From Dicyema japonicum (Eukaryota; Dicyemida; Rhombozoa; Dicyemidae), in NCBI GenBank assembly GCA_011109175.1, contig RDEW01000017.1:558001-622000 (forward strand): a stretch of DNA of 64,000 bases. Reading direction: 5' to 3'. Within the stretch, counting starts at the first letter, position 1. Each line of letters begins with the position of its first letter. Made by a program: the position numbers and the translations under genes. Shown here in pieces: positions 1 to 64,000 of this stretch. The notes beneath the pieces were generated by a model, which saw nothing but the letters and a program-made list of their open reading frames with translations, ran no database searches and was not told the DNA's origin.

Positions 1-21
1 CTAACATTAGTAAAGGAGTAC

Positions 22-947
22 TTTTATCTCCAAGGATAGGTCGAGGAAGAAATCAAGGGTCATAGAAGTATTATTGCACTTTAAGCACTTTACTACAATA
101 AGATAGAGAAAAACTAGAGCTTTGAAGGTATCCTCCAAATATTCGATAAATTATATCTGAGTACTCACTCTTTGAATCCAAACTATAATTAATAAATTTA
201 ATATAAAAAAGGTTTAAAAAATTTTTAAATTAATTTAAAAATAACTTTTTAAAAGCAGAAATGGACGAGGTGTGCATACACTCTATAACAGCGAGAAGGA
301 ATTCGTGGGCGTCCTCCTGCCTATTAGGCATCAGATTTGAAGATATTTCTGCATGGATGACATAAAAATTACTGAAAATATTGTTTATGATATTTTGGGG
401 GTAAAACAATGTGTTCTTCTTGGCCTTTGAGATGGCAAAGTTTGAGTAATTCTTCATCTCACACAACATGCAAAAATTTCCTCGTATTTCGCCTAGTTAA
501 CCAAATAAAATAGATTTTAATACACTTGTGGCTTGTTTTTCATAATATAGTTCACAATCGGTGGGGTGGACTGTAAACATTGCAACACAGAATTGATGTA
601 GCAGGTATTTCTGTAGTTCATAAGTCCACACACAATGTTCTCTTTTACGTCATATTCCAAACGCAAGTCGTAGATAGTGTTTACTAGTCTCAAGTTGGTT
701 TGTTTTTTCTTCTTTTCTTTCACAATGCCTGAAAATTTAAATTTAATAAACTTCCATCGCCTAGGTCTACTACACGTGGGTAGATTTTAGTGAGGGAAGA
801 GGCTTTGAATTCTTCGTCTGGACTGGCCTCTGTGAATTCGATTGTAATGTTTGAGTAAATTGTATGGTGAGACTTTATGGGTTTGGTTGGTTTATCTCTT
901 ATTTCTGCTTTTAAGAATTTATCTAAGGATGTTTCCATCATTCTCAT
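22..947 (-). CDS. USP36/42-type ubiquitin hydrolase, N-terminal part
   Basis: Cysteine protease that removes ubiquitin. Exons 947-752, 728-526, 492-246, 182-115 and 92-22; introns of 23, 33, 63 and 22 nt, and a 21-nt intron filling bases 1-21, so the gene continues off the left edge. Seen: Cys box GLMNYRNTCYINSVLQCL with the catalytic Cys, followed by TPPIVNYI as in USP36/42; the QEDAHEFLL box; and the start of the zinc region, IFGGYLQSS then KCLKC, then DFFLDLSLEIK. About 262 codons are present, with roughly 80 before the Cys box. The conserved FCMLC frame is reached only if the A5 run at 472-476 (T5 on the coding strand) is one base longer. The NYRN where most USPs have NLGN is unusual. The His box lies outside the window. 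Start taken at the first Met, 947. USP class is secure; the 36/42 subfamily is likely. Confidence 0.85.
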
Positions 948-1231
948 GCACGTATCACCACGTGAACGAATTTTATTTAATGTAAATTAATATTAAATTA
1001 TTTTTATTATTTTAATTTATTTTTATTCATTTTTATTTAAATTATTTTTTAATTTTACTAAACTCAACCTATAATACCGCCCAAATTTTCATTTCTGAGT
1101 GCCTGAATTGTCAGGACCTGACGTGGACGTGGAGGATATCTGGTAGCGAATGTAACTTAAAGTAGGTTATATATTCTATACCTATTTAATATCAATAGAT
1201 TATTCAGGTTCGATAGTAAGTGTATCTGATC

Positions 1232-1280
1232 ATTTCCTACATAGATTTCTACTGAGCCCTTGATACATGAGAAAGAAGTT
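1232..1280 (-). repeat. SINE B / LINE F type 3' tail
   Basis: The reverse complement contains AACTTCTTTCTCATGTATC, close to the tail of SINE B (50.7 and 60.1 kb) and the end of LINE F (55.24-55.28 kb). The body is not recognisable here. Confidence 0.45.
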
Positions 1281-1736
1281 GACGACTAGTTCCATGGTAC
1301 CAGATAGACAAGTCCTACCGAAGTCCATTAAGAACCAGAGGAAAGTAATTAAACTTTCATTTTTTGCAGTTGTAGGAGCTTCCCGGCATGATCCAATGGA
1401 GCTATAATTTTTTGTTATTATTGTAGTACTGGAATCACGTGTAGGTCACGTGATACCGCGTTAATTTAACAAAGGAAGAAATGGGCTGACCATGTTGTGT
1501 CACCAACCACACATGAAATTGAACTGATGGCTGATGTAGCTGATTTTTTCACCCAATTTGATCTGACCTCTAGTTTATTTAATTAAAATATACTTGAATC
1601 ATAAGTTTGCCACTCATAAATAAAATTGCTATTTAAATTAAATTTATTGAACCTGTCAGGTAAAAAAACCAAACTAATTTATATTCATTAACGTCAAAAA
1701 TAATTAAATTAATCTATGAAGTTTGAATGGACAGAC

Positions 1737-1945
1737 TGTTTCCTCTGACAATAAGCATCGATAGTCTTCCTTAGATCCTTGGTGACCCTTTGGATCGTTG
1801 AGCCGATCCGATGGACTAGATCGTCCGCTTGTGGGCCAAGGATTCCTGACGTCTCAAAAGTAAATGATCCTCCGAAATGGTTCGGTGCTTCCTTCTCTTC
1901 TGATCCTCAACTTGCCTAGAAGCATGACCTGGGTTCGAAATTGAA
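1737..1945 (-). mobile_element. C-terminal fragment of YLDD reverse-transcriptase family
   Basis: The minus-strand translation contains FGGSFTFETSGILGP, then a helix-like stretch with IGSTIQRVTKD and ending in YCQRK. This is the conserved C-terminal block of the reverse-transcriptase family represented by the longer element at 16.4-18.7 kb. The related fragments at 50 kb read PLAVKISGS and FLSRLGNRI. No catalytic region remains, so it is a dead fragment. Confidence 0.6.
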
Positions 1946-2089
1946 GCGGTCGAAATTTTTCGGACATGTAGCGTCACAGAAAAAAAATAAAAATTAAAAA
2001 CGCATTTAATAAATATTTTTGTTTTTTTAAGTATTTTAAATGAAAGAAAAATTAAAAAACAAAATTAGAGTTATAGGGCCAAGCCTAAT

Positions 2090-2260
2090 GATTCTTTTAG
2101 CCACACTATCCCAATGATGCCACTGACCAAAGCTTTCTTTGAAATGTCCTTAACCAAAACTATCCTAGTGATGTCTCTGACCACTAACCTAACAACAACC
2201 CTACCAAAATTATCTAATGATGTTCCTTACCCTACCCAAATCTAATAATTCTTCAAAAGA
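2090..2260. repeat. Degenerate tandem repeat, unit about 50 bp
   Basis: Variants of ACTATCC(C/T)A(A/G)TGATG followed by CTGACCA and a run rich in ACCAAA recur about three times with decay. The flanks to 2480 are A-rich and simple. No coding frame spans it. Confidence 0.45.
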
Positions 2261-3065
2261 AAACATTCCTAAGAAGTCAACTAAAACTAACATAAAAATT
2301 CTCCTATAAAAATTATCTTAATGAATTCCCTAACGGAAGACAAACTTAACTATGTTATAACCAAAATTATCTTTAACAAAAACTAAAAGAAAAATTAATA
2401 AAATCAAATCCTTAACGGAGAAATAAAATAAATTCACAACGAACACGAAATCAATGCAGAAACGATCGATTAAATCGCAAAATATTAGCAGTTGAATACA
2501 TTCAGTTTTACAGAATCACTACTTATTTGGAGTACTATAGTCGTGAACATGGAGTAAAGGACTTGTTCTTCAGTTACAATCGGCTTCACAGGCGGTAGTT
2601 TATAAAAAATTTTTTAAGCTTCAATTAGATTGCTGAAATAAAAACCTGAAGGAGTCCACTTTAAAATGTGAGCTCTGGTAAACTTTTCATCGCAATCCGA
2701 CCAACTAGTCGAGTTGTTAGGTGGACACATGGCTAGGGTGGTGACGTATTGCGTTAAATGTCTTCATCTCAAAATCAATGTGACCCCTCGTTTCATTTCT
2801 CTTATGAGTAAACAAAATGATTAACTCAGGAGGCGGTGGATATACAAAGTTTCAGAACGAGGAAACGTCGGATACACTAAGCTCTGGGTGGGATATCAAA
2901 ATTAGTTTAATATGTAATCCTGAAAGGTACCAGTATTTTCCTCTTCTCTCCTCAGAGCAGACTTATCAAATTTTCTGGTAAATCTGTGCTTCTTTATTTC
3001 AAAACTTAGCTTCAAATATCTGTTAGAACATTAAGAAGACATTGGTGAAAGACATTGAAATTATT

Positions 3066-3185
3066 AGATTAAGGCTTGAAGAGTGACGCCGTCATCAATG
3101 AACATCTCACTGCAGAATCGGATCGTCTACAAAAGGATTCACACCCAACAAAAAGAAAAAAGAAGTGAAGAGCATTCCTTGTTCT
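3066..3185 (+). repeat. SINE A fragment (5' truncated)
   Basis: Contains GTGACGCCGTCATCAATGA, CACTGCAGAATCGGATCGTC and an AAAAAGAAAAAAGAAGTGAAG stretch of lysine-like codons, matching the body of the copies at 21.0, 33.3 and 58.7 kb. The tRNA-like head is missing. Confidence 0.6.
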
Positions 3186-3718
3186 CCCCTTTTCTCTTTA
3201 CCCAGTGGTCTTGGGGACAACAATAATGATTTCTTCAACTTTAGTCACAAAATTCTATCAGACTGACTAGAAAGCCCATTTCCGACATAAGTGTTTTTCA
3301 ACAAATCGATGGTACATTCTGCCACCAACGAACACACTTTCATAATTACCAATGTATCTCTACATATTCTTCATGACTTTTGGTTTCAATACCTCTTGAG
3401 TTCATCACCTTGTCTATGCTCACAAGAAGTAAGTTATCTGGTAGTCTTTCATCCATAATAATGCAAAGCAGGAACTTCCATTAATTACTTAGTCATACCA
3501 GATAAACCAAATAAAAGCTAAAATTGTTTCCATAGTAACAGATATTATGTCTTCAATAGCGACTAAGACGACTGATTATGATATAATTGTAAATTTAGGA
3601 TTAATCCAAGATTTATGGAGATAGAGTAATTCATAGAGGTCAAAATAACTTCCACAGACAAAGGAATCATATAAATGATCAAGGCATTCCCAAACCGTCC
3701 AAACCATTATTAGGCAAA

Positions 3719-5516
3719 ATGACCGAAGTTAGGAGTCCAAAATATGCCGGAGACGTTTTTCTGAACAGTGAGTGATATATCAGCTTCTTACTTATAGAGA
3801 ATGGTCATCACGTGGAAAAGCATTCAAACGAAAAAATGGTCGAGGATAAGAACGAAGAAATCCTCAATCTTAGAAAGGTTCGATAAAAGTTTACTTCCAA
3901 GAAAATCAATGAATTAAAGATAACAAATAACGAACTCAAAATGAAAGTTAGGCACTTGGAGGACGATGTAATATCTATTTAAGAAATATTTGTAGAAAAA
4001 AGAAGTGGAGGAGTTATACAAGCTCGAGAAAGTATAAATCTACCTTAACCTGTTTAGTCGAGTGAAAAAGGCTCAGTCGATAATGACCAAGTACTACTTC
4101 TTTTATCAAATAGCTCGGTCGTGAAATGAGGTACAAATTATGGAAGCTAAAAAACCTCTTGAGGGAAAAGGACGAACGAATACTGTAGAATTACTAAGAA
4201 ATAAAACATAGGAAGTTAGAATCTGATTCGAGGTTAGTAAACAACAAAGAACTGAAAATTCAATTCGAGGTTTACTACAACGAATGCCTCCGACTTAACA
4301 AAATCATAGAAGACCTAAATGGATACTCTGATGAGCACAGAAGTTAGTGATGGATTTCTATTATGCAGTGAAGAACGTGGAAAAATATTAGAGAAGTTGT
4401 CTGAGTCGCAAATCAACTTGATAAGAATAAGCAAGAGTTATGAAGAAGCCAAGAATGCTGCGGAAATTGCTAGAGAAGAAGTTAAAGCTAATATCGCTGA
4501 AAAAAATAAATTAAAAGAAAAAATTAGTTGATAAATATGTTTATTAAAGTTAATATCGAAGAAGAAAATAAGCGGTTAACCAAGAGAATAAATTTGGCGG
4601 TAATTTTTGTTAACATTAGACAAACGATGTGGTGCTAAATGCTGTCGAAGAAAATCTTTCTTCAAAATACCGTAAACTTGAAAATAATTTTAGGCAAAAA
4701 AATTCGTCTGCGAGGACCGCCGGAGGAAAGGGTTGTACTCTTGCAAGACAGGGAAATTACTTTGTTGAAAAAAATACAAGAAATGCAGGACAATATTAAC
4801 AGGCTTACATATATGCGAAATCAAGAAGGGTCTTTCCTCTTGTTAGTTTTAGCGTTTCCGAGAAAACCGTGGAAAAGAAGGACATTAAAGTGGCTGAATA
4901 CGTTGAGTATGATTAAATGTGCTAATTTAAAGCGATAAAGATTTGTATTTGGAAATAAACAAGAAAATAGATAATTTCGCTCGAAAGAGGGCATCTTTGG
5001 CAATTCAAAGAAATTGGAGAAAACACAGGGCCTCAGTGATTAAACAGGCAAGTCAAATTCGTCAATTTTAGAAAGAAAATCCAGGAATTTGAGAGAAAAA
5101 TCGCAGCCAAAAAGATTATTAAATTTTTAAAACAAGTTTCCAGAGACAGAAAAGTTAAAGTAATCGAAAATTAAAAAAGTTAGAATTTTAGAGAAAAATG
5201 CGCTGGAAAAACCATACTCAAAGCTTTACGCAAAAACGGTGAAATAGTTGCACGTGTTATTATTTTTAAGAAAAAGCGCGAAAAAAATAGCGGAAACACT
5301 CAGAAAACGTCTGATTTTTGTATCCTGGGTGAATAAATGCACATTTCGGACAGTACACAAGGCACTTTTGGAAATTTCTATTTTCAGGAAAGAGTAGACT
5401 CGTTTAGAAGAAATATTGCCGCCAAAACAATTCAGAAAAGTATTAGAAGATACAAGAGCCGAATGAATGAAGAGAAAGAGGTTTTTTTTGATGAACATGG
5501 CTTAGGATTGCGCTAG
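3719..5516 (+). CDS. Coiled-coil IQ-motif protein with about 14 micro-introns
   Basis: Not assigned to a named family. Introns placed at 3768-3797, 3878-3901, 3968-3995, 4032-4057, about 4118-4146, 4185-4211, 4347-4368, 4527-4549, 4600-4619, 4706-4730, 4830-4852, 4907-4932, 5160-5183 and 5353-5387 (20-35 nt each). The joined product is about 477 aa. The N-terminal two thirds is coiled coil (NEEILNLRKKINELK, YEEAKNAAEIAREE, DREITLLKKIQEMQ). The C-terminal third has IQ-like repeats: LAIQRNWRKHR, IAAKKIIKFLKQ, AGKTILKALRK and AAKTIQKSIRRYK. Such proteins usually bind calmodulin or light chains and often sit at centrosomes or cytoskeleton; that role is inferred. The N-terminal coil weakly recalls centrosomin CM1. 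Two +1 shifts are needed, at T4 (5066-5069) and A7 (5281-5287). An alternative last intron (5481-5505) would extend the end to 5599. Confidence 0.7.
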
Positions 5517-5599
5517 CATTGTGAATTGTCTATTCGGCCATAATCTACGGAATGCCAGAATCAATCATTTGGTTAAGCACTGTAACATTACTTTTGATT

Positions 5600-6347
5600 G
5601 ATTTAATTATTTTAATTTTTTGAAACAAAATTAAACTTCAAAAGTGTTATAAAATAGTAAGCACCTCGTGATTGAGACCATTCCCTTTCACGAACTCTTT
5701 CACCCATTACTCTTCTTAGATGTCCCTCCTTTTATTCTATCGACTATCAGATAACGTGTCGAAAGGAAAGTGATTTGGGCCTTAGAATCTCCGAGGTATT
5801 GGTTGCGAGGGCATGAAATGAAATATCTTCGTATTGTCGCGTATTTTTCTCTTTAAGGGCCGATCCTGGATGATTGGTTGTCGTTGTGAGTTTTGATAGG
5901 GAGAAGCCATCCACAAAATTGTCGTCCCAGGCAAGGTATTTCCACCCTTTTAAGGAAAAGATTTATGATAACAAATTGACCACGTGTGAAGAATGTGAAA
6001 AAATTGGGAATCAATTTCGATTTCCTTATGACTTTTGGAAAGAATAGATAAACTTAGTTAACAAAATAATAGTCATTCATCTTGACGCTAAGTTCCCTAT
6101 GCAGCCATGACCCGGTCATCAGCCACAGTTGCGCCATATGGAGAATAAACCTACGAAAAGCGAACCTAAAGATGATCGATGACTTCCAATCTATCATTCC
6201 TGTTACCTGACCAACCCTCTTTGAGGTTCTTTTAGGAAAACAAGAAGCAGCATTATTCCCACGATCATCAGCCTGTAACCTGAGCATGCAGAGGGTGTGG
6301 GAAATAACCTAATCACGAAAGGAACACCGACCAATGATAAGAATGCA
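5600..6347. other. Intergenic, nothing recognised
   Basis: Short open frames only, none with recognisable motifs and no SINE or LINE match seen. Confidence 0.4.
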
Positions 6348-6660
6348 ATTGAGAGAAGCTAATGGTAGTGTCTAAATAAATAATGGTGATTTTTTCTAAG
6401 ACAGGCATATAGAATGTGAATCATTATTAGACTGTTCTAGAATAAATAATCAACAATGTTTACCTGCTCCTATTCAAAGCTAATTTGTCTTATTTTTTTA
6501 ATTTTTAGAAAGGATGGAGCTCAAATCCTAAACGTAGGCGTATTTGACTCTTCTTCGAATTCATTAAAACTAGGGTCGCATAACTACGGCTTTCAGTGCC
6601 ATTTTGTACGGGGTTTGAAAAACAAAGATATTCCGATCTCAATTTAATTAAGAATAATAC
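6348..6660 (+). repeat. Duplicated micro-exon cassette, copy 1
   Basis: About 75% identical to 13383-13717. A 22-nt GT...AG gap (about 6488-6509) separates a short frame ending YLLLFKAN from one reading KDGAQILNVGVFDSSSNSLK; the same gap is 20 nt in copy 2. The look is coding, spliced as in the host genes, but this copy has an in-frame TAA upstream (GAATAA where copy 2 has GAATTA). Function not recognised. It abuts the 3' end of LINE A-1; copy 2 abuts the 3' end of LINE A-2. Confidence 0.55.
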
Positions 6661-6721
6661 TTTGATGTTGAAAATCTCTGGCTTCGAGTTTAACAAGATA
6701 CAATGAACTACAGAGCTTATC

Positions 6722-6724
6722 TTA

Positions 6725-6756
<32 letters not shown>

Positions 6757-6757
6757 A
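6722..6757. repeat. (TTA/ATT)n microsatellite at LINE 3' end
   Basis: A run of TTATTATTATT lies about 30 bp beyond the stop of the minus-strand LINE ORF, as expected of the simple-repeat tails of RTE- and CR1-like LINEs. Confidence 0.75.
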
Positions 6758-6789
6758 AGCAACTACATAGAATCATATAAACTATAATT

Positions 6790-9543
6790 CTATTCGTGCC
6801 GCGTCTGAACAATCCTCTTAATTAGCCTTTCCCATCCCCTCCTGTCCGATGCCAAGTGCCGCAGACTACTAAGGTCTTCACCGTCCTTTAGTAGTCTGGT
6901 TACTGATCTCAGGTCACCATTAAGGACTTCCGGAAGAGTTATTCTTGGACGACCTCTGAACTTCTCCCCTGACGTATCGAAGTATTCTTCCATGACGACG
7001 TTTGCTGGCGTGTCTTGTTCCAATCTGAGAATATGGCCAAACAATCTCCAGCGAGCCTTCATGATCATGGTGCTCAGAGGTCCGGAACCGCATCTTCTAT
7101 ATAAATTTTCACTCCCTACACGCATTGGCCACTTTAGTCCCAAGAGAGACCGAAGTTGCCTTCTGTGAAAGGAGTCAAGGTTTTGTTCGTCCGTTTTCGA
7201 AATTCCCCACGTCCCAGAGTTGTATGTTAGTATGGGCCTCACGAACGCCTCATACAACCTGAGTCGGAGTGATGGCCCGACCGAGCATTTTCTTATCCAA
7301 CATTTCATAAGTTTTTGCATAGTAACCGTAGATAACAATTTTCTTCTTGCAATGTCTTCGGAGTCTCCGAGAAGAGAGCCAAGCTTTACGGTCTTCCTCC
7401 AACATTCACTATTGCGTAGTTCCATCCGCTTAATTTCAACAATATCCGTTTTCTGAACATTCAGTGATAGACACCATTTGGCCAAACAGCCTGATGCAAC
7501 CTCCAAGAGACGTAAGAGTGCTTCTTTGTCAGTCGAGATAAAGTCAACATCATCGGCATACACGATCTCCATAATATCATTGTTGTAATACTTCCGGAGG
7601 TCTTGCAGAGCCGATTCAAGGTATATAGCAAACAATACTGGGGAAAGGGAATCTCCTTGGGGTGTGCCCACTGTTGAAATAATTTCCCGTGACAAACATT
7701 TTCCAATACGCACTCGTAACCTCGTGTTTGATAAGAGTATCCGTATCAGAATAACCGAGTCCTTATCCAGGAAACTTTCAAGCACTTCAATGAGTTTTCC
7801 CCGACGGACAGTGTCGAAAGCTCTGGTCAGATCAATTCCAAGGATAGTCTTTGAGCTCCGGAATCTTTGTTGAATAGCACATTGCCATCTATGGCACCAT
7901 ACTACATCAGCCGTTGATCTCCCTGTCCTAAAACCACTCTGGCTCTGGGCCAAGTACCCGTCCACCGGCTCTTGGATCCGATTAAGAGTAATTAGGGCAA
8001 GGATCTTCCTTAAGGTGTTTAGAAGGATGACAGGGCGCAGGTTTTCAACTGGCCCAGGGGGTTTATTACCTTTTTGAACTGGTACTAGTATCCCCTTTCC
8101 AATTTCTGAAAAGTCCTTGTTTTCTATCATGTCATTCAGCAATTTTGAGAGTTTATCTGCAAGTTCTGGAGGGCCAAATTTTAGCAATTCAGATGGTATA
8201 TTATCTGGTCCTGGAGAGCGCCCAGATTTAAGTTTCCTTATCGCCATGCAAACCTCCTCCGGTGAAATGATCCGTTCAAGTGTTGTGTTCTTAGGCGTGA
8301 AATCTGATTTTTCTCCTTTTACAAAGAACAGTTGTTCAATATGCGATGCTATGAACTCTGTCTGTTCTGCAACATTTCCTATTGTTTTTCCATTTCTGTC
8401 ATGCAAAATAAGTTTCACTGATTGGCTCTTCCTCCGTATTAGTCGTATAGCCATGAATGTCGCAGCATTGTCTTTAAGGTTTTCTACCTCTCTGATCTTG
8501 CTTTCCAACTGACTAGTGTGATGTAGTCTGTTTAGGAGTTTGATTTTTCTCTCAATTTGCCTTCGTTCTTGTTTCAGTTTGCAAACAGTCTGAGGATCGA
8601 CAGTATTTTCGGATCTAAGCCTTAAGTTCTTCTGCAAATTCAATAGGGCTGACACTTCCGGGTGACGCTGACTGCTATGGGGTTTAAGTTCCCCCAGATG
8701 TTTGTCAGCAGCGGAAATGATCCCTCTCCTAGTTTCGAGCCATGCCTTTCCTGGTGAAAGATCCGATGCCGTATTATTAATTGAATCCGATACACATTCT
8801 TTATAGTCTGCTTGTACTTTTGGTGAAGAGCCCAAGAGTTCAGTCATATACCTTCTTGATCGCGTGGAATCTCCACCACGATGTGTTTGGAAGAAGCATC
8901 TTCTATTAGTTATCCCGTAGAGGAACTCCTCCGCAGTTGGACCAAGTCTTAAGCTGAATCTTGCTGACACAATTTTGTGATCACTGTTAACAGTTAGTCC
9001 TCCATAAGATCTCGAGTCCCGTAAGAGAGATTTGTCTTTTACTCGACACAGAATATAATCGATCTGATTATAAATCCTTATCAGATTTCCGGTGGTCGAT
9101 AGTCTAGTGCCCATCCACGTTGTCTTGTGGCGTGCGGAATGTTGGAATTGAGTATTGCACAGGAATAAATCAAAGGATTCGCAGAAATATGCCAGAGCAG
9201 TACCAGAATAGTTCCTGATCCCCCTTCCATGTGGTCCAATAAAACGTTCGTGTCCTTGATGTACCCCAGCTTTAGCATTCCAATCACCAGCGATAAAGAG
9301 GAACGATGAAAACTTCAGAGAAGATACGACCTCGACAAGTTCTTCGTAGAAAACGTCCAATTCCTCTGGGTTTTTGGAAACACGGCCACTATGTGGGGCG
9401 TACACGTTCACAATGGAAATTAGTTGCCTGGACTTCCCTTTGGGTCCAATAAGAAATTGAATAACACATATCCTGTCATCAATTTTCCAATATCGATGTA
9501 ATACTGGGGAGCAAATTCTTGTAAACAGCGAAACCCTGTCCAT
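6790..9543 (-). CDS. LINE A-1 endonuclease-reverse transcriptase ORF (917 aa)
   Basis: Copies LINE RNA into DNA at a nicked target. Residues 1-215 are the rest of an APE-like endonuclease: GDWNAKAG (86-93), IDYILCR (161-167) and SDHK (187-190), the catalytic Asn/Asp and His positions of the fold. RT at about 435-690: SGRSPGPDNIPSELL, SGFRTGRSTADVVW, GIDLTRAFDTVRR, GTPQGDSLSPVLF and the catalytic YADD at 662-665. The C-terminal domain has RRQLRSLLGLKWP and ARWRLFGHILR, typical of RTE-like elements. No stop within 917 codons, so this is the youngest LINE here. The first Met is internal: homologous sequence continues upstream in another frame beyond a stop. Family-level call is sure; the exact clade is not. 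Confidence 0.9.
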   Translation of the reverse strand: MDRVSLFTRICSPVLHRYWKIDDRICVIQFLIGPKGKSRQLISIVNVYAPHSGRVSKNPEELDVFYEELVEVVSSLKFSSFLFIAGDWNAKAGVHQGHERFIGPHGRGIRNYSGTALAYFCESFDLFLCNTQFQHSARHKTTWMGTRLSTTGNLIRIYNQIDYILCRVKDKSLLRDSRSYGGLTVNSDHKIVSARFSLRLGPTAEEFLYGITNRRCFFQTHRGGDSTRSRRYMTELLGSSPKVQADYKECVSDSINNTASDLSPGKAWLETRRGIISAADKHLGELKPHSSQRHPEVSALLNLQKNLRLRSENTVDPQTVCKLKQERRQIERKIKLLNRLHHTSQLESKIREVENLKDNAATFMAIRLIRRKSQSVKLILHDRNGKTIGNVAEQTEFIASHIEQLFFVKGEKSDFTPKNTTLERIISPEEVCMAIRKLKSGRSPGPDNIPSELLKFGPPELADKLSKLLNDMIENKDFSEIGKGILVPVQKGNKPPGPVENLRPVILLNTLRKILALITLNRIQEPVDGYLAQSQSGFRTGRSTADVVWCHRWQCAIQQRFRSSKTILGIDLTRAFDTVRRGKLIEVLESFLDKDSVILIRILLSNTRLRVRIGKCLSREIISTVGTPQGDSLSPVLFAIYLESALQDLRKYYNNDIMEIVYADDVDFISTDKEALLRLLEVASGCLAKWCLSLNVQKTDIVEIKRMELRNSECWRKTVKLGSLLGDSEDIARRKLLSTVTMQKLMKCWIRKCSVGPSLRLRLYEAFVRPILTYNSGTWGISKTDEQNLDSFHRRQLRSLLGLKWPMRVGSENLYRRCGSGPLSTMIMKARWRLFGHILRLEQDTPANVVMEEYFDTSGEKFRGRPRITLPEVLNGDLRSVTRLLKDGEDLSSLRHLASDRRGWERLIKRIVQTRHE

Positions 9544-9800
9544 AGTGTTTACAGTACGATGGAAGGAGGATTAGTCTGTAGTCTCCAAGGTTTTCATCGA
9601 GTCCTTTTCTGAGCTTCGTCTATTGGAGACAGCAAACAGAGCATCCATATTTTGCAAAGTCCAGACATAGTTGGTGCCTCTTCGACCAGTCATTAAGGCC
9701 CCTGGCATTGAAGGTAAGGGTAGAAAACCAGAAAGGATTATTCAAATACGTATTAGACATATGTGCTATAGAGGGACGTCACCACCTCAACCAAAAAAAA

Positions 9801-11290
9801 ACAGAGCTCATCTGCTAATTGAAATCCAAGTTATACATTAAAAAAACTCGAATCTGTCAATTTGGGTGTTTATATTTCATTCAGAATTCAACACAGAACT
9901 GAGAAGGAGGAAAAAAATAAGGTTTAGTTCGCAACACTTCTAGAAAACCTTTTAGGGTTTTAGTTAGTTAAATGAACTAGTACTTTGGATTCCGCTAGTG
10001 CAGTGCTTTTTACTATTTATTCTGCCAGATTTCTTTGCATAACTTTCCTCCTCGCAGTGAGTGACTGTTATTAAGTTTACGATAGTTATAAAATTGTTCC
10101 TTCCTCTTAGTCTCTTCTAATGAGTGGACAGAGAATACTATTGAGTCAGAGGATATTCAAACGTTAGAGTTTTCATCGATTATTGGTCTTTTTGTCGCAA
10201 ACTTTATAGTTTTTACACTTTCAAGGAAGATATGAAAAAAATGATATTCCACCCTCGAAATATTTAGCTTTAAGTATATAATTCGATTGAAGTTCCAATA
10301 GAAGCTTTCATCTGCATTAGAACCATTAAAAGAGAATGGTGTGTGAATAATGAAAATTGTTGTTCAAAGACGAGAAATCATTAAATCTATCTTTAAATTC
10401 CTTTAACAACAGATCTAGTGTCTTTCATATTGGGAAAAATCATTACAGTATGTGCACCAACAGTACTCCCGAGCTCTTATTTAATGGGAACCGCACATCA
10501 AGATCTAAAAAACTATTTCACAGAGTTTATAAACTCAACTCAGAGACTTAAACTAGTTGTTAATCATTGGAGCTTGATAGATATGATTATGGATGATATT
10601 GTCACACTTTACATATCTTTGTGCACAATCTATGAGCGGAAACGTATTTTTACTGTTATAAAATATTAAATAATTATTCTCAATTAGACTTAACAGTTAT
10701 ATGAATCATCTCTGAGATATTAAATCTGCTTCACAGAGAACATTCAGAAATACATTATCTAATCTGTCACTTGATCTGACTAGCAAGTCTCCTATCCCTC
10801 ATTTATCACTCATTTTGAACGTCAACCCAATATTATTATGATACTCAAAGGTTGATTCTATATATTAAGTATTTTTCATATTCAAATAAAGATTTTTTTC
10901 TTAGGTTGAAAGTAATATTTATAATTTTAGCGTAGATAGGCGTGGCAATATATAAATAGAAAATTAAGCGATTAGGAGCGATCAGTAGAATGACAATTGC
11001 AGTAATCATTAATATTTATCTAGATACCTGAAATGATTTGTTCATACACAAAATATGTTGTCAATTCGTCATTTGAAATTGCTGAACCAACATTTTGGTG
11101 AATTGATGGATAATGAATATCCAATCAAATTCAACACGATAATCATATGTCAATCCGTAATAAATCAGATTTGTCAAAGTGATTACGTGATCATTAGGCC
11201 ATTATTAGTTTAGAATTTATTATTTGGTTTCGATAAGTTTTTTCCTTGTTTTTTATATTGTTTTTAACTTTTTTAATCAAGTAAGCAATG
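9801..11290. other. Intergenic; one unassigned 83-aa frame
   Basis: No recognised gene. A plus-strand frame at 10418-10669 (begins MSFILGKIITVCAPT) has no motif I know and uses AT-rich codons like random sequence. The rest is AT-rich without visible repeats. Confidence 0.35.
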
Positions 11291-11294
11291 CTGA

Positions 11295-11490
11295 ATGTTT
11301 CACTATCATAGAATTGGATGGTTAATTTCTATCTCCCGAAAATTCCTACACAAGTTGTCCGCAGTTCAAAAAACTACCATAATTATTGGAGAAAAACTCA
11401 AGTCCTCGAATACTTCTAGTTTAACGATAAAAGACCTCATTGATGACGGTCAATTTACCAGGCACTCTCTTAAAAATATTTTGAATTAAA
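11295..11490 (+). mobile_element. LINE C-terminal fragment
   Basis: The frame has HKLSAVQKTTIIIGEKL and then SLTIKDLIDD, resembling the post-RT segment of jockey/CR1-like elements (consensus L-x-x-x-Q-x-x-A-x-x-I-x-G). No RT motif is present. Short and weak. Confidence 0.4.
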
Positions 11491-11814
11491 TTCACAAAAT
11501 GAGGTGGTGCCATTTCTAATAAAATCGGATGCTCCTCATGTAGTTCAGGAATTACTTAGTTTGACTCTCTTTTTTCTTTACCAGTGAAAAGTGATTCTAC
11601 ATTATTCTCTGATTTAATTCTGTTTTGTTAAGGTCTTAATGATTCAAATAACATTTAATAAGTTGTTTAAAAATTAGAAAAATTTAGATCATATATGGTT
11701 CGATATCATTTTATTATTAACAAAATCTGATATTTGATGTGTTCATCGATTATGTGAGCTTGTCAGTATTGTAATAATAGCTTTTACTGATTTATATTTC
11801 TTATTTGAGCTAAT

Positions 11815-11875
11815 CTCGCTCACCATCATGAGAGGAAATAGCCACGTAGTCAGGGCAGCCGCTATATAACCGTTT
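11815..11875 (+). repeat. 3'-end fragment related to 58.47-58.54 kb
   Basis: GGAAATAGCCACGTAGTCAG and GGGCAGCCGCTATATA here match GGAATAGCCACACAGTCAG and GGGCGGCCGCTATATT at 58.50 kb, where it follows a YLDD-element C-terminus. Likely the 3' UTR of that family. Confidence 0.5.
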
Positions 11876-12119
11876 ACTCTCTTTTCTTTCCTTAATAAAA
11901 AGTTATAAATTATATAAAAAAATTTCTCAAATATTCGATTATGTCCATATGCTCTTTTTTTACATATTTATTATATTTGGACTGGGATATGGAAGAGAAC
12001 CTCATGGACCATATATATTAATGACATGGTCTCCTTCGTCATGAATTAATATGCGATTCTATCGCAAAAGATAGAAAATAGAGTGTATAAATTGTAGCTT
12101 AATAATCAGTGGGTAAGAT

Positions 12120-12960
12120 ATGGTGGGTGTCGTGTCGCTAAAAGAGACAAAGTCTACGTTAATTAAAGACTGGAAAAATAGACTAACTGAGAATATATCA
12201 CCAGAGTCTAGAAATAAAGAGAAAGGGCAATCTAGGGCGGTAAATCTGATTATGGCTAAACGCAGAGATGGAAAGTATCTGTCGCCAAGTATCTCTGAGG
12301 GGGTGCTACAAAAGTTGCATGGGTAATTTCATATATGAATGATTTTTGTTCTATAGCAAAGATTGATTTAACGGAGATGGAGCTCCTGGTTCTGGAAGTA
12401 TGAGGCCACCAAAACGTTTGCTGATGGGAGATCTGAATGCCTGTTCCTTAAAAGAACGGCATAATGAACTAGCAATCTTTGCAATGACCTCTAAAGTCTA
12501 CATGTTGAATCAGACGAAACTAAAAATCTTGACTGTTTTATTCTTGAGAGATATCAACCTGTCAACATTGTATGGAAGGATTGTGCAATAGCTGATTTTG
12601 GGTCATCTATTTTAATCGTTCTATCTCCTATCCAGGAATCCTTGTGTCATTTTATTCGATTTTAAAACTGTGAAGTTTGTTGTGTTGTGGATAACTGTTA
12701 GTGGATTGTGTTCTAAGAATCTGGAGAAGTGTACCGACAAGATTGAGGAGTTTTTAACATGGAACCAAATTAAATACTAGTGGGAGATCTTAATGCGAAA
12801 AATGTATGAGATGGATGTAATGAGACAAACCAGTATAAACGGCGTTGAGAGCTGTCAGAATCATGTGGTTTTTGAGGCTTTAATTTCGAAAGACTCAAAA
12901 TATTATCCTTTTTATGGTGGTGACAACTAGGGTCATTCCTAATCTCATCTCCATTTATAA
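12120..12960 (+). mobile_element. LINE endonuclease fragment
   Basis: Broken frames on the plus strand: RPPKRLLMGDLNACSLKERH, then MLNQTKLK (equivalent of the N-A-R-S-L ... N-E-T-K-L motif opening APE endonucleases), and near 12775 LVGDLNAKN (the GDFNAKH block). A lysine-rich upstream frame at 12120-12326 may be its ORF1 or linker. Several stops; RT absent. Confidence 0.55.
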
Positions 12961-13263
12961 TTTTTTTGAGAGAACTATGTGAGATATTAAAAGATACCAC
13001 ATTCACCAAGAGTTAGTAGTTACAATCCGACCTCTTATTGGCATGTATTGTCCCAAAATCAATTTTTCCCAAAACATAGGTTTTCCATCTAGATCGATGA
13101 ATAAGCAAATACAAATTTTTAAAGTAACCAGTTATTTTCTCTTCTTATTTATTTTTTATCGTGTTGTGATTTTCTGATTTCATAAAAAATCATGAAGAGA
13201 GTGTGGAATCAAAAATGTTTGCCTTAAGGTTTTCCTTCAACCTTAACGTTTCTGATATTGATG

Positions 13264-13381
13264 ATTCACGGTTTACATCCTCATAAAGATATTTATTTTT
13301 ATCTTCTTCATAGAGACATGCATCATTACTCCAATCATTATTGTTACCACTTGCCCCAAATTTAATTTGGATAGAGATTGC
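13264..13381 (-). repeat. Dispersed repeat with acidic coding frame, copy 1
   Basis: About 90% identical to 18690-18806. Minus-strand frame in both reads GASGNNNDWSNDA, then EEDKNKY and YEDV. In the other copy it terminates the YLDD element, so this is a mobile or duplicated piece. Identity unknown. Confidence 0.5.
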
Positions 13382-13382
13382 T

Positions 13383-13717
13383 ATTGAGAGAAGCCAGGAT
13401 CACCTAATGGTAGTGTTTAATAAATAGTGGTTAATTTTTCTATTATGACTAAGACAGGCATATAGAACGTGAATAATTATTAACTGTTCTAGAATTAATA
13501 ATCAACAATGATTACCTGCTCCTAATCAAGGCTAATTTGTCTTATTTTTAATTTTTAGAATGGATGGAGCACATATCTTAAATGTAGGCTTATTTGACTT
13601 TTCTTCGAATTCATTAAAACTAGGGTCACCTACTACTGCCTTCAGTTCCATTTTGTACGGATTGCAAAGCATTGTTTGAAAAACAAAGATTTTCCGATCT
13701 CAATTTAATTAAGAATA
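13383..13717 (+). repeat. Duplicated micro-exon cassette, copy 2
   Basis: Better preserved than copy 1 at 6348-6660. Reading across candidate introns of 27, 24 and 20 nt gives a continuous frame with LINNRHIEQLIINNDYLLL and then ANLMDGAHILNVGLFD, SSNSLKLGSPTTAF. The intron sizes equal those of the host genes, so this is probably a piece of a spliced gene, or of a transposon with spliced ORFs. Product not recognised. Confidence 0.5.
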
Positions 13718-13756
13718 GTAACATGTTTATTAAGTGGTGTTTTTTAAGCACTCCCG

Positions 13757-16350
13757 GCAAATCAAAAATTAATTAGATTAATTAAGTTCCCCTTGTGCCA
13801 CGTCCAGTATCCTCCACACATCCTCTTCCATGTTCCCTTGTTCCGGACCATTGCTCGTAGTGAGTCTAGATGTTCACCATTTCGTAGAGTTTTGTTTATT
13901 CGGATTAGGTCATCATTTAGTACTGAAGGCAACGTCACTCTAGGCCTGCTACGGAATGATCCCTGCAGTTGTGCGAAATAGTTCTCCATTGCAATGTTTG
14001 GTGGAGTAAACATATCCATTCGTAAGATGTGACCAAAAAGTCTCCACCTAGCCTTGAGAATCTCCTCTGATAATGGCCTTAAGCCACATCTTTTGTACAG
14101 TTCTGAATTTGATATCTTTTTCGGAAATGTATTCTCAATATGTTTCTTATTGATTTCTATGAAATTGATCCAGATTGTCCATTCCCCGTTTCGTAATCCC
14201 CAATGTCCCACAGTTGTATGTCAGGACTGGAACAACGAATGTTTATATAATTTTAGCTTTGTATTCGTAGTTATGCTCTTCTTAGAAAGCCAGATAGATA
14301 AGAAATTTTATATGCAGCAGTGGATAGGATTTTTTTGTGGGTAACATCTTCTGACTCTCCAAGTAGTGAACCAACTTTTTTATGCCTTCTTTATGATTCA
14401 GCGTAAGTGCGTAGAACTCATAAAAGTTTTGTATATTCAGTTTTGTCTTGGTTGATAACTAAAGGCCTGAAATCTTTCAGTGCAGCCTCCAGGTAGCTTA
14501 TGAATAGAACTGGTGACAAAGAGTCTCCTTGCGGAATTCCACATGAAGTATAAAAGAATTCTGAAGTAGTTTTTCCGAGTTTGGTTGCTAGTTGCGTATT
14601 CTGCAGTAGTTTTGGTATAATTTTGACATCATCCGTTGTTAGGAAGCTTGTGAGTACTTCAAGAAGTTTGCCTCTATGAACTGAGTGTATTCCGAGAACA
14701 TCTATGCACTTTTTATATTTTTTGCATAGAGCACTTGACCATCTGTGTGTCCAAATGACATCGGCAGTGGATCTGCCTGACCGGAAACCACTTTGTCCTG
14801 GTGACAGAAAATACTCCACCTTGTCTTTGATTCTTTCCAATGTAATGATTGACAAGATTTTTCGCAGCGTAGTTAGTAGGATGATTGGTCATAGGTTGGA
14901 AAGGGGCCCTTTAGGTTTTCTCGGTTTTTGCAGTGAAATTAACAAACCCTTACCAATGTCTAACGTAGTGTTTCTTCAAATATTTTGTTGAGTATATTGG
15001 TAATGATTGTTACCAACTTCACTGGGCATACTTTATAAGTTCGACTGGGATATTCTTTGGTCCTGCCGATCTGTCATTTTTCAATTTTTTAATTGCATCC
15101 AGTGTTTCTTGTGTGTTTATTGGGATGTCCAAACCATGCTTGACTTGTGCACCAAATTTATACCCTAGTTCGTTGTCCCAGTTGAGCACATGATAGTAAT
15201 AAGCAGATATAGTAGCTGCTTTGTCCTTTTCATCGATGATTATTCTGCCAAAAATGTCATTGATTATTATGGGGCTTGCACTTTTTTTCTTATTAATTAA
15301 TTGAATAGCTTTGAACAATTTCACTCCATCTTTATATTTTTCAATGTCTTCAATTTGTTTTTCTATTTCTTTAGACGTTAGGGATATCTGAGTTTGCTTG
15401 ATTTTTTAATAATGTTCGGTTTCGTTGTTGCCGAAGTTCCTTGGCCTTTTCTGGAGACATTGAGTTTTCTATCTTCAATCTCAAGGCTTTCTGGTTTTCT
15501 GATAGGACGCAAATATCATGATTGTAAAATTTACGGTTTTTTGTAATACTTCCCAACACATCACATGCTGTACCTTTTTTCGACTTTGTGACTTTGTCCC
15601 AAATAATATGAACAGGTTTAGTTTCGTCGATATCATTAAGTTCAAGATTTAGTTGATACGCATATTTCTGTTGAGTTGACTTGTCATGTAATAATTGGAT
15701 ATCATATTGCTCCTGCTTTTTATTGGAAAATGTTTTTTGGGTTATGGACTTTGATAGTCCAATGCGGGTAACCACAATTTTATGATTACTATCTGTCTCT
15801 AATCCTTCATATGACCTGGGGTCTACGAGATGTTTGTGACCTCGTCTGCATAGTATGTAGTCAATTTGATTATATATTTTTATGTAATTTCCTTGCAAAT
15901 CCTTCCTAGTTCCAGTCCACGTCGTCTTGTGTCTCGCTGGGTGACGAAATGCTGTATTGCACAAAAACAGATCCAAGGAAGTGCAAAAGTTGATTAATGC
16001 CATTCCGGGCGTGTTTCGCCGATTTCTTCCATGAGATCCGATACAAGTTTCTCCAGATCTGGCTTTTACTGCTTTGGCATTCCAGTCCCCGGCAATTAAG
16101 CAAAAATATGAAGAACTGAGGGTTTTGTAAACCCTTATGAGGGCGGAGTAGAATTCGTCTAGTTCTTCTGGATTGGCAGATGCTCTGATTCCAGTCGGGG
16201 CGTATATGTTGATGATTGTCACTGTAGAGTTTGGTTTGCTTCCCCACCGGATTTGCAGTACCGCAATCCTGTCTGTAACGACCACATATGAGATATACGT
16301 CTATACAATGTGTGATGAATAGCAAATCCAAGTCCATAGTGACGACACGT
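13757..16350 (-). mobile_element. LINE A-2, degenerate copy lacking YADD
   Basis: Same family as LINE A-1 but strongly diverged. Endonuclease 16340-15371: YGLGFAI in one frame, then INIYAPTG, GDWNAKA, IDYILCR and SNHKIV in the next. RT pieces at 15324-15019 (NDRSAGPKNIPVELI) and 14855-14418 (SGFRSGRSTADVIW, GIPQGDSLSPVLF). The frame jumps from ALKDFRPL to INQDKTE, so the block that should hold YADD is deleted. C-terminus 14211-13762 has ARWRLFGHILRMD. Frameshifts and the loss of YADD make it dead. Confidence 0.85.
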
Positions 16351-16447
16351 TGTTGGAAGTGGTGTGATCTACAAAAATCTCAGATGGAAAATAAAGAACG
16401 CAAAGAAGACAAAGTATGAAGAATAAAGCACTACGGACAAATCAGGT

Positions 16448-18690
16448 ATGTTTTTTATCTGGACAATCGAATATCAGGAAATTGGGATTAACTGCACGCA
16501 ATGTGAATCATTCGTCCATCTGGGCTACATAAAAATAAGTAAAGCTTGCGCCGAGACGCTGTCGAGTTGGCTGTGCCCCTCTTGCATTGGAATGGAGGTC
16601 CCCAGGCGGGAAAAAATAACTCAGCCAAACTTTACACTGCCACATGCTGACCATACTCTCTTGAAGATATCGAACCTCCGGAAAGCCATGAAGATCTCTG
16701 TAAAAATCCCTAAAGGAGTACGAATTGCCGCAGCAACGTGTCTTTCAGATGCCATTGATCTCGCACTGTCTTCTGACAGTTGGGAATCCTGGTTAAAACT
16801 TATATGCTCTGCACCTGTCGCACTCGGAATACCTACAACAGAATCTGAGGACAATAATAAAAAAACAAACTCCCGACTCAACTTATCCGGGAAACTGAAA
16901 CGAAACATAATGAATTTTAGCTGTATAACATACACGCAATACTTGAACAGCCACTTAATGTCAATGAGGTCGAAACCAGAGGAGCATTCATCAAAGATGC
17001 CCCCAACAAACTAAAGGAGAGAGTAAACCGGAAACTTCTGGAAGGCGACGTGCGGGCAGCCTTACGAGTTATCACATCCGATGACACAGTATTGTCTTGT
17101 ACCCCGAGGTCCTAAATACCTTAATACTAAAGCATCCAGATGCACCGACTGACTATGAAAAGTTTTTGAATCCTGAAGGAACCCAGGAGATAATCATTAC
17201 TGAATCCGAAGTGCGCCACGGAATAACTTCCTTCGCGCTAGCAGCGGTGGAGGCTTGGAAGGGTTACGTCCTGGCCATATTAAGGACCTTACGTCCACTT
17301 ACACCTCGGAAGCTGGACGCTGTCTTGTCAAATCAATTACGGACCTAATCAGAAAAATGGTTAACGGCGACATCCCAAAATATGCCAGAGAATTGCTCTT
17401 CTCTGCAAGGCTACTTGCTTTCAAAAAACCCAACGGAGGAATCCGCCCCATTGCGGTCGGGAACTATTTTAGAAGACTTGCAGCAAAAGTAGCATCGACC
17501 ATGGTGAGCCGACAACTCGGAGAGGAGTTCTTTCCTAAACAAATGGGTGTTAGTATCCAGAACGGATGTGAGGTTGCGGTTCATGCAGCAAGGCGTTTCT
17601 TCACACAGAAAAATATTTCAAATGAATGCATTGGAATCAAGTTGGACATAACGAATGCCTTTAATTCTCTCAGAAGAGACGAAATTATGAAAACGTGTTG
17701 GAAGAGGGCTCCAAAGCTTTTCCCTCTTGTCAATCTATCCTATGGGGAAGATACGTCTTTGGTTTTTGAAAATGAAATTATTAAATCAAAAACGGGTGTA
17801 CAACAAGGAGATCCGCTCGGACCTCTCTTATTTGCCCTGACCATTGATGAGGTTGTGAGATCAATTGATGCTCAGCTAAATCTCTGGTACCTCGATGATG
17901 CCACAATTGGAGATCGTTCAAAGAAACATACAATTCATTACGTAAAGCGTTACCCGCTTTAAAACATTTGGGCTTGGACATCAATGTTAACAAATCAGAG
18001 CTAATAAATGTCTCATATCCATACACCGACTTCCTCTCTATCAAGGAGTCTTTTAACGAACTGCTTCCTGGGATCCCGACTGTGCCAGTTGATAAATTAT
18101 ATTTCCTCGGATGCCCACTCAGCGAATAAGAACTCAAGAACCATCTACTTTTCAAAAATGAAGAATTAACACGCCTTGCTAAAAAATTGTCATGTCTTGA
18201 ATCTCACACATCTTTTCTTCCTATGAGAAACAATATCGGACTACCCATGCTTTTATATCTACTCCGATGTTCACTGCTACGAACAATACGACAATCTACT
18301 TTCGATAGACAAATCTCTCAAGCAAACTGTTGAGTCACTAATTAACGTTCGCTTCGACGAACTTGGTTGGAATCAATGTAAGCTTCCCTCTGGATTTGAG
18401 GGTGTCGGTCTAAGATCGGCGCTGGAGGTTGCGTACCCGGCATATCTATCGTCTCTCTCAAGCTGCTGCCATTTCACGGCAAGTCCTTCATAACACTATT
18501 GGACTTCGCTGGAATGAGTCATTTGACGAAGCTTGTCGGAAATGGAACGGGTCCGGACTCAAAATCCACGAAGACACAACAAAGCAAAGTAATTGGGATA
18601 ACATTGTCTGCTCCAAAATTTTGGAAGACCTCAAAAAAGAAGCAAATCAACATCGTCTGGCTTGTTTGTTGTCAGAGAAATATTTCACTG
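16448..18690 (+). mobile_element. PHD-finger plus YLDD reverse-transcriptase element
   Basis: Plus-strand element in three main frames. N-terminal PHD-like finger at 16484-16596: INCTQCESFVH ... SWLCPSC. Next IPKGVRIAAATCLSDAIDLA and SWLKLICSAPVALGIP, the N-terminal block typical of this invertebrate RT family. RT at 17255-17962: KKPNGGIRPIAVGNYFRRLA, LDITNAFNSLRRDE, GVQQGDPLGPLLFAL and YLDD rather than YADD. Then frameshifted C-terminal pieces to about 18690, where a dispersed repeat cuts it off before the usual C-terminal ETSGV..P block. Stops at 17015 and 17963 make it inactive. I cannot place it in a named clade. Fragments of its C-terminus recur at 1.7, 43.4, 50.0-50.4 and 58.3 kb. Confidence 0.75.
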
Positions 18691-18806
18691 TCTACATCCT
18701 CATAAAAATATTTATTTTTTATCTTCTTCATTAAGAAATGCATCATTACTCCAATCATTATTGTTACCACTTGCCCCAAATTTAATTTGGATAGAGATTC
18801 TCGATA
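18690..18806 (-). repeat. Dispersed repeat with acidic coding frame, copy 2
   Basis: Partner of 13264-13381, about 90% identical, inserted at or defining the 3' break of the YLDD element. Minus-strand frame NNNDWSNDAFLNEEDKNKYF is conserved with conservative changes, which suggests a past coding role. Confidence 0.5.
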
Positions 18807-20170
18807 AACAAATTCTGGTCGTTTTTAAAAACAAGAAATCGATTAGATAGTTTAATCTTTAAAATATAAATTGATTCAAGCATAAAATAAAATATTTAAT
18901 TCTAATAAAACTTGCAATCATTTGATCACAAGAGGTAGATTCACCTGACAATGCTTTGATTTTAATTACTTCCTCAGTTTCAATTTCTCTAACCTTCCAT
19001 TTGAATATTTAAAATTGTTAAGCCCATTCTCGAAGAAACAGTTAGTTAAACCCCTTCAAAATGTTTTTTTAAAGAGATGATCTGCAATTAGAGGTCGGAC
19101 TTTAGTTTGAAACGGGAAGTTATAGAATGCATCTTCATGAAGTTTGACTATTGTATTGACGGAAACCATTACAGGAGAGAGTATTTTCAAATGAAGGGTT
19201 ATAATTTTTAAAAATTCAATATGTGAGAGAGATCGCCTAAAGGGGAAGTCGAGATGTTGTATTGACAGGATAGAGAGGCTATGTCTGGAAGGATTTTTTA
19301 TGATCAAACAGACTATTGATAAATTATGAAAGGACAAAATTGAACGGTTGTGCTGTCCAGGGTAACACATAGTACCCCTCCTTTGAAAATTATCGGACGT
19401 TTATGTGTAAACGAATGGAGCTTTATCCCTGATGATAAAAATATTAGCTGCTAATACTATACTAAAGTAATACCCTATTGGAGTGGTGACGGCAGTCAAA
19501 AATGTAAAACCGATGCTCTGGATTATGACTTTATAATCATGGTTCTTTTCAAAGAGGTACCTGAGATCATTTTTGAATTTTCACTAATTCTGTATGATGC
19601 ATGCCTCAAATATATATTCTCGTTCCTGGACAAGTGTTCATCCCACAACGTAAAATATAACCCCTCTTATAACTCCAAAATTTTTAGTAATAAAGTTGTT
19701 CTATGTTTGTGGAAAACCAGAGATCTGATGTATTGCTAAATTACTTGCGAAAATATTAGTAAATAATGAATGGGGTGAAACATAAAAAATTTACACAAAT
19801 AAAATTTATTTAAAACCCAAAGTGGACTCCACTAAGTCTGTATTATAAAGGTCATACACAAAGATAAAAATGATACCAAAATCTGGGAATTTACGTATAA
19901 GAGCATTCGACCCGATTGACAGACATACACCAATGGAGCTACTTAAATAATTTTTGGAAAAGTCGAATTTACGAATTATCAAAATGTTATTGTCAAAGCT
20001 CTTATTATTTGGTAAAATATACTCTAGAAAATTTACGGTAATCGCGGGCACTCATCAATGATCGATCCATAAAATTGTATTTCCAAAAATGCTAAAAGTC
20101 GACCGGTATAGATAGTTGATTCGGTGTAGCATTGGCTTTGACAACGCGAATATTATTATTATTAAAAGCA
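18807..20170. other. Intergenic, nothing recognised
   Basis: AT-rich. A minus-strand 104-codon frame (19056-19370) and others lack motifs and have no splice-extended partner that I could find. A short ATT run at 20152-20163 probably is the tail of LINE A-3. Confidence 0.35.
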
Positions 20171-20960
20171 CTCCCGAGAAAACATAAAATTAGTTAAGTT
20201 TCCCTTGTGCCGTATTCCTAGTTATCCTCTCCGTCAGCCTCGACCATGATCCTCCGTTGCGCGCTAGTTCTCTTAGATATTCTAGGTCGTCCGCCATTTC
20301 CATTATAATGTTAGATGCTGTCCACACTCTTGTAACAGGTCCTGATGGACTGCAAATCAGAGATCATAATGTTGGCATGCCGATGAGAGGGTAAAAAGTG
20401 GAATTTTCTAACAGTTCTGTAAATTGTACGGTCGTTTTTGTCTCTTGTAAACAGCAGATAGAGACGTCGTATTTTTTGGATCGCATGCCAGTTGGTGTTT
20501 CTTGTAAGGTTGTTTAAATGAACGGAGAAGTTGGTATTATGCCTATTTTGAGAAAAGCACCTGAAAGAACGTTCCCACTTCGAGGAAGAAGGTACTAGCC
20601 AAGTCAACTGAGATGTGTTCGTCCTGTCGGCTTGTCAGAACTCGGAAGGGTGGGATCTCCTGCTCTGCTTGTGAAGATTTTTTCCACCTCGGGTGCATCA
20701 AGCTATCCCAAGCCGCAGTTCATCGAGAGGTAATTTCCGTAGCATACATCCCGATCCACTTTTATCTTCACCTCTTTTAGGCAGGCCATGCTAACTTTGT
20801 ATCGTTCCAAATCTATGCATAAAGTCTCTTGTTTAGTATTCGAAGGGAGTCCTCTGACGTCGAAAGTTGCAATAGTAAACGGAGTAGAATAGGCTGACTG
20901 ATAATAATAAAGCCTTTTCACGAGAGCCATAGTATTTATAGCTCCGCATAGGCAGGACAC
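20152..20960 (-). mobile_element. LINE A-3, collapsed copy
   Basis: The 3' end at 20152-20260 (ATT run, AAGCACTCCCG, TTTCCCTTGTGCC) matches LINE A-2 near 13747-13801. Almost everything between the ends is missing. Two endonuclease N-termini remain: 20960-20703 (FTIATFDVRGLPSNTKQETL and a YGNY segment) and 20607-20311, where one frame reads KYDVSICCLQETKT. Two 5' ends in one locus mean two insertions or a duplication, not one simple deletion. Confidence 0.6.
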
Positions 20961-21235
20961 ACACTTTATTTAAGTAAAGAACAGTTAATTTTAACTAATC
21001 GTAGAACCAAGGAATGATCTTCACTTCTTTTTTTCTTTTTCTTGTGTGAGTGTCCTTTCTAGACAATCCAGTTCCGCAGTGAGTATTCACTGATGACGGC
21101 GTCACTCGTCAAACCCTTTCTGCATCGTAGATGCGTGGAACCTTCCACCAGGTGAACAGCAGCGAGATTCGAACCCGTAGCCTAAGCCACTTAAGCCCGA
21201 CACCTAACCACTAACCACTAAGCCACCCGGCTGAC
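20961..21235 (-). repeat. SINE A, tRNA-derived, best copy
   Basis: Reverse complement starts with a tRNA-like head, GCCGGGTGGCTTAGTGGTTA (A box) and GGGTTCGAATCTC (B box, about 21165-21180), an internal pol III promoter. The body has TTCCACGCATCTACGATGC, GACGCCGTCATCAGTGA and CACTGCGGAACTGGATTGTC, then an AAGAAAAAGAAAAAAAG stretch. It then runs directly into the 5' part of LINE A-3 (GGAGCTATAAATACTATGGC). No clean cloverleaf forms, so this is not a tRNA gene. Confidence 0.7.
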
Positions 21236-21368
21236 TGATAGTATTTCATTTATTTATTTAAAACCCCGGGATCATCAAGAAAGAAAGACAGAAAGTCAGA
21301 CAGTTAGGTAAACCCAGTTCCCTCAATTAATCTGACCATCCAATGTCTGTGGTCTTTCACTGTTCCAA

Positions 21369-21751
21369 CTACTGTAAGAAAGAGCCTTCTCTCATCCCGT
21401 CAGAAGAATCCGATTGAGCAAGGGAACTTTTTAACCAATCGACTGTCTTTTGCCTTGGAAAAGTACAGGCGAAGCGTGTTTCCATCCTTCTCGCAGACCC
21501 GAAGGAATCCGGATCAACCGTTATTAGAGGATTGGCTTTTGATCCAATATGAGGGCCAATCATATGTATGTTTTCTGGAATATCGAGTTGAGTCTGTGGA
21601 GCGTAGTCTCCAATAACGAGAATCTCCATGGAACATAGCCGGCGAGATAGTTTGCTGGTAGTGTGTTGCAACACAAGCATCCAAATTCAAAGGAATCCTC
21701 CGGAAAAGCGCACGTACAACATTTAGCTTTTAGTGAAGATTTTCTAGGCAT
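21369..21751 (-). pseudogene. Unrecognised broken ORF pair
   Basis: Minus-strand frame 21751-21560 begins MPRKSSLKAKCCTCAF with two CxxC-like pairs (CCTC, CLCC); an overlapping frame to 21369 continues with MEILVIGDYAPQTQLDIP and later ACTFPRQKTVDWLK. A frame change near 21660 would join them into about 125 residues. I do not recognise the protein: a transposon ORF or a host gene fragment are both possible. Confidence 0.35.
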
Positions 21752-22089
21752 GGGAGTTGAAATTCAACAATCTGTCAAACGTTAATCAAAGAATTGAGGG
21801 AGACCTTGTTACTAGTATCTGGACAAACCCATTGAAAATTCTTGGATCTTTTTTGGAACGACGATCTGAGGTGAAAAGCGTACATATTGATTTTTCGGAA
21901 GAAAACGTTACTCGGTCAACCAATCGTAGACGGTGTTAACTTTTCACCTGGGAATTAACGATTGCAACTCGCGTCGATCGTGTTGCAACTATTAGGTTCT
22001 CTGCGTAGGATAATAACAAAAAATTTTCTTCTTCGTAATTTGGTAGGTTGTGGAGGAAAAAATCAAAAAATGTCGGAGAACCCTGGAGC

Positions 22090-23815
22090 ACTCCGTTCGG
22101 CAGTAATAGTCACCTTGATCTAAGGTGACCGCCGACAACTCTCCCACATCACCATGCAGTACTCTTCTGTCACGGAACTGTATGGGTTGAGTGGAGTAAC
22201 ACTAAGGTAAAATATGGTGACACGTCGTCGAGACCAGTATTCAATAACTGTAAAAATCAATTGTTCAGAGATAGTAAAACCCCGACTAACGGAGAAAAAA
22301 ATTAAAAAGTTCACATAATTGGACCAATTTCGGATGGATAATAACAGATAACATGATTTATTCGCAAAACCCCAACTAACTAAACAAGGTAAGAGCCTTT
22401 TACTAAAGAGGAAAGTCAAGATTTGAGGTCGTCTATATCGGGGCACTCTCATGAGACACCGTATGTCTCTTCTCCGTAAAAAGCCCCAATTACAATGCGA
22501 GTTTCTACAAGCAATGTAATAAATCACCGATTCTTCTCGTTTTTCTTTCGTATTCGTCATCAACTTCAGATGCTAAATCCAATCCATGTGCTTCAATTTA
22601 GTTTGACGAATTTTCTAGATAACAGATAACATGATTTATTCGCAAAAACCCCAACTAACTAAACAGCATGATAAATTCGCAAAACCCCAACTAACTAAAC
22701 AAGGTAAGAGCCATTAACTAAAGAGGAAAGCCAAGATTTGGGGTCGTCTATATCGGGGCACTCTCATGAGACACCGTATGTCTCTTCTCCGTAAAAAGCC
22801 CCAATTACAATGCGAGTTTCCACAAGCAATGTAATAAATCACCATTCTTCTCGTTTTTCTTTCGTATTCGTCATCAATTTCAGATGCTAAATCCAATCCA
22901 TGTGCTTCAATTTAGTTTCATTTATAATTAGAACTTCCATCTGGATCGTGCTGGCTATAGCAACCAGCACTGAGGCCCGTTTCCGAAGAGAACGGGCATT
23001 AATCAGGGTTATCCTGACTACTTCTGGTTTTTTCGGTGGCTGCCCTCTCTTCTTAAGAGCACCACTCTCTTCTCTGTGTTGAAGCTTCTACTGTTTCTTT
23101 TTTAGAAGGTTTCTTATTATATGTCGTATTCCAGCCAGTCTGCCCATACATTCTAAACTCTGACTTTAATTTCTTATTCGTTCCAGTTTTGGAAACTTCA
23201 CTTTCTCCATTATGGGCATTTTCTCGTTTTAGAAATAATTTTCCATTCGATTCTTTCCTTTTTTGGTCAATTTTGTTTTGCAATGTTAGCTTCAACAGCC
23301 TTGGGGCATCTTCCATAATTTAGTTTCGTTTATAATTAGAACTTTTATCTGGATCGTGCTGGCTATAGCAACCAGCACTGAGGCCCGTTTCCAAAGAGAA
23401 CGGGCATTAATCAGGGTTATCCTGACTACTTCTGGTTTTTTCGGTGGCTGCCCTCTCTTCTTAAGAGCACCACTCTCTTCTCTGTGTTGAAGCTTCTTTT
23501 TTAGAAGGTTTCTTATTATATGTCGTATTCCAGCCAGTCTGCCCATACATTCTAAACTCTGACTTTAATTTCTTATTAGTTCCAGTTTTGGAAACTTCAC
23601 TTTCTCCATTATGGGCATTTTCTCGTTTTAGAAATAATTTTCCATTCGATTCTTTCCTTTTTTGGTCAATTTTGTTTTTCTTCGCAATGTTAGCTTCAAC
23701 AGCCTTGGGCATCTTCCATAATTTAGTTTCGTTTATAATTAGAACTTCCATCTGGATCGTGCTGGCTATAGCAACCAGCACTGAGGCCCGTTTCCGAAGA
23801 GAACGGTGATTATTT
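22090..23815 (-). mobile_element. Tandemly duplicated LINE endonuclease region
   Basis: Minus strand. 23815-22912 holds two nearly identical units of about 400 bp and part of a third; each encodes a basic linker (KKRGQPPKKPEVVRITLINA), the opening endonuclease motif NARSLWKRASVLVAIAST and IINETKLWKMP. 22918-22342 holds two copies of the next segment, about 220-270 bp each, one frame of which reads ETRIVIGAFYGEETYG, an EN strand followed by the YG motif. Duplicates differ by a few percent, so the duplication is recent compared with the LINE decay around it. No RT follows. Confidence 0.65.
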
Positions 23816-24239
23816 GAAAACTAAGTCGTATATATTTGTTTATTAGATGTGATTTAATGTATTATGTTGGCTTAAAATAGTTATATTACAATTATTTTAA
23901 AACATAAAGTTTGATTTTATTAAAATGTATAATAATAAAATTACATAATTTTTATTTTTTAATTATTGAATAATTTATCTATATAATTAACTATATTATT
24001 TATATTTAGTCTTCTTGTCTTCTCGTTAATTATTTGAGAGTTTGTGCGTTGATATTGAATTTTTTTTAAATAAATAATTATTTGTTCCATTCGTAGTTGA
24101 AACATCCGGATCTTGCGCTTCAACGCTGGAATTCCTAGAAATTAGGATTTTTACGCGCATATGAGATTTCCGTGAACGCATCTGGCTATTTGACGAATCA
24201 TTCGCCATTCCTGAGATGGGATTGTCACGCAGTCGTGGG
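23816..24239. other. AT-rich spacer
   Basis: 23820-24060 is extremely A/T-rich without frames. A minus-strand 60-codon frame at 24026-24208 has no recognisable motif. Confidence 0.4.
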
Positions 24240-24400
24240 GTTTGGGGAAGTTAAATCCTTCTCAATGATATGTGTGAGGGTTGTGAGGTGCTTGTCTTAG
24301 TCAGATGGTTACCTCCATGCTGGGTCGAAGGTATTGAGATTGAATCATGTACTTTTTCCAGAACAAGCATTTCGAGGATACTGGTTAAGCACATGTTATA
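24240..24400 (-). mobile_element. LINE C RT fragment
   Basis: About 80% identical to 40785-40905 within LINE C-3, the region encoding the conserved GFR...T block. It lies just beyond the 3' end of LINE C-1, so it comes from a separate insertion. Confidence 0.6.
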
Positions 24401-24455
24401 TCTTGTTCGTGCCAGTTGTCACTACACTAGCAACATAGGGGAATTCAAAAAACAA

Positions 24456-25316
24456 TTATTATTATAATTATCCCAGGATCACTGGGTAAAAGAGAAAGAA
24501 ATAAAAGTTCTCATCTAACTAAGTGATCCCAGACCGACAAAGGAAAGGACGAGTCCGGCGGGGTCGAGAATCCTGAACAGCTCTTCTCATTGGACATGGC
24601 ATCGGCTCAAAATTTATGTATGATAGTAGATAATTCAATAGTGTATGGAATAGAGGGCAGCTCGGTAAAATAGCCTCCTTTAAGAGTTTCCGTTGTAATT
24701 CGATTAAGAAATTTTCAATGGGTTGGATTTAGTGTTCTGGTCCAATTAACATTATTGCAGTCTCCTCGATTGCGGATAGTTTCAATGAGGAGGATCGTGA
24801 AATCTGCATTGCTCATGAAGGACTTGCATACGTCATCGTTGGTCTGATAAATTGTTCATAAATCGTGGCAAGGCCACCAGTTTGGTCTCTAAGTGTTTTT
24901 GAAAGCACTTTTAAAATTCTCATTTTCTTCAAAGCAGAAGTTACTTTGTTTTCAACATGCCGGATAAAGGTGAGTCCCTGATCAAAGGTTACTCCCAGCA
25001 TCTTCGGTGTTTTATTAATAGATCTGATAGCTTCGTTCTTCATAAAAACTTTTTGTTCGATACAGCGCTGTCGTTTGTAGGTGGCAAAAAGTGTGACATA
25101 GGACTTTGTTGTTGATGTGTCGAATCTCCGCTTCGAGAGCCATAGTTCCAGCTTGTCGAGCATTTGTTGAGCAGACTGAGTCGCTGATTGAATGCTTCTG
25201 TTCTTGGAGGCAAGAATGATATCGTAAGCATAGGAGAGAGTTTTCATTACAGGTTTGTGGCATGTCGTTTATGTAGAGATTGAAGAGTTGGGGTGAGGGA
25301 CAAATAAATAACAAAT
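24456..25316 (-). mobile_element. LINE C-1, 3' part (RT end to tail)
   Basis: Jockey/CR1-like. From 25316 down: LFNLYINDMPQTCNEN, SYAYDIILASK (catalytic YADD changed to YAYD), MLGVTFDQGLTFIRHVENK, YEQFIRPTMTYASPSWA, then the 3' end ATCACTTAGTTAGATGAG ... GATCCTGGG and an ATT-rich tail at 24456-24470. One frameshift. 5' truncated. Dead by the YADD change alone. Confidence 0.8.
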
Positions 25317-27720
25317 AAAAAATAAAGGGGATTTCATAAATAAAATGTGTCTATTTTAGATAAATTATTTAATTAATTTTTTTAGATAAATTGACTTTAA
25401 ATTTTTTAAAAACTTAAAATTAATAATGTCGTGTTTATTTGGTTGTTGTGTGGCAAGTGATGAAACTCTTTTTCACGTTAAACTGATGAATTTCATGCTG
25501 AGCCTGATGCCGACAGCAATCAGTCACATTGTTAAAATCAGTATGTTGCTGTGATTAAATATTTACATATTATCTTCCCAATTGGAAGCTTAAGTAAATT
25601 AGCTACGTGTCTTGTAAACGTTAAACGTCGGGTAGATCATGGGTTGCTCTGGAGATATCCTTTATTTTATTTATTTATGTATTAATTGGCCAAGTATGTC
25701 TTCAGATCATTCTTTTGTGTCGTGTAACTCAGATCATATCTAGAATCCCCTAGAAATCCAATTCCCTAGACGGATAAGGAATTACAATGTCACCGGCGCA
25801 AAGCAACCGACGTTTCAACCGCGAGCAGAACAAACAGAAAATCCTCGGGCAGGACTACGTACTTTTCTAGTTTTGACCTCTCGGCTTTCTCAGCGTAGAG
25901 CAGGCTCCAGAAACAATAAGAAAATTAAATAGAAGAAACTAATTAAGAAATTTTCCCTACTTTTAAGTACTCATCATTTAGAGTTACTCCTCATGCCAAA
26001 AGATCAATATTTTGGAAGAACCATTAATCGAAAAAATCTTCGCGATAAGAATTTGGAGGATCTTTCGTCAGGAGCTCAAAGTATAGGATGATAGTTGATA
26101 TTTTGCTAATAAAGATGCACCAAGAAAGAAGTTATTAGAACATTAAATGTATCCAGTTCCAACAGTCACACAAACAGAGACCTTATTCTATCTAGAACAA
26201 ACTGGAAAAAAACGTCGAGTTTTTGCGGTTGTGAGAACCCTTTGATGTAGTGGATGGAGACGAATTATTTTTTTGTGCCACATTGGTGTTAGTGGCTAGG
26301 TGCTGTATTACAAAAAGCAACTTATGTAGAATAAGATAAGATGTGGAGCAGAGGAAAGAAAGAATTACCATCAACAAAGTACTCAATGTGGGGATTCGAA
26401 CCAATAAGCATCGTTAGAGACATGATATCCTAACCACAGATGAAATGAAATTAAAAAATGTCCACGATTACGATAAAGTAACTAATTATGTGATCCCGAA
26501 ACATTTAGCAGAAACCACATCTTGGACAATGTTTTTCTCTCAAGTCCACACAAACATGTATTGGCTTGATGATCATAGTTATATGGTGGCACCCTTCGGT
26601 TCTTAGGGAATCAAGAAGATAAACATTTCTTTCCAAAAGTCCATCACATTGAACCCACTTTCTGGTAACTAGATCTCATAAACACTTAGTTACCCCGACT
26701 TCACTGACATGAAAAGGGTGACTACTATCAAGCGTCAACTGATAGTGCTGACTCGACGGCAGTAAGGGGGATTTCTGAGAGGAAAGTAAATGTGAGGAAG
26801 TAGAAGAGGTTGTTTAAGTTGTTACAAAAGATAACATTCAACTTTCTCCATGAGGAGATAACCCATGGGAATCATAGTATATTGAAGACCAAGGATATTC
26901 ACTCTAGATTGGATAGCGAGGATTACAGAAGAGGCCCATTGAATTGTTTGAAAGTCAATACGAGGAGAGAGTGGATCATAATGAAATTGTTCAATCTCAT
27001 AGCTGCCAAAAAAGGAAACTTCCTTAAAAATATTTAGCGATTTTACCGTCTCTTAGCGTTAGTATCCTCGAATTTTTGCCAAGAAATTCGATTGGGGTGT
27101 CTTCAAAACTGATCAGGATAACTTTTCATCCAAATAGGTCTCCTAGTTCCTTACTGAAAGGCAGAAAAAAACGATCGAAAGTTTTGACTCCTGAAATAAG
27201 TTATAGACTGCCTCATAACTTACATTTAAATTAAATTCTTATTCTAAGACCACAGTTGAGCCTAATAAGTGATCCTGGCTAATTTACTACAGTCTCTCAA
27301 CTTGGATTGATGCTCCTCCCTTAATTCAATGAAATCTTAATGAGGTCGGGCTATCTCCTGATCACGTTTGATCAGGTTCCTCCGTTATTCCTTTGGATTA
27401 TGATCTCCAAGGGTGTCGCATCATGTTCTTTTGTCTGTAGACTACTTCTCTGTCACCCAAAAGTCCTTTTTGTATAACCTCGATTTTCCGAGAGATCGAA
27501 GGTCCACATGAGGCACATGAACATAAAATCAGTGGCAATATATTGAAAATAAAGCGGTTTTAGTACTGGATGGTTTCCAATTACCATATTCGTTAAGGCT
27601 TTTCAGCAGGTTGATTTTTTCCTCAAATTTGTTAGCATATTTCCGACATGCCAAAATCATGTGTATCGAAAATCACTCCCCAGGTTTTTTGCCATTTTTT
27701 GATTATTGTTAACCAGTGAA
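25317..27720. other. Intergenic; orphan frames and a tRNA-like block
   Basis: No recognised gene. A tRNA-like block on the minus strand (26437-26385: TGTGGTTAGGATATC and TTGGTTCGAATCCCC) has A and B boxes but no cloverleaf, so a SINE head is likelier. A 53-codon plus frame at 26445-26606 (MKLKNVHDYDKVTNYVIP ... WTMFFSQVHT) and a 75-codon frame at 26810-27037 have non-random residue use but no family I know; they may be exons. Confidence 0.35.
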
Positions 27721-27721
27721 A

Positions 27722-27930
27722 CCGAGAAAAAAGTTAACAGTTAGCAACTAATTAAATGTACCCAGCTCCTTCCAATGTCATGCAAGTCCATCCAGAACCA
27801 GCGTAAAAGATAAAAGACGTCCATTCCTTTGGATCACATGACGCCCATTCTAGTAAAAAAGGGGGGGGGGAAGAACGAGAGCATTCACGACGTACTACCA
27901 TAAAATGCCACATAGCACCACGAGGCTTGA
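27722..27930 (-). repeat. SINE B copy
   Basis: The reverse complement has GGGCGTCATGTGATCC, GGAATGGACGTC, TGCATGACATTGGAAGGA and a tail TTAATTAGTTGCTAACTG then TTAACTTTTTTCTCGG, parallel to 50.5-50.76 kb. An 11-G run interrupts it at about 27859. Confidence 0.65.
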
Positions 27931-28095
27931 GTAATGATGATAAAATGTCACAAAAGAGAGTATATTTAGTAATGTTTGAATATATCTCCACTTAAGAGAA
28001 TATTTTAATTAATGTTTGAACATATTTCCACTTAATTTTAAAAAATAAATAAAATACAAATACTGACATATATTTGAAAAAACGCGCATATTTGG

Positions 28096-28452
28096 ATGAC
28101 GTCTGTGCTTGACGGCTATAAAAATCGTATGCTATAATAAGTAAAACGTAGAGAAAGTGTGCATAGTGACATCAGATGGTAGAATAATAATAGTAAATAC
28201 GAATTTGTAATTTACTAAGGGTACTATGAGAGGCTGCGATCAGACCATAAATGTGGTTCTGACAGACAGCTTTGAGAGAATATACAGCACGAATAATGAT
28301 GTCGAAGAGATTGTCTTAGGCCTTAATATCATCCGTGGTGACAATGTGTATGTTTGGCTCTGTATGTTAGTGCTATCATTGGGAGAGTTGACGAAGAGGC
28401 TGAATTCCGTAGTGATGTTCGAGCAGAACCACTGAATGCTATAATTCATTGA
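28096..28452 (+). CDS. LSM8: LSM8, U6 snRNA-associated Sm-like protein
   Basis: Subunit of the nuclear LSM2-8 ring that binds the U-rich 3' end of U6 snRNA for splicing. Four exons; introns 28127-28151 (25 nt), 28193-28219 (27 nt) and 28348-28370 (23 nt). The joined CDS is 282 nt, exactly 93 aa plus stop; human LSM8 has 96. It starts MTSVLDGYKNQKV; Sm1 motif VTSDGRIIIGTMRGCDQTIN, Sm2 LGLNIIRGDNVAIIG, and the LSM8-specific end DVRAEPLNAIIH before TGA. No correction needed. The upstream 100 bp contain a short direct repeat (AATGTTTGAA(T/C)ATAT(C/T)TCCACTTAA twice). Nothing but SINE debris lies on either side. Confidence 0.96.
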
Positions 28453-30540
28453 TTTATAAAATTTGTTTTCTAATTTATGATTGTCATTATCGGATACTCC
28501 TCTTTTCTTGTCGAGGCCCACCTCCAGCATCTCCGCCCTACCAGATCCATGTGACTGATCTTTGGAGACTCCAATTTTGGGTTGATGCATTGCTATTAAT
28601 CACCTTTTTCTTTCCTTAAAAGAACGGGGGTAAATAAATTAAATTATTGAGAACATCCGTATAATTATACTAACTATATTTCTACACGTGGGACTCAAAC
28701 ATAGTTCGGTGGATTAAGCATACATTTTTATGCGCTTGGGTCTTCCTTTATTCTGCACACGTTGGAGGAGATCATGACAGAGGGTATATTTATGGTATGG
28801 TGTATGACATTATCTAAGGGAGTCAAGGCATCAGCTTTGCTAACTTGACTAGTCTACTGAGTAATCAACTAAATGGCTAATTTCGTCGCGGTATCTTAGC
28901 GATTCCGGATGATGATAGGTACGTGTGAAAACTATCTTTGTTTCTCCCTGTTCATTTACAGTAAGCCATCTCCGTCATTGAGACATTTATTTTATGTTAA
29001 GACCATTAGTGATCCTAGTCGTCCTTATAGACATGAGGAATATCTGGTGTTCCTCAAAAGTTCCTACATTCCTGAACACACACAGTGCTAGGTAGGGCGA
29101 GTCAGCATTGTCTAAGGAATCAAATTTCTTTTTAAACGCTCGAGTAACCCCAAGGTTGGATGATCTCAAAAGAAAAGTTTTCTAGAATTTGCTTAAGCGT
29201 ATACTGAGTACATTCGTTTTTCTTTCTAAACCCAGTGATTCCTCCAAAAACCTGTTTTTCTGAAATCATTATGCAATTTGTAATCATTTTAAATAGTGAA
29301 AAATGACTTTGGGCCATTTTGCAGCAAAGATGTTTCAGATTTATACTGAGATGTCTACGTTTCTTTTTCTGTGGAGAATTTGGCCTAACGAATTGGGAGA
29401 AACAAAAGACTCACTCTGCGTAATCTGTTACGATAAATGAGACGATGGAGATTATGGTTGACTCGATTTTCAGAACGGAAATAATCAGTGACGATAACAT
29501 CTTTATGATTTGCCAAGAATGAAGTTATGTCCGCGACGGTAGGACGTGTGATGAAAATGGAAGAGAGTGGACCTGATTCTCCACCTCTCTTCTGAGGCGG
29601 AAGTCTGTAATGGACTATCTGAGGATGGATTTGATTGGTACAAACAGACGTTCTCCCTTGGGTTCCTTCCTTTGATTAATTAGTTGTGATTTTTCTGCTG
29701 GGCTTACCAAAAATTGTAAGCATGGGGTTAAAAAAATTAAAATGTGCATGTTTTCAATCGTTGCCAATCAAAAAGACTTCGGAGGACTTTATTGTGCCCA
29801 TAGTAGAAATGAGGCTGGACTTGCGGATGTAGTATTAAGCTTAATGAAGGGATAAAATATTGATTCTCAGTCTGACTGCAAAGTTATCCAGCAAGAGTGT
29901 ATCCATCACCCTTTTAGCAAAATTTAAAAAAATGCAAAGTTTATTAGCATACAAATTCGGTGGTTATATAGCTGTAGCCATGACTGGATTGCTTTTTCCT
30001 CTGTGGATTGCTGGGGAGATATGCTCAAACAGCCATCGGCGTTCCCTGAAATCACCGGACCGAGCCGAGATTTGAGGTATTCCGGGATCACTTAATTAGT
30101 TGAAAATTCTGATTTAAAAAATTATTTATATATATGTGAGTTCTTTGACATTCGTATTTGGTTAAGCAGGTTAAACAAAGTATGGACTGATCTCAGTATG
30201 AAGAAACTAACTTGCTATGATGAGATAAGCCCCTCGCATGGGCTAGAAAGTTGTTAGAGAAGTAAACAACATGAGTTTCTTCATTTATAAATACTTTCTA
30301 GTAAAGCAAAATGTATTGGATAACGTTTTTCATTTTAGTTTCTGTTTCGGTCGATGGAAAAAATGTTTAGGTGGATTTCTAGGAATTCCAAAGACCAAAG
30401 GTAACCCCAAACTGATTCCTTGATCCCGACGCGTTACAGCATAACCCTCTCCCAAGCGAACTGATCAAGAAGAAGTTGTCTGGGAAGCTTAGGTCGATTC
30501 CAAAATTCTTTGCCAAGGAGCGAAAATGTCTCCAAGTGGA
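28453..30540. other. Intergenic, nothing firm
   Basis: A weak minus-strand frame at 29317-29132 contains ITGFRKKNECTQYTLKQIL, faintly like the LINE RT block that reads GFR...S. 29860-30115 ends in GGGATCACTTAATTAGTTG, like a LINE 3' end. Neither is secure. Confidence 0.3.
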
Positions 30541-30544
30541 ATAA

Positions 30545-30640
30545 ATAGATGGATCCTTCTAAGTGTTGACCAGACATTGAGCGTCTCAAGACTAAGGTGG
30601 ATCAAATGACGCCACTAGAGGGAAGGAAGAAAAATCTTCA
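30545..30640 (-). repeat. SINE B fragment
   Basis: AAGGTGGATCAAATGACGCC followed by ACTAGAGG matches the reverse of the SINE B core at 59.93 kb. Head and tail are missing. Confidence 0.5.
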
Positions 30641-30712
30641 ATCATTTAGCCACATGCACTACGCAACCAAGAAAATTTTTGATGGTACCTTTCCATCCTG
30701 CAACTATTTATT

Positions 30713-30975
30713 TATTTATTTAACACCAAGACCACGGTAAAACCAAAACTAACTATCACGTGATCCCGATGCGCTCCGCCAAAATCCTCATTCTTTCCTG
30801 GTGCTCCTCCCTCGTACCCACACAAGCTCGTACAGAGCGGCTGACTGTATTTGCAGGGCCACCTTCTCGCATGCCGGAGTTTTGTTTAATGAGAGCCTCC
30901 AGAGTAGTCGGTCCGGTTCTATGTCTCCCACAAGACCACCGCTCCGGCATTCTGAAAGCCTTCTTCCTGCAACTA
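30713..30975 (-). mobile_element. LINE E-1, 3' end fragment
   Basis: About 75% identical to 62100-62300: TATTTATTTAACACCAAGAC, TATCACGTGATCCCGATGCG. Minus-strand frame PERWSCGRHRTGPTTLEALI parallels RWICEDHRTVPTPLKALM of LINE E-2. Five-prime truncated. Confidence 0.7.
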
Positions 30976-31104
30976 AATCAATATATGATAATTTTTTAGT
31001 TAAAATTAAATATTTAATTTGAATAATTTGAACATTTAATTATTTAGTAGTAATTCGCTGTTGGGAAACGAAAATTACATATTGCTACCAATAGTGCTTT
31101 GAAT

Positions 31105-31440
31105 TCGGTATTCTTCCTCAGTGAAATTATCCGCAATCGAGGAGACTGCAATAAAGTTAATTGGACCAGATCACAATATCCAACCCATAGAAAACTTTTT
31201 AATCGAACTGCAACGGAAACTATTAAAGGAGGCTAATCTACCGAGCTGCCCTCTATTCCAAATACTATCGAATTATCTACAATCATACAGAAATTTTGAG
31301 CCGATGCCATGTCCAATGAGAAGAGTTGTTCAGGATTCTCGACCCCGCCGGACTCGTCCTCACCTTTGTCGGTCTGGGATCACTTAGTTAGATGAGAACT
31401 TTTATTTCTTTCTCTTTGACCCAGTGATCCTGGGGGTAAT
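31105..31440 (+). mobile_element. LINE C-2, 3' end fragment
   Basis: Frame KLSAIEETAIKLIGPDHNIQ, RPRRTRPHLCRSGIT and then the tail ATCACTTAGTTAGATGAG ... GATCCTGGGGGTAATAATAG. Over 90% identical to the end of LINE C-3, so it inserted recently. Five-prime truncated. Confidence 0.85.
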
Positions 31441-33234
31441 AATAGTAATAATTCGGTGTTCTTATGTCTCAGTCTCCATATGAATTCTGTCAAATAGGTG
31501 CTCAGATGGCGTCGTGCGGTTCCCATCTTCAACCCTAATCTTTCACCACCTATATTTAATTAAACAGATAATACCGATTTTCGATTTTAACGCGGTAATT
31601 AATTCATTAATTCAATTGTTACTTTTAAAATCAGTAAAAATCGATACAAGATTTTCAACTTTAACGAATTTAAATCCGGGCCTTCTATTTCCACGATCCA
31701 GGCCCACCGATTCCAAAGCTTCCTCAGGAGAACACTTCACAACTCCTTGATGGCGGCATGCCTCCAGAACCGGCAATTGCTGAGATGGCAAGAGAACTGG
31801 TGAAGCCTTTGTAGCATTACTATGGTTGTTATGGAGGACGATAAATTTTTAAGAGGGGCGCAAATTTTTTCATAATACAAAAAAGGCTGAAACGGTATTT
31901 TATACGATATTTCTGAGTTTTGTCGAACAATGAGAGTCATTGATTTGTAATTTATCTGCACCTTCGATTTCTCCAAATCGTTGATTACTTTCTTCTTCAA
32001 TTATGATAAAATCAATGCGACTACTCTTCACAATCAGTAATGTTGTCACTAAGTTTGAAAAGAGATCTATTGTCATTGGCTGTAATTCCAACGAGTCCGA
32101 TGTGTCTGTAGAATTCTCTGTGTAATCAATTATATGAAAGTCTTTTAACTGGGGATCACCAAGAGAAGCTTAGGTTTAGTCTCTGTGATCTACCATTAAC
32201 TTAATATCACACGTGGGTCAATCCTATAACTTCCAAATTTTATGTTTTTTATTTTTCGAATATCATAGTTCATTGCTTGAATCATAAACGCAGAATCTCT
32301 CTGAACATCCCACGTCTCTATGAACCCGTTATTAGTTTTATAAAAACAAATATATTTCACGTGACTGTGATTATGTCTCGTAGTTTATACATAATAAATA
32401 ATAAGCAGCCCCAAGGAATAGTAAAGTTTCCATTACTTAAACGTTTTTCCAAGGTAAAGAAAACCGATTGGTTAGAAAGTTCCCCTCCTAATCGGATTTC
32501 TCTGCAGGGATGAGAGAAGGCTCTTTCGCACGTTAGTGGGAACAACGAGGGGCCACAGACCTCTGACGGCTCTATTGATTACGAGAACTGGGATTACATA
32601 CCTTTCTGACGTTTTTTTCCTGTCTTTCTCGTTGATCCCAAGGTTCTAAATAAATCTCAGCTTAGGCAAAACTCGTAATTTATTTAAGAAGTAAGAACAA
32701 TTAATCCAAGGCATTATTATGTCACATGGGCCAAGCGATACCTATGGGCTGCCTGTTACATTATACTGGATAATACTGAAACTCAAACTTATCCAGTCGC
32801 AATGAGGGATTTGTTCCAAAGTCCTTTTTAGCCCGAACCTATTTATTAATGTTTTTAATTCATGCTTTATCTCCCATGTTAAAAGTATATTTACTATTAT
32901 GAACATTTATTTTCCTGTTCATAGCTTTGTAATAATTCGAATTTTCTTCAATCGATTTAATTTCGAAATTGAATCTCTTCGCATTCGGACACAAATTATC
33001 TGACTGGGAATTATCTAGATATAAATTTTTTAAATCGAACTACGTGAATTTTCAATAGATTCTGGAGTCGAACAATAATCATAACATTTATGAATAAAAA
33101 ACTAATTTAACAGGATTAAATCACGATATAAATCGGATATACAAAATTAAATGTCGGATAATCAAAAGACCTTTTCAAGGTCGAAAAAATGTAACAGGCT
33201 GCCCATGCGTTACGCCGCCATGTGACATATTAAT
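31441..33234. other. Intergenic; one possible exon
   Basis: The plus-strand frame 31707-31814 (PIPKLPQENTSQLLDGGMPP, then AIAEMARELVKPL) looks protein-like but I found no splice partner. Minus frames at 31737-32091 and a plus frame at 32277-32513 are unassigned. The rest is AT-rich. Confidence 0.3.
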
Positions 33235-33425
33235 CCAAGACATTGAAAATGTTCTTGCCTTCTCGTTCTTTTCTCTTTGCTTGTGTGTGAATCCCAGAAC
33301 ACAATCCGGCCTCGCAGTCATGAAACACTGATGACGGTGTATCTCGTAAACCTAGAAGCATCGTAGATGCGTGGAATCTTCAACCGAATGGACAACTCCG
33401 AGATTAGAACCCGAGAACTCCTGGA
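33235..33425 (-). repeat. SINE A copy
   Basis: The reverse complement has GGGTTCTAATCTCGGAG (B box), TTCCACGCATCTACGATGC, CACCGTCATCAGTGTTTCA and a short lysine-codon tail. Diverged about 25% from the 21-kb copy. Confidence 0.6.
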
Positions 33426-33860
33426 TTTTAGTCTTTTTGGATGGAATTGGAAAAATAATGATCTTTTTTGAATGCTGGTCAGGCATTGGCCATCTCCTTA
33501 GTCGGGCAAACGCCATGATGCTTCGTGAGAAATGAATAAGGTAACTTTCAGACCAAATGAGTAGCGGTATTAATCGAATCCGACGTAAGTGACAACACAG
33601 GGAACTATACTAACGGGTCCGGCTTAGAAATTATACGTAAATAGCCTATTAACTAATTAATACGTTTAAGAATATACTTAGAATCGTAAAAATTATATAA
33701 AAATGATATTCTTAAAAAATTTGGGTTATTTTGTAAAGAATCTATCGTCACACGGTTGATTTGGAAATTTAAATTAAAGCGTTGTAATTTTTAAATAATA
33801 AATTTAAAATATTTATCATAAAAAATTAAATAATTTATTTTAGCAAATAAAAATTTGTTT

Positions 33861-35157
33861 ATGAACACTGTGGGTGTTTATCTAACAATTACAATTCTTT
33901 TGCTCTCCCTTTCGTTGGTTTTCGGTTTCAATGAAGTTAAGAAAAGAGGTTAACCGAGTCTATCTAATGGTAGGATTGGATGCATTGGTTGGGACATCCC
34001 CTATTCCCGAGAATCGATCGCAATGGATGACTTCGCGTTTCTACATCGCTCTGGCGAGAGTAATAATGACTGATCTATTCCTTCTCTTGGTGATCCTCAC
34101 TTTTTATGGTAGTGCGTCGTGAATGCTCTCTACAGTGTTTTCGTGTTGGTTGGCGTTGTCCTTTACAAACTTGTCTTCTCCTCCCATATTTCCAATCATG
34201 AAAAAATGGTTTCGCTCTTAGTTTACTCCCAGGAACTGAAAAACAAGTTCCAACGGATGGTCTTCAAGTCCCTGGTTTTTGTTTTTGCGGTCTTAAATCT
34301 GGAGACCATTTTTGAGATTCTTTTTTGGATATTCTGGCTTTCCAGCATTCAGTTCACCCGACTTTTTGTTCTCCTCTGCAAACTGAGATATGTAAGGGTT
34401 TTACTCAGCTCAGAATTCACCAAACTCAACTCTTACCCATCATCGACTTCTCTTCCTCATATCCCTGACTATGGCCTTCACTATGGTGACAATTTTAATA
34501 TCCCTCCTCACTTCCTTGACCGTTTCATTGGCCGCTGGGATCTTCATGGGATCCGAGGTGGTCATTTCTTACCAACCCAGGCTATAATTCTGTTCTTACA
34601 GACCCTCAAACTGCTCATTCGATGCCTTGCAGTCCGTTCTGACAGGGATGCTGCTTTAAGTGATATCGGCTTTTCCCAAATTCAGATTTTTGTGAAGATT
34701 CTACACACTATACACATGATGGTGGTCTTTAAACTCATCCAAGGCATACACAGAGGGGATCTTGTCGGTAATCAACACTGTTTTAGCGAGTTCTCTGCTC
34801 AGATTAATCCAAAAGTTTGTGATAAATTTGAAAGTATGTCTCCACCGTTATTCCACGGAGCTGGCTATTCATAAACAGTTATCGTTTGTTTAATACAGTC
34901 TTGTGAGCGTCGGGGATGACGGGGAGCCTCTGAACTGTCCGATTTGCCTGGAGGATGTCGAATGTGAGGAGGCATCACAGTTGCCCTGCAAGCACATATT
35001 TCACCGAAAGTGCATTCTAACGTGGTTTAACCGTGATTTGTCTTGTCCGTTGTGTCGACAGGATGTTATTCCTAAAATGGTGAATGAGGGTCCTGTGGGG
35101 GATGTGCACAGAATTAATGGGTATATGTCGAGGATTTTTGGTTTTACTTTGTCTTAA
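33861..35157 (+). CDS. AMFR: AMFR/gp78-like ER E3 ubiquitin ligase
   Basis: Polytopic ER-membrane RING ligase of ER-associated degradation. Eight exons; introns 33925-33946, 34090-34112, 34209-34232, 34392-34413, 34558-34580, 34722-34743 and 34878-34898 (21-24 nt). The joined CDS is 1140 nt, 379 aa, with no correction. Segments matching gp78 in order: FLLLCVVNALYSVFVLVG (TM), NHEKMELKNKFQRMVF, VLNLETIFEILFWIFWL, LCKLRY, a TM run LLFLISLTMAFTMVTIL, GIFMGSEAIILFLQTLK and LHTIHMMAYTEGILSV. RING-H2 at residues 306-345: CPIC ... CKHIFHRKC ... CPLC. Human AMFR has 643 aa with a CUE domain and VCP-binding end; neither is seen before the stop at 35157. A 24-nt gap at about 35137-35160 could splice past this stop into further exons, so the end is provisional. 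Confidence 0.9.
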
Positions 35158-36480
35158 TCGATAGTTCCGAGAATTTTGGAGTTGCTTGGATCAATCCACA
35201 TTGATTTGGTGAGTGTTTGTTACTGATTGGTTAGGGAGATGGATTAATGAATGCAGACGAGTGATGACTACACGGAGTATTATTATATGCTGATACTAAA
35301 ATGATATTTACTTTGTGTGTTTTAATAGATTGCTTTTGTGCTGATTTGGTAGATTCTCCGTGTTTTTAAGCGTTGTACTGATAGAAGGATCGCGTTGGAT
35401 GATTGTTTGCTAATAACACGTGAGGGCTTTATTCCTAGTTAGTTACTCTCGCCTGACGGGTGCTCCATAAATTTCCTTTCTTACCGGATGACCTCTTGGC
35501 TGCCTTTGAGTTGGCTTCAAGTCGCTTTAATGGATTAGAAGTCATGTAGAAGGCCGACTGGCATTAGGCACCCAACTGAGATTGCTGGAGCCTCCAAAAG
35601 TCTATTTGAGTCATTGGTGGTCCTAGTCAAGAAAGGATTTAATTGATAATATCACCAAGCTGGTCGTATGAAGGGAGCCAAAACTCAGATTCATCTCAGA
35701 AGAGGAAATATCCCGAGCAGATTTCTGATAAGATTTTTACGAATCTCTATCAAGGGTTGCTTCCGAGTGGTCCATTGGTGGGGGTTACGGATTCTTACAC
35801 TAGAATTATATTTGATAATATAGCAGTAAGGAAAATATGCGGTTTTCTCATTTTTATATTTGAAAAACTTCATTGGCAGAATGTCCTGACTCCTGATATT
35901 TCCCTATTCCGCATAAATTTTCACAGAAATCTAATTTTTAGTATTTTCCAGTTGCATCTTCTATACCGAGGTAAGTTCGTTGGCTTTCTTGATTTTCAAG
36001 TAAAAGTTATACAGAAAACGTAGAGTACAAAATTATTACAACACACATAGAATCATATTAACTATCATCCTAAACATCATCTAAGTTCTTTTAGTTTCAG
36101 AGTGGTCGGGATTTGAACTGGATTCTTCGTAATCTGACACTTCCTTTTTTAAAGTTGATTTCTGATATCTCCTAAGTCTATCAACTAGTCATTGGTCACG
36201 GGAAAAAGAAAAACATTGACTTTCATCCACTATTTAGAAAGTTGACGTTTATTCAATAAAGCTACGTCACCACCTCAGGTTCAAATTAATCGACCACTAG
36301 GCTAATCGGTTGTATATCGTACTTTTAAAATACGTGCACTAATACCATTTAGCTGAGTGCATCTGATATCAACTGTAAACAATCTTTACTGTCTATCGCA
36401 GAGATCTTATCGTCAATTATTTGGAAAATAGTCGACGAGTTAGTCGCCAAATACAAAAGACGACGAAAGATTAAAAGTAC
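35158..36480. other. Intergenic or AMFR 3' exons; unassigned frame
   Basis: A plus frame 35643-36023 (SPSWSYEGSQNSDSSQKRKY, DSYTRIIFDNIA) may be exonic, with a GTAAGG donor after FDNIA and a CAG before NVLTP. Not recognised. 36039-36065 resembles the 3' end of LINE A-1 (CATAGAATCATATTAACTAT). Confidence 0.3.
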
Positions 36481-36539
36481 TTTTTTGGGATTAAATACTC
36501 AAAGTGAATTGCCTGTAGATTCTACCACCATGAGGATGT

Positions 36540-36700
36540 GAGATGATACACTTTATTAGATAGTCATTGATGACGGCGTCACTGAAACCCAAAGCATCGT
36601 AGATACGCGAAACCTTCAGCCGGGATGGATAACAGTAAGATTCGAATCTGGAACCATAAGGATTTTGTCCGGAACTTATGACACTGCCCTGTCCAGTTTT
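36540..36700 (-). repeat. SINE A copy
   Basis: The reverse complement has GGTTCCAGATTCGAATCTTA, CGCGTATCTACGATGC and GTGACGCCGTCATCAATGAC. Confidence 0.6.
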
Positions 36701-36839
36701 GATTATAGTAAAACTTATTATAAGTACAGTAAAAATTTTTCTATAAACTCCCAAACTAGCTAATTCGAGAGAAAATTGATTTTTAATCCACTCGAATTTC
36801 TTATTTTACTTCTTAATATAACAACTGCACTTTTACGCA

Positions 36840-36965
36840 GAGCCATATCAGCTACAGCTCCGCTCATGCAGGACAAACAATTCAGTTAACTAAAGAACAG
36901 TTATGCTAACTAATCGTAGAGGAAGAACTAAGGAAGTCTTTTCATTTCCTTTTTCTTTTTGTTGC
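36840..36965 (-). repeat. SINE A distal part with LINE A 5' junction
   Basis: The reverse complement reads AAAAAGAAAAAGGAAATG, CTACGATTAGTTAGCATAAC and GGAGCTGTAGCTGATATGGC, colinear with 21.04-20.93 kb and 58.80-58.85 kb. It lies on the wrong side of the head at 36.6 kb to belong to the same copy. Confidence 0.55.
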
Positions 36966-37216
36966 TGGTGGGCACAATGCATTTGAATTATCTTCCACGT
37001 CCATCTTTTCGGTTGATTGAAAAGAAACATCGATCAAACTCTTATTATATTTTATTTTTATACTTAAAGAGGAATGGAAAACCTGCATACTGAACAATTT
37101 TTTTACAACGGCTTCAATAACATTTATTTTGATGGCAAAATATGAGTGAAAACACTCCTCGATTAACTAGATTCAGGAATGAGTATTTTATATGCAGGCA
37201 TAAGCTATTGTATGTA

Positions 37217-37262
37217 TTTCGGATTAGGGTCTGGGATGAGTTAGGGGTTAGGGTTGGGTTAG
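37217..37262. repeat. Degenerate TTAGGG-like block
   Basis: GATTAGGGTCTGGG, then GAGTTAGGGGTTAGGG and TTGGGTTAG: three TTAGGG units and near-units in 46 bp. Could be an interstitial telomere-like relic or chance in a G-rich patch. Confidence 0.45.
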
Positions 37263-37367
37263 AAAATTCATTATTGTCTCGTCTTCAAAATATGTTTAAC
37301 GTGACCTATTAATTAAAAAAAGTCACTAACATCTTTGACCACACATCCATGTAAAATATTATTATTT

Positions 37368-37885
37368 AAGCCAAAGAAACACCGTCTTAACCACTAACTA
37401 ATATTCTGGTGATCCCGACATCCCTATATAATCGGGCCATCTTTTCTCGATGTTCCGACAGTGACCCCACACATTTTCTATACGGACGGGGTCTTTTTTC
37501 CTTCTCTTCTGAAATTGCCTCCATTTTCCTCTATGATAGACTCGAGTGTTCTGGGGGCAATTTCTTTATCCGTATATTTTTCCAGTAAATTTACTGGTTT
37601 TGACTGGATCTATGAATTTTTATTAGGTTCGTTGCAGCCAGGTTAGATCCCCACGCAGCACATGCATAGCCTATTGTTGGCTGGATATACTGCTTGTATA
37701 CCTGGCGGATAAATTCCTCCACAGTTCCAAAGGAAGGCTTTTACAAAATTGATCTTCTTTGCCCAGGTTGATATAATGGATTCCACATGGGTTGAGAAGC
37801 AGAAAAAATTATCAAAAGTTACTCCCAGTATCTTCTGCGATTTCTTTTGTGGTATAGGCACTCAATTTATCGTGACATCAATTGT
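37368..37885 (-). mobile_element. LINE D-2, 3' end with internal deletion
   Basis: Minus-strand frame KKSQKILGVTFDNFF, INFVKAFLWNCGGIYPPGI is about 85% identical to LINE D-1 at 49325-49560; 37368-37650 carries the 3' end (AAACACCGTCTTAACC and GTGATCCCGACATCCC). Dead fragment. Confidence 0.75.
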
Positions 37886-38059
37886 TATTATTATTATTTA
37901 TTTAATTGTTATTATATGCACTGTAAAATAATAAAATTAAAAAAATAAATAATGATAACGATTTATTAACAAAAGAGTTAAGGAGTTTTCGGGAGGGTAT
38001 TACATCTGAGTCTTACCAAAAGGCTTGTAATCCACACCTGGACCCTTGCTCCTTTTTTA

Positions 38060-38570
38060 AAAATTTTCAATGCGTTTCTCCCAGTTTTATATACGTGTCC
38101 CGGATCTTTGATCTCCTTCTGAAACCATTGATGATCCTTCCAGTCCTGCTAACAGGTTCTAACTGCTTGTTTTCGTCCTCGCTTAGAGAGTCTTTCAGTT
38201 TCTTGTTAAAGGAGAGCTTAATTGTAGCTCTCCTAGTTTTCTCTAGGAGGGATAAGATCTTCTCACTCTTAGGAGAGAAAAACCACCCCTCGCACCCATA
38301 AAGTAGGCTAAGGAGAATAACTTCCTTGAAGATGAACAGGTAGATGTCAATCTGGTCCGACTGCGACGGGTTTGAAGATGAACAGGTAGATGTCAATCTG
38401 GTCCATCACAATTATGTCATCAGCATAAATAAGAAGACTAGTATTAATATTCCTAGGACGTGGAAAACTTTCCATGAATATATTAAACAAAATAAGGCTA
38501 AATACATAACTTTGTGGTACTCCTCTTTTGAATGATATTGCATCAGATATATTTCCACACACTTTCACAA
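38060..38570 (-). mobile_element. RT fragment with a tandem duplication
   Basis: Minus strand: RGVPQSYVFSLILFNIF and IYADDIIVMD (intact YADD), then LLYGCEGWFFSPKSEKI. The string GAACAGGTAGATGTCAATCT occurs twice, at about 38335 and 38378: a 43-bp direct duplication right after YADD that breaks the frame. No close relative elsewhere in the window. Confidence 0.6.
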
Positions 38571-38599
38571 AAAAACTGCCTTTGTGAAGATAATTTCAT

Positions 38600-39689
38600 A
38601 CCCAAATACGGGAAAATAATTTTTTTTACAAAATAAGTTTTTTTAACAATTAAACACATGTCAGTTGAGGAAGCCTGCTGCGTGTATTGCGAACGAGTTC
38701 CCTCGGAGTATGGCTATTCCAATCTTTTGTCTTAGGAAAATAATTTAAATATTCTTTATCGTACGATATGTATGTTAAATGTGACAGCTGTCAGATTATA
38801 AATGACAGGTGATGGTAATCAGTCCAGCATGTCACATTTAAAAAAATCAACCTTCTAAAAATCCTAACTGGGCTATGAAAAATCGGGAATCATCCAGCAC
38901 TAAGTCGCTTTACTTGAATGTGTTGAGCTATGCATTTCTTATCCATGCGCTTCATGAAAGCCTACAGATGTTTACAAAATCGTAGCTACACAAAAAGGCT
39001 TTAGGGGTGACAGAGATGTGCTCTACGGACAAAAAGAACACGACAGCGACACCCTTCACAAAATGTATTAATAAAAGCAATTTATTACGTAGCAAATCAA
39101 TCAAAATAATCCAGTAGATAGGATGGAATGGCTGTTTTCCCTGACAACTGCCAGAGAAATCCTTTTGGACAACCAATAGTTTTACCGACGCTCGTTACTC
39201 ACTTCGATATCATATACTCAAGCTATCTTAGAAAGAGACCGTCTTGGGCCCTAGGACTCTGCTCGTCTCGACAACAACGGTCTTTACATAGAATCAGGTG
39301 GAGAATGTTATTATTATTTTATTAGTAACATTATAGAATTTCTAGAAAGCAGAAGATACAAGAGATCCATGCTATATTAGAGCCCTGGTCATGTTTCCCA
39401 TTTGAAGCTCCTTACATTAAATGAGCTACATCAAAAACCTGCTCAAAGAAGATAGCTTTTGATGACTCAGAGAGATATGATGTCTCCATTGACCGCTTAC
39501 AAGACAAAGATTGCATGTAGACTTGATGAGAACCACTGAAAATGTAGTTATGTGATTCAAAACATTATAGGCTCGGATTTGCTATTTACTCAAGATTGGC
39601 TACTGGAAACAACGAACTCGAATCCCTCATGAGCTTGACACTTTTTCCTAGCTCAAAGCATATGGTTTTCTATGTCAGGTCACAAGATT
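38600..39689. other. Intergenic, nothing recognised
   Basis: Short frames without motifs. A TGACAG(C/G)TGTCA-like inverted stretch near 38780-38815 is probably incidental. Confidence 0.35.
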
Positions 39690-42600
39690 ATTATTATTAT
39701 TACCCCCAGGATCACTGGGTCAAAGAGAAAGAAATAAAAGTTCTCATCTAACTAAGTGATCCCAGACCGACAAAGGTGAGGACGAGTCCGGCGGGGTCGA
39801 GAATCCTGAACAGCTCTTCTCATAGGACATGGCATCGGCTCACAATTTCTGTATGATTGTAGATAATTCGATAGTATTTGGAATAGAGGGCAGCTCGGTA
39901 GAACAGCCTCCTTTAATAGTTTTCGTTGTATTTCAATTAAAAAATTTTCAATAGGTTGGATGTTGTGGTCTGGTCCAATTAACCTCATTGCAGTCTCCTC
40001 GATTGCAGATAACTTCAATGTGGAAGATCGTGACATTTGCATTGCCCATGAAGGACTTGCATACGTCATCGTTGGTCGGATGAATTGTTTGTATATCGTG
40101 GAAAGGATCCCAGTTTGATCTCTAAATAATTTTTGAGAGCACTTTTAAAATTCTTAATTTTTTCAGAGCAGAAGTTACTCTGTTTTCAACATGCCGGATA
40201 AAGGTGAGTCCCTGATCAAAGGTTACTCCCAGAATCTTCGGTGTTTTGTTAATAGAGATAGCTTCGTTCTTCATAAAGACTTTTGGTTCGATACAGAGCT
40301 GTCTCTTGTAGGTGGTAAACAGTGTGACAAAGGACTTTGCTGCTAATGTGTCAAGTCTCCGCTTCGAGAGCCATAGTTCCAAGTTGTCGAGCATTTGTTG
40401 AGCCAACTGAGTCGCTGATTGAATGTTTCTGTCCTTGGAGGCAAGAATGATATCGTCGGCATATGAGAGGATTAGATAGTTTTCATTACAGGTTTGTGGC
40501 ACGTCGTTTATGTAGAGATTGAAGAGTGGGGTGATAGTGGTGAGCCTTGAGGGACTCCATTTGGGAAATAGCGAGATCTTGATTTGATGTTGTTGCAGAG
40601 TACTTGTGCTCGTCTTCCATTTAGGAAGTTTCCAAGCCAAAGTTTCAGGTTCGGATGGATGTTGGTTTCATATATTTTCTTTGTTAGAGTTTCCTAGGGA
40701 CTGAGTCGAACGCTTTTGTGATGTCCACGGATATAAGTACTGTCCTCTGATGGGTTTGGGGAGTTAAATCCTTCCGCAATGAATTGTGTGAGGGTTGTAA
40801 GGTGTGTTGTCGTCGAATGGTTGTCCCGGAATCCGTGCTGGGTCGGAGGTATTGAGATTGAGTCTTGTATTTTTTCCAAAACAAGCCTTTCAAGGATCCT
40901 TGAGACCGGACTTAGAATAGATATTGGGCGATAGGAAGATGGTTCATCTATTGGTTTGTTGGGTTTTCGGATAGGTCTGATTAGAGACTTCTTCCATATT
41001 TCAGGGATTGTATTTGTGTTAATGGAGGTTGAATATATAGGCTAATAGTTCCAGGGCTCGATGGCCTAGGTGCTTCAGTTCACATGTGGTTATGTTGTCT
41101 GGTCCTTTGGCCTCTGAGTTGTTGGCCTTAGATATGGCTCTGCGAACATCCTGACTAGTAAATAGGATCCAGTTATCGGAGCGTTTCGGTTCAATCTTTT
41201 TCAGGAATACTTGGTGTTCTTTTGAAAACTTCCTGTAGGATATAGATGTGTAATATTTTATCAGAGTGTCTGGTTTTATGTAGACTTCGACTTTTCTCTC
41301 TGGGGAGGTTTTTTGATGTTTTTGATCCACTTCCACACTCTCTGCATTGGGGGATTTTGTAGAGAGCTTTCGATAGTCTCGTCCATCTATTTGCATTTTC
41401 TGTCTTTATGTTGTTGTCGATCTCTCTGTTCAATTCTCGTATTTTCCTGATGTTCTCTTCTGTTGGCGATTTTACCATCTTTAGATTATTTCGTTCTCTG
41501 ATCAGATGTTTCGTCGTTGTGTTAAAACGTTTTGATGACGTTGGTTGTCTCCCCATAGGAATGTACTTCTTTTTCGCATCGTTTATAATGGAGTTGAACC
41601 ATTTCACTAATTGTTCGACGGAGGGAAAAGTGGGGAAATTTAATAGTCCAATACAATTATCGACGTATTCCTTGAATCCTTTCCAATTCGCAAGGCTGTA
41701 GTTAGTTATTGTTGGGCATTGTCCTTTTATCCGTGACCTTGTTTTGACCTCCAAAAATATTGGGTTGTGGTCACTCCTGGTGTCATACTTCACTGACCAG
41801 TCAATAAGTGACCAATGAGATGTCGATAGAAGAAGGTTTATCATTACGTCGAGTAGGTGTTCTTGTATGAGATGCAGGATCGTTGAGTATACATAGGCTG
41901 TGGAGGTCCTCAATTATCATCTTCCCTCTTTTGTCGTAGGTTTGTCCTGTCAGCCACAGTGGGTGCTTCGCATTGAAGTCACCACAGATAATCACATCCT
42001 TAGTGACGCGAGTGAGGGGGCACTGGACGAGCAGGAACTCAGTGGTGGGAGATATGCACAATTATTGATAGTCTTGGGAATCGTATTTTGGTAACCAAAA
42101 GTTCGAGATTTCCATATCCTTTAAGCATAGTGTAAGCACTGTTGGTTTGTCCTCAAACGGAATGCCGTTGCGAATAACTGTGAGAAGACCCCCACCAAGT
42201 TTGCCAATTCTGTCACGGCGAATTACTGTGAATCCCGGAAATACTGGTGTTGAATTCTTTGGAGAAAGTTTAGATTCTTGAATTAGCAACAGATCAATGT
42301 GATTTTCTTTCACAAATGTCCGAAGTTCGAGTATTTTGTTCTTGATTCCATTTATGTTCAGTTGGACTATTCTGGCTGGTCCAGGGTTTGCCTCAACGTC
42401 TCCGCAGCGGCGCAGGCCTTCCTTATTGGTCCACCCGTGAAGATAGGGGAAAGTGTGGTTCTTTTTTTCAAATGCCACCACGTCGTCGGCGAGCACATGA
42501 CTTTTTTTTTCACAAGAGAAAGAAAAGATATGGGACTTTCATCCATCATCAGGCAAAAAAGAGGTACGTCAACACCTCAACCTTCCAACCAATCAACTAA
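39690..42600 (-). mobile_element. LINE C-3, nearly full-length copy with 2A motif
   Basis: Jockey/CR1-like LINE, pieces in order on the minus strand: 42496-42062 (2A motif, then VQLNINGIKNKILELRTF, LLLIQESKL and GGGLLTVIRNG, endonuclease start), 42061-41801 (CGDFNAKHPLW), 41913-41191 (RSDHNPI), 41396-41019 (SEAKGPDNITTCELKHLG), 40893-40684 (QHGFRDNHSTTTHL, VDITKAFDSVPRK), 40640-40122 (LFNLYINDVP, SYADDIILASK) and 40069-39752 (TYASPSWAMQMSRSSTLK). Tail: TCACTTAGTTAGATGAGAAC ... GATCCTGGGGGTAATAATAA. YADD survives, but about six frameshifts separate the blocks. The 5' edge near 42590 carries GGTTGAGGTGTTGACGTACC. Confidence 0.88.
42377..42403 (-). other. 2A-like ribosome-skipping motif in LINE C-3
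   Basis: The nine codons read GDVEANPGP, preceded by GLRRC, which fits the 2A consensus D-x-E-x-N-P-G-P with its usual basic/hydrophobic lead. The motif sits immediately before the endonuclease domain. In the known 2A reaction the ribosome skips the last Gly-Pro bond, freeing the upstream peptide. Confidence 0.85.
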
Positions 42601-42731
42601 TTGGCTGACACAAATATTGAAAATAAAATTCTATGTAGTTTCAAATTTATTTGATTAACTTAATAAAATAAAATAATAATTATATTTAAAATAACACATG
42701 AGATAATTTATTTTCGTTTAAACGTGTGCGG

Positions 42732-43306
42732 ATGGATAACAGAAATGTCGGAATGTTTAACTTTCCGTCATATATGGGAGGGAATGTCTCAAATATCAAT
42801 CAAACGGGAGCTCCAATGGCGTCTCCTTATCTCAATGTAAATCCTCGGCATCTCAACTACGAACCGGAGTTTATTCTCCCTCAGGGAGCCAAGAGACAAA
42901 GAGGACGTTTGGAAATGTCATTTACCCAAATTGGAGGGTCTATAATTACAGGGGCTACCTTTGGAGGGATGAAGGGACTTGTTGGAGGATTGAACCAGGC
43001 TAAAGGAGAGACTGGAAAAGTGATGAGGGTAACCGTCGTCAATCACATTGCCAAAATGGGGGCTTCCTACGCTCAGTCTCTGGATGTGTGGCCCTACTTT
43101 ACAGCACTTTAGGGAGCATCATGTTTTACTCTCGTGATGTAGAGGATCAATGGAATACTCTGGGGGCAGGAGTCGCAACTGGTACTATCTTCCGGTCCCC
43201 GCGTGGAATAAAAGGATCCTTGATTGGAGGGACAGTTGGTGGTATCATTGCCTTGGCTGTTGTCGGATGGAATCATTTTGATGATATCCGTAGTTCTATA
43301 TTCTGA
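42732..43306 (+). CDS. TIMM23: TIMM23, inner-membrane import channel subunit
   Basis: Central subunit of the TIM23 presequence translocase. ATG at 42732; the tail matches Tim23: SPYLNVNPRHL, EPEFILPQGAKRQRGRLEM, FTQIGGSIITGATFGGMKGL, then ALLYSTLGSIMFYSRD and GSLIGGTVGGIIALAV. Four hydrophobic spans with the Tim17/22/23 glycine pattern. No introns, unlike its neighbours. One base is missing at GG 43082-43083: a third G gives SLGCVALLYS, aligned to human without gap, and a 191-aa product (human 209). Without it the frame ends at 43112. It is either a sequencing error or a decayed intronless retrocopy. LINE C-3 ends 130 bp upstream. Confidence 0.9.
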
Positions 43307-43371
43307 CGTTAACATCATTTTTAACACTTAAAATATAATTGTTACTGTTGATTTATTCTTAGGCTCTTCCT

Positions 43372-43620
43372 ATGGAAAATAGTTGTCTTGGACGCCACTT
43401 ATGTGGATGGCTTATTACCCAACTCTACGATTACGGTCATTCACCCAGAGCCGAAATTCTTAGAGAAAAAATACATGACGTTAGGAGGACAGTTTGTTTT
43501 CAAAACCCGTCGCAGTCGAATCCAAATCACTTTTTTTCCTACGTTCCTTCGGATCGTTGATAGCAAAAAGAAGGAGGGGTGGATGATTGAGCGCATTTCG
43601 AGAATCCTGCTATAGATTCC
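43372..43620 (+). mobile_element. YLDD-element C-terminal fragment
   Basis: The frame at 43388 reads DATYVDGLLPNSTITV, then KKYMTLGGQFVF. It aligns with NATCVDSLSPS ... KKYACLGGQFIFEP at 50.2 kb and is the segment that precedes the ETSG block in this RT family. Ends in an unrelated basic frame. Confidence 0.5.
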
Positions 43621-45004
43621 TACTATTCTATGACACATTTCAAGTTCATGTTAAATTAATTATTTTTCTTATAGACATTTCTAGCATACTGTGTTTACTG
43701 CAGCAACAAATTTTTGCATAGATATTTTTAATATCATACCCACAAAATATTCTGGGTAACCTTCAATGTACAAACATGCCTCTCATGGCTTTTAGATAAT
43801 GTGTCGGCAGACAAGCAGTCGTCTGAACTGAGGAGTGTGGAACAGTAGTCAACTTGTTAAAACAGAGAAATTTGCCCGTTACGTTGTACAGTTTTCCGTC
43901 GATCGCGAGCTTTTGTGGGCCCAAAGAAGAAACGCCGAACAAATCTGATGGCACTATTGGGATGTGGCGGGATCACGTACCTAACTATTTCTGGTCTTTT
44001 AATGATGTTTTTCGTAGTAATTCAACTGTCATTTTAGATCTCTCTGGATCCATTTCTCAGGCAACAAAACAGATCTGTCTATAAGTCAGCAGTAAAAGGC
44101 GCAGAATCTTGCAAACACAGCAAGGGGACGCTTCTACAAATTTTTATATGAGGAACGATGTGACGACATGAAAGGGGTGAATACTTTAAAAGAATATAAG
44201 AGATTCTTAGCTGTGTACTGTGGAACATCCACAGTCAGTTTAAGGAGTTTTTTTCATCGTGTTCTGATAGAATAACATTTTATGAGATGTCTCGATGCAG
44301 GCTTCTTATTTTGCTGAATCAAAGCGTTTTAAGAGAATTTTAGGTTTTCAAGCAGTCGGTTGTAAGGGTAAGCAGATGGAATAATTATATACCACAAAGT
44401 TCCCTCTGCCTTAATAAAGATAGCTTTTTATGACAAAATAAAGGAATTCCGTTTTTATGTAACCGCTGATCTAGATGTGGGTCACCTCTTAGTAGCTAGA
44501 AATCAACGCTAGCAGCATAAAGACCATCTCCCATAACCCATTGACCCTTCCTTCACCGCATAACCTTCTAGCTTTTTTCAGAGGGGGCATTAAGCTTTCA
44601 TAAGTATTTTTCAATGATTGTAGTTCCTTTCCCAAAATCAGTCATAATTGTCATGGGTAGTAATGATTATTATAAAGTTTTTTTTAAATCAAAAAAAAGT
44701 TTTCTGTAGCTTCCTTCTGTGCCTTTACACTTTATAACATACAAAAGAGGCAAAAATCATTATTACTTCATGAATAGTGTACGGTTGATTAAAACAGTCT
44801 TTGGATACCAAAATTTTATAGTAAAAAACAATTGAAGATTTATTAGTAAAAATGATGATTTTATCTAAATTGTCTTCAGAAACAGTTCACTGACGTTGTC
44901 GATCTGTATTTAGTAGATATCATCATTGGTCTATGCCAGGTATGTAAACTCAATTAAATAAATTACAAGACTACTACAACGGCTATATTACACAAACGCT
45001 CCAC
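43621..45004. other. Intergenic, nothing firm
   Basis: A minus frame 43954-43763 (SLGPQKLAIDGKLYNVTGK) and a plus frame 43854-44084 overlap and have no known motif. The rest is AT-rich. Confidence 0.3.
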
Positions 45005-45840
45005 ATGCGGTGTTTTTTGGTTCAATAAATTTAAGAATCTGGATTGGAAAAATTACTTCAAAATCAAGACTACTCCCTAATGGGGTCCCACAAGGCTCCC
45101 CTCTGTCTCCTTTATTTAACTTATTTCTATGCGATTTACCTACTATCAAAGATCAGGACACTTATGTTTTTATCTTACACGGACGACCTGATTATTGCTG
45201 CAAGGGACAAATCTCCCTCCAGGGCTATGGCGGTGGTTCAGTCACATCGCAACCAGGTGTGTGTCTGGCTATCTATGAATTTGGTGTCTGTGTCTGCATC
45301 AGGGTCTCAGTTCACCCTATTCCTCGGAAACATTCCCATCTCTTATACGCGAATCCAGAAGATCCCTGGAGTGACATTCGACTCTCTTATGACATTCTCC
45401 TGTCACAGGGAGGAAGTGTTAACGAAGATTCTTCGAAAATGGAACGTCTTAAAAGTCATCATAAAAAAGAGCCCTTTCCCACCAACTGCTTGTATCAGCA
45501 AATTATATTTTCAAGTCATTGATAGTCGTTAGCGCGCATCATGTGGTTCGCCATTCCTGGTGACGCCAACTGTGGAATTAGTCACAGAGTAAAAAAATCA
45601 TTTGCTCACTCCAATCCAAGAAGAATGTCTTTCTTGGACGGCTCTCTCATAGTATTGTGCCGAAGATTGAATATGTCTGTTCTACTTGGAGATTCGTTAT
45701 TCCCTCTACGAGAGTCGAGCGTATGAACTCTTTCAGACGGAAGATTATGCAGCATTTGCAATCAGACACCATATCCATCCCCAGTCTCCTTTCAGAGGAG
45801 GTAACGGTGAGAAATGGCCAAATATAAAAATTGTAATCAT
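45005..45840 (+). mobile_element. LINE RT fragment (YTDD)
   Basis: Plus strand: LLPNGVPQGSPLSPL, FNLFLCDLP, then in the next frame SYTDDLIIAARDKSPSRAM and IPGVTFDSLMTFSCHREE. Jockey-like RT similar to LINE D but with YTDD and a frameshift between QGSPLSP and the DD box. Truncated on both sides. Confidence 0.7.
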
Positions 45841-46774
45841 TTTTTAAGATTATCAAATTACTCTTTAGTTTTTGTTTGTCCTGTGGTGCCTCTTTTTCAT
45901 TTCCACAAGATACAAATTATTATGTTTCAAAAATTGTTGAAATTTCAAGTATCGAGAAACAATTTCAGTGTCATGTTATGGATGTGAGCGCCCAGTGCTC
46001 CGCCAAACACGTAGAAGCATTCACCTTGTAGGACAGTATCGTTGTTCTGGGAACGTTCGTATATAAGGGGGAGCCTATAGTTTAAGCGTATGAACGTCTT
46101 CTGACATGTAAAACGTTCATAACCGCGACCTTTTAATTTAAAGCCATTGAAAAAAAACGACTGCTTTTCTTTGGTGGTCTCATTTTAATGACACGGTCCG
46201 CCCCAATGTCATCAAATCCCTCTGGGAGTAGTTTAAAAACCAGAAAACATAACGGGAGACCTTGTGCGTAGAAAGCACAATAGTCAATTTTCTGTATACA
46301 AAACCAAGGCTTAGTGTGGTGACGTTTTTGTTAATTTATACGCAGACAGAAATTCCATCCCTCGTCGATGAACTCAAAGTATGGCACATTAAAAAAACAA
46401 AAATAAGATTGTCCGTTACTAGAAAAGTCGAGGAAGACTGCAATCAAGATAGCTCTCCGAAAACGACTCAATGAGACCCATAATGATGGTTAAGATCGAC
46501 TAGTGATTCTGATTGAGGAAATTGTGGAGATGTCGAACTAACTCAAAAAGCGTACCCTTCGTCTCCTACTGTACAAAGTGCAAAGATAGGATGATACTGG
46601 AGAAGAGTTCAAACCATGGCAAGACTCGTAAAAAGAAAACCTCCACGAATATACCTCCTTTATATTCTTTCCTAGGTAATAAAAGTCATCATCTTTAAAA
46701 TCTTCTAAATAAGGCTGGTGAGGTCAACAAAGGTCTCAGTATGCTTCATTCTTAAAATATGTTACATCCAGTTC
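45841..46774. other. Intergenic; possible transposase relic
   Basis: Around 46140-46260 a frame reads WWSHFNDTVRPNVIKSLWE, faintly like the end of an ISXO2/MULE-type transposase, with stops on both sides. 46262-46698 holds two unassigned plus frames. Confidence 0.25.
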
Positions 46775-46950
46775 CGCCGATCGGAATAAAACGTATTCTT
46801 GCCCAGCAGGCATTGGTTGTTTCCTGAGTTAGGTGGATCCAATGACGCCTCTAAAAATTGAAGGAAAAAGCCTAAAGGAAACCTTTCAAGTTGGAATCGA
46901 TCCCAAAACTATATGCGTCAGCACTAATCACTATACCACCTGGCCCGTAT
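46775..46950 (-). repeat. SINE B copy with tRNA-like head
   Basis: The reverse complement starts GGCCAGGTGGTATAGTGATT (A box), then TTTTGGGATCGATTCCAAC (B box), then the core GAGGCGTCATTGGATCCACC. This copy shows that SINE B is tRNA-derived. Its 3' tail is absent. Confidence 0.65.
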
Positions 46951-47374
46951 GTTCCATCTACATCTTAAATAACTCCCCCACATCATAGATGAATTATGTG
47001 GTGTAATAATTTTCTAAATTTTTTTATACCAACTTGACATAAAATTGATGTTTTGTATTGATACGTACCCATTGCTATATTAAAGGTAAACCTGATTACT
47101 ACTAATGTTGTGGTACCCCCTTTTTAGGAGCGTCACCAAATTTTGCATCATCTTATACTATTCTCCAGTTTATCAAAAAATTAAACATGATTTTCTTCAG
47201 GATTTCGGATAGTCCGAACATATGAATAAATCCCAGATGCCGCCACATCTCTGCGTAACTTCTGAAAAAATTGACCTGAGATGTTTTCGAAGCAAATACT
47301 CGGTGTTTGAGAGGCCGAAGATAATAAATCACCCGAACGGTAAACCACCGACTTTTATTAATAAATTTAAATCA

Positions 47375-48434
47375 TCACAATTTGCTTAAAACTTCCCCCA
47401 ATTCTTTCATTTTTGAAGCATAATGAGAGACAATGACTCCAGATTTATGTTGTGGATTATCAAAGTCATTATAGTTGACTTTATTCATGTCAAAATCCAC
47501 CATCTGAGCTCCAGTAGCCCTCACAATGGCATTGGGGGCGCATAAATCCCATTTTTTATTGTCGTTTTGTGAATGTAAAAGTCTGTGTCCCCCCTCAACA
47601 CACTCAAAGTCTTAAACCCTAGTAAATTAGTAAAACCACCCCAAACCGCTTCCCCCTGTCTTTATCACTTTAACATTCAAGGCTACTTTTCCGAAAGCCT
47701 CAATCACCTTGGTCTCTGATTCGTTTGAGTGAGATCTCGACATCATTACTCTCTGTGGAGTTCCCTCGGGGACAAATAGGATATTACTATTCCTTTTTCC
47801 ATCCAAAGTAATGTACCCCCAATCTAAGCAATCAGAAAATGAACAACATAATCTTCTGTCAGGTACTTCAAATGGATTTATCAAAATTCCAATAATTGGT
47901 TCTCCCTCGTGTACAACACATCCCATCACGCTAACACATTTTAGTAAATCACCCCCCTCTAGTTATATTTCAAAAGATTCAACCTGTGAATTCCTGTGTG
48001 GCATCTAAGGGATCTATCCAAATCTGAAGACTTTTGTGAGAATAAAATTCTTCAGGAATATCAATGAATGGACAAAACGTGGGTTCTGAATTGGGTTGGA
48101 CCTCTTTGACATGTTCCTCTTCAGTGATCACCTTGATTTTATTTTTGAATGGTAGTGAGGATAAAATATGATTATTTGAGTCCAAATCAACAGAAGTAAC
48201 TGGCTGGGCAAATCCATCAGAGGGTTCTTTGGAATCCTTCGTAAATGTCTTGGAGTTGAGGACCTGTTTTGATCCTGCTTCAAGCGCATTTAAAAGTGAG
48301 CACAAAAGTTGTCTGTTACTGACTTCGTTTACTTCATACTTAAAGTTGGAGGCTGAAACTTTCAATAAAAGTGCGATTGCTATCAATGCCAGTATTTTAA
48401 ACTTTTTGCTCTTAAATATATTCGAAAATAACAT
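47375..48434 (-). CDS. BPNT2: BPNT2/gPAPP, Golgi 3'-phosphoadenosine phosphatase
   Basis: Hydrolyses PAP, the by-product of Golgi sulfotransferases, to AMP. Exons 48434-47984, 47958-47647 and 47618-47375; introns 25 and 28 nt. The N-terminus (LALIAIALLLKVSAS) is a signal anchor, as in the Golgi paralogue and unlike cytosolic BPNT1. Metal-site motifs of the inositol-phosphatase superfamily: TEEEH, WIDPLDATQEFTEG (joined over intron 1) and KKWDLCAPNAIVRATG. Also SRSHSNES and KTGGSGFKTLS across intron 2. Predicted 335 aa (human 359). The A6 run at 47552-47557 is one base too short: seven are needed to pass from HKTTI to KKWDLC in frame. With no other damage in the CDS, a base-call error is likelier than decay. 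Confidence 0.93.
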
Positions 48435-48559
48435 ATCAAACTAAAATATTCAATTTTATAAATGAAATTAATTTATCTAAAATATATTAATAAACATAAA
48501 AAATTTAGCCCGAAACTTTCTCTGTTTTTTTAAATAATATTTTAATGCATTAACAAACA

Positions 48560-49850
48560 TCTACAACACATCGCTGAACAGAAATACCATACCGACTTTG
48601 TGGAAACTATCAAAAATTCGACCAATATTGAAGCCGGGAAGACCGAAGAACGATCCCGGCTCTTACAGACCAGTTTCCCTTATATGTGTTTTTGTCGAGA
48701 TCCTGGAGAAACTGGTCCTAAAAGTTATTCGCCCTTTTCTCCCACAAAGTACATTCCAACATGGCTTCAAGGAAGGATTATCAACAACCTCCTTCCTAAC
48801 AACATTAATAGAATAACTGAAGGACACAAGAACAAGCCAAAACAGGAAAAATCGGTCATATGTACGATCGATATTCAAAAAGCTTTCGACTCTGTCCCAA
48901 GGAAGATCCTCATACGAAAAATATTTTTGACAAAAATTGATGCACCATTAAAGTTATGGTTAGCAAATTTCGTAAGTGGACGCCGAGGGAAAGTATCCGT
49001 CGGAAACAAGAGTTCCAGATCGGGATTATTACCCAATGGTGTACCCCAAGGATCTCCTCTGTCACCAATCCTTTTTAATTTGTTTTTGAGTGATCTCCCC
49101 GTACCTATGAATAATAATGACATACTACTTTCCTATGCCGATGACATAGTTGTCGCATCTAGAGACGTAAACGTCGAACATGCTAAGGAAAGACTACAAG
49201 GAATACTAAATAATATTTGGATGGTTGTGCGAGAATCGATTAAATGCATGTTCCGAAAAGTCAGCAGTCACTCTATTTACTAAGAATAGAAAGATGGGAA
49301 TGCAAACAATTGATGTCACGTTAAATGGAGTACCTATACCCAAAAGAATCGCAGAAGATACTGGGAGTAACTTTTGATACTTTCCTCTGCTTCTCAGCCC
49401 ATGTGGAATCTATCATATCAACCTGTGCAAAGAAGATCAATTTTGTAAAGGCCTTCCTTTGGAACTGTGGAGGAATTTATCCGCCAGGTATCGGGACCCT
49501 CTACAAGCAGTATGTCGAGCCAACAATAGGCTATGCATGTGCTGCATGGGGATCTAACCTGTCGGCAACGAACCTAACAAAAATTCAAGATATCCAGTCA
49601 AGAGCAAAAAAGTTACTAGAAAAATATACAGATAAAGAAATTGCCCCCAGAGCACTCGAGTCTATCATAGAGGCAACTGGAGGCAATTTCAGAAGAGAAA
49701 AGGAAAAAGACCCCGTCCGTATAGAAAATGCGTGGGATCACAGTCGGAGCATCGAGAAAAAATGGCCCGATTATTGAGAGATGCCGGGATCACCTGAATA
49801 TTAGTTATTGGTTAAGACGGTGTTTCTTATAAATAATAAAAGAAGAGATT
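48560..49850 (+). mobile_element. LINE D-1, 5'-truncated jockey/CR1-like element
   Basis: Starts inside the RT: KIRPILKPGRPKNDPGSYRP, QHGFKEGLSTTSFL, TIDIQKAFDSVPRKILI, LLPNGVPQGSPLSPILF and LLSYADDIVVASRD (intact YADD). After a frameshift near 49280: SQKILGVTFDTFLCFSAHVE, YVEPTIGYACAAWG, IQDIQSRAKKLLEKY. Tail: GGGATCACCTGAATATTAG and then AAGACGGTGTTTCTTATAAATAATAA. Two frameshifts; otherwise well preserved. 3' end matches LINE D-2. Confidence 0.85.
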
Positions 49851-49975
49851 AGAGAATTCTCGACCCCGTCGGACTCTTCCTCTCCCTTGTCGGTATGACA
49901 TCACTTAGTTAGTTGAGAACTTTTACTTTTTTCTCTTTGACCTAGTAATCCTTGGGTAATAATCCCAAAACAACC
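49851..49975 (+). mobile_element. LINE C 3' end fragment
   Basis: ATTCTCGACCCCGTCGGACT and ATCACTTAGTTAGTTGAGAA ... AATCCTTGGGTAATAA match the ends of LINE C-1 to C-3. Only about 110 bp, inserted directly after LINE D-1. Confidence 0.75.
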
Positions 49976-50385
49976 TATATCAAAGTGTCTCAAGAACCTT
50001 CTCGCCCCCAAGAAGACCGAAAATACGATGTTCCACTCGCAGTAAAAATATCCGGTTCCATTGAGCCTTTGACGCTTGAATTCCTGAGTCGACTAGGGAA
50101 CCGGATTTCGACACGCACTGGAGATAAAGTAATTAACGATGTGTCAAGAGTTTTTGATGCAGCAAAATACATAAAGTGCTGTGTCTCCAACTACTAAAAA
50201 TTGCTAGACTACTTTATTAACGCCACCTGTGTCGATAGTCTCTCTCCCTCAATTATAGCAACTGACCCAGGCTCTGCTTCGGAGAAGGCTAAGACCCTAA
50301 AGATAAAAAAATACGCATGTCTTGGTGGACAATTCATCTTTGAACCAGTGGAAGTCGAAACGACAGGAATCATTGGAAGTTAATT
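49975..50385 (+). mobile_element. Two YLDD-element C-terminal pieces in permuted order
   Basis: First frame (49952-50197): VPLAVKISGSIEPLTLEFL, SRLGNRISTRTGDK. Second frame (50201-50383): NATCVDSLSPSIIATD, KKYACLGGQFIFEPVEVETT. In the family the second segment comes before the first, so these are two copies or a rearranged one. The genomic distance is only a few bases. Confidence 0.6.
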
Positions 50386-50494
50386 AATATTTAAAGAAAA
50401 TTAATATGAACTTTTTGTACATAAAATTCTTTGCATTTTAACTGCAACCTAATTTACCATTAATTTGTAGATTAATTTTTAATACCTCTCCTCT

Positions 50495-50765
50495 TTTCCA
50501 ATAGAGTGGCGTCATGTGATCCACTGGTACCTCGAGCTTGGGTGGCACAGAAGAAAATCATTTCTCTCCATCACTCCACTGGAAAGGGCCCCACAACTGC
50601 AAGGAATGGACGTCTTCTACCTTTTATGCTGGTTCTGGATGTACTTGTGTGACATTGGAAGGACTCTGATTTTGTGACAGTGGAAAGAGCATACACTTAA
50701 TTAGCTGTTCACTGTTAACTTCCTTCTCGGTGTATACGGGGTTAATAATAATTTAAGACACGAGT
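50495..50765 (+). repeat. SINE B copy
   Basis: Core GAGTGGCGTCATGTGATCCA, GGAATGGACGTCTTCTACC and the tail TTAATTAGCTGTTCACTG, TTAACTTCCTTCTCGGTGTA then GGGGTTAATAATAA. Parallel to 59.9-60.13 kb along its length. Head not recognisable. Confidence 0.7.
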
Positions 50766-51045
50766 TGAATAAAATATAGCTTGCACGTGTGAGACCTACT
50801 ATGTTGTCGAGTTATGAAAGAGTACCAATTCGTAATTATAAAATCTACGGATAATTTCTTCATACGCATACAGCTAATAAAAGCCAACTTGAAATCCCAA
50901 AGTCAGGATGGTTTATAAACATGTCTGAAGATAAATGAAAAAAAGTTATTTTATGTTCTCAAAGCGACTTTTTATTAAATTGAAGCAAGAAGATTGGTTG
51001 AACTGGTGACATTCCTCTCTAGCTATGTCTTAAACATGTTTTATT

Positions 51046-53885
51046 CGATCGCTTTTTACTGTCGCTTCATTTAGTGTTAGAGAACTCGAAAAGGAACATC
51101 TTGTGCGAGGACCTAGATCGTTACGAAGTTGATGTATCCTGTCTTCAAGAGACAAAAGTTGCAAGGGGACACGACGAAGTCTATGGAAAGTACCACCTAA
51201 TGTTACTACCGTCTTAATGCCGACACTATGGACTGGGATTTTCTGTCTGGGCTTCGTTGAGAAAGCGAGAGTTCAAAGTGTTGATTGTTAATGATCGTAT
51301 TGCGATTCTGTTAACTACTATCAACGTATATGTACCCCATACCGGCAGAATATTGGTTACCTCTGATGAGTTGGACGAATTTTATAAAAGCCTTTCTAAA
51401 GTGTGCATCGAACTGAACAAAACAACAATCATGTTTCTGGCGGGAGACTGGAATACCAAAGCAGGCATTAAGAAAAACAACGAAATATGTATCAGAAGGC
51501 ACGGAAGAGACTATCGAAACTCTTTCGGAGAGTTCCTATTTGGGCTTTGTCTGGAATTTGGTCTTTATCTATGCAATACGACCTTTCAACATCTAGCTAT
51601 GCAAAAGACGACATACACTGCCCACAGAAAGGCCGAGACGGCTGAAAGATTACAATATACAATCAAATAGATTATATATTATGTAAGAATCACATAAAAA
51701 CTTTCTCGTGGACTCACGTTCATATGGAAGAGCTGTAACAAATAGTGATCATTGGATAACGGTGGCTCGGATATGCATACGGAAACTATTTGGTAACATT
51801 GCTCAGAACAGTCCAGCTAACATTAAATACCTAAGACTAGCTACAGAGGAACTGATAAACAACACCGTGAAACGGATAAATCTTCAAGACAACATCGAGC
51901 AAACACATCACAACTAAATGTGAAGAAAGGCCAGACATTCTCCTGGATAATTTGGTCGAGGCTGTTAAACAGGCCGCGACAGATACTATCAGCTACAGAT
52001 TTAACCGCTCGAACAACAACTACGCACATTGTGATTCAAAACTAAGGGAAATGTCAGAGCACCAAAGAAACATCCGTGCTGAAACTGAACAAAGAGAACT
52101 AAGGAATCAATAAAGAATCCTTCATAAATAAAAGCCCGGGCACGTCTATTATGGACGAAATGCTTAGACGAGAAGGTTACCGAAATTGAAAATCCTTCAC
52201 CTGGAAGTCAAATGTTCATGGCTGTGGGTTGCTTAACCGGGGTTCCCGAAATTCCAAAACATCGATATGAGGTGAATCGAAACACTTAATATTGGATGAT
52301 GGAAACAAATCCTCACGAATTGCTGATCACTTTCAGAAACAATTCCGAACAGATGATACCTATGCACTCACATTTATTGGGCATCCGCGGAGTTTTTCAA
52401 ACGAAATAACACATTCGGAGGTCCTAGAAGCATTCCACCAAATGAACAAAAACAAGGCTGCAGGATGTGATGGAGTGCCAGGAGAATTACTCAAATACGC
52501 TCCCGATAATCTGGCAAGCTTTTTTGCACAAATACTGAACAAGGCTTTTGCATTACACTCCCTGCTTCCAATCGGAACCGGTTCATAAACGGGGACTCTT
52601 TGGGAGCTCAAGACCTTTTGTGCTAGTCACCACTCTAAGGAAAACTCTATCGACTATTGTTCGAGGCCGTATATCAATGTCGGTCGATCGATATCTCTCT
52701 TCCGATCAGAGTGGTTTCAGTCGTAGAAGATTCACAGCTGATGTTATCTAGAGCCATCGCTGGATCACTGCAATATGTAAGAAGTACAAACTATTCTTTC
52801 ATATTCTGAAAATCGACATGAGCAAGGCTTTTGACAGCATCAGCAGGAGTAAACTACTTACCGTGTTGAAAGACGTTGTCGATGAAGACAGTCTGTGCAT
52901 GATACATATGCTATTATCTGAAACTGAACTACTCGTCAGAGTTGGCTCTAAGGAGTCTGGACCTTTTCTACCAATGTTGGAACCCCACAAGGGACACTTT
53001 ATCTCCTGTATTTTTTATCATCTACCTGGAGGCAGCTTTGAGAGATCTAAGAGAACAAATTGGATGTCTGGAGAGCCACTTTATGGAACTCAAGCGGATG
53101 ATGTCGATTTCGTCGCGGAAGATCGGGAATTTATAGACGTTATTACGGAGAAAGCGATAACAATTTTGAGTAAATAGTCCCTCAAAGTCAATAAAGACAA
53201 AACTGAAATAACCACTATTGAAAAAACGCCACCCGCGTCGAGGATAAGTGGAGGAACAGCCGAAAACGGAGGAACAGCAGAAGATATTACACGACGAAAG
53301 ATGTTGGCCACAATAGCACTTAAAAATTACAATCCATTCTGATGAGAAAGAATAAAAGTTCTACAAGAAGCGATTACGTTTATATAATGGATTTGTCCGA
53401 CCAGTCCTCATGTAAAACACAGGTACTTGGGGAACATCAAAGAAATATATGGAACAACTCGATTGTTTCACAGAGGCCAACTAGAAAACTCCTTGGATAC
53501 TCTTGGCCAAATAAAATCTCAAACAATAATTTATACAGACTAACTGATTGTGGACCAATAAGTCTGAACGTACTTGAGCCCGCAGGCGCTTTTTTTTGAC
53601 ATATTCTACGGGTGAGTGGACAAACACCATGCAATGCCATCATGGAAGAATTTTTCGGCCATACTGAATCTTCTGCATTCAGAGGACGTCCAAGAAGTTG
53701 TCTTCCAAGGACACTTACTGAGATTATGGAGTCGGAGGCCGACTAATGACGATCTGGACGAAATTAGGAGACGAGCACGACAACGAAAAGATGGAGAAGA
53801 CTAACGGAAATGATAGTCGAAAAACATAGCACAAGCGAAACCATAAACAGTGTTTACTGGTAACACGAATGTGCTTTAACTAACT
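51046..53885 (+). mobile_element. LINE A-4, full-span degenerate copy
   Basis: Plus strand, many shifts. Endonuclease 51070-51920: DVSCLQETKVA, CRHYGLGF, INVYVPHTGR, GDWNTKAG, DYILC near 51675 and NSDHWI. RT 52290-53180: KNKAAGCDGVPGELLKYAP, DQSGFSRRRFTADVI, IDMSKAFDSISRSKL, QGDTLSPVFFIIYLEAAL in another frame, and QADDVDFVAED where YADD is expected. C-terminus to about 53800: SQRPTRKLLGYSWPNK, ISNNNLYRLTDCGP. Shares the family A order but not the reading frame, so old and dead. Confidence 0.8.
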
Positions 53886-55235
53886 AAGCAGGAAGAAAAG
53901 TGGATACAAGAACACACCTTTAATTTATCATTTGGTATCACACTAGACTTCGGAGACATAAGGTAATTCAAGTAACTCATGGCATCTGCTTAACTATTGT
54001 CGACCATCTGTAAATTACTCTTCAATTATTCTAATAAGAAGGTCCTCATTTTTCTAATAATCCTGGATATACCTGAAAGAAGTTTTATCCAGTTATCCAG
54101 GTCGGAGTGGGACATATTCTTTTCAAGTATCCGCCATCGTGGGAACCCCTCCACTGGAATAGGGAAGAGAGTGGAGCCTCTTTTTCGATGCTAGCCATGC
54201 ATTGGGCTTCTCTTGAGTTAGGTGGAGCCAATGACGCCTATAAATTAATGTTGAGTCCCTCAAGGCCATCCAGAAACAATATCTGATGGATATGATAAAT
54301 TTCACATCATTACATTCTGTGCTCTTCAAACGTGTGGAGGAACCTAATGTCGATCTGGAAACCTCTAGTGGGTGACTAGCGGCTGGAAATAACAGTTCAA
54401 GGATGAAATTTTATTCTGCTTATTGCAAAATAGGAACTTGTTTTTGTCATGTATGAATCGTTGTGCAATCATTGCAAAAAAACAAGTAGACTGTTGATCA
54501 TTGGGCCACTCTGTGGTAATGTTGAACAGTGATTACGTCTGAAGACACAATGAAGAAGTCAAATGTTTACATCTGCACTCTGCAGTATATTTGGATTAAA
54601 AAAGTGAAAAGGTTGAAAGGGCATTCGGTTCAGTCAATATTATCCACACATTTTGCTGAGATACGAGTTAATACATCGAATTTGACTGAAACAAATTCAA
54701 CAAACCTGATATTTTTATGAATGACAAGATAAAAATGGAATAACTCTTATCTAAGTGGGCACTCTTAGGATGCACAAACAAGTTGAGGTCGACAAGTGCC
54801 TCAAGTATGACCTCATTGTGGAAGAATTTTTTCTTCTTATGACTGCCAAGTAAAGATTATCCCGCTGGTTATGGAGCTATCTTGGAATGCCTAATGAATT
54901 ATATGGATAAGATATCTATTGAAGGAGCAACAAGGACTTACATAAGATTAGTTGTGTTGAAAAGGACCCTTGAAGGCATGCTAATTGAACACAAGCACCG
55001 GATGAAAGTCTCTGATAGAGATTTTCTATCTGCTTCCGGCAGTTTGTGGAGCTGACATGCACTTGCCGTGAGGATACTCCATTGAATGCTAACAGAGATT
55101 ATTTACTGACATTGATGTATAATAAAAGTTAGTTGGCGGCAAACCCTTCTTCTATGAGAAGGAGTGATTACTAGGACTGAAATTGTCCTATTTAGGAGAA
55201 AAAAATAGGACATTGTCCTATTTAATTAATTTAAT
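53886..55235. other. Intergenic; SINE B fragment at 54165-54260
   Basis: GAGTTAGGTGGAGCCAATGA and CGCCTATAAATT (minus-oriented SINE B core) at about 54215. The 63-codon frame at 54529-54720 has no motif. Otherwise nothing. Confidence 0.4.
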
Positions 55236-56066
55236 TTATTAACCCCTGATACACCGAGAAAGAAGTTAATTAGCAGACAAAAAAGGTCTGATAGTGCCTA
55301 GGTGGGTTGCCCGTGTTTTCTCGGTCGTTATTATAGCGTGCTTCCTAGCAGACACACTTGACCCAGCTATCAGGATGTCGTGCATTCGCATTAGGATACG
55401 CTCACTTAGTTGGACTACTCCACACAGTCCACGGCCGAATTTATCACGGGGTAAATATAGTCTCTCCTTGTTGGCTGCCAGCACATGGACATGGTTCTCT
55501 CTGAGTACTCCACGGATCATAACATCCATCTCATCATACTCCTTGGGCTCAAACTCCACAACACCTATGTAGTAGTTTAGCAGGGAGACAGCATACTCAT
55601 TTAATGCTAGGAACAAATTCCTTGCATTTAGAGACGTCTTACACAATAACGCTGCTCTTTTACGGATGCCTTTAGTAATTTGTCGCTTTGTCTCAGGCAT
55701 TATAAGGGACTTTGAAGATTCGGTAACACACAGATACTTATATCCTTCGTGTTCCTCTAGGACTCTTACTAACTCGCTACATACTTGCGCGTTAGTCGCA
55801 GACTTTGAATAATTCAAATCTAGCCCTATACTCTCAAAGAATTCCCTGGCACAGACCCCCATGGAGTAGAGCTCCTCGGCTGTTCGAGCATACATCTTCA
55901 GGTCATCGATAAAAAGAAGGTGATTTGTACTGAAACAGACCCCTTCACAATGAACTGGTATTTGCTCAAACCGGTCATTGAGGCGGCGACTCAATGGCTC
56001 CAAACAGAGAACAAAGAGTAGCGGAGACATGCTATCCCCCTGAAGGATCCCCCTCTTGAGTTTCAA
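55236..56066 (-). mobile_element. LINE F RT fragment (FIDD) with SINE-like tail
   Basis: Minus-strand ORF 56066-55266, 266 aa, open from its 5' edge: KRGILQGDSMSPLLFVLCLE, HLLFIDDLKMYARTAEEL (FIDD in place of YADD) and LDLNYSKSATN. The C-terminal part (KGIRKRAALLCKTSLNARNL, YIGVVEFEPKEYDEMD) belongs to the RT family with the M/I-DD-L-K motif, seen in many invertebrates; clade not assigned. After the stop comes AACTTCTTTCTCGGTGTATC and AGGGGTTAATAAATTAA, the same 3' end as SINE B. Five-prime truncated at RT motif 4, uninterrupted otherwise, hence fairly young. Confidence 0.8.
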
Positions 56067-56145
56067 AATTTAGTCATTATTAAAATAAAAAATTTTAATT
56101 TTAATTAATTTATTATTCATTTATTTAAAATAAATAAATAAATAA

Positions 56146-58104
56146 ATGAGATTAAGTAGAAATCAAAGGTTAAATATAATAAAAAAGAAGGGACTAACTA
56201 TTTGGTTTACAGGTTTCAACTTGGAGTCATTTAAGGACTCTCTGGTTCTGGTAAATCAACCTTGTCTTTTACGATCGAAAAAATACTTATAAATTCAGGA
56301 GTCAGTGTATATTCAATCGACGGGGATATTTTAAGAAACGGAATAAATAAAGATCTCGGTTTTACGGCAGAAAACAGGGTCGAAAATATTCGTCGTGTGG
56401 CAGAGATCTCCAAGCTTTTCGTGGAATCAGGACACATTGTATTGAGCAGCTTTATCAGCCCATTTTCCCAAGTTATAAAACATTTAACAAATAGGACCGA
56501 GAGAATGCCCGAAAACTGCATAAAAACGACGAAATGGATTTCTACGAAATTTATGTCAAGGCCTCGTTAGAGGAATGTGAGAGAAGAGATGTTAAGGGAC
56601 TTTACAAGAAGGCCAGATCTGGAGAAATAACTGGTCTAGTGGAATTTTTATTCAGATTTTACTGGTGTCCATCAGACATACCAAATTCCAGACTGTCCAG
56701 ATTTGGTGATTGATACAGAAAGCAATAATATCGACTTTTGTGTTAATCAAATTATTACTTTTCTCATTGATAAAGTTTTTGGATGTAAAATTGTAGGCAA
56801 ATTTGATCCATCTGAATTTAAAGAATTTTAGAAATTTTATGGATGTTAATATTCGCAAAGTTATTTTATGATAAAATTAGATCGATTGTGAATGGCTTCA
56901 AGTAATCTCGGAGGGATGGTGTCGGCCTCTTAGTGGATTCATGACCGAGGACCAACTTCTAGAATGTCTCCACTTTGGGACAGTCACCGTTGACGGTAAT
57001 TTTTGACATGATGTAAGGTTTGGTTGCCAACCAAACGGTCCCCATTCTTCTGCCTGTCCAAACGAAGGTGGTAGAAACCATTAACAACTTCGACGGGATA
57101 AGGCTTATCTATGAAGGGAAGGAGGTAGGCACAATGACTGGATTCACTATATTTCCCAACCGAAAGGAAGAGAGAGCCTGCAGACTTTTTGGTTGCCGTT
57201 CAAAATTACACCCATCGATTAAAGTGAAGTAACAGCTTATTGTAGATAATTGAAGAAGAAGGGGATTGGCTGATTGGAGGCCCAGTCAAGTCGATTCAAA
57301 AAATTGTGTGGAATGATGGACTCGATAGCTACAGACTAGCACCAAGTGAGCTTAAAAGTATTTTTAAATCAAAAAATGTAATTAATTATTGTAAATTAAG
57401 GCTGATGCTGTTATCGCTTTCCAGCTGAGAAATCCAATTCATAACGGACATGCATTATTGATGAGGGAAGCTATTAATGATGTGAAGGCACGTGGATACA
57501 AGAACCCAGTTCTTTTGGTACATCCTCTGGGTTTTAATTTCGAGTTACTTTAGGTGGTTGGACTAAAGAGGACGACATTCCTCTTGCGGTGAGAATGAAA
57601 CAGCATCAGGCCTGTCTTGAAGATGGAGTCCTTGACCCAGATATAACAATTTTGGCTATTTTCCCTTCCCCCATGATGTATGCAGGGCCAAAGGAGGTAC
57701 TAGGAGAAAGATAATTAAGGTTCAATGGCACTGCCGAAGTAGAATCGAGGCTGGAGTCACATTCTATATTGTCGGAAGAGATCCTGCTGGAATCAGCCAC
57801 CCAGATATTAATTGCGACCTCTATGACCCTACTCACGGAGCACGAGTTACCTTTATGAGATATTAAGGTTCTGAAAATGGCTCGGAATTTGGAGCGTGTC
57901 GAGATACTGCCGTTCAAAGTGGCTGCCTTTAACAAAAAATCCAATAAAATGGAATTTTATGACCAAAACCGACATGATGATTATGTATTTATTTCAGGGA
58001 CGAAAATGAGACATTTTGCAAAATACGACATCAGTCCTCCAGATGGGTTTATGTCCCCCAAAGCCTGGAATGTTATTTCTAATTATTATAAAGTCTTATC
58101 CTAA
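56146..58104 (+). CDS. PAPSS: PAPSS, bifunctional PAPS synthetase, complete
   Basis: Makes the sulfate donor PAPS: ATP sulfurylase forms APS, APS kinase phosphorylates it. Twelve exons; introns 56213-56235, 56472-56494, 56634-56655, 56775-56796, 56860-56880, 56996-57017, 57224-57245, 57378-57400, 57531-57553, 57697-57719 and 57846-57867, all 21-23 nt. Joined CDS 1713 nt, 570 aa, no correction (human 624). The start MRLSRNQR matches the vertebrate SRNKR. Kinase at residues 1-190: P-loop [58 protein letters not shown]. Sulfurylase C-terminal: [44 protein letters not shown] with the HNGH site, [40 protein letters not shown] and ISGTKMR. Kinase first, as in animals. A (TAAA)n run and LINE F sit directly upstream. 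Confidence 0.98.
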
Positions 58105-58134
58105 CTAATCTAATTGGTCTTAACTCATTAATTT

Positions 58135-58235
58135 AAAGCAATGGTCTCCCACTTTTTTTTTGCTGCAGACCAGTAAGCGTTAGACAATTTTACAGCGACC
58201 CGATGTTGAGAAATCACAGCACGGGTCACAAGACA
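58135..58235. mobile_element. hAT-like terminal sequence
   Basis: GCAATGGTCTCCCACTTTTT, TGCTGCAGACCAGTAAGCG and CAGCGACCCGATG resemble ends of hAT-type nonautonomous elements (CARNGGTYYCCCA... and GCGACCC). The partner inverted repeat was not found. Confidence 0.35.
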
Positions 58236-58249
58236 CACAAACATAATTA

Positions 58250-58560
58250 CAACACTAGTGACTAAGCTTAAAAGCCGTATGACTAAAGAGTACAAACTGA
58301 GATTTAGAAATTTAAAAACTGCTCGCATATATGCAAACAGAGTGCCTCTGGAGTCTGTTCGGCCGCTGAGAAGTAGAGACGTCTGGTTCCCTTGCATCTG
58401 CGACGCTGGAATTCTGAGTCGTCTAGGGAATCGGATTTATACATGATCAGAAGATCCCATGAGTGCTGCTAGTTATCCGAGCGAATCTTGCTCGTTATCC
58501 TGAGGGAATAGCCACACAGTCAGGGCGGCCGCTATATTCCCATCAATTTTCTCACTTTTG
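58250..58560 (+). mobile_element. YLDD-element C-terminus and 3' UTR fragment
   Basis: Plus frame 58258-58446 ends ILSRLGNRIYT before TGA, like FLSRLGNRIST at 50.09 kb. The following GGAATAGCCACACAGTCAGG and GCGGCCGCTATAT repeat the 11.82-kb block, which identifies that block as this family's 3' end. Confidence 0.6.
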
Positions 58561-58609
58561 AATTTCAAGTTAATCATTTTTTTCAATTTTGTTGGTTTTT
58601 CGCAATATC

Positions 58610-58840
58610 ACCAAGGCTTGTAGTAAATGTAACGAGTACCAGGTAAAGGCCTAATTGCCCTAGTTCGAATTTCGCTGCTGTACATTCCAGCTAAAGGTTA
58701 CACTCATCTACGACGCTTTGACTTGACGATTGACGCCGTCATCAGTGATCATTTCACTGCGGAACTGGATCGTCTATAAAAAAACTCAAAAACAGCAAAA
58801 GGAAAAAAGTGTGTCCTGTCTGGATGGAGCTGTAGGTAAT
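58610..58840 (+). repeat. SINE A copy
   Basis: CTAGTTCGAATTTCGCTGC (B box), ATCTACGACGC, TTGACGCCGTCATCAGTGAT and CACTGCGGAACTGGATCGTC, then a lysine-codon stretch and TGGAGCTGTAGGTAATATGG. In plus orientation it leads straight into the orphan frame at 58841, as the 21-kb copy leads into LINE A. Confidence 0.65.
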
Positions 58841-59304
58841 ATGGCTCTGTGTAAAGTGGAGTATTATGATTATTGTCGCCAGAAAATAAAGTTTAAGTTT
58901 ACAAACTGTTCTTTGATGGAGGTCGTTGGGACGTCAATGAGTATTTCGTCAGTTTTAGCCATTATAAATTATCTAGTTGAACAAAAACCAAAGGTCTCGT
59001 TGAAGACTAACAAGTCATCAAAACACTGGCAATCATAAATATCTAAAAGTCACACAGATGATATTTAGCCTTGATATTACTACATTCTTCTTTAATTCGA
59101 TCCAATCTAACTGACCTTCAGAAGACTGTTAAAGAACTTGTAATACTTTATGGCTAAGTTCAGAAGCCCGCGAAACCAAGTGGTTCCTCAGTTGATTTTG
59201 ACAGCTATTGTGAGGGGCAACGCTTTGACGACTATATGAATCGGAATGAACATTTAAACTCAAATTTGGAATTTCATTTTAATCAAATTTTTCTAGAAGA
59301 GTAG
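58841..59304 (+). CDS. Orphan spliced gene candidate
   Basis: Not recognised. First frame 58841-59038 begins MALCKVEYYDYCRQKI and contains SSVLAIINYLVEQKPK. A second part, about 59063-59139, reads LILLHSSLIRSNLTDLQK; a 24-nt intron (59140-59163) joins it in frame to KPAKPSGSSVDFDSYCEGQR, FDDYMNRNEHLNSNLEF and the stop TAG at 59304. The 24-nt GT...AG gap and the Asp/Glu-rich end resemble the host genes rather than LINE debris. The link between the first and second parts (about 59020-59062) is not solved. The start may come from the SINE A/LINE A leader (ATGGCTCT also opens the LINE A-3 frame), so the first frame could be repeat-derived. Confidence 0.4.
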
Positions 59305-59894
59305 AAAACTTCCAAACTTTAAAAATAAAATAATTCACTTGAAACTATAACGTTTTTGATTATGACTGATTAGTAGGTTTCGTGTTTCCCATAAGCATAT
59401 GACGCGTTTCAGGTGGCGCCCAATACCTAAAGTTTCGTTTGTACCCTACTCCCTCCCTACTATCCATTCTACTAGTTTCTTCCATCCAATTTTCCTCCTA
59501 GCTTGAAAGTTGGAATTGAAAACGGAGTAGAATAGACAGATTGAGAGTATAACAGATAAGTCTCAATTACTCAACCAATAGACGTTTACGGCTAAATACT
59601 AAAACCACACATGTCGACTAAAACCTCAAATAACCTAAAAGTTTGACTAGCCATAAAATTTAAAATTATTTCTACGAAAAATCAAAGAAATTTATAGAAA
59701 ATCATCTTCTAACAGCCAAAACAGTGGGCATTCTCACGGAAGGTAAACCGTTCCTGCGTCAACCACCATCTTTCACGATGGTCTCTGAATCGTGACGCAA
59801 TCAAGTTTCCGATTTGGTGAATGATATTTTTACCAATCAGGCGGATATTTACCACGTGGCGCCATGTGGTGCTAATTGGTTGAAGTTTTCTGTT
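59305..59894. other. Intergenic; LINE A 5' scrap
   Basis: 59500-59570 has TTGGAATTGAAAACGGAGTA and GAATAGACAGATTGA, like 20.86-20.90 kb in the LINE A-3 endonuclease start. A minus frame at 59709-60077 mainly overlaps SINE B. Confidence 0.4.
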
Positions 59895-60130
59895 TGTCTG
59901 TTCCTCTCTTTCCATTCCTACTAGCGTGGCGTCATGTAATCCACCTGTTTCAAGTGCGCCCAGTGCCAGGCTGGCACGAAAAAGGATCATTTGCTCTCCC
60001 TCACTCCACTGGAGGGGCTTCCACAACTTCAAGTTCCGGATGGACTCAGTTTCTGTAGAAGTGGAAACTGGATACACTTAACTAGTTGTTTACTTTTAAC
60101 TTCTTTCTCGGTGGATCCGGGGTTAAAAAT
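59895..60130 (+). repeat. SINE B copy
   Basis: AGCGTGGCGTCATGTAATCC, TCACTCCACTGGAGGGGC and tail ACTTAACTAGTTGTTTAC, TTAACTTCTTTCTCGGTGGA then GGGGTTAAAAATGAATAA. Confidence 0.7.
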
Positions 60131-60835
60131 GAATAATATCAATCACTCGAGAGGTTCAGAAAACAGTTGTTATTCAGTTTAATTCAAATATATAATAAAA
60201 ATTTAATTTTTATTGATTTTGTAATAATTATGTCAAATTAATATGTTTTTGCAATAATTGCTGGATATGAGTAAACCCTCAAATGTACCATTAATATTCA
60301 ACTGAATAGAAAGAAAAGAAAATAAATGACCGAAATCTCGATTCTCCACAAAAGAGGATCCTCAGTGCCACCTTCAAAAAACTGAAAAAAATATTTGTTG
60401 AGAAACCAATGTCATCGTATTTCTTGGACATTACGCCAAACTATATAACAAATATATTATGGATGATTCCGAAGAAGATATAACTTGATTAATAAACTCA
60501 AACGTTGACAATGAATAAAGCCTGTTTACCAATTTGATGATCCGTTACGCGTACCCCAATTATTTGTTTTCTTGGCTAGTGATGAGCATTTTTTTCATTG
60601 GAATAGTTCGACCTCGTACATTTTCCCGTTGGAGTAGCTAGACAGATATGATATGCAAATACGAGTAAATTTTTAATATTAATAAAAAAAAACCATTTTC
60701 GTAAAGGTGTAGTAATGTTTCCACTATTAACATGTGCAGGAAACACAGTTTTATTTAAAGAAGATAAAAAAAATGTATGCTAATTAATGAAAGGGTCTAA
60801 ATCACCTGAAATGTTTTTAACTTTTTTTTGGTTTC
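60131..60835. other. AT-rich, nothing recognised
   Basis: No frame of interest, no repeat match seen. Confidence 0.4.
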
Positions 60836-60990
60836 GTGAGAGTCGTCATGATGACGGAGTCACTAATCAATCCAAGGGGCGTATTAAATCCATGGAACAT
60901 TCTGTCGACACCGAGATTTGAACCTCGAAGCATTGGAATTCTGACCGGCATATGTCGCGTCCCGCACGGGTTACCCATCCAGTGGTGGTT
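60836..60990 (-). repeat. SINE A copy
   Basis: The reverse complement has TTCGAGGTTCAAATCTCGG (B box) and TTAGTGACTCCGTCATCATG. Diverged. Confidence 0.55.
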
Positions 60991-61884
60991 ACATTTCACA
61001 TGTCAATTGACATGTCACCTGTCATTCAATCTATATTAATGGCCATGCTATTTCCCATAACAATAGCCAACGAGATACGTTCTCGGAACCAACCAGTGGC
61101 CAGTGGCCATGGCCATTCAGATGCCTTAATTTAATTTTTATTCATTTGATCTATATTAATTGGTTACTGATCAAAAATCAAAGAATTTATTTTTTTTAAA
61201 GTTTATATTTCTTGACTCGACATGTTGACTATTTTCAATTCTCCTGAACGTGCCTTAATCTGTGATAACAAAATTAAATAAACCTCTATTCGATTGTTTG
61301 TCAAAATTTGAGTAATTTTACTTGGCTCTTCATATAGAGATTCAAATCTGCTCAACTTTAGCGATGATTATTCCCATAATCCTTTAAAACTCGTATCTAA
61401 ATTTATTCACTAAAACACCTCATTTCCAATAGAAAAAAATCATATTTGATTGATGAACGTTCATTCTTTTGTTCATCCGCTTAAAATAGGCTGAATTTAG
61501 ATTTGCTGGAGAAAAAGTATCGAACCTGTACAAACTCAAACTGCCACTGACTCTGCCGAACGAAGGATGCTGGATAAATATTTTGCGTTTAGAGACTGTT
61601 TCCACTTCGTTCAAATTGCATTTGAGACTTTGGTTGTACCCTGGCCTGTTACCAGAGGTGTTCTCAGAGATATTGGAAACGCAGTCTCGCCAAGGCTATA
61701 TCTTTATGAGCGGTATTGGTTTAGTGAAAGTCTCGGAATTGCTATCTTTCGGAGTAATTCTCACTGTCTCTTAGCAGCTGGTGTCTGATTTGTTTCTTTC
61801 ACTAATAATAAATTTGACATAAAAATATAATAACCCGATGAGGCGTTATCAGAGATCAGTTAAATGGATTTTTTAATTATTATT
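60991..61884. other. Intergenic; unassigned frame
   Basis: Plus frames at 61567-61788 and 61583-61774 (the second with LRLWLYPGLLPEVFSEILE) are protein-like but unassigned; no micro-intron solution was found. Also a short TGACATGTCA-type inverted repeat near 61000-61020. Confidence 0.3.
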
Positions 61885-62050
61885 TTACGTTAGGCGTGGC
61901 GCTATGTGGTGCTACGTGGATAGTTTGTCAAAATTATTTTCCTTCCGATGGCCGTCACTGGATCCACCTTACTGAGAAGACGCCCAATTCCTGGCCGGCG
62001 TCAAGTAGATCCGACAATTCTTTCCCCGGGGACAACGTCGTTACCTGGTG
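61885..62050 (+). repeat. SINE B-like fragment
   Basis: TAGGCGTGGCGCTATGTGG and GGCCGTCACTGGATCCACC, two partial matches to the SINE B core side by side. The tail is missing. Confidence 0.45.
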
Positions 62051-62099
62051 ACAAGTTCTGGATTACTGGAACGAGTCAGGATCGAGGAGTTTATTTTTT

Positions 62100-63650
62100 T
62101 ATTTTATTTATTTAACCCAAAACGACGGTAAAACCAAACTAATTATCACGTGATCCCGATGCATTCTAACAGAGACCTCATCTTTGCCCTTAATTTTCAG
62201 GGCCACCTTCCCGTGATCTGGAGTCTAGTCTCATAAGGGCCTTTAGAGGCGTTGGTACGGTTCGGTGATCTTCACAAATCCAACGCTCCGTTACTCTGTA
62301 AGCCCTCTTTTGCATTTCCTTAATCTTCCTCACATCTGTCCAAGATATGGACGGTCCCCACGAGGCGCATGCATATGAGAAACATGGCTCGATGTATTGT
62401 TTGTATACGTTCATCGAAGCCTCTCCAGGATTTTTGACATGGAACATAGTAGTGACACCGGTTTAGAAGACGCTGGGTCATCTCTCGGTCTTCCTGGTTT
62501 TAGTATTGGCCGTATTAGTGCCTGTTTCCATAATAATGGTATCACATTCTGGTTAATCGAATAGTTGAAAACCGACGTTAGAAAAGTAACTCCCCCGACT
62601 TCAAGATTTTTTAAATAAATAACAGGAATGTTGTCTGGTCCGTGGGAGTATGTCGTTTTTGCGGAATGTATTGTATCCCTAACCTCTCTCTTCGAAAAAA
62701 AAGTGGTTCTGATAGTCTCTTTAGTTTCCTGCCTAGTAGTGTATCAGACTTCATGTGCTCCTTGTGTGAAATTTTAGTATAGTATTTTGTCAAGTTGTTC
62801 ACATCTCTTTGAACATAATCCTCCTCTGTTGAAATTTCATCGCTTTTTACCACATTTCGAATAGCTTTCCACATTTCTCCCGCAGTGCGATTTCTATCTA
62901 CCATTGTAAGCACAATTCCACTTCAACCTCTGGGTCTTGAGCTCTTTGGCCTTTATTTCATTATTCAATGTTCTGATCCGGAGTTTCATATCCAAGGTTA
63001 TCCGGTTAGATTTTTTAAGCTGATTTCTTTTTTTAATCAAGGCCGTCTTCCCTCAACCACTCGACGAATTTAAGTAATGTTTGGATATATCACTTGATAT
63101 TGCTTAGAAGATTATTTGGGTAAAGTTTCCAGTTAGCGATACAATTTCCTGTTAGCACCTTTGTAATTGTAGCTGCTAAGAATTCTCCTCATGTTGGCCT
63201 CTTTATGATCTTCATCACATTTTGATTATGGTCGCTTCTTGTTTCGTAGAGGAATGACCAATCAATTTTTGATGAAAGCGACGATGAGCAGAGTGTTATG
63301 TCCTGTGAGGTAAGTTATTTTGTCTCTCTCAGTGGTGTCTTGTATTTCTAGATGGATCATTCAATATCGTTAGGGAGTCCGTTTGCGATAATAATAGTTC
63401 CCTCTCATGTCAGCTAGTTAAGGGATGCTTCGCATTCAAATCCCAGCAGATGATGATCTCATTGAAGGAATACAGTCTTGATAGGTTTGGCATAACATAG
63501 CTCTTCGGGCAGGAACCAGGAGGCAGAACGTAGATATTCACAAGGCATAGTCCTCCTTCCGTTGTCCCGAGCGAGATTCCAATAATTTCAAATCTACGAA
63601 TGAGGAAACTCTTTTGTTGGTAATTGAAGAGGGTTTTAGAGCAATTGGAA
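62100..63650 (-). mobile_element. LINE E-2 with RT deleted
   Basis: Minus strand: endonuclease near 63600-63400 (GLCLVNIYVLPPGSCPKSYV and DLNAKHPL), linker 62913-62611 (MWKAIRNVVKSDEISTEED, then YYTKISHKEHM), then directly the post-RT segment 62447-62190 (YKQYIEPCFSYACASWGPSI, KIKEMQKRAYRVTERW) and the 3' end GTGATAATTAGTTTGG ... TAAATAAAT. The core RT motifs, including the DD box, are absent: an internal deletion near 62450-62610. Confidence 0.7.
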
Positions 63651-64000
63651 GTGTTGATTGTGAATTATTTTATATGATGATTAGGGCGAATTTTTAACTT
63701 AAAAAATAGAAAATTTAACCTAAAATTAATCTAAAAACTAAAAAAATTAACCCAAAAATTTAACTTTATAACTAATAATAAAAACACAAAACTTTTTGTT
63801 GCACATACAAATTACATAATTTTTTAAATTTCCTGGTAGAAAATGTCTGTTGGATCTAAGAAAATTCTTTATCTCAGAGAAACATCGTTCAACCGAGCAC
63901 TAAGTTGGCTAACAATTCAGGAGTAATGAATACTTGGCAGGATACATGTGTGAATTAATCATTTTAATTATGTTTGAAATATCATTTTTTGAAACCTTTT
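63651..64000. other. AT-rich end of window
   Basis: 63690-63840 consists of AAAATTAACCTAAAA-like near-repeats. No gene seen. Confidence 0.45.

Follow-up and report, generated by a model that had tools for sequence, protein, structure and literature searches.

Introduction

Ultra-short introns of dicyemids have been in print since 2007, and thus the headline finding of this analysis was already known. Dicyemid introns measure 26.2 ± 1.9 nt (16 introns) and lie at conserved positions (PMC2222250), and those of Dicyema sp. have a median length of 27 (PMC6543705, where Ogino 2010, Gene, is cited). The dicyemid donor is given as 0.5 bits at +3..+6, termed the weakest known, and the introns are described as having no branch motif (PMC2483917). 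Among 41 dicyemid introns surveyed in 2008, the branch point was likewise reported as undetected. Splicing of introns of 21–25 nt with near-zero sequence signal is an unsolved problem. Here, we analyzed a stretch of 64,000 nucleotides (the window) together with its assembly and found the dicyemid-type features: GT..AG ends, lengths of 20–30 nt, a weak donor, no motif detectable by word search, and positions conserved among paralogs. What goes beyond the known headline is a positional adenine, probably the branch point.

Results

Genes with candidate introns in the window

The reference proteins for spliced alignment were entered by hand, and the aligner requires GT..AG at intron boundaries. 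The original prediction had counted about 43 gaps in six genes; 22 gaps in four genes (PAPSS, LSM8, AMFR-like, and BPNT-like) were verified by homology, whereas the remainder were not. Removal of 11 GT..AG gaps from PAPSS gave a coding sequence of exactly 1713 nt by spliced alignment and length count, and removal of three (25, 27, and 23 nt) from LSM8 gave exactly 282 nt, both as predicted. The PAPSS product matches Pfam APS_kinase, PUA_2, and ATP-sulfurylase, its PDB matches are PAPSS1/2, and the named organisms among the 120 matches listed are metazoan, bar one plant-labelled entry.

56146..58104, + strand, PAPSS gene (bifunctional PAPS synthase); CDS 1713 nt, 11 introns of 21–23 nt; spliced alignment with human PAPSS1
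56213..56235, + strand, PAPSS intron 1, 23 nt, spliced alignment
56472..56494, + strand, PAPSS intron 2, 23 nt, spliced alignment
56634..56655, + strand, PAPSS intron 3, 22 nt, spliced alignment
56775..56796, + strand, PAPSS intron 4, 22 nt, spliced alignment
56860..56880, + strand, PAPSS intron 5, 21 nt, spliced alignment
56996..57017, + strand, PAPSS intron 6, 22 nt, spliced alignment
57224..57245, + strand, PAPSS intron 7, 22 nt, spliced alignment
57378..57400, + strand, PAPSS intron 8, 23 nt, spliced alignment
57531..57553, + strand, PAPSS intron 9, 23 nt, spliced alignment
57697..57719, + strand, PAPSS intron 10, 23 nt, spliced alignment
57846..57867, + strand, PAPSS intron 11, 22 nt, spliced alignment
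28096..28452, + strand, LSM8 gene; 3 introns, CDS 282 nt; spliced alignment, Pfam LSM
28127..28151, + strand, LSM8 intron 1, 25 nt, spliced alignment
28193..28219, + strand, LSM8 intron 2, 27 nt, spliced alignment
28348..28370, + strand, LSM8 intron 3, 23 nt, spliced alignment
33861..35157, + strand, AMFR-like RING E3 ligase gene; zf-RING_2, spliced alignment with human AMFR
33918..33936, + strand, AMFR-like possible first intron, 19 nt, CDS-length fit only, homology neutral
34090..34112, + strand, AMFR-like intron, 23 nt, spliced alignment
34209..34232, + strand, AMFR-like intron, 24 nt, spliced alignment
34392..34413, + strand, AMFR-like intron, 22 nt, spliced alignment, boundary corrected by eye
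34558..34580, + strand, AMFR-like intron, 23 nt, spliced alignment
34722..34743, + strand, AMFR-like intron, 22 nt, spliced alignment
34884..34907, + strand, AMFR-like intron, 24 nt, spliced alignment
47375..48434, − strand, BPNT/IMPAD1-like phosphatase gene; Pfam Inositol_P, gene model
47959..47983, − strand, BPNT-like intron 1, 25 nt, spliced alignment
47611..47646, − strand, BPNT-like intron 2, 36 nt, spliced alignment; by eye a closer AG is possible as its end
42732..43306, + strand, TIMM23 gene; frame break near 43080, adjoining Pfam halves
517..938, − strand, ubiquitin protease gene, 5' part; extends beyond the window, one predicted 35-nt intron (ab initio model)

Seven introns and a coding length of 1140 nt had been claimed for the AMFR-like gene. 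Six introns stood by homology, and the seventh (19 nt, at the 5' end) was without homology support, although no 3'-side seventh intron yields 1140 nt and exactly one 5'-side combination does. The 5' end is uncertain: the gene starts either at ATG 33861 with the 19-nt first intron or at ATG 33931 without it, the latter giving 1089 nt with the six aligned introns of 22–24 nt. For the intron at 34392..34413 the aligner proposed 16 nt; the donor was shifted by eye to GTAAGG with the acceptor unchanged. The last two genes gave no homology-verified intron. The TIMM23 gap was rejected as an intron, as the two frames correspond to neighboring segments of the Tim17 profile (3–56, which scores below Pfam's cut-off, and 57–111), and the ubiquitin protease piece matches only positions 1–33 of 254 of the Pfam UCH profile. 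When an ab initio gene finder was run on the window, its output was mostly reverse-transcriptase frames.

Controls on intron ends and the assembly-wide set

Splice ends were forced to each dinucleotide pair in PAPSS, LSM8, BPNT, and 13 actin/Arp loci. GT..AG scored highest of the 256 end pairs (summed spliced-alignment score 19997, next 19026; 16 genes); gene by gene it was best in 11 of 16, tied in two, and beaten in three (BPNT, L002, and L024). At 55 loci outside the window, an ab initio gene finder placed 29 of 44 GT..AG introns at 20–30 nt versus 8/36, 8/36, and 2/32 for decoy end pairs in the same run.

The assembly yielded 259 distinct introns with a median of 24 nt, the aligner permitting introns only up to 100–120 nt; 225 were 21–27 nt, 232 were <30 nt, and two were <21 nt. 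The samples comprised 13 actin loci (of 30 cut out, one per gene by eye), 20 kinase loci cut out of 90 matches, and 40 Ras regions out of 97 matches. Rows left out before counting numbered 9 of 67 in the set with the actin and PAPSS introns, 3 of 95 kinase introns, and 7 of 116 Ras introns. Three of the nine set-aside rows (PAPSS, LSM8, and L003) were restored by hand for the 66- and 145-intron counts, to which the six AMFR introns were also added by hand, and repeats were counted once. Introns of recent paralogs are non-independent; among actin introns that occupy one position, some are clearly akin to each other. Donor information at +3..+6 was 0.52 bits (66 introns), 0.61 bits (145 introns ≤45 nt), and 0.75 bits (259 introns); the value thus grows with set size.

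In MAPK-type genes, the ERK, JNK, and p38 types all have introns at three alignment columns, with position and phase shared, and four further columns are common to two of the three types; 34 kinase intron positions are not shared. Introns at residues 41, 113, and 191 recur in many of the actin loci. The positions shared among MAPK-type and actin paralogs suggest that old introns shrank. Introns of length 3n contained an in-frame stop in 62 of 81 cases (48.4 ± 4.2 expected), an excess we do not claim because it is uneven across sets (Ras 29/36 vs 19.9; actin/PAPSS 13/14 vs 10.2; kinases 12/20 vs 10.3) and the alignment may disfavor 3n introns that lack a stop.

A positional adenine

Word searches for a branch motif in 145 introns gave nothing clear: CTRAY occurred in 9 (shuffles 6.6 ± 2.3), YTRAY in 37 (30.5 ± 4.9), and TAAY in 47 (39.8 ± 4.8). 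Nonetheless, counting from the donor, adenine was enriched around +15 to +18; counted from the acceptor end, the enrichment lies at −7 to −9. A rule based on this position fitted 83 of 122 introns of the set from which it was drawn, a circular count. In a second gene family, Ras, it fitted 48 of 88 introns versus 26.1 ± 4.2 in shuffles (maximum of 5000, 41). Depending on intron length, A occupied the rule position in 0.46–0.73 of true introns, 0.27–0.32 of equal-length GT..AG decoys, and 0.34–0.43 of AT-rich decoys. Among introns of 21–23 nt (n = 109), 76 had A at −7 and 100 had A at −7 or −8. When introns of the first set were matched to TACTAAC, the score peaked with A at −7 (2.42 of 7 vs 2.03 shuffled, z 3.8). 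The general branch pattern is yUnAy; at the adenine site G was nearly absent (0.03–0.04), with a mild T excess two bases upstream and one base downstream. Single-site models anchored at the 5' or 3' end performed equally well (log-likelihood gains 40.2 and 39.0; 30 shuffles gave ≤5.4 and ≤4.2, respectively). In 25-nt introns the preferred adenine differed between sets, +17 in the first and +18 in the second. We are confident that this adenine is a real signal, and it is probably the branch nucleotide.

Weighing of alternative explanations

The gaps could be assembly indels or decayed pseudogene sequence with GT..AG ends arising by chance in AT-rich DNA. Non-intronic frame breaks do exist (TIMM23 in the window), and in five actin copies (six of the nine set-aside rows) the gap itself looks like conserved coding sequence. 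However, GT..AG tops all 256 end pairs, intron lengths form a narrow peak that decoy ends do not produce, and paralogs carry gaps at the same positions, which makes this explanation barely credible. Protein alignment, the positions shared by paralogs, and the test of all 256 end pairs bear out the predicted spliceosomal introns of about 20–30 nt, and the gaps are almost certainly genuine U2-type introns. Removal of some introns by the minor spliceosome, with U12-type introns of <30 nt, is a related, unlikely alternative. In its favor, a published survey omitted introns <30 bp (PMC10639083), and the assembly encodes U11 (67.6 bits), U12 (85.4), and U6atac (37.0), each with one match above Rfam's cut-off. 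Against this, the U12-type GT consensus pattern (GTATCCTT donor plus CTTRAC branch site) gave 19 matches versus 32 in the reversed control, none of the 8 of 17 distinct places inspected had a convincing coding context, and none of the 259 introns starts with GTATCC. At two sites, L119 and L124, the surroundings resemble reverse-transcriptase sequence by eye.

For the adenine of these U2-type introns, the competing explanation is a by-product, for instance of an A/T pattern selected for close to a short acceptor, or of the preference of a binding protein. Occupancy of 46–73% by length is not close to 100%, AT-rich decoys alone reach 34–43%, and the two anchors are indistinguishable by fit. We nevertheless give a by-product only a minor share of probability, since the enrichment is seen in two gene sets, the near absence of G and the flanking T excess resemble yUnAy, and Stentor introns are reported to be built alike (PMC9505925). 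The source of the DNA also bears on the reading. A Hox gene has RLTGP at homeodomain positions 64–68, a Lox5-type tail, and the Lox5 motif of lophotrochozoans and flatworms is KLTGP at the same positions (PMC5431905). Window GC (37.7% versus 36.7%) and the reverse-transcriptase frames are dicyemid-like. Another fast-evolving spiralian with independently shortened introns would fit the 67 homeodomain matches in the assembly (counted by exon, some partial) better than does D. japonicum, for which 16 homeobox genes are reported. That source is improbable given the assembly size (64.7 Mb vs 65–67.5 Mb for D. japonicum; PMC6736024), the GC content and reverse-transcriptase frames, and the dicyemid-like intron length and donor weakness; moreover, the introns of orthonectids have a greater median length, 57 bp. 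The source is very likely a metazoan and a spiralian, most likely a dicyemid. The prediction of a dicyemid source is thus supported by the metazoan PAPSS matches, Hox tail, intron length, donor weakness, size, and GC, but is not proven.

Discussion

Leaving aside the exact spacing mechanism, there is good reason to read these gaps as genuine introns of ultra-short length and the animal as dicyemid-like. Donor information beyond GT is almost nil, and the U1 and U2 RNAs retain their usual pairing segments (U2 the GUGUAGUA segment, U1 the ACUUACCUG end). By eye, an upstream element is common to 10 of 16 U2 copies and absent from U12 and the three U1 copies. We propose that older introns were shortened nearly to the minimum length on which the spliceosome can act and that the intron would be recognized by spacing, with the adenine as its branch nucleotide. 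A need for about 14 nt upstream of the adenine and 6 nt downstream would account for the 21-nt floor. The remaining specificity may come from AT-richness, the TAG/AAG end, and a weak preference for A/A/G on the exon side. The data suggest that the cell locates the key adenine by how far it lies from the intron ends and not by a code in the sequence. We regard as evenly balanced the broader proposal that in this animal ultra-short U2-type introns are defined by spacing with near-zero sequence code, the branch A being about 15–18 nt away from the donor and 7–9 nt away from the end of the acceptor, and that targets of the minor spliceosome in the same genome may also be <30 bp.

The adenine position offers a concrete animal rule for such introns and lets gene finders score them. 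The original warning that gene finders with a minimum intron length above 30 nt will fragment these genes seems reasonable, as introns <30 bp were left out of the published survey. That so small a genome has U11, U12, and U6atac makes the remaining role of the minor spliceosome a matter of interest; with respect to known U12-type introns (PMC10639083), three of its RNAs are encoded here, yet the GT-type pattern search yielded no U12-type intron.

The introns resemble those reported for D. acuticephalum, D. japonicum, and Dicyema sp. in length class, weak donors, lack of a branch motif, and conserved positions, but are slightly shorter (median 24). The literature searched contained no report of a positional branch adenine in dicyemids. 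The orthonectid length (PMC6543705) is not approached, within the aligner maximum of 100–120 nt. Paramecium introns of about 25 nt (PMC5014332) are of the same length class, although from a ciliate rather than an animal, and show an excess of in-frame stops in 3n introns, which here is uneven across sets and possibly alignment bias. The 15–16 nt introns of Stentor coeruleus (PMC9505925) share GT..AG ends, the lack of a strong branch consensus, and a conserved U2 pairing site with those described here. Minor-spliceosome RNAs are reported as not found in Stentor, whereas three are encoded here. The Stentor introns are shorter, with the adenosine at −6 rather than at −7 to −9, and their adenosine is at the 10th base in 91%, an occupancy higher than ours. 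Their branch adenosine is fixed at the 10th or 11th base, and the positional adenine of the present introns, the probable branch nucleotide, is similar.

Ultra-short introns in the genes of the window

The window (C68:558001-622000 of an assembly of 64.67 Mb in 191 contigs) has a GC content of 37.7% and carries numerous reverse-transcriptase-type frames with few host genes between them. An RVT_1 domain was detected in two of the four frames tested and a third gave a weak endonuclease match. Three further features were recorded:
6790-9543, minus strand: probable LINE, its reverse-transcriptase domain (RVT_1) lying in one uninterrupted frame of 917 aa
22909-23806: tandem repeat, period 399, 2.2 copies, 95% match
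42732-43306: TIMM23, read across adjoining frames that change at a single-base break near 43080, explained by either an indel in the assembly or decay of the gene

Introns were located with a purpose-written spliced protein-to-DNA aligner, using human reference proteins as queries. Spliced alignment of PAPSS required 11 introns of 21-23 nt each and gave a CDS of 1713 nt, and LSM8 had three introns (25, 27, and 23 nt) and a CDS of 282 nt, both in exact agreement with the original prediction. The AMFR-like gene, predicted to have seven introns and a CDS of 1140 nt, gave six introns of 22-24 nt by homology (the third was 16 nt as aligned and 22 nt after the donor was shifted by hand), but the seventh lacked homology support. 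Only one of the 5' extensions tried gave 1140 nt with seven introns, through a 19-nt intron at 33918-33936. Two introns were found in a BPNT-like gene. The interruption of TIMM23 was rejected as an intron because the halves of a single Pfam profile matched by its two frames adjoin each other. Homology thus accounted for 22 gaps in four genes, but not for the remainder of the approximately 43 predicted in six. The ultra-short introns were correctly recognized in substance and were already known. Very short, uniform Dicyema introns were described in 2007 (PMC2222250), weak donors and an absent branch signal in 2008 (PMC2483917), and genome-wide short introns in dicyemids in 2019 (PMC6543705; PMC6736024).

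Intron ends, lengths, and positions across the assembly

As a control for chance, all 256 dinucleotide pairs were imposed in turn as gap ends and alignment scores were summed over 16 genes. GT..AG gave the top score (19997; runner-up 19026) and, gene by gene, was best in 11, tied in two, and beaten in three. An ab initio model run on 55 loci of the assembly placed 29 of 44 GT..AG introns at 20-30 nt; three decoy end pairs at the same loci gave 8/36, 8/36, and 2/32.

Combining the window genes with 13 actin/Arp loci, 20 kinase loci, and 40 Ras-family regions gave 259 distinct introns with a median length of 24 nt, 225 being 21-27 nt, 232 shorter than 30 nt, 240 within 20-35 nt, and only two shorter than 21 nt. 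Note that the aligner ceiling of 100-120 nt per intron means that longer introns would escape this set.

Many actin loci have introns at common residues 41, 113, and 191; some of these introns are still alike in sequence between close paralogs and others are not. In MAPK-type genes, typed by best-scoring reference, three alignment columns have equal-phase introns across the ERK, JNK, and p38 types, four further columns have introns in two of the types, and 34 kinase positions are unshared. These common positions in paralogs suggest that old introns shrank in place. Five actin copies (L002, L006, L013, L024, and L026) have frame breaks within conserved stretches, which suggests assembly indels or pseudogenes. 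Equal-scoring actin copies that lie in pairs, each pair on a single contig (C94 965106-1002834; C137 1183609-1198513), suggest recent duplications.

An adenine enriched near +15 to +18

Beyond GT the donor is nearly empty, positions +3 to +6 (counted from the donor) holding 0.52 bits in 66 introns and 0.75 bits in 259. The exon side (-3 to -1) favors A, A, and G at 0.18-0.26 bits per position, and the 259 acceptors are TAG (151), AAG (55), CAG (40), and GAG (13). No branch motif stood clearly over shuffles. Among the 259, 62 of 81 introns of 3n length contain in-frame stops versus 48.4 ± 4.2 in shuffles, unevenly across gene sets; introns of other lengths showed no excess.

Adenine is enriched at a position that moves with intron length when measured from the 3' end and holds near +15 to +18 when measured from the donor (+15 at 21 nt, +16 at 22 nt, and +17 at 23 and 24 nt; at 25 nt the peak differs by one base between sets, +17 versus +18). 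A positional rule was derived from a first set of introns, in which 83 of 122 follow it by construction. When it was applied to the Ras-family introns, 48 of 88 had the adenine; shuffles gave 26.1 ± 4.2, the top of 5000 being 41. Decoys from the same DNA had A at that site in 27-32% (equal-length GT..AG) or 34-43% (AT-rich). Models anchored at the 5' and 3' ends fit equally well. Position -7 from the 3' end is occupied by A in 76 of the 109 introns that are 21-23 nt long, and -7 or -8 in 100 of them.

Spliceosomal RNAs and a proposed mechanism

U2 gave 25 matches in the assembly, 22 exceeding the Rfam cut-off, with GUGUAGUA intact in the best copies. None of 11 U1 matches exceeded the cut-off (best 69.0 versus 69.5), although the best has an intact ACUUACCUG. 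By eye, 10 of 16 U2 copies viewed (L032-L037 and L039-L042) share an element ~45-75 bases upstream. Minor-spliceosome RNAs are also present, each as one match among the best candidates scored:
C68:163471-163599: U12, 85.4 bits
C34:237761-237858: U6atac, 37.0 bits (cut-off 33)
C1:1591391-1591510: U11, 67.6 bits (cut-off 39)

A GT-type minor-intron pattern search gave 19 matches versus 32 in a reversed control, and none of the eight places read was convincing. Minor-spliceosome RNAs are therefore present without substrate introns found by this search.

From the observed lengths, ends, positions, and adenine enrichment, we propose that ordinary U1 and U2 process introns of minimum length, with the A at +15 to +18 as the probable branch adenosine. 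A spacing of about 14 nt on the donor side of the branch A and 6 nt on the acceptor side would give the 21-nt floor observed, and this spacing may be what is read in these introns.

Comparison with known systems

The spliced PAPSS query retrieved metazoan matches, with one plant-labelled entry among those named in the 120 matches listed. Counted from the homeodomain start, residues 64-68 encoded by a Hox gene are RLTGP; in lophotrochozoans and flatworms the Lox5 signature at 64-68 is KLTGP (PMC5431905), and two Lox5-like genes are reported for D. japonicum (PMC6736024). The 67 homeodomain matches, counted by exon, far outnumber the 16 homeobox genes reported for this species. The assembly resembles dicyemids in size, GC, retroelements, and introns. 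A dicyemid is the most likely source, the homeodomain count being evidence against it. No report of a positional adenine in dicyemids was found in the literature searched, as far as its available text goes. The adenine placement described for the 15-16-nt introns of Stentor (PMC9505925) resembles that seen here.
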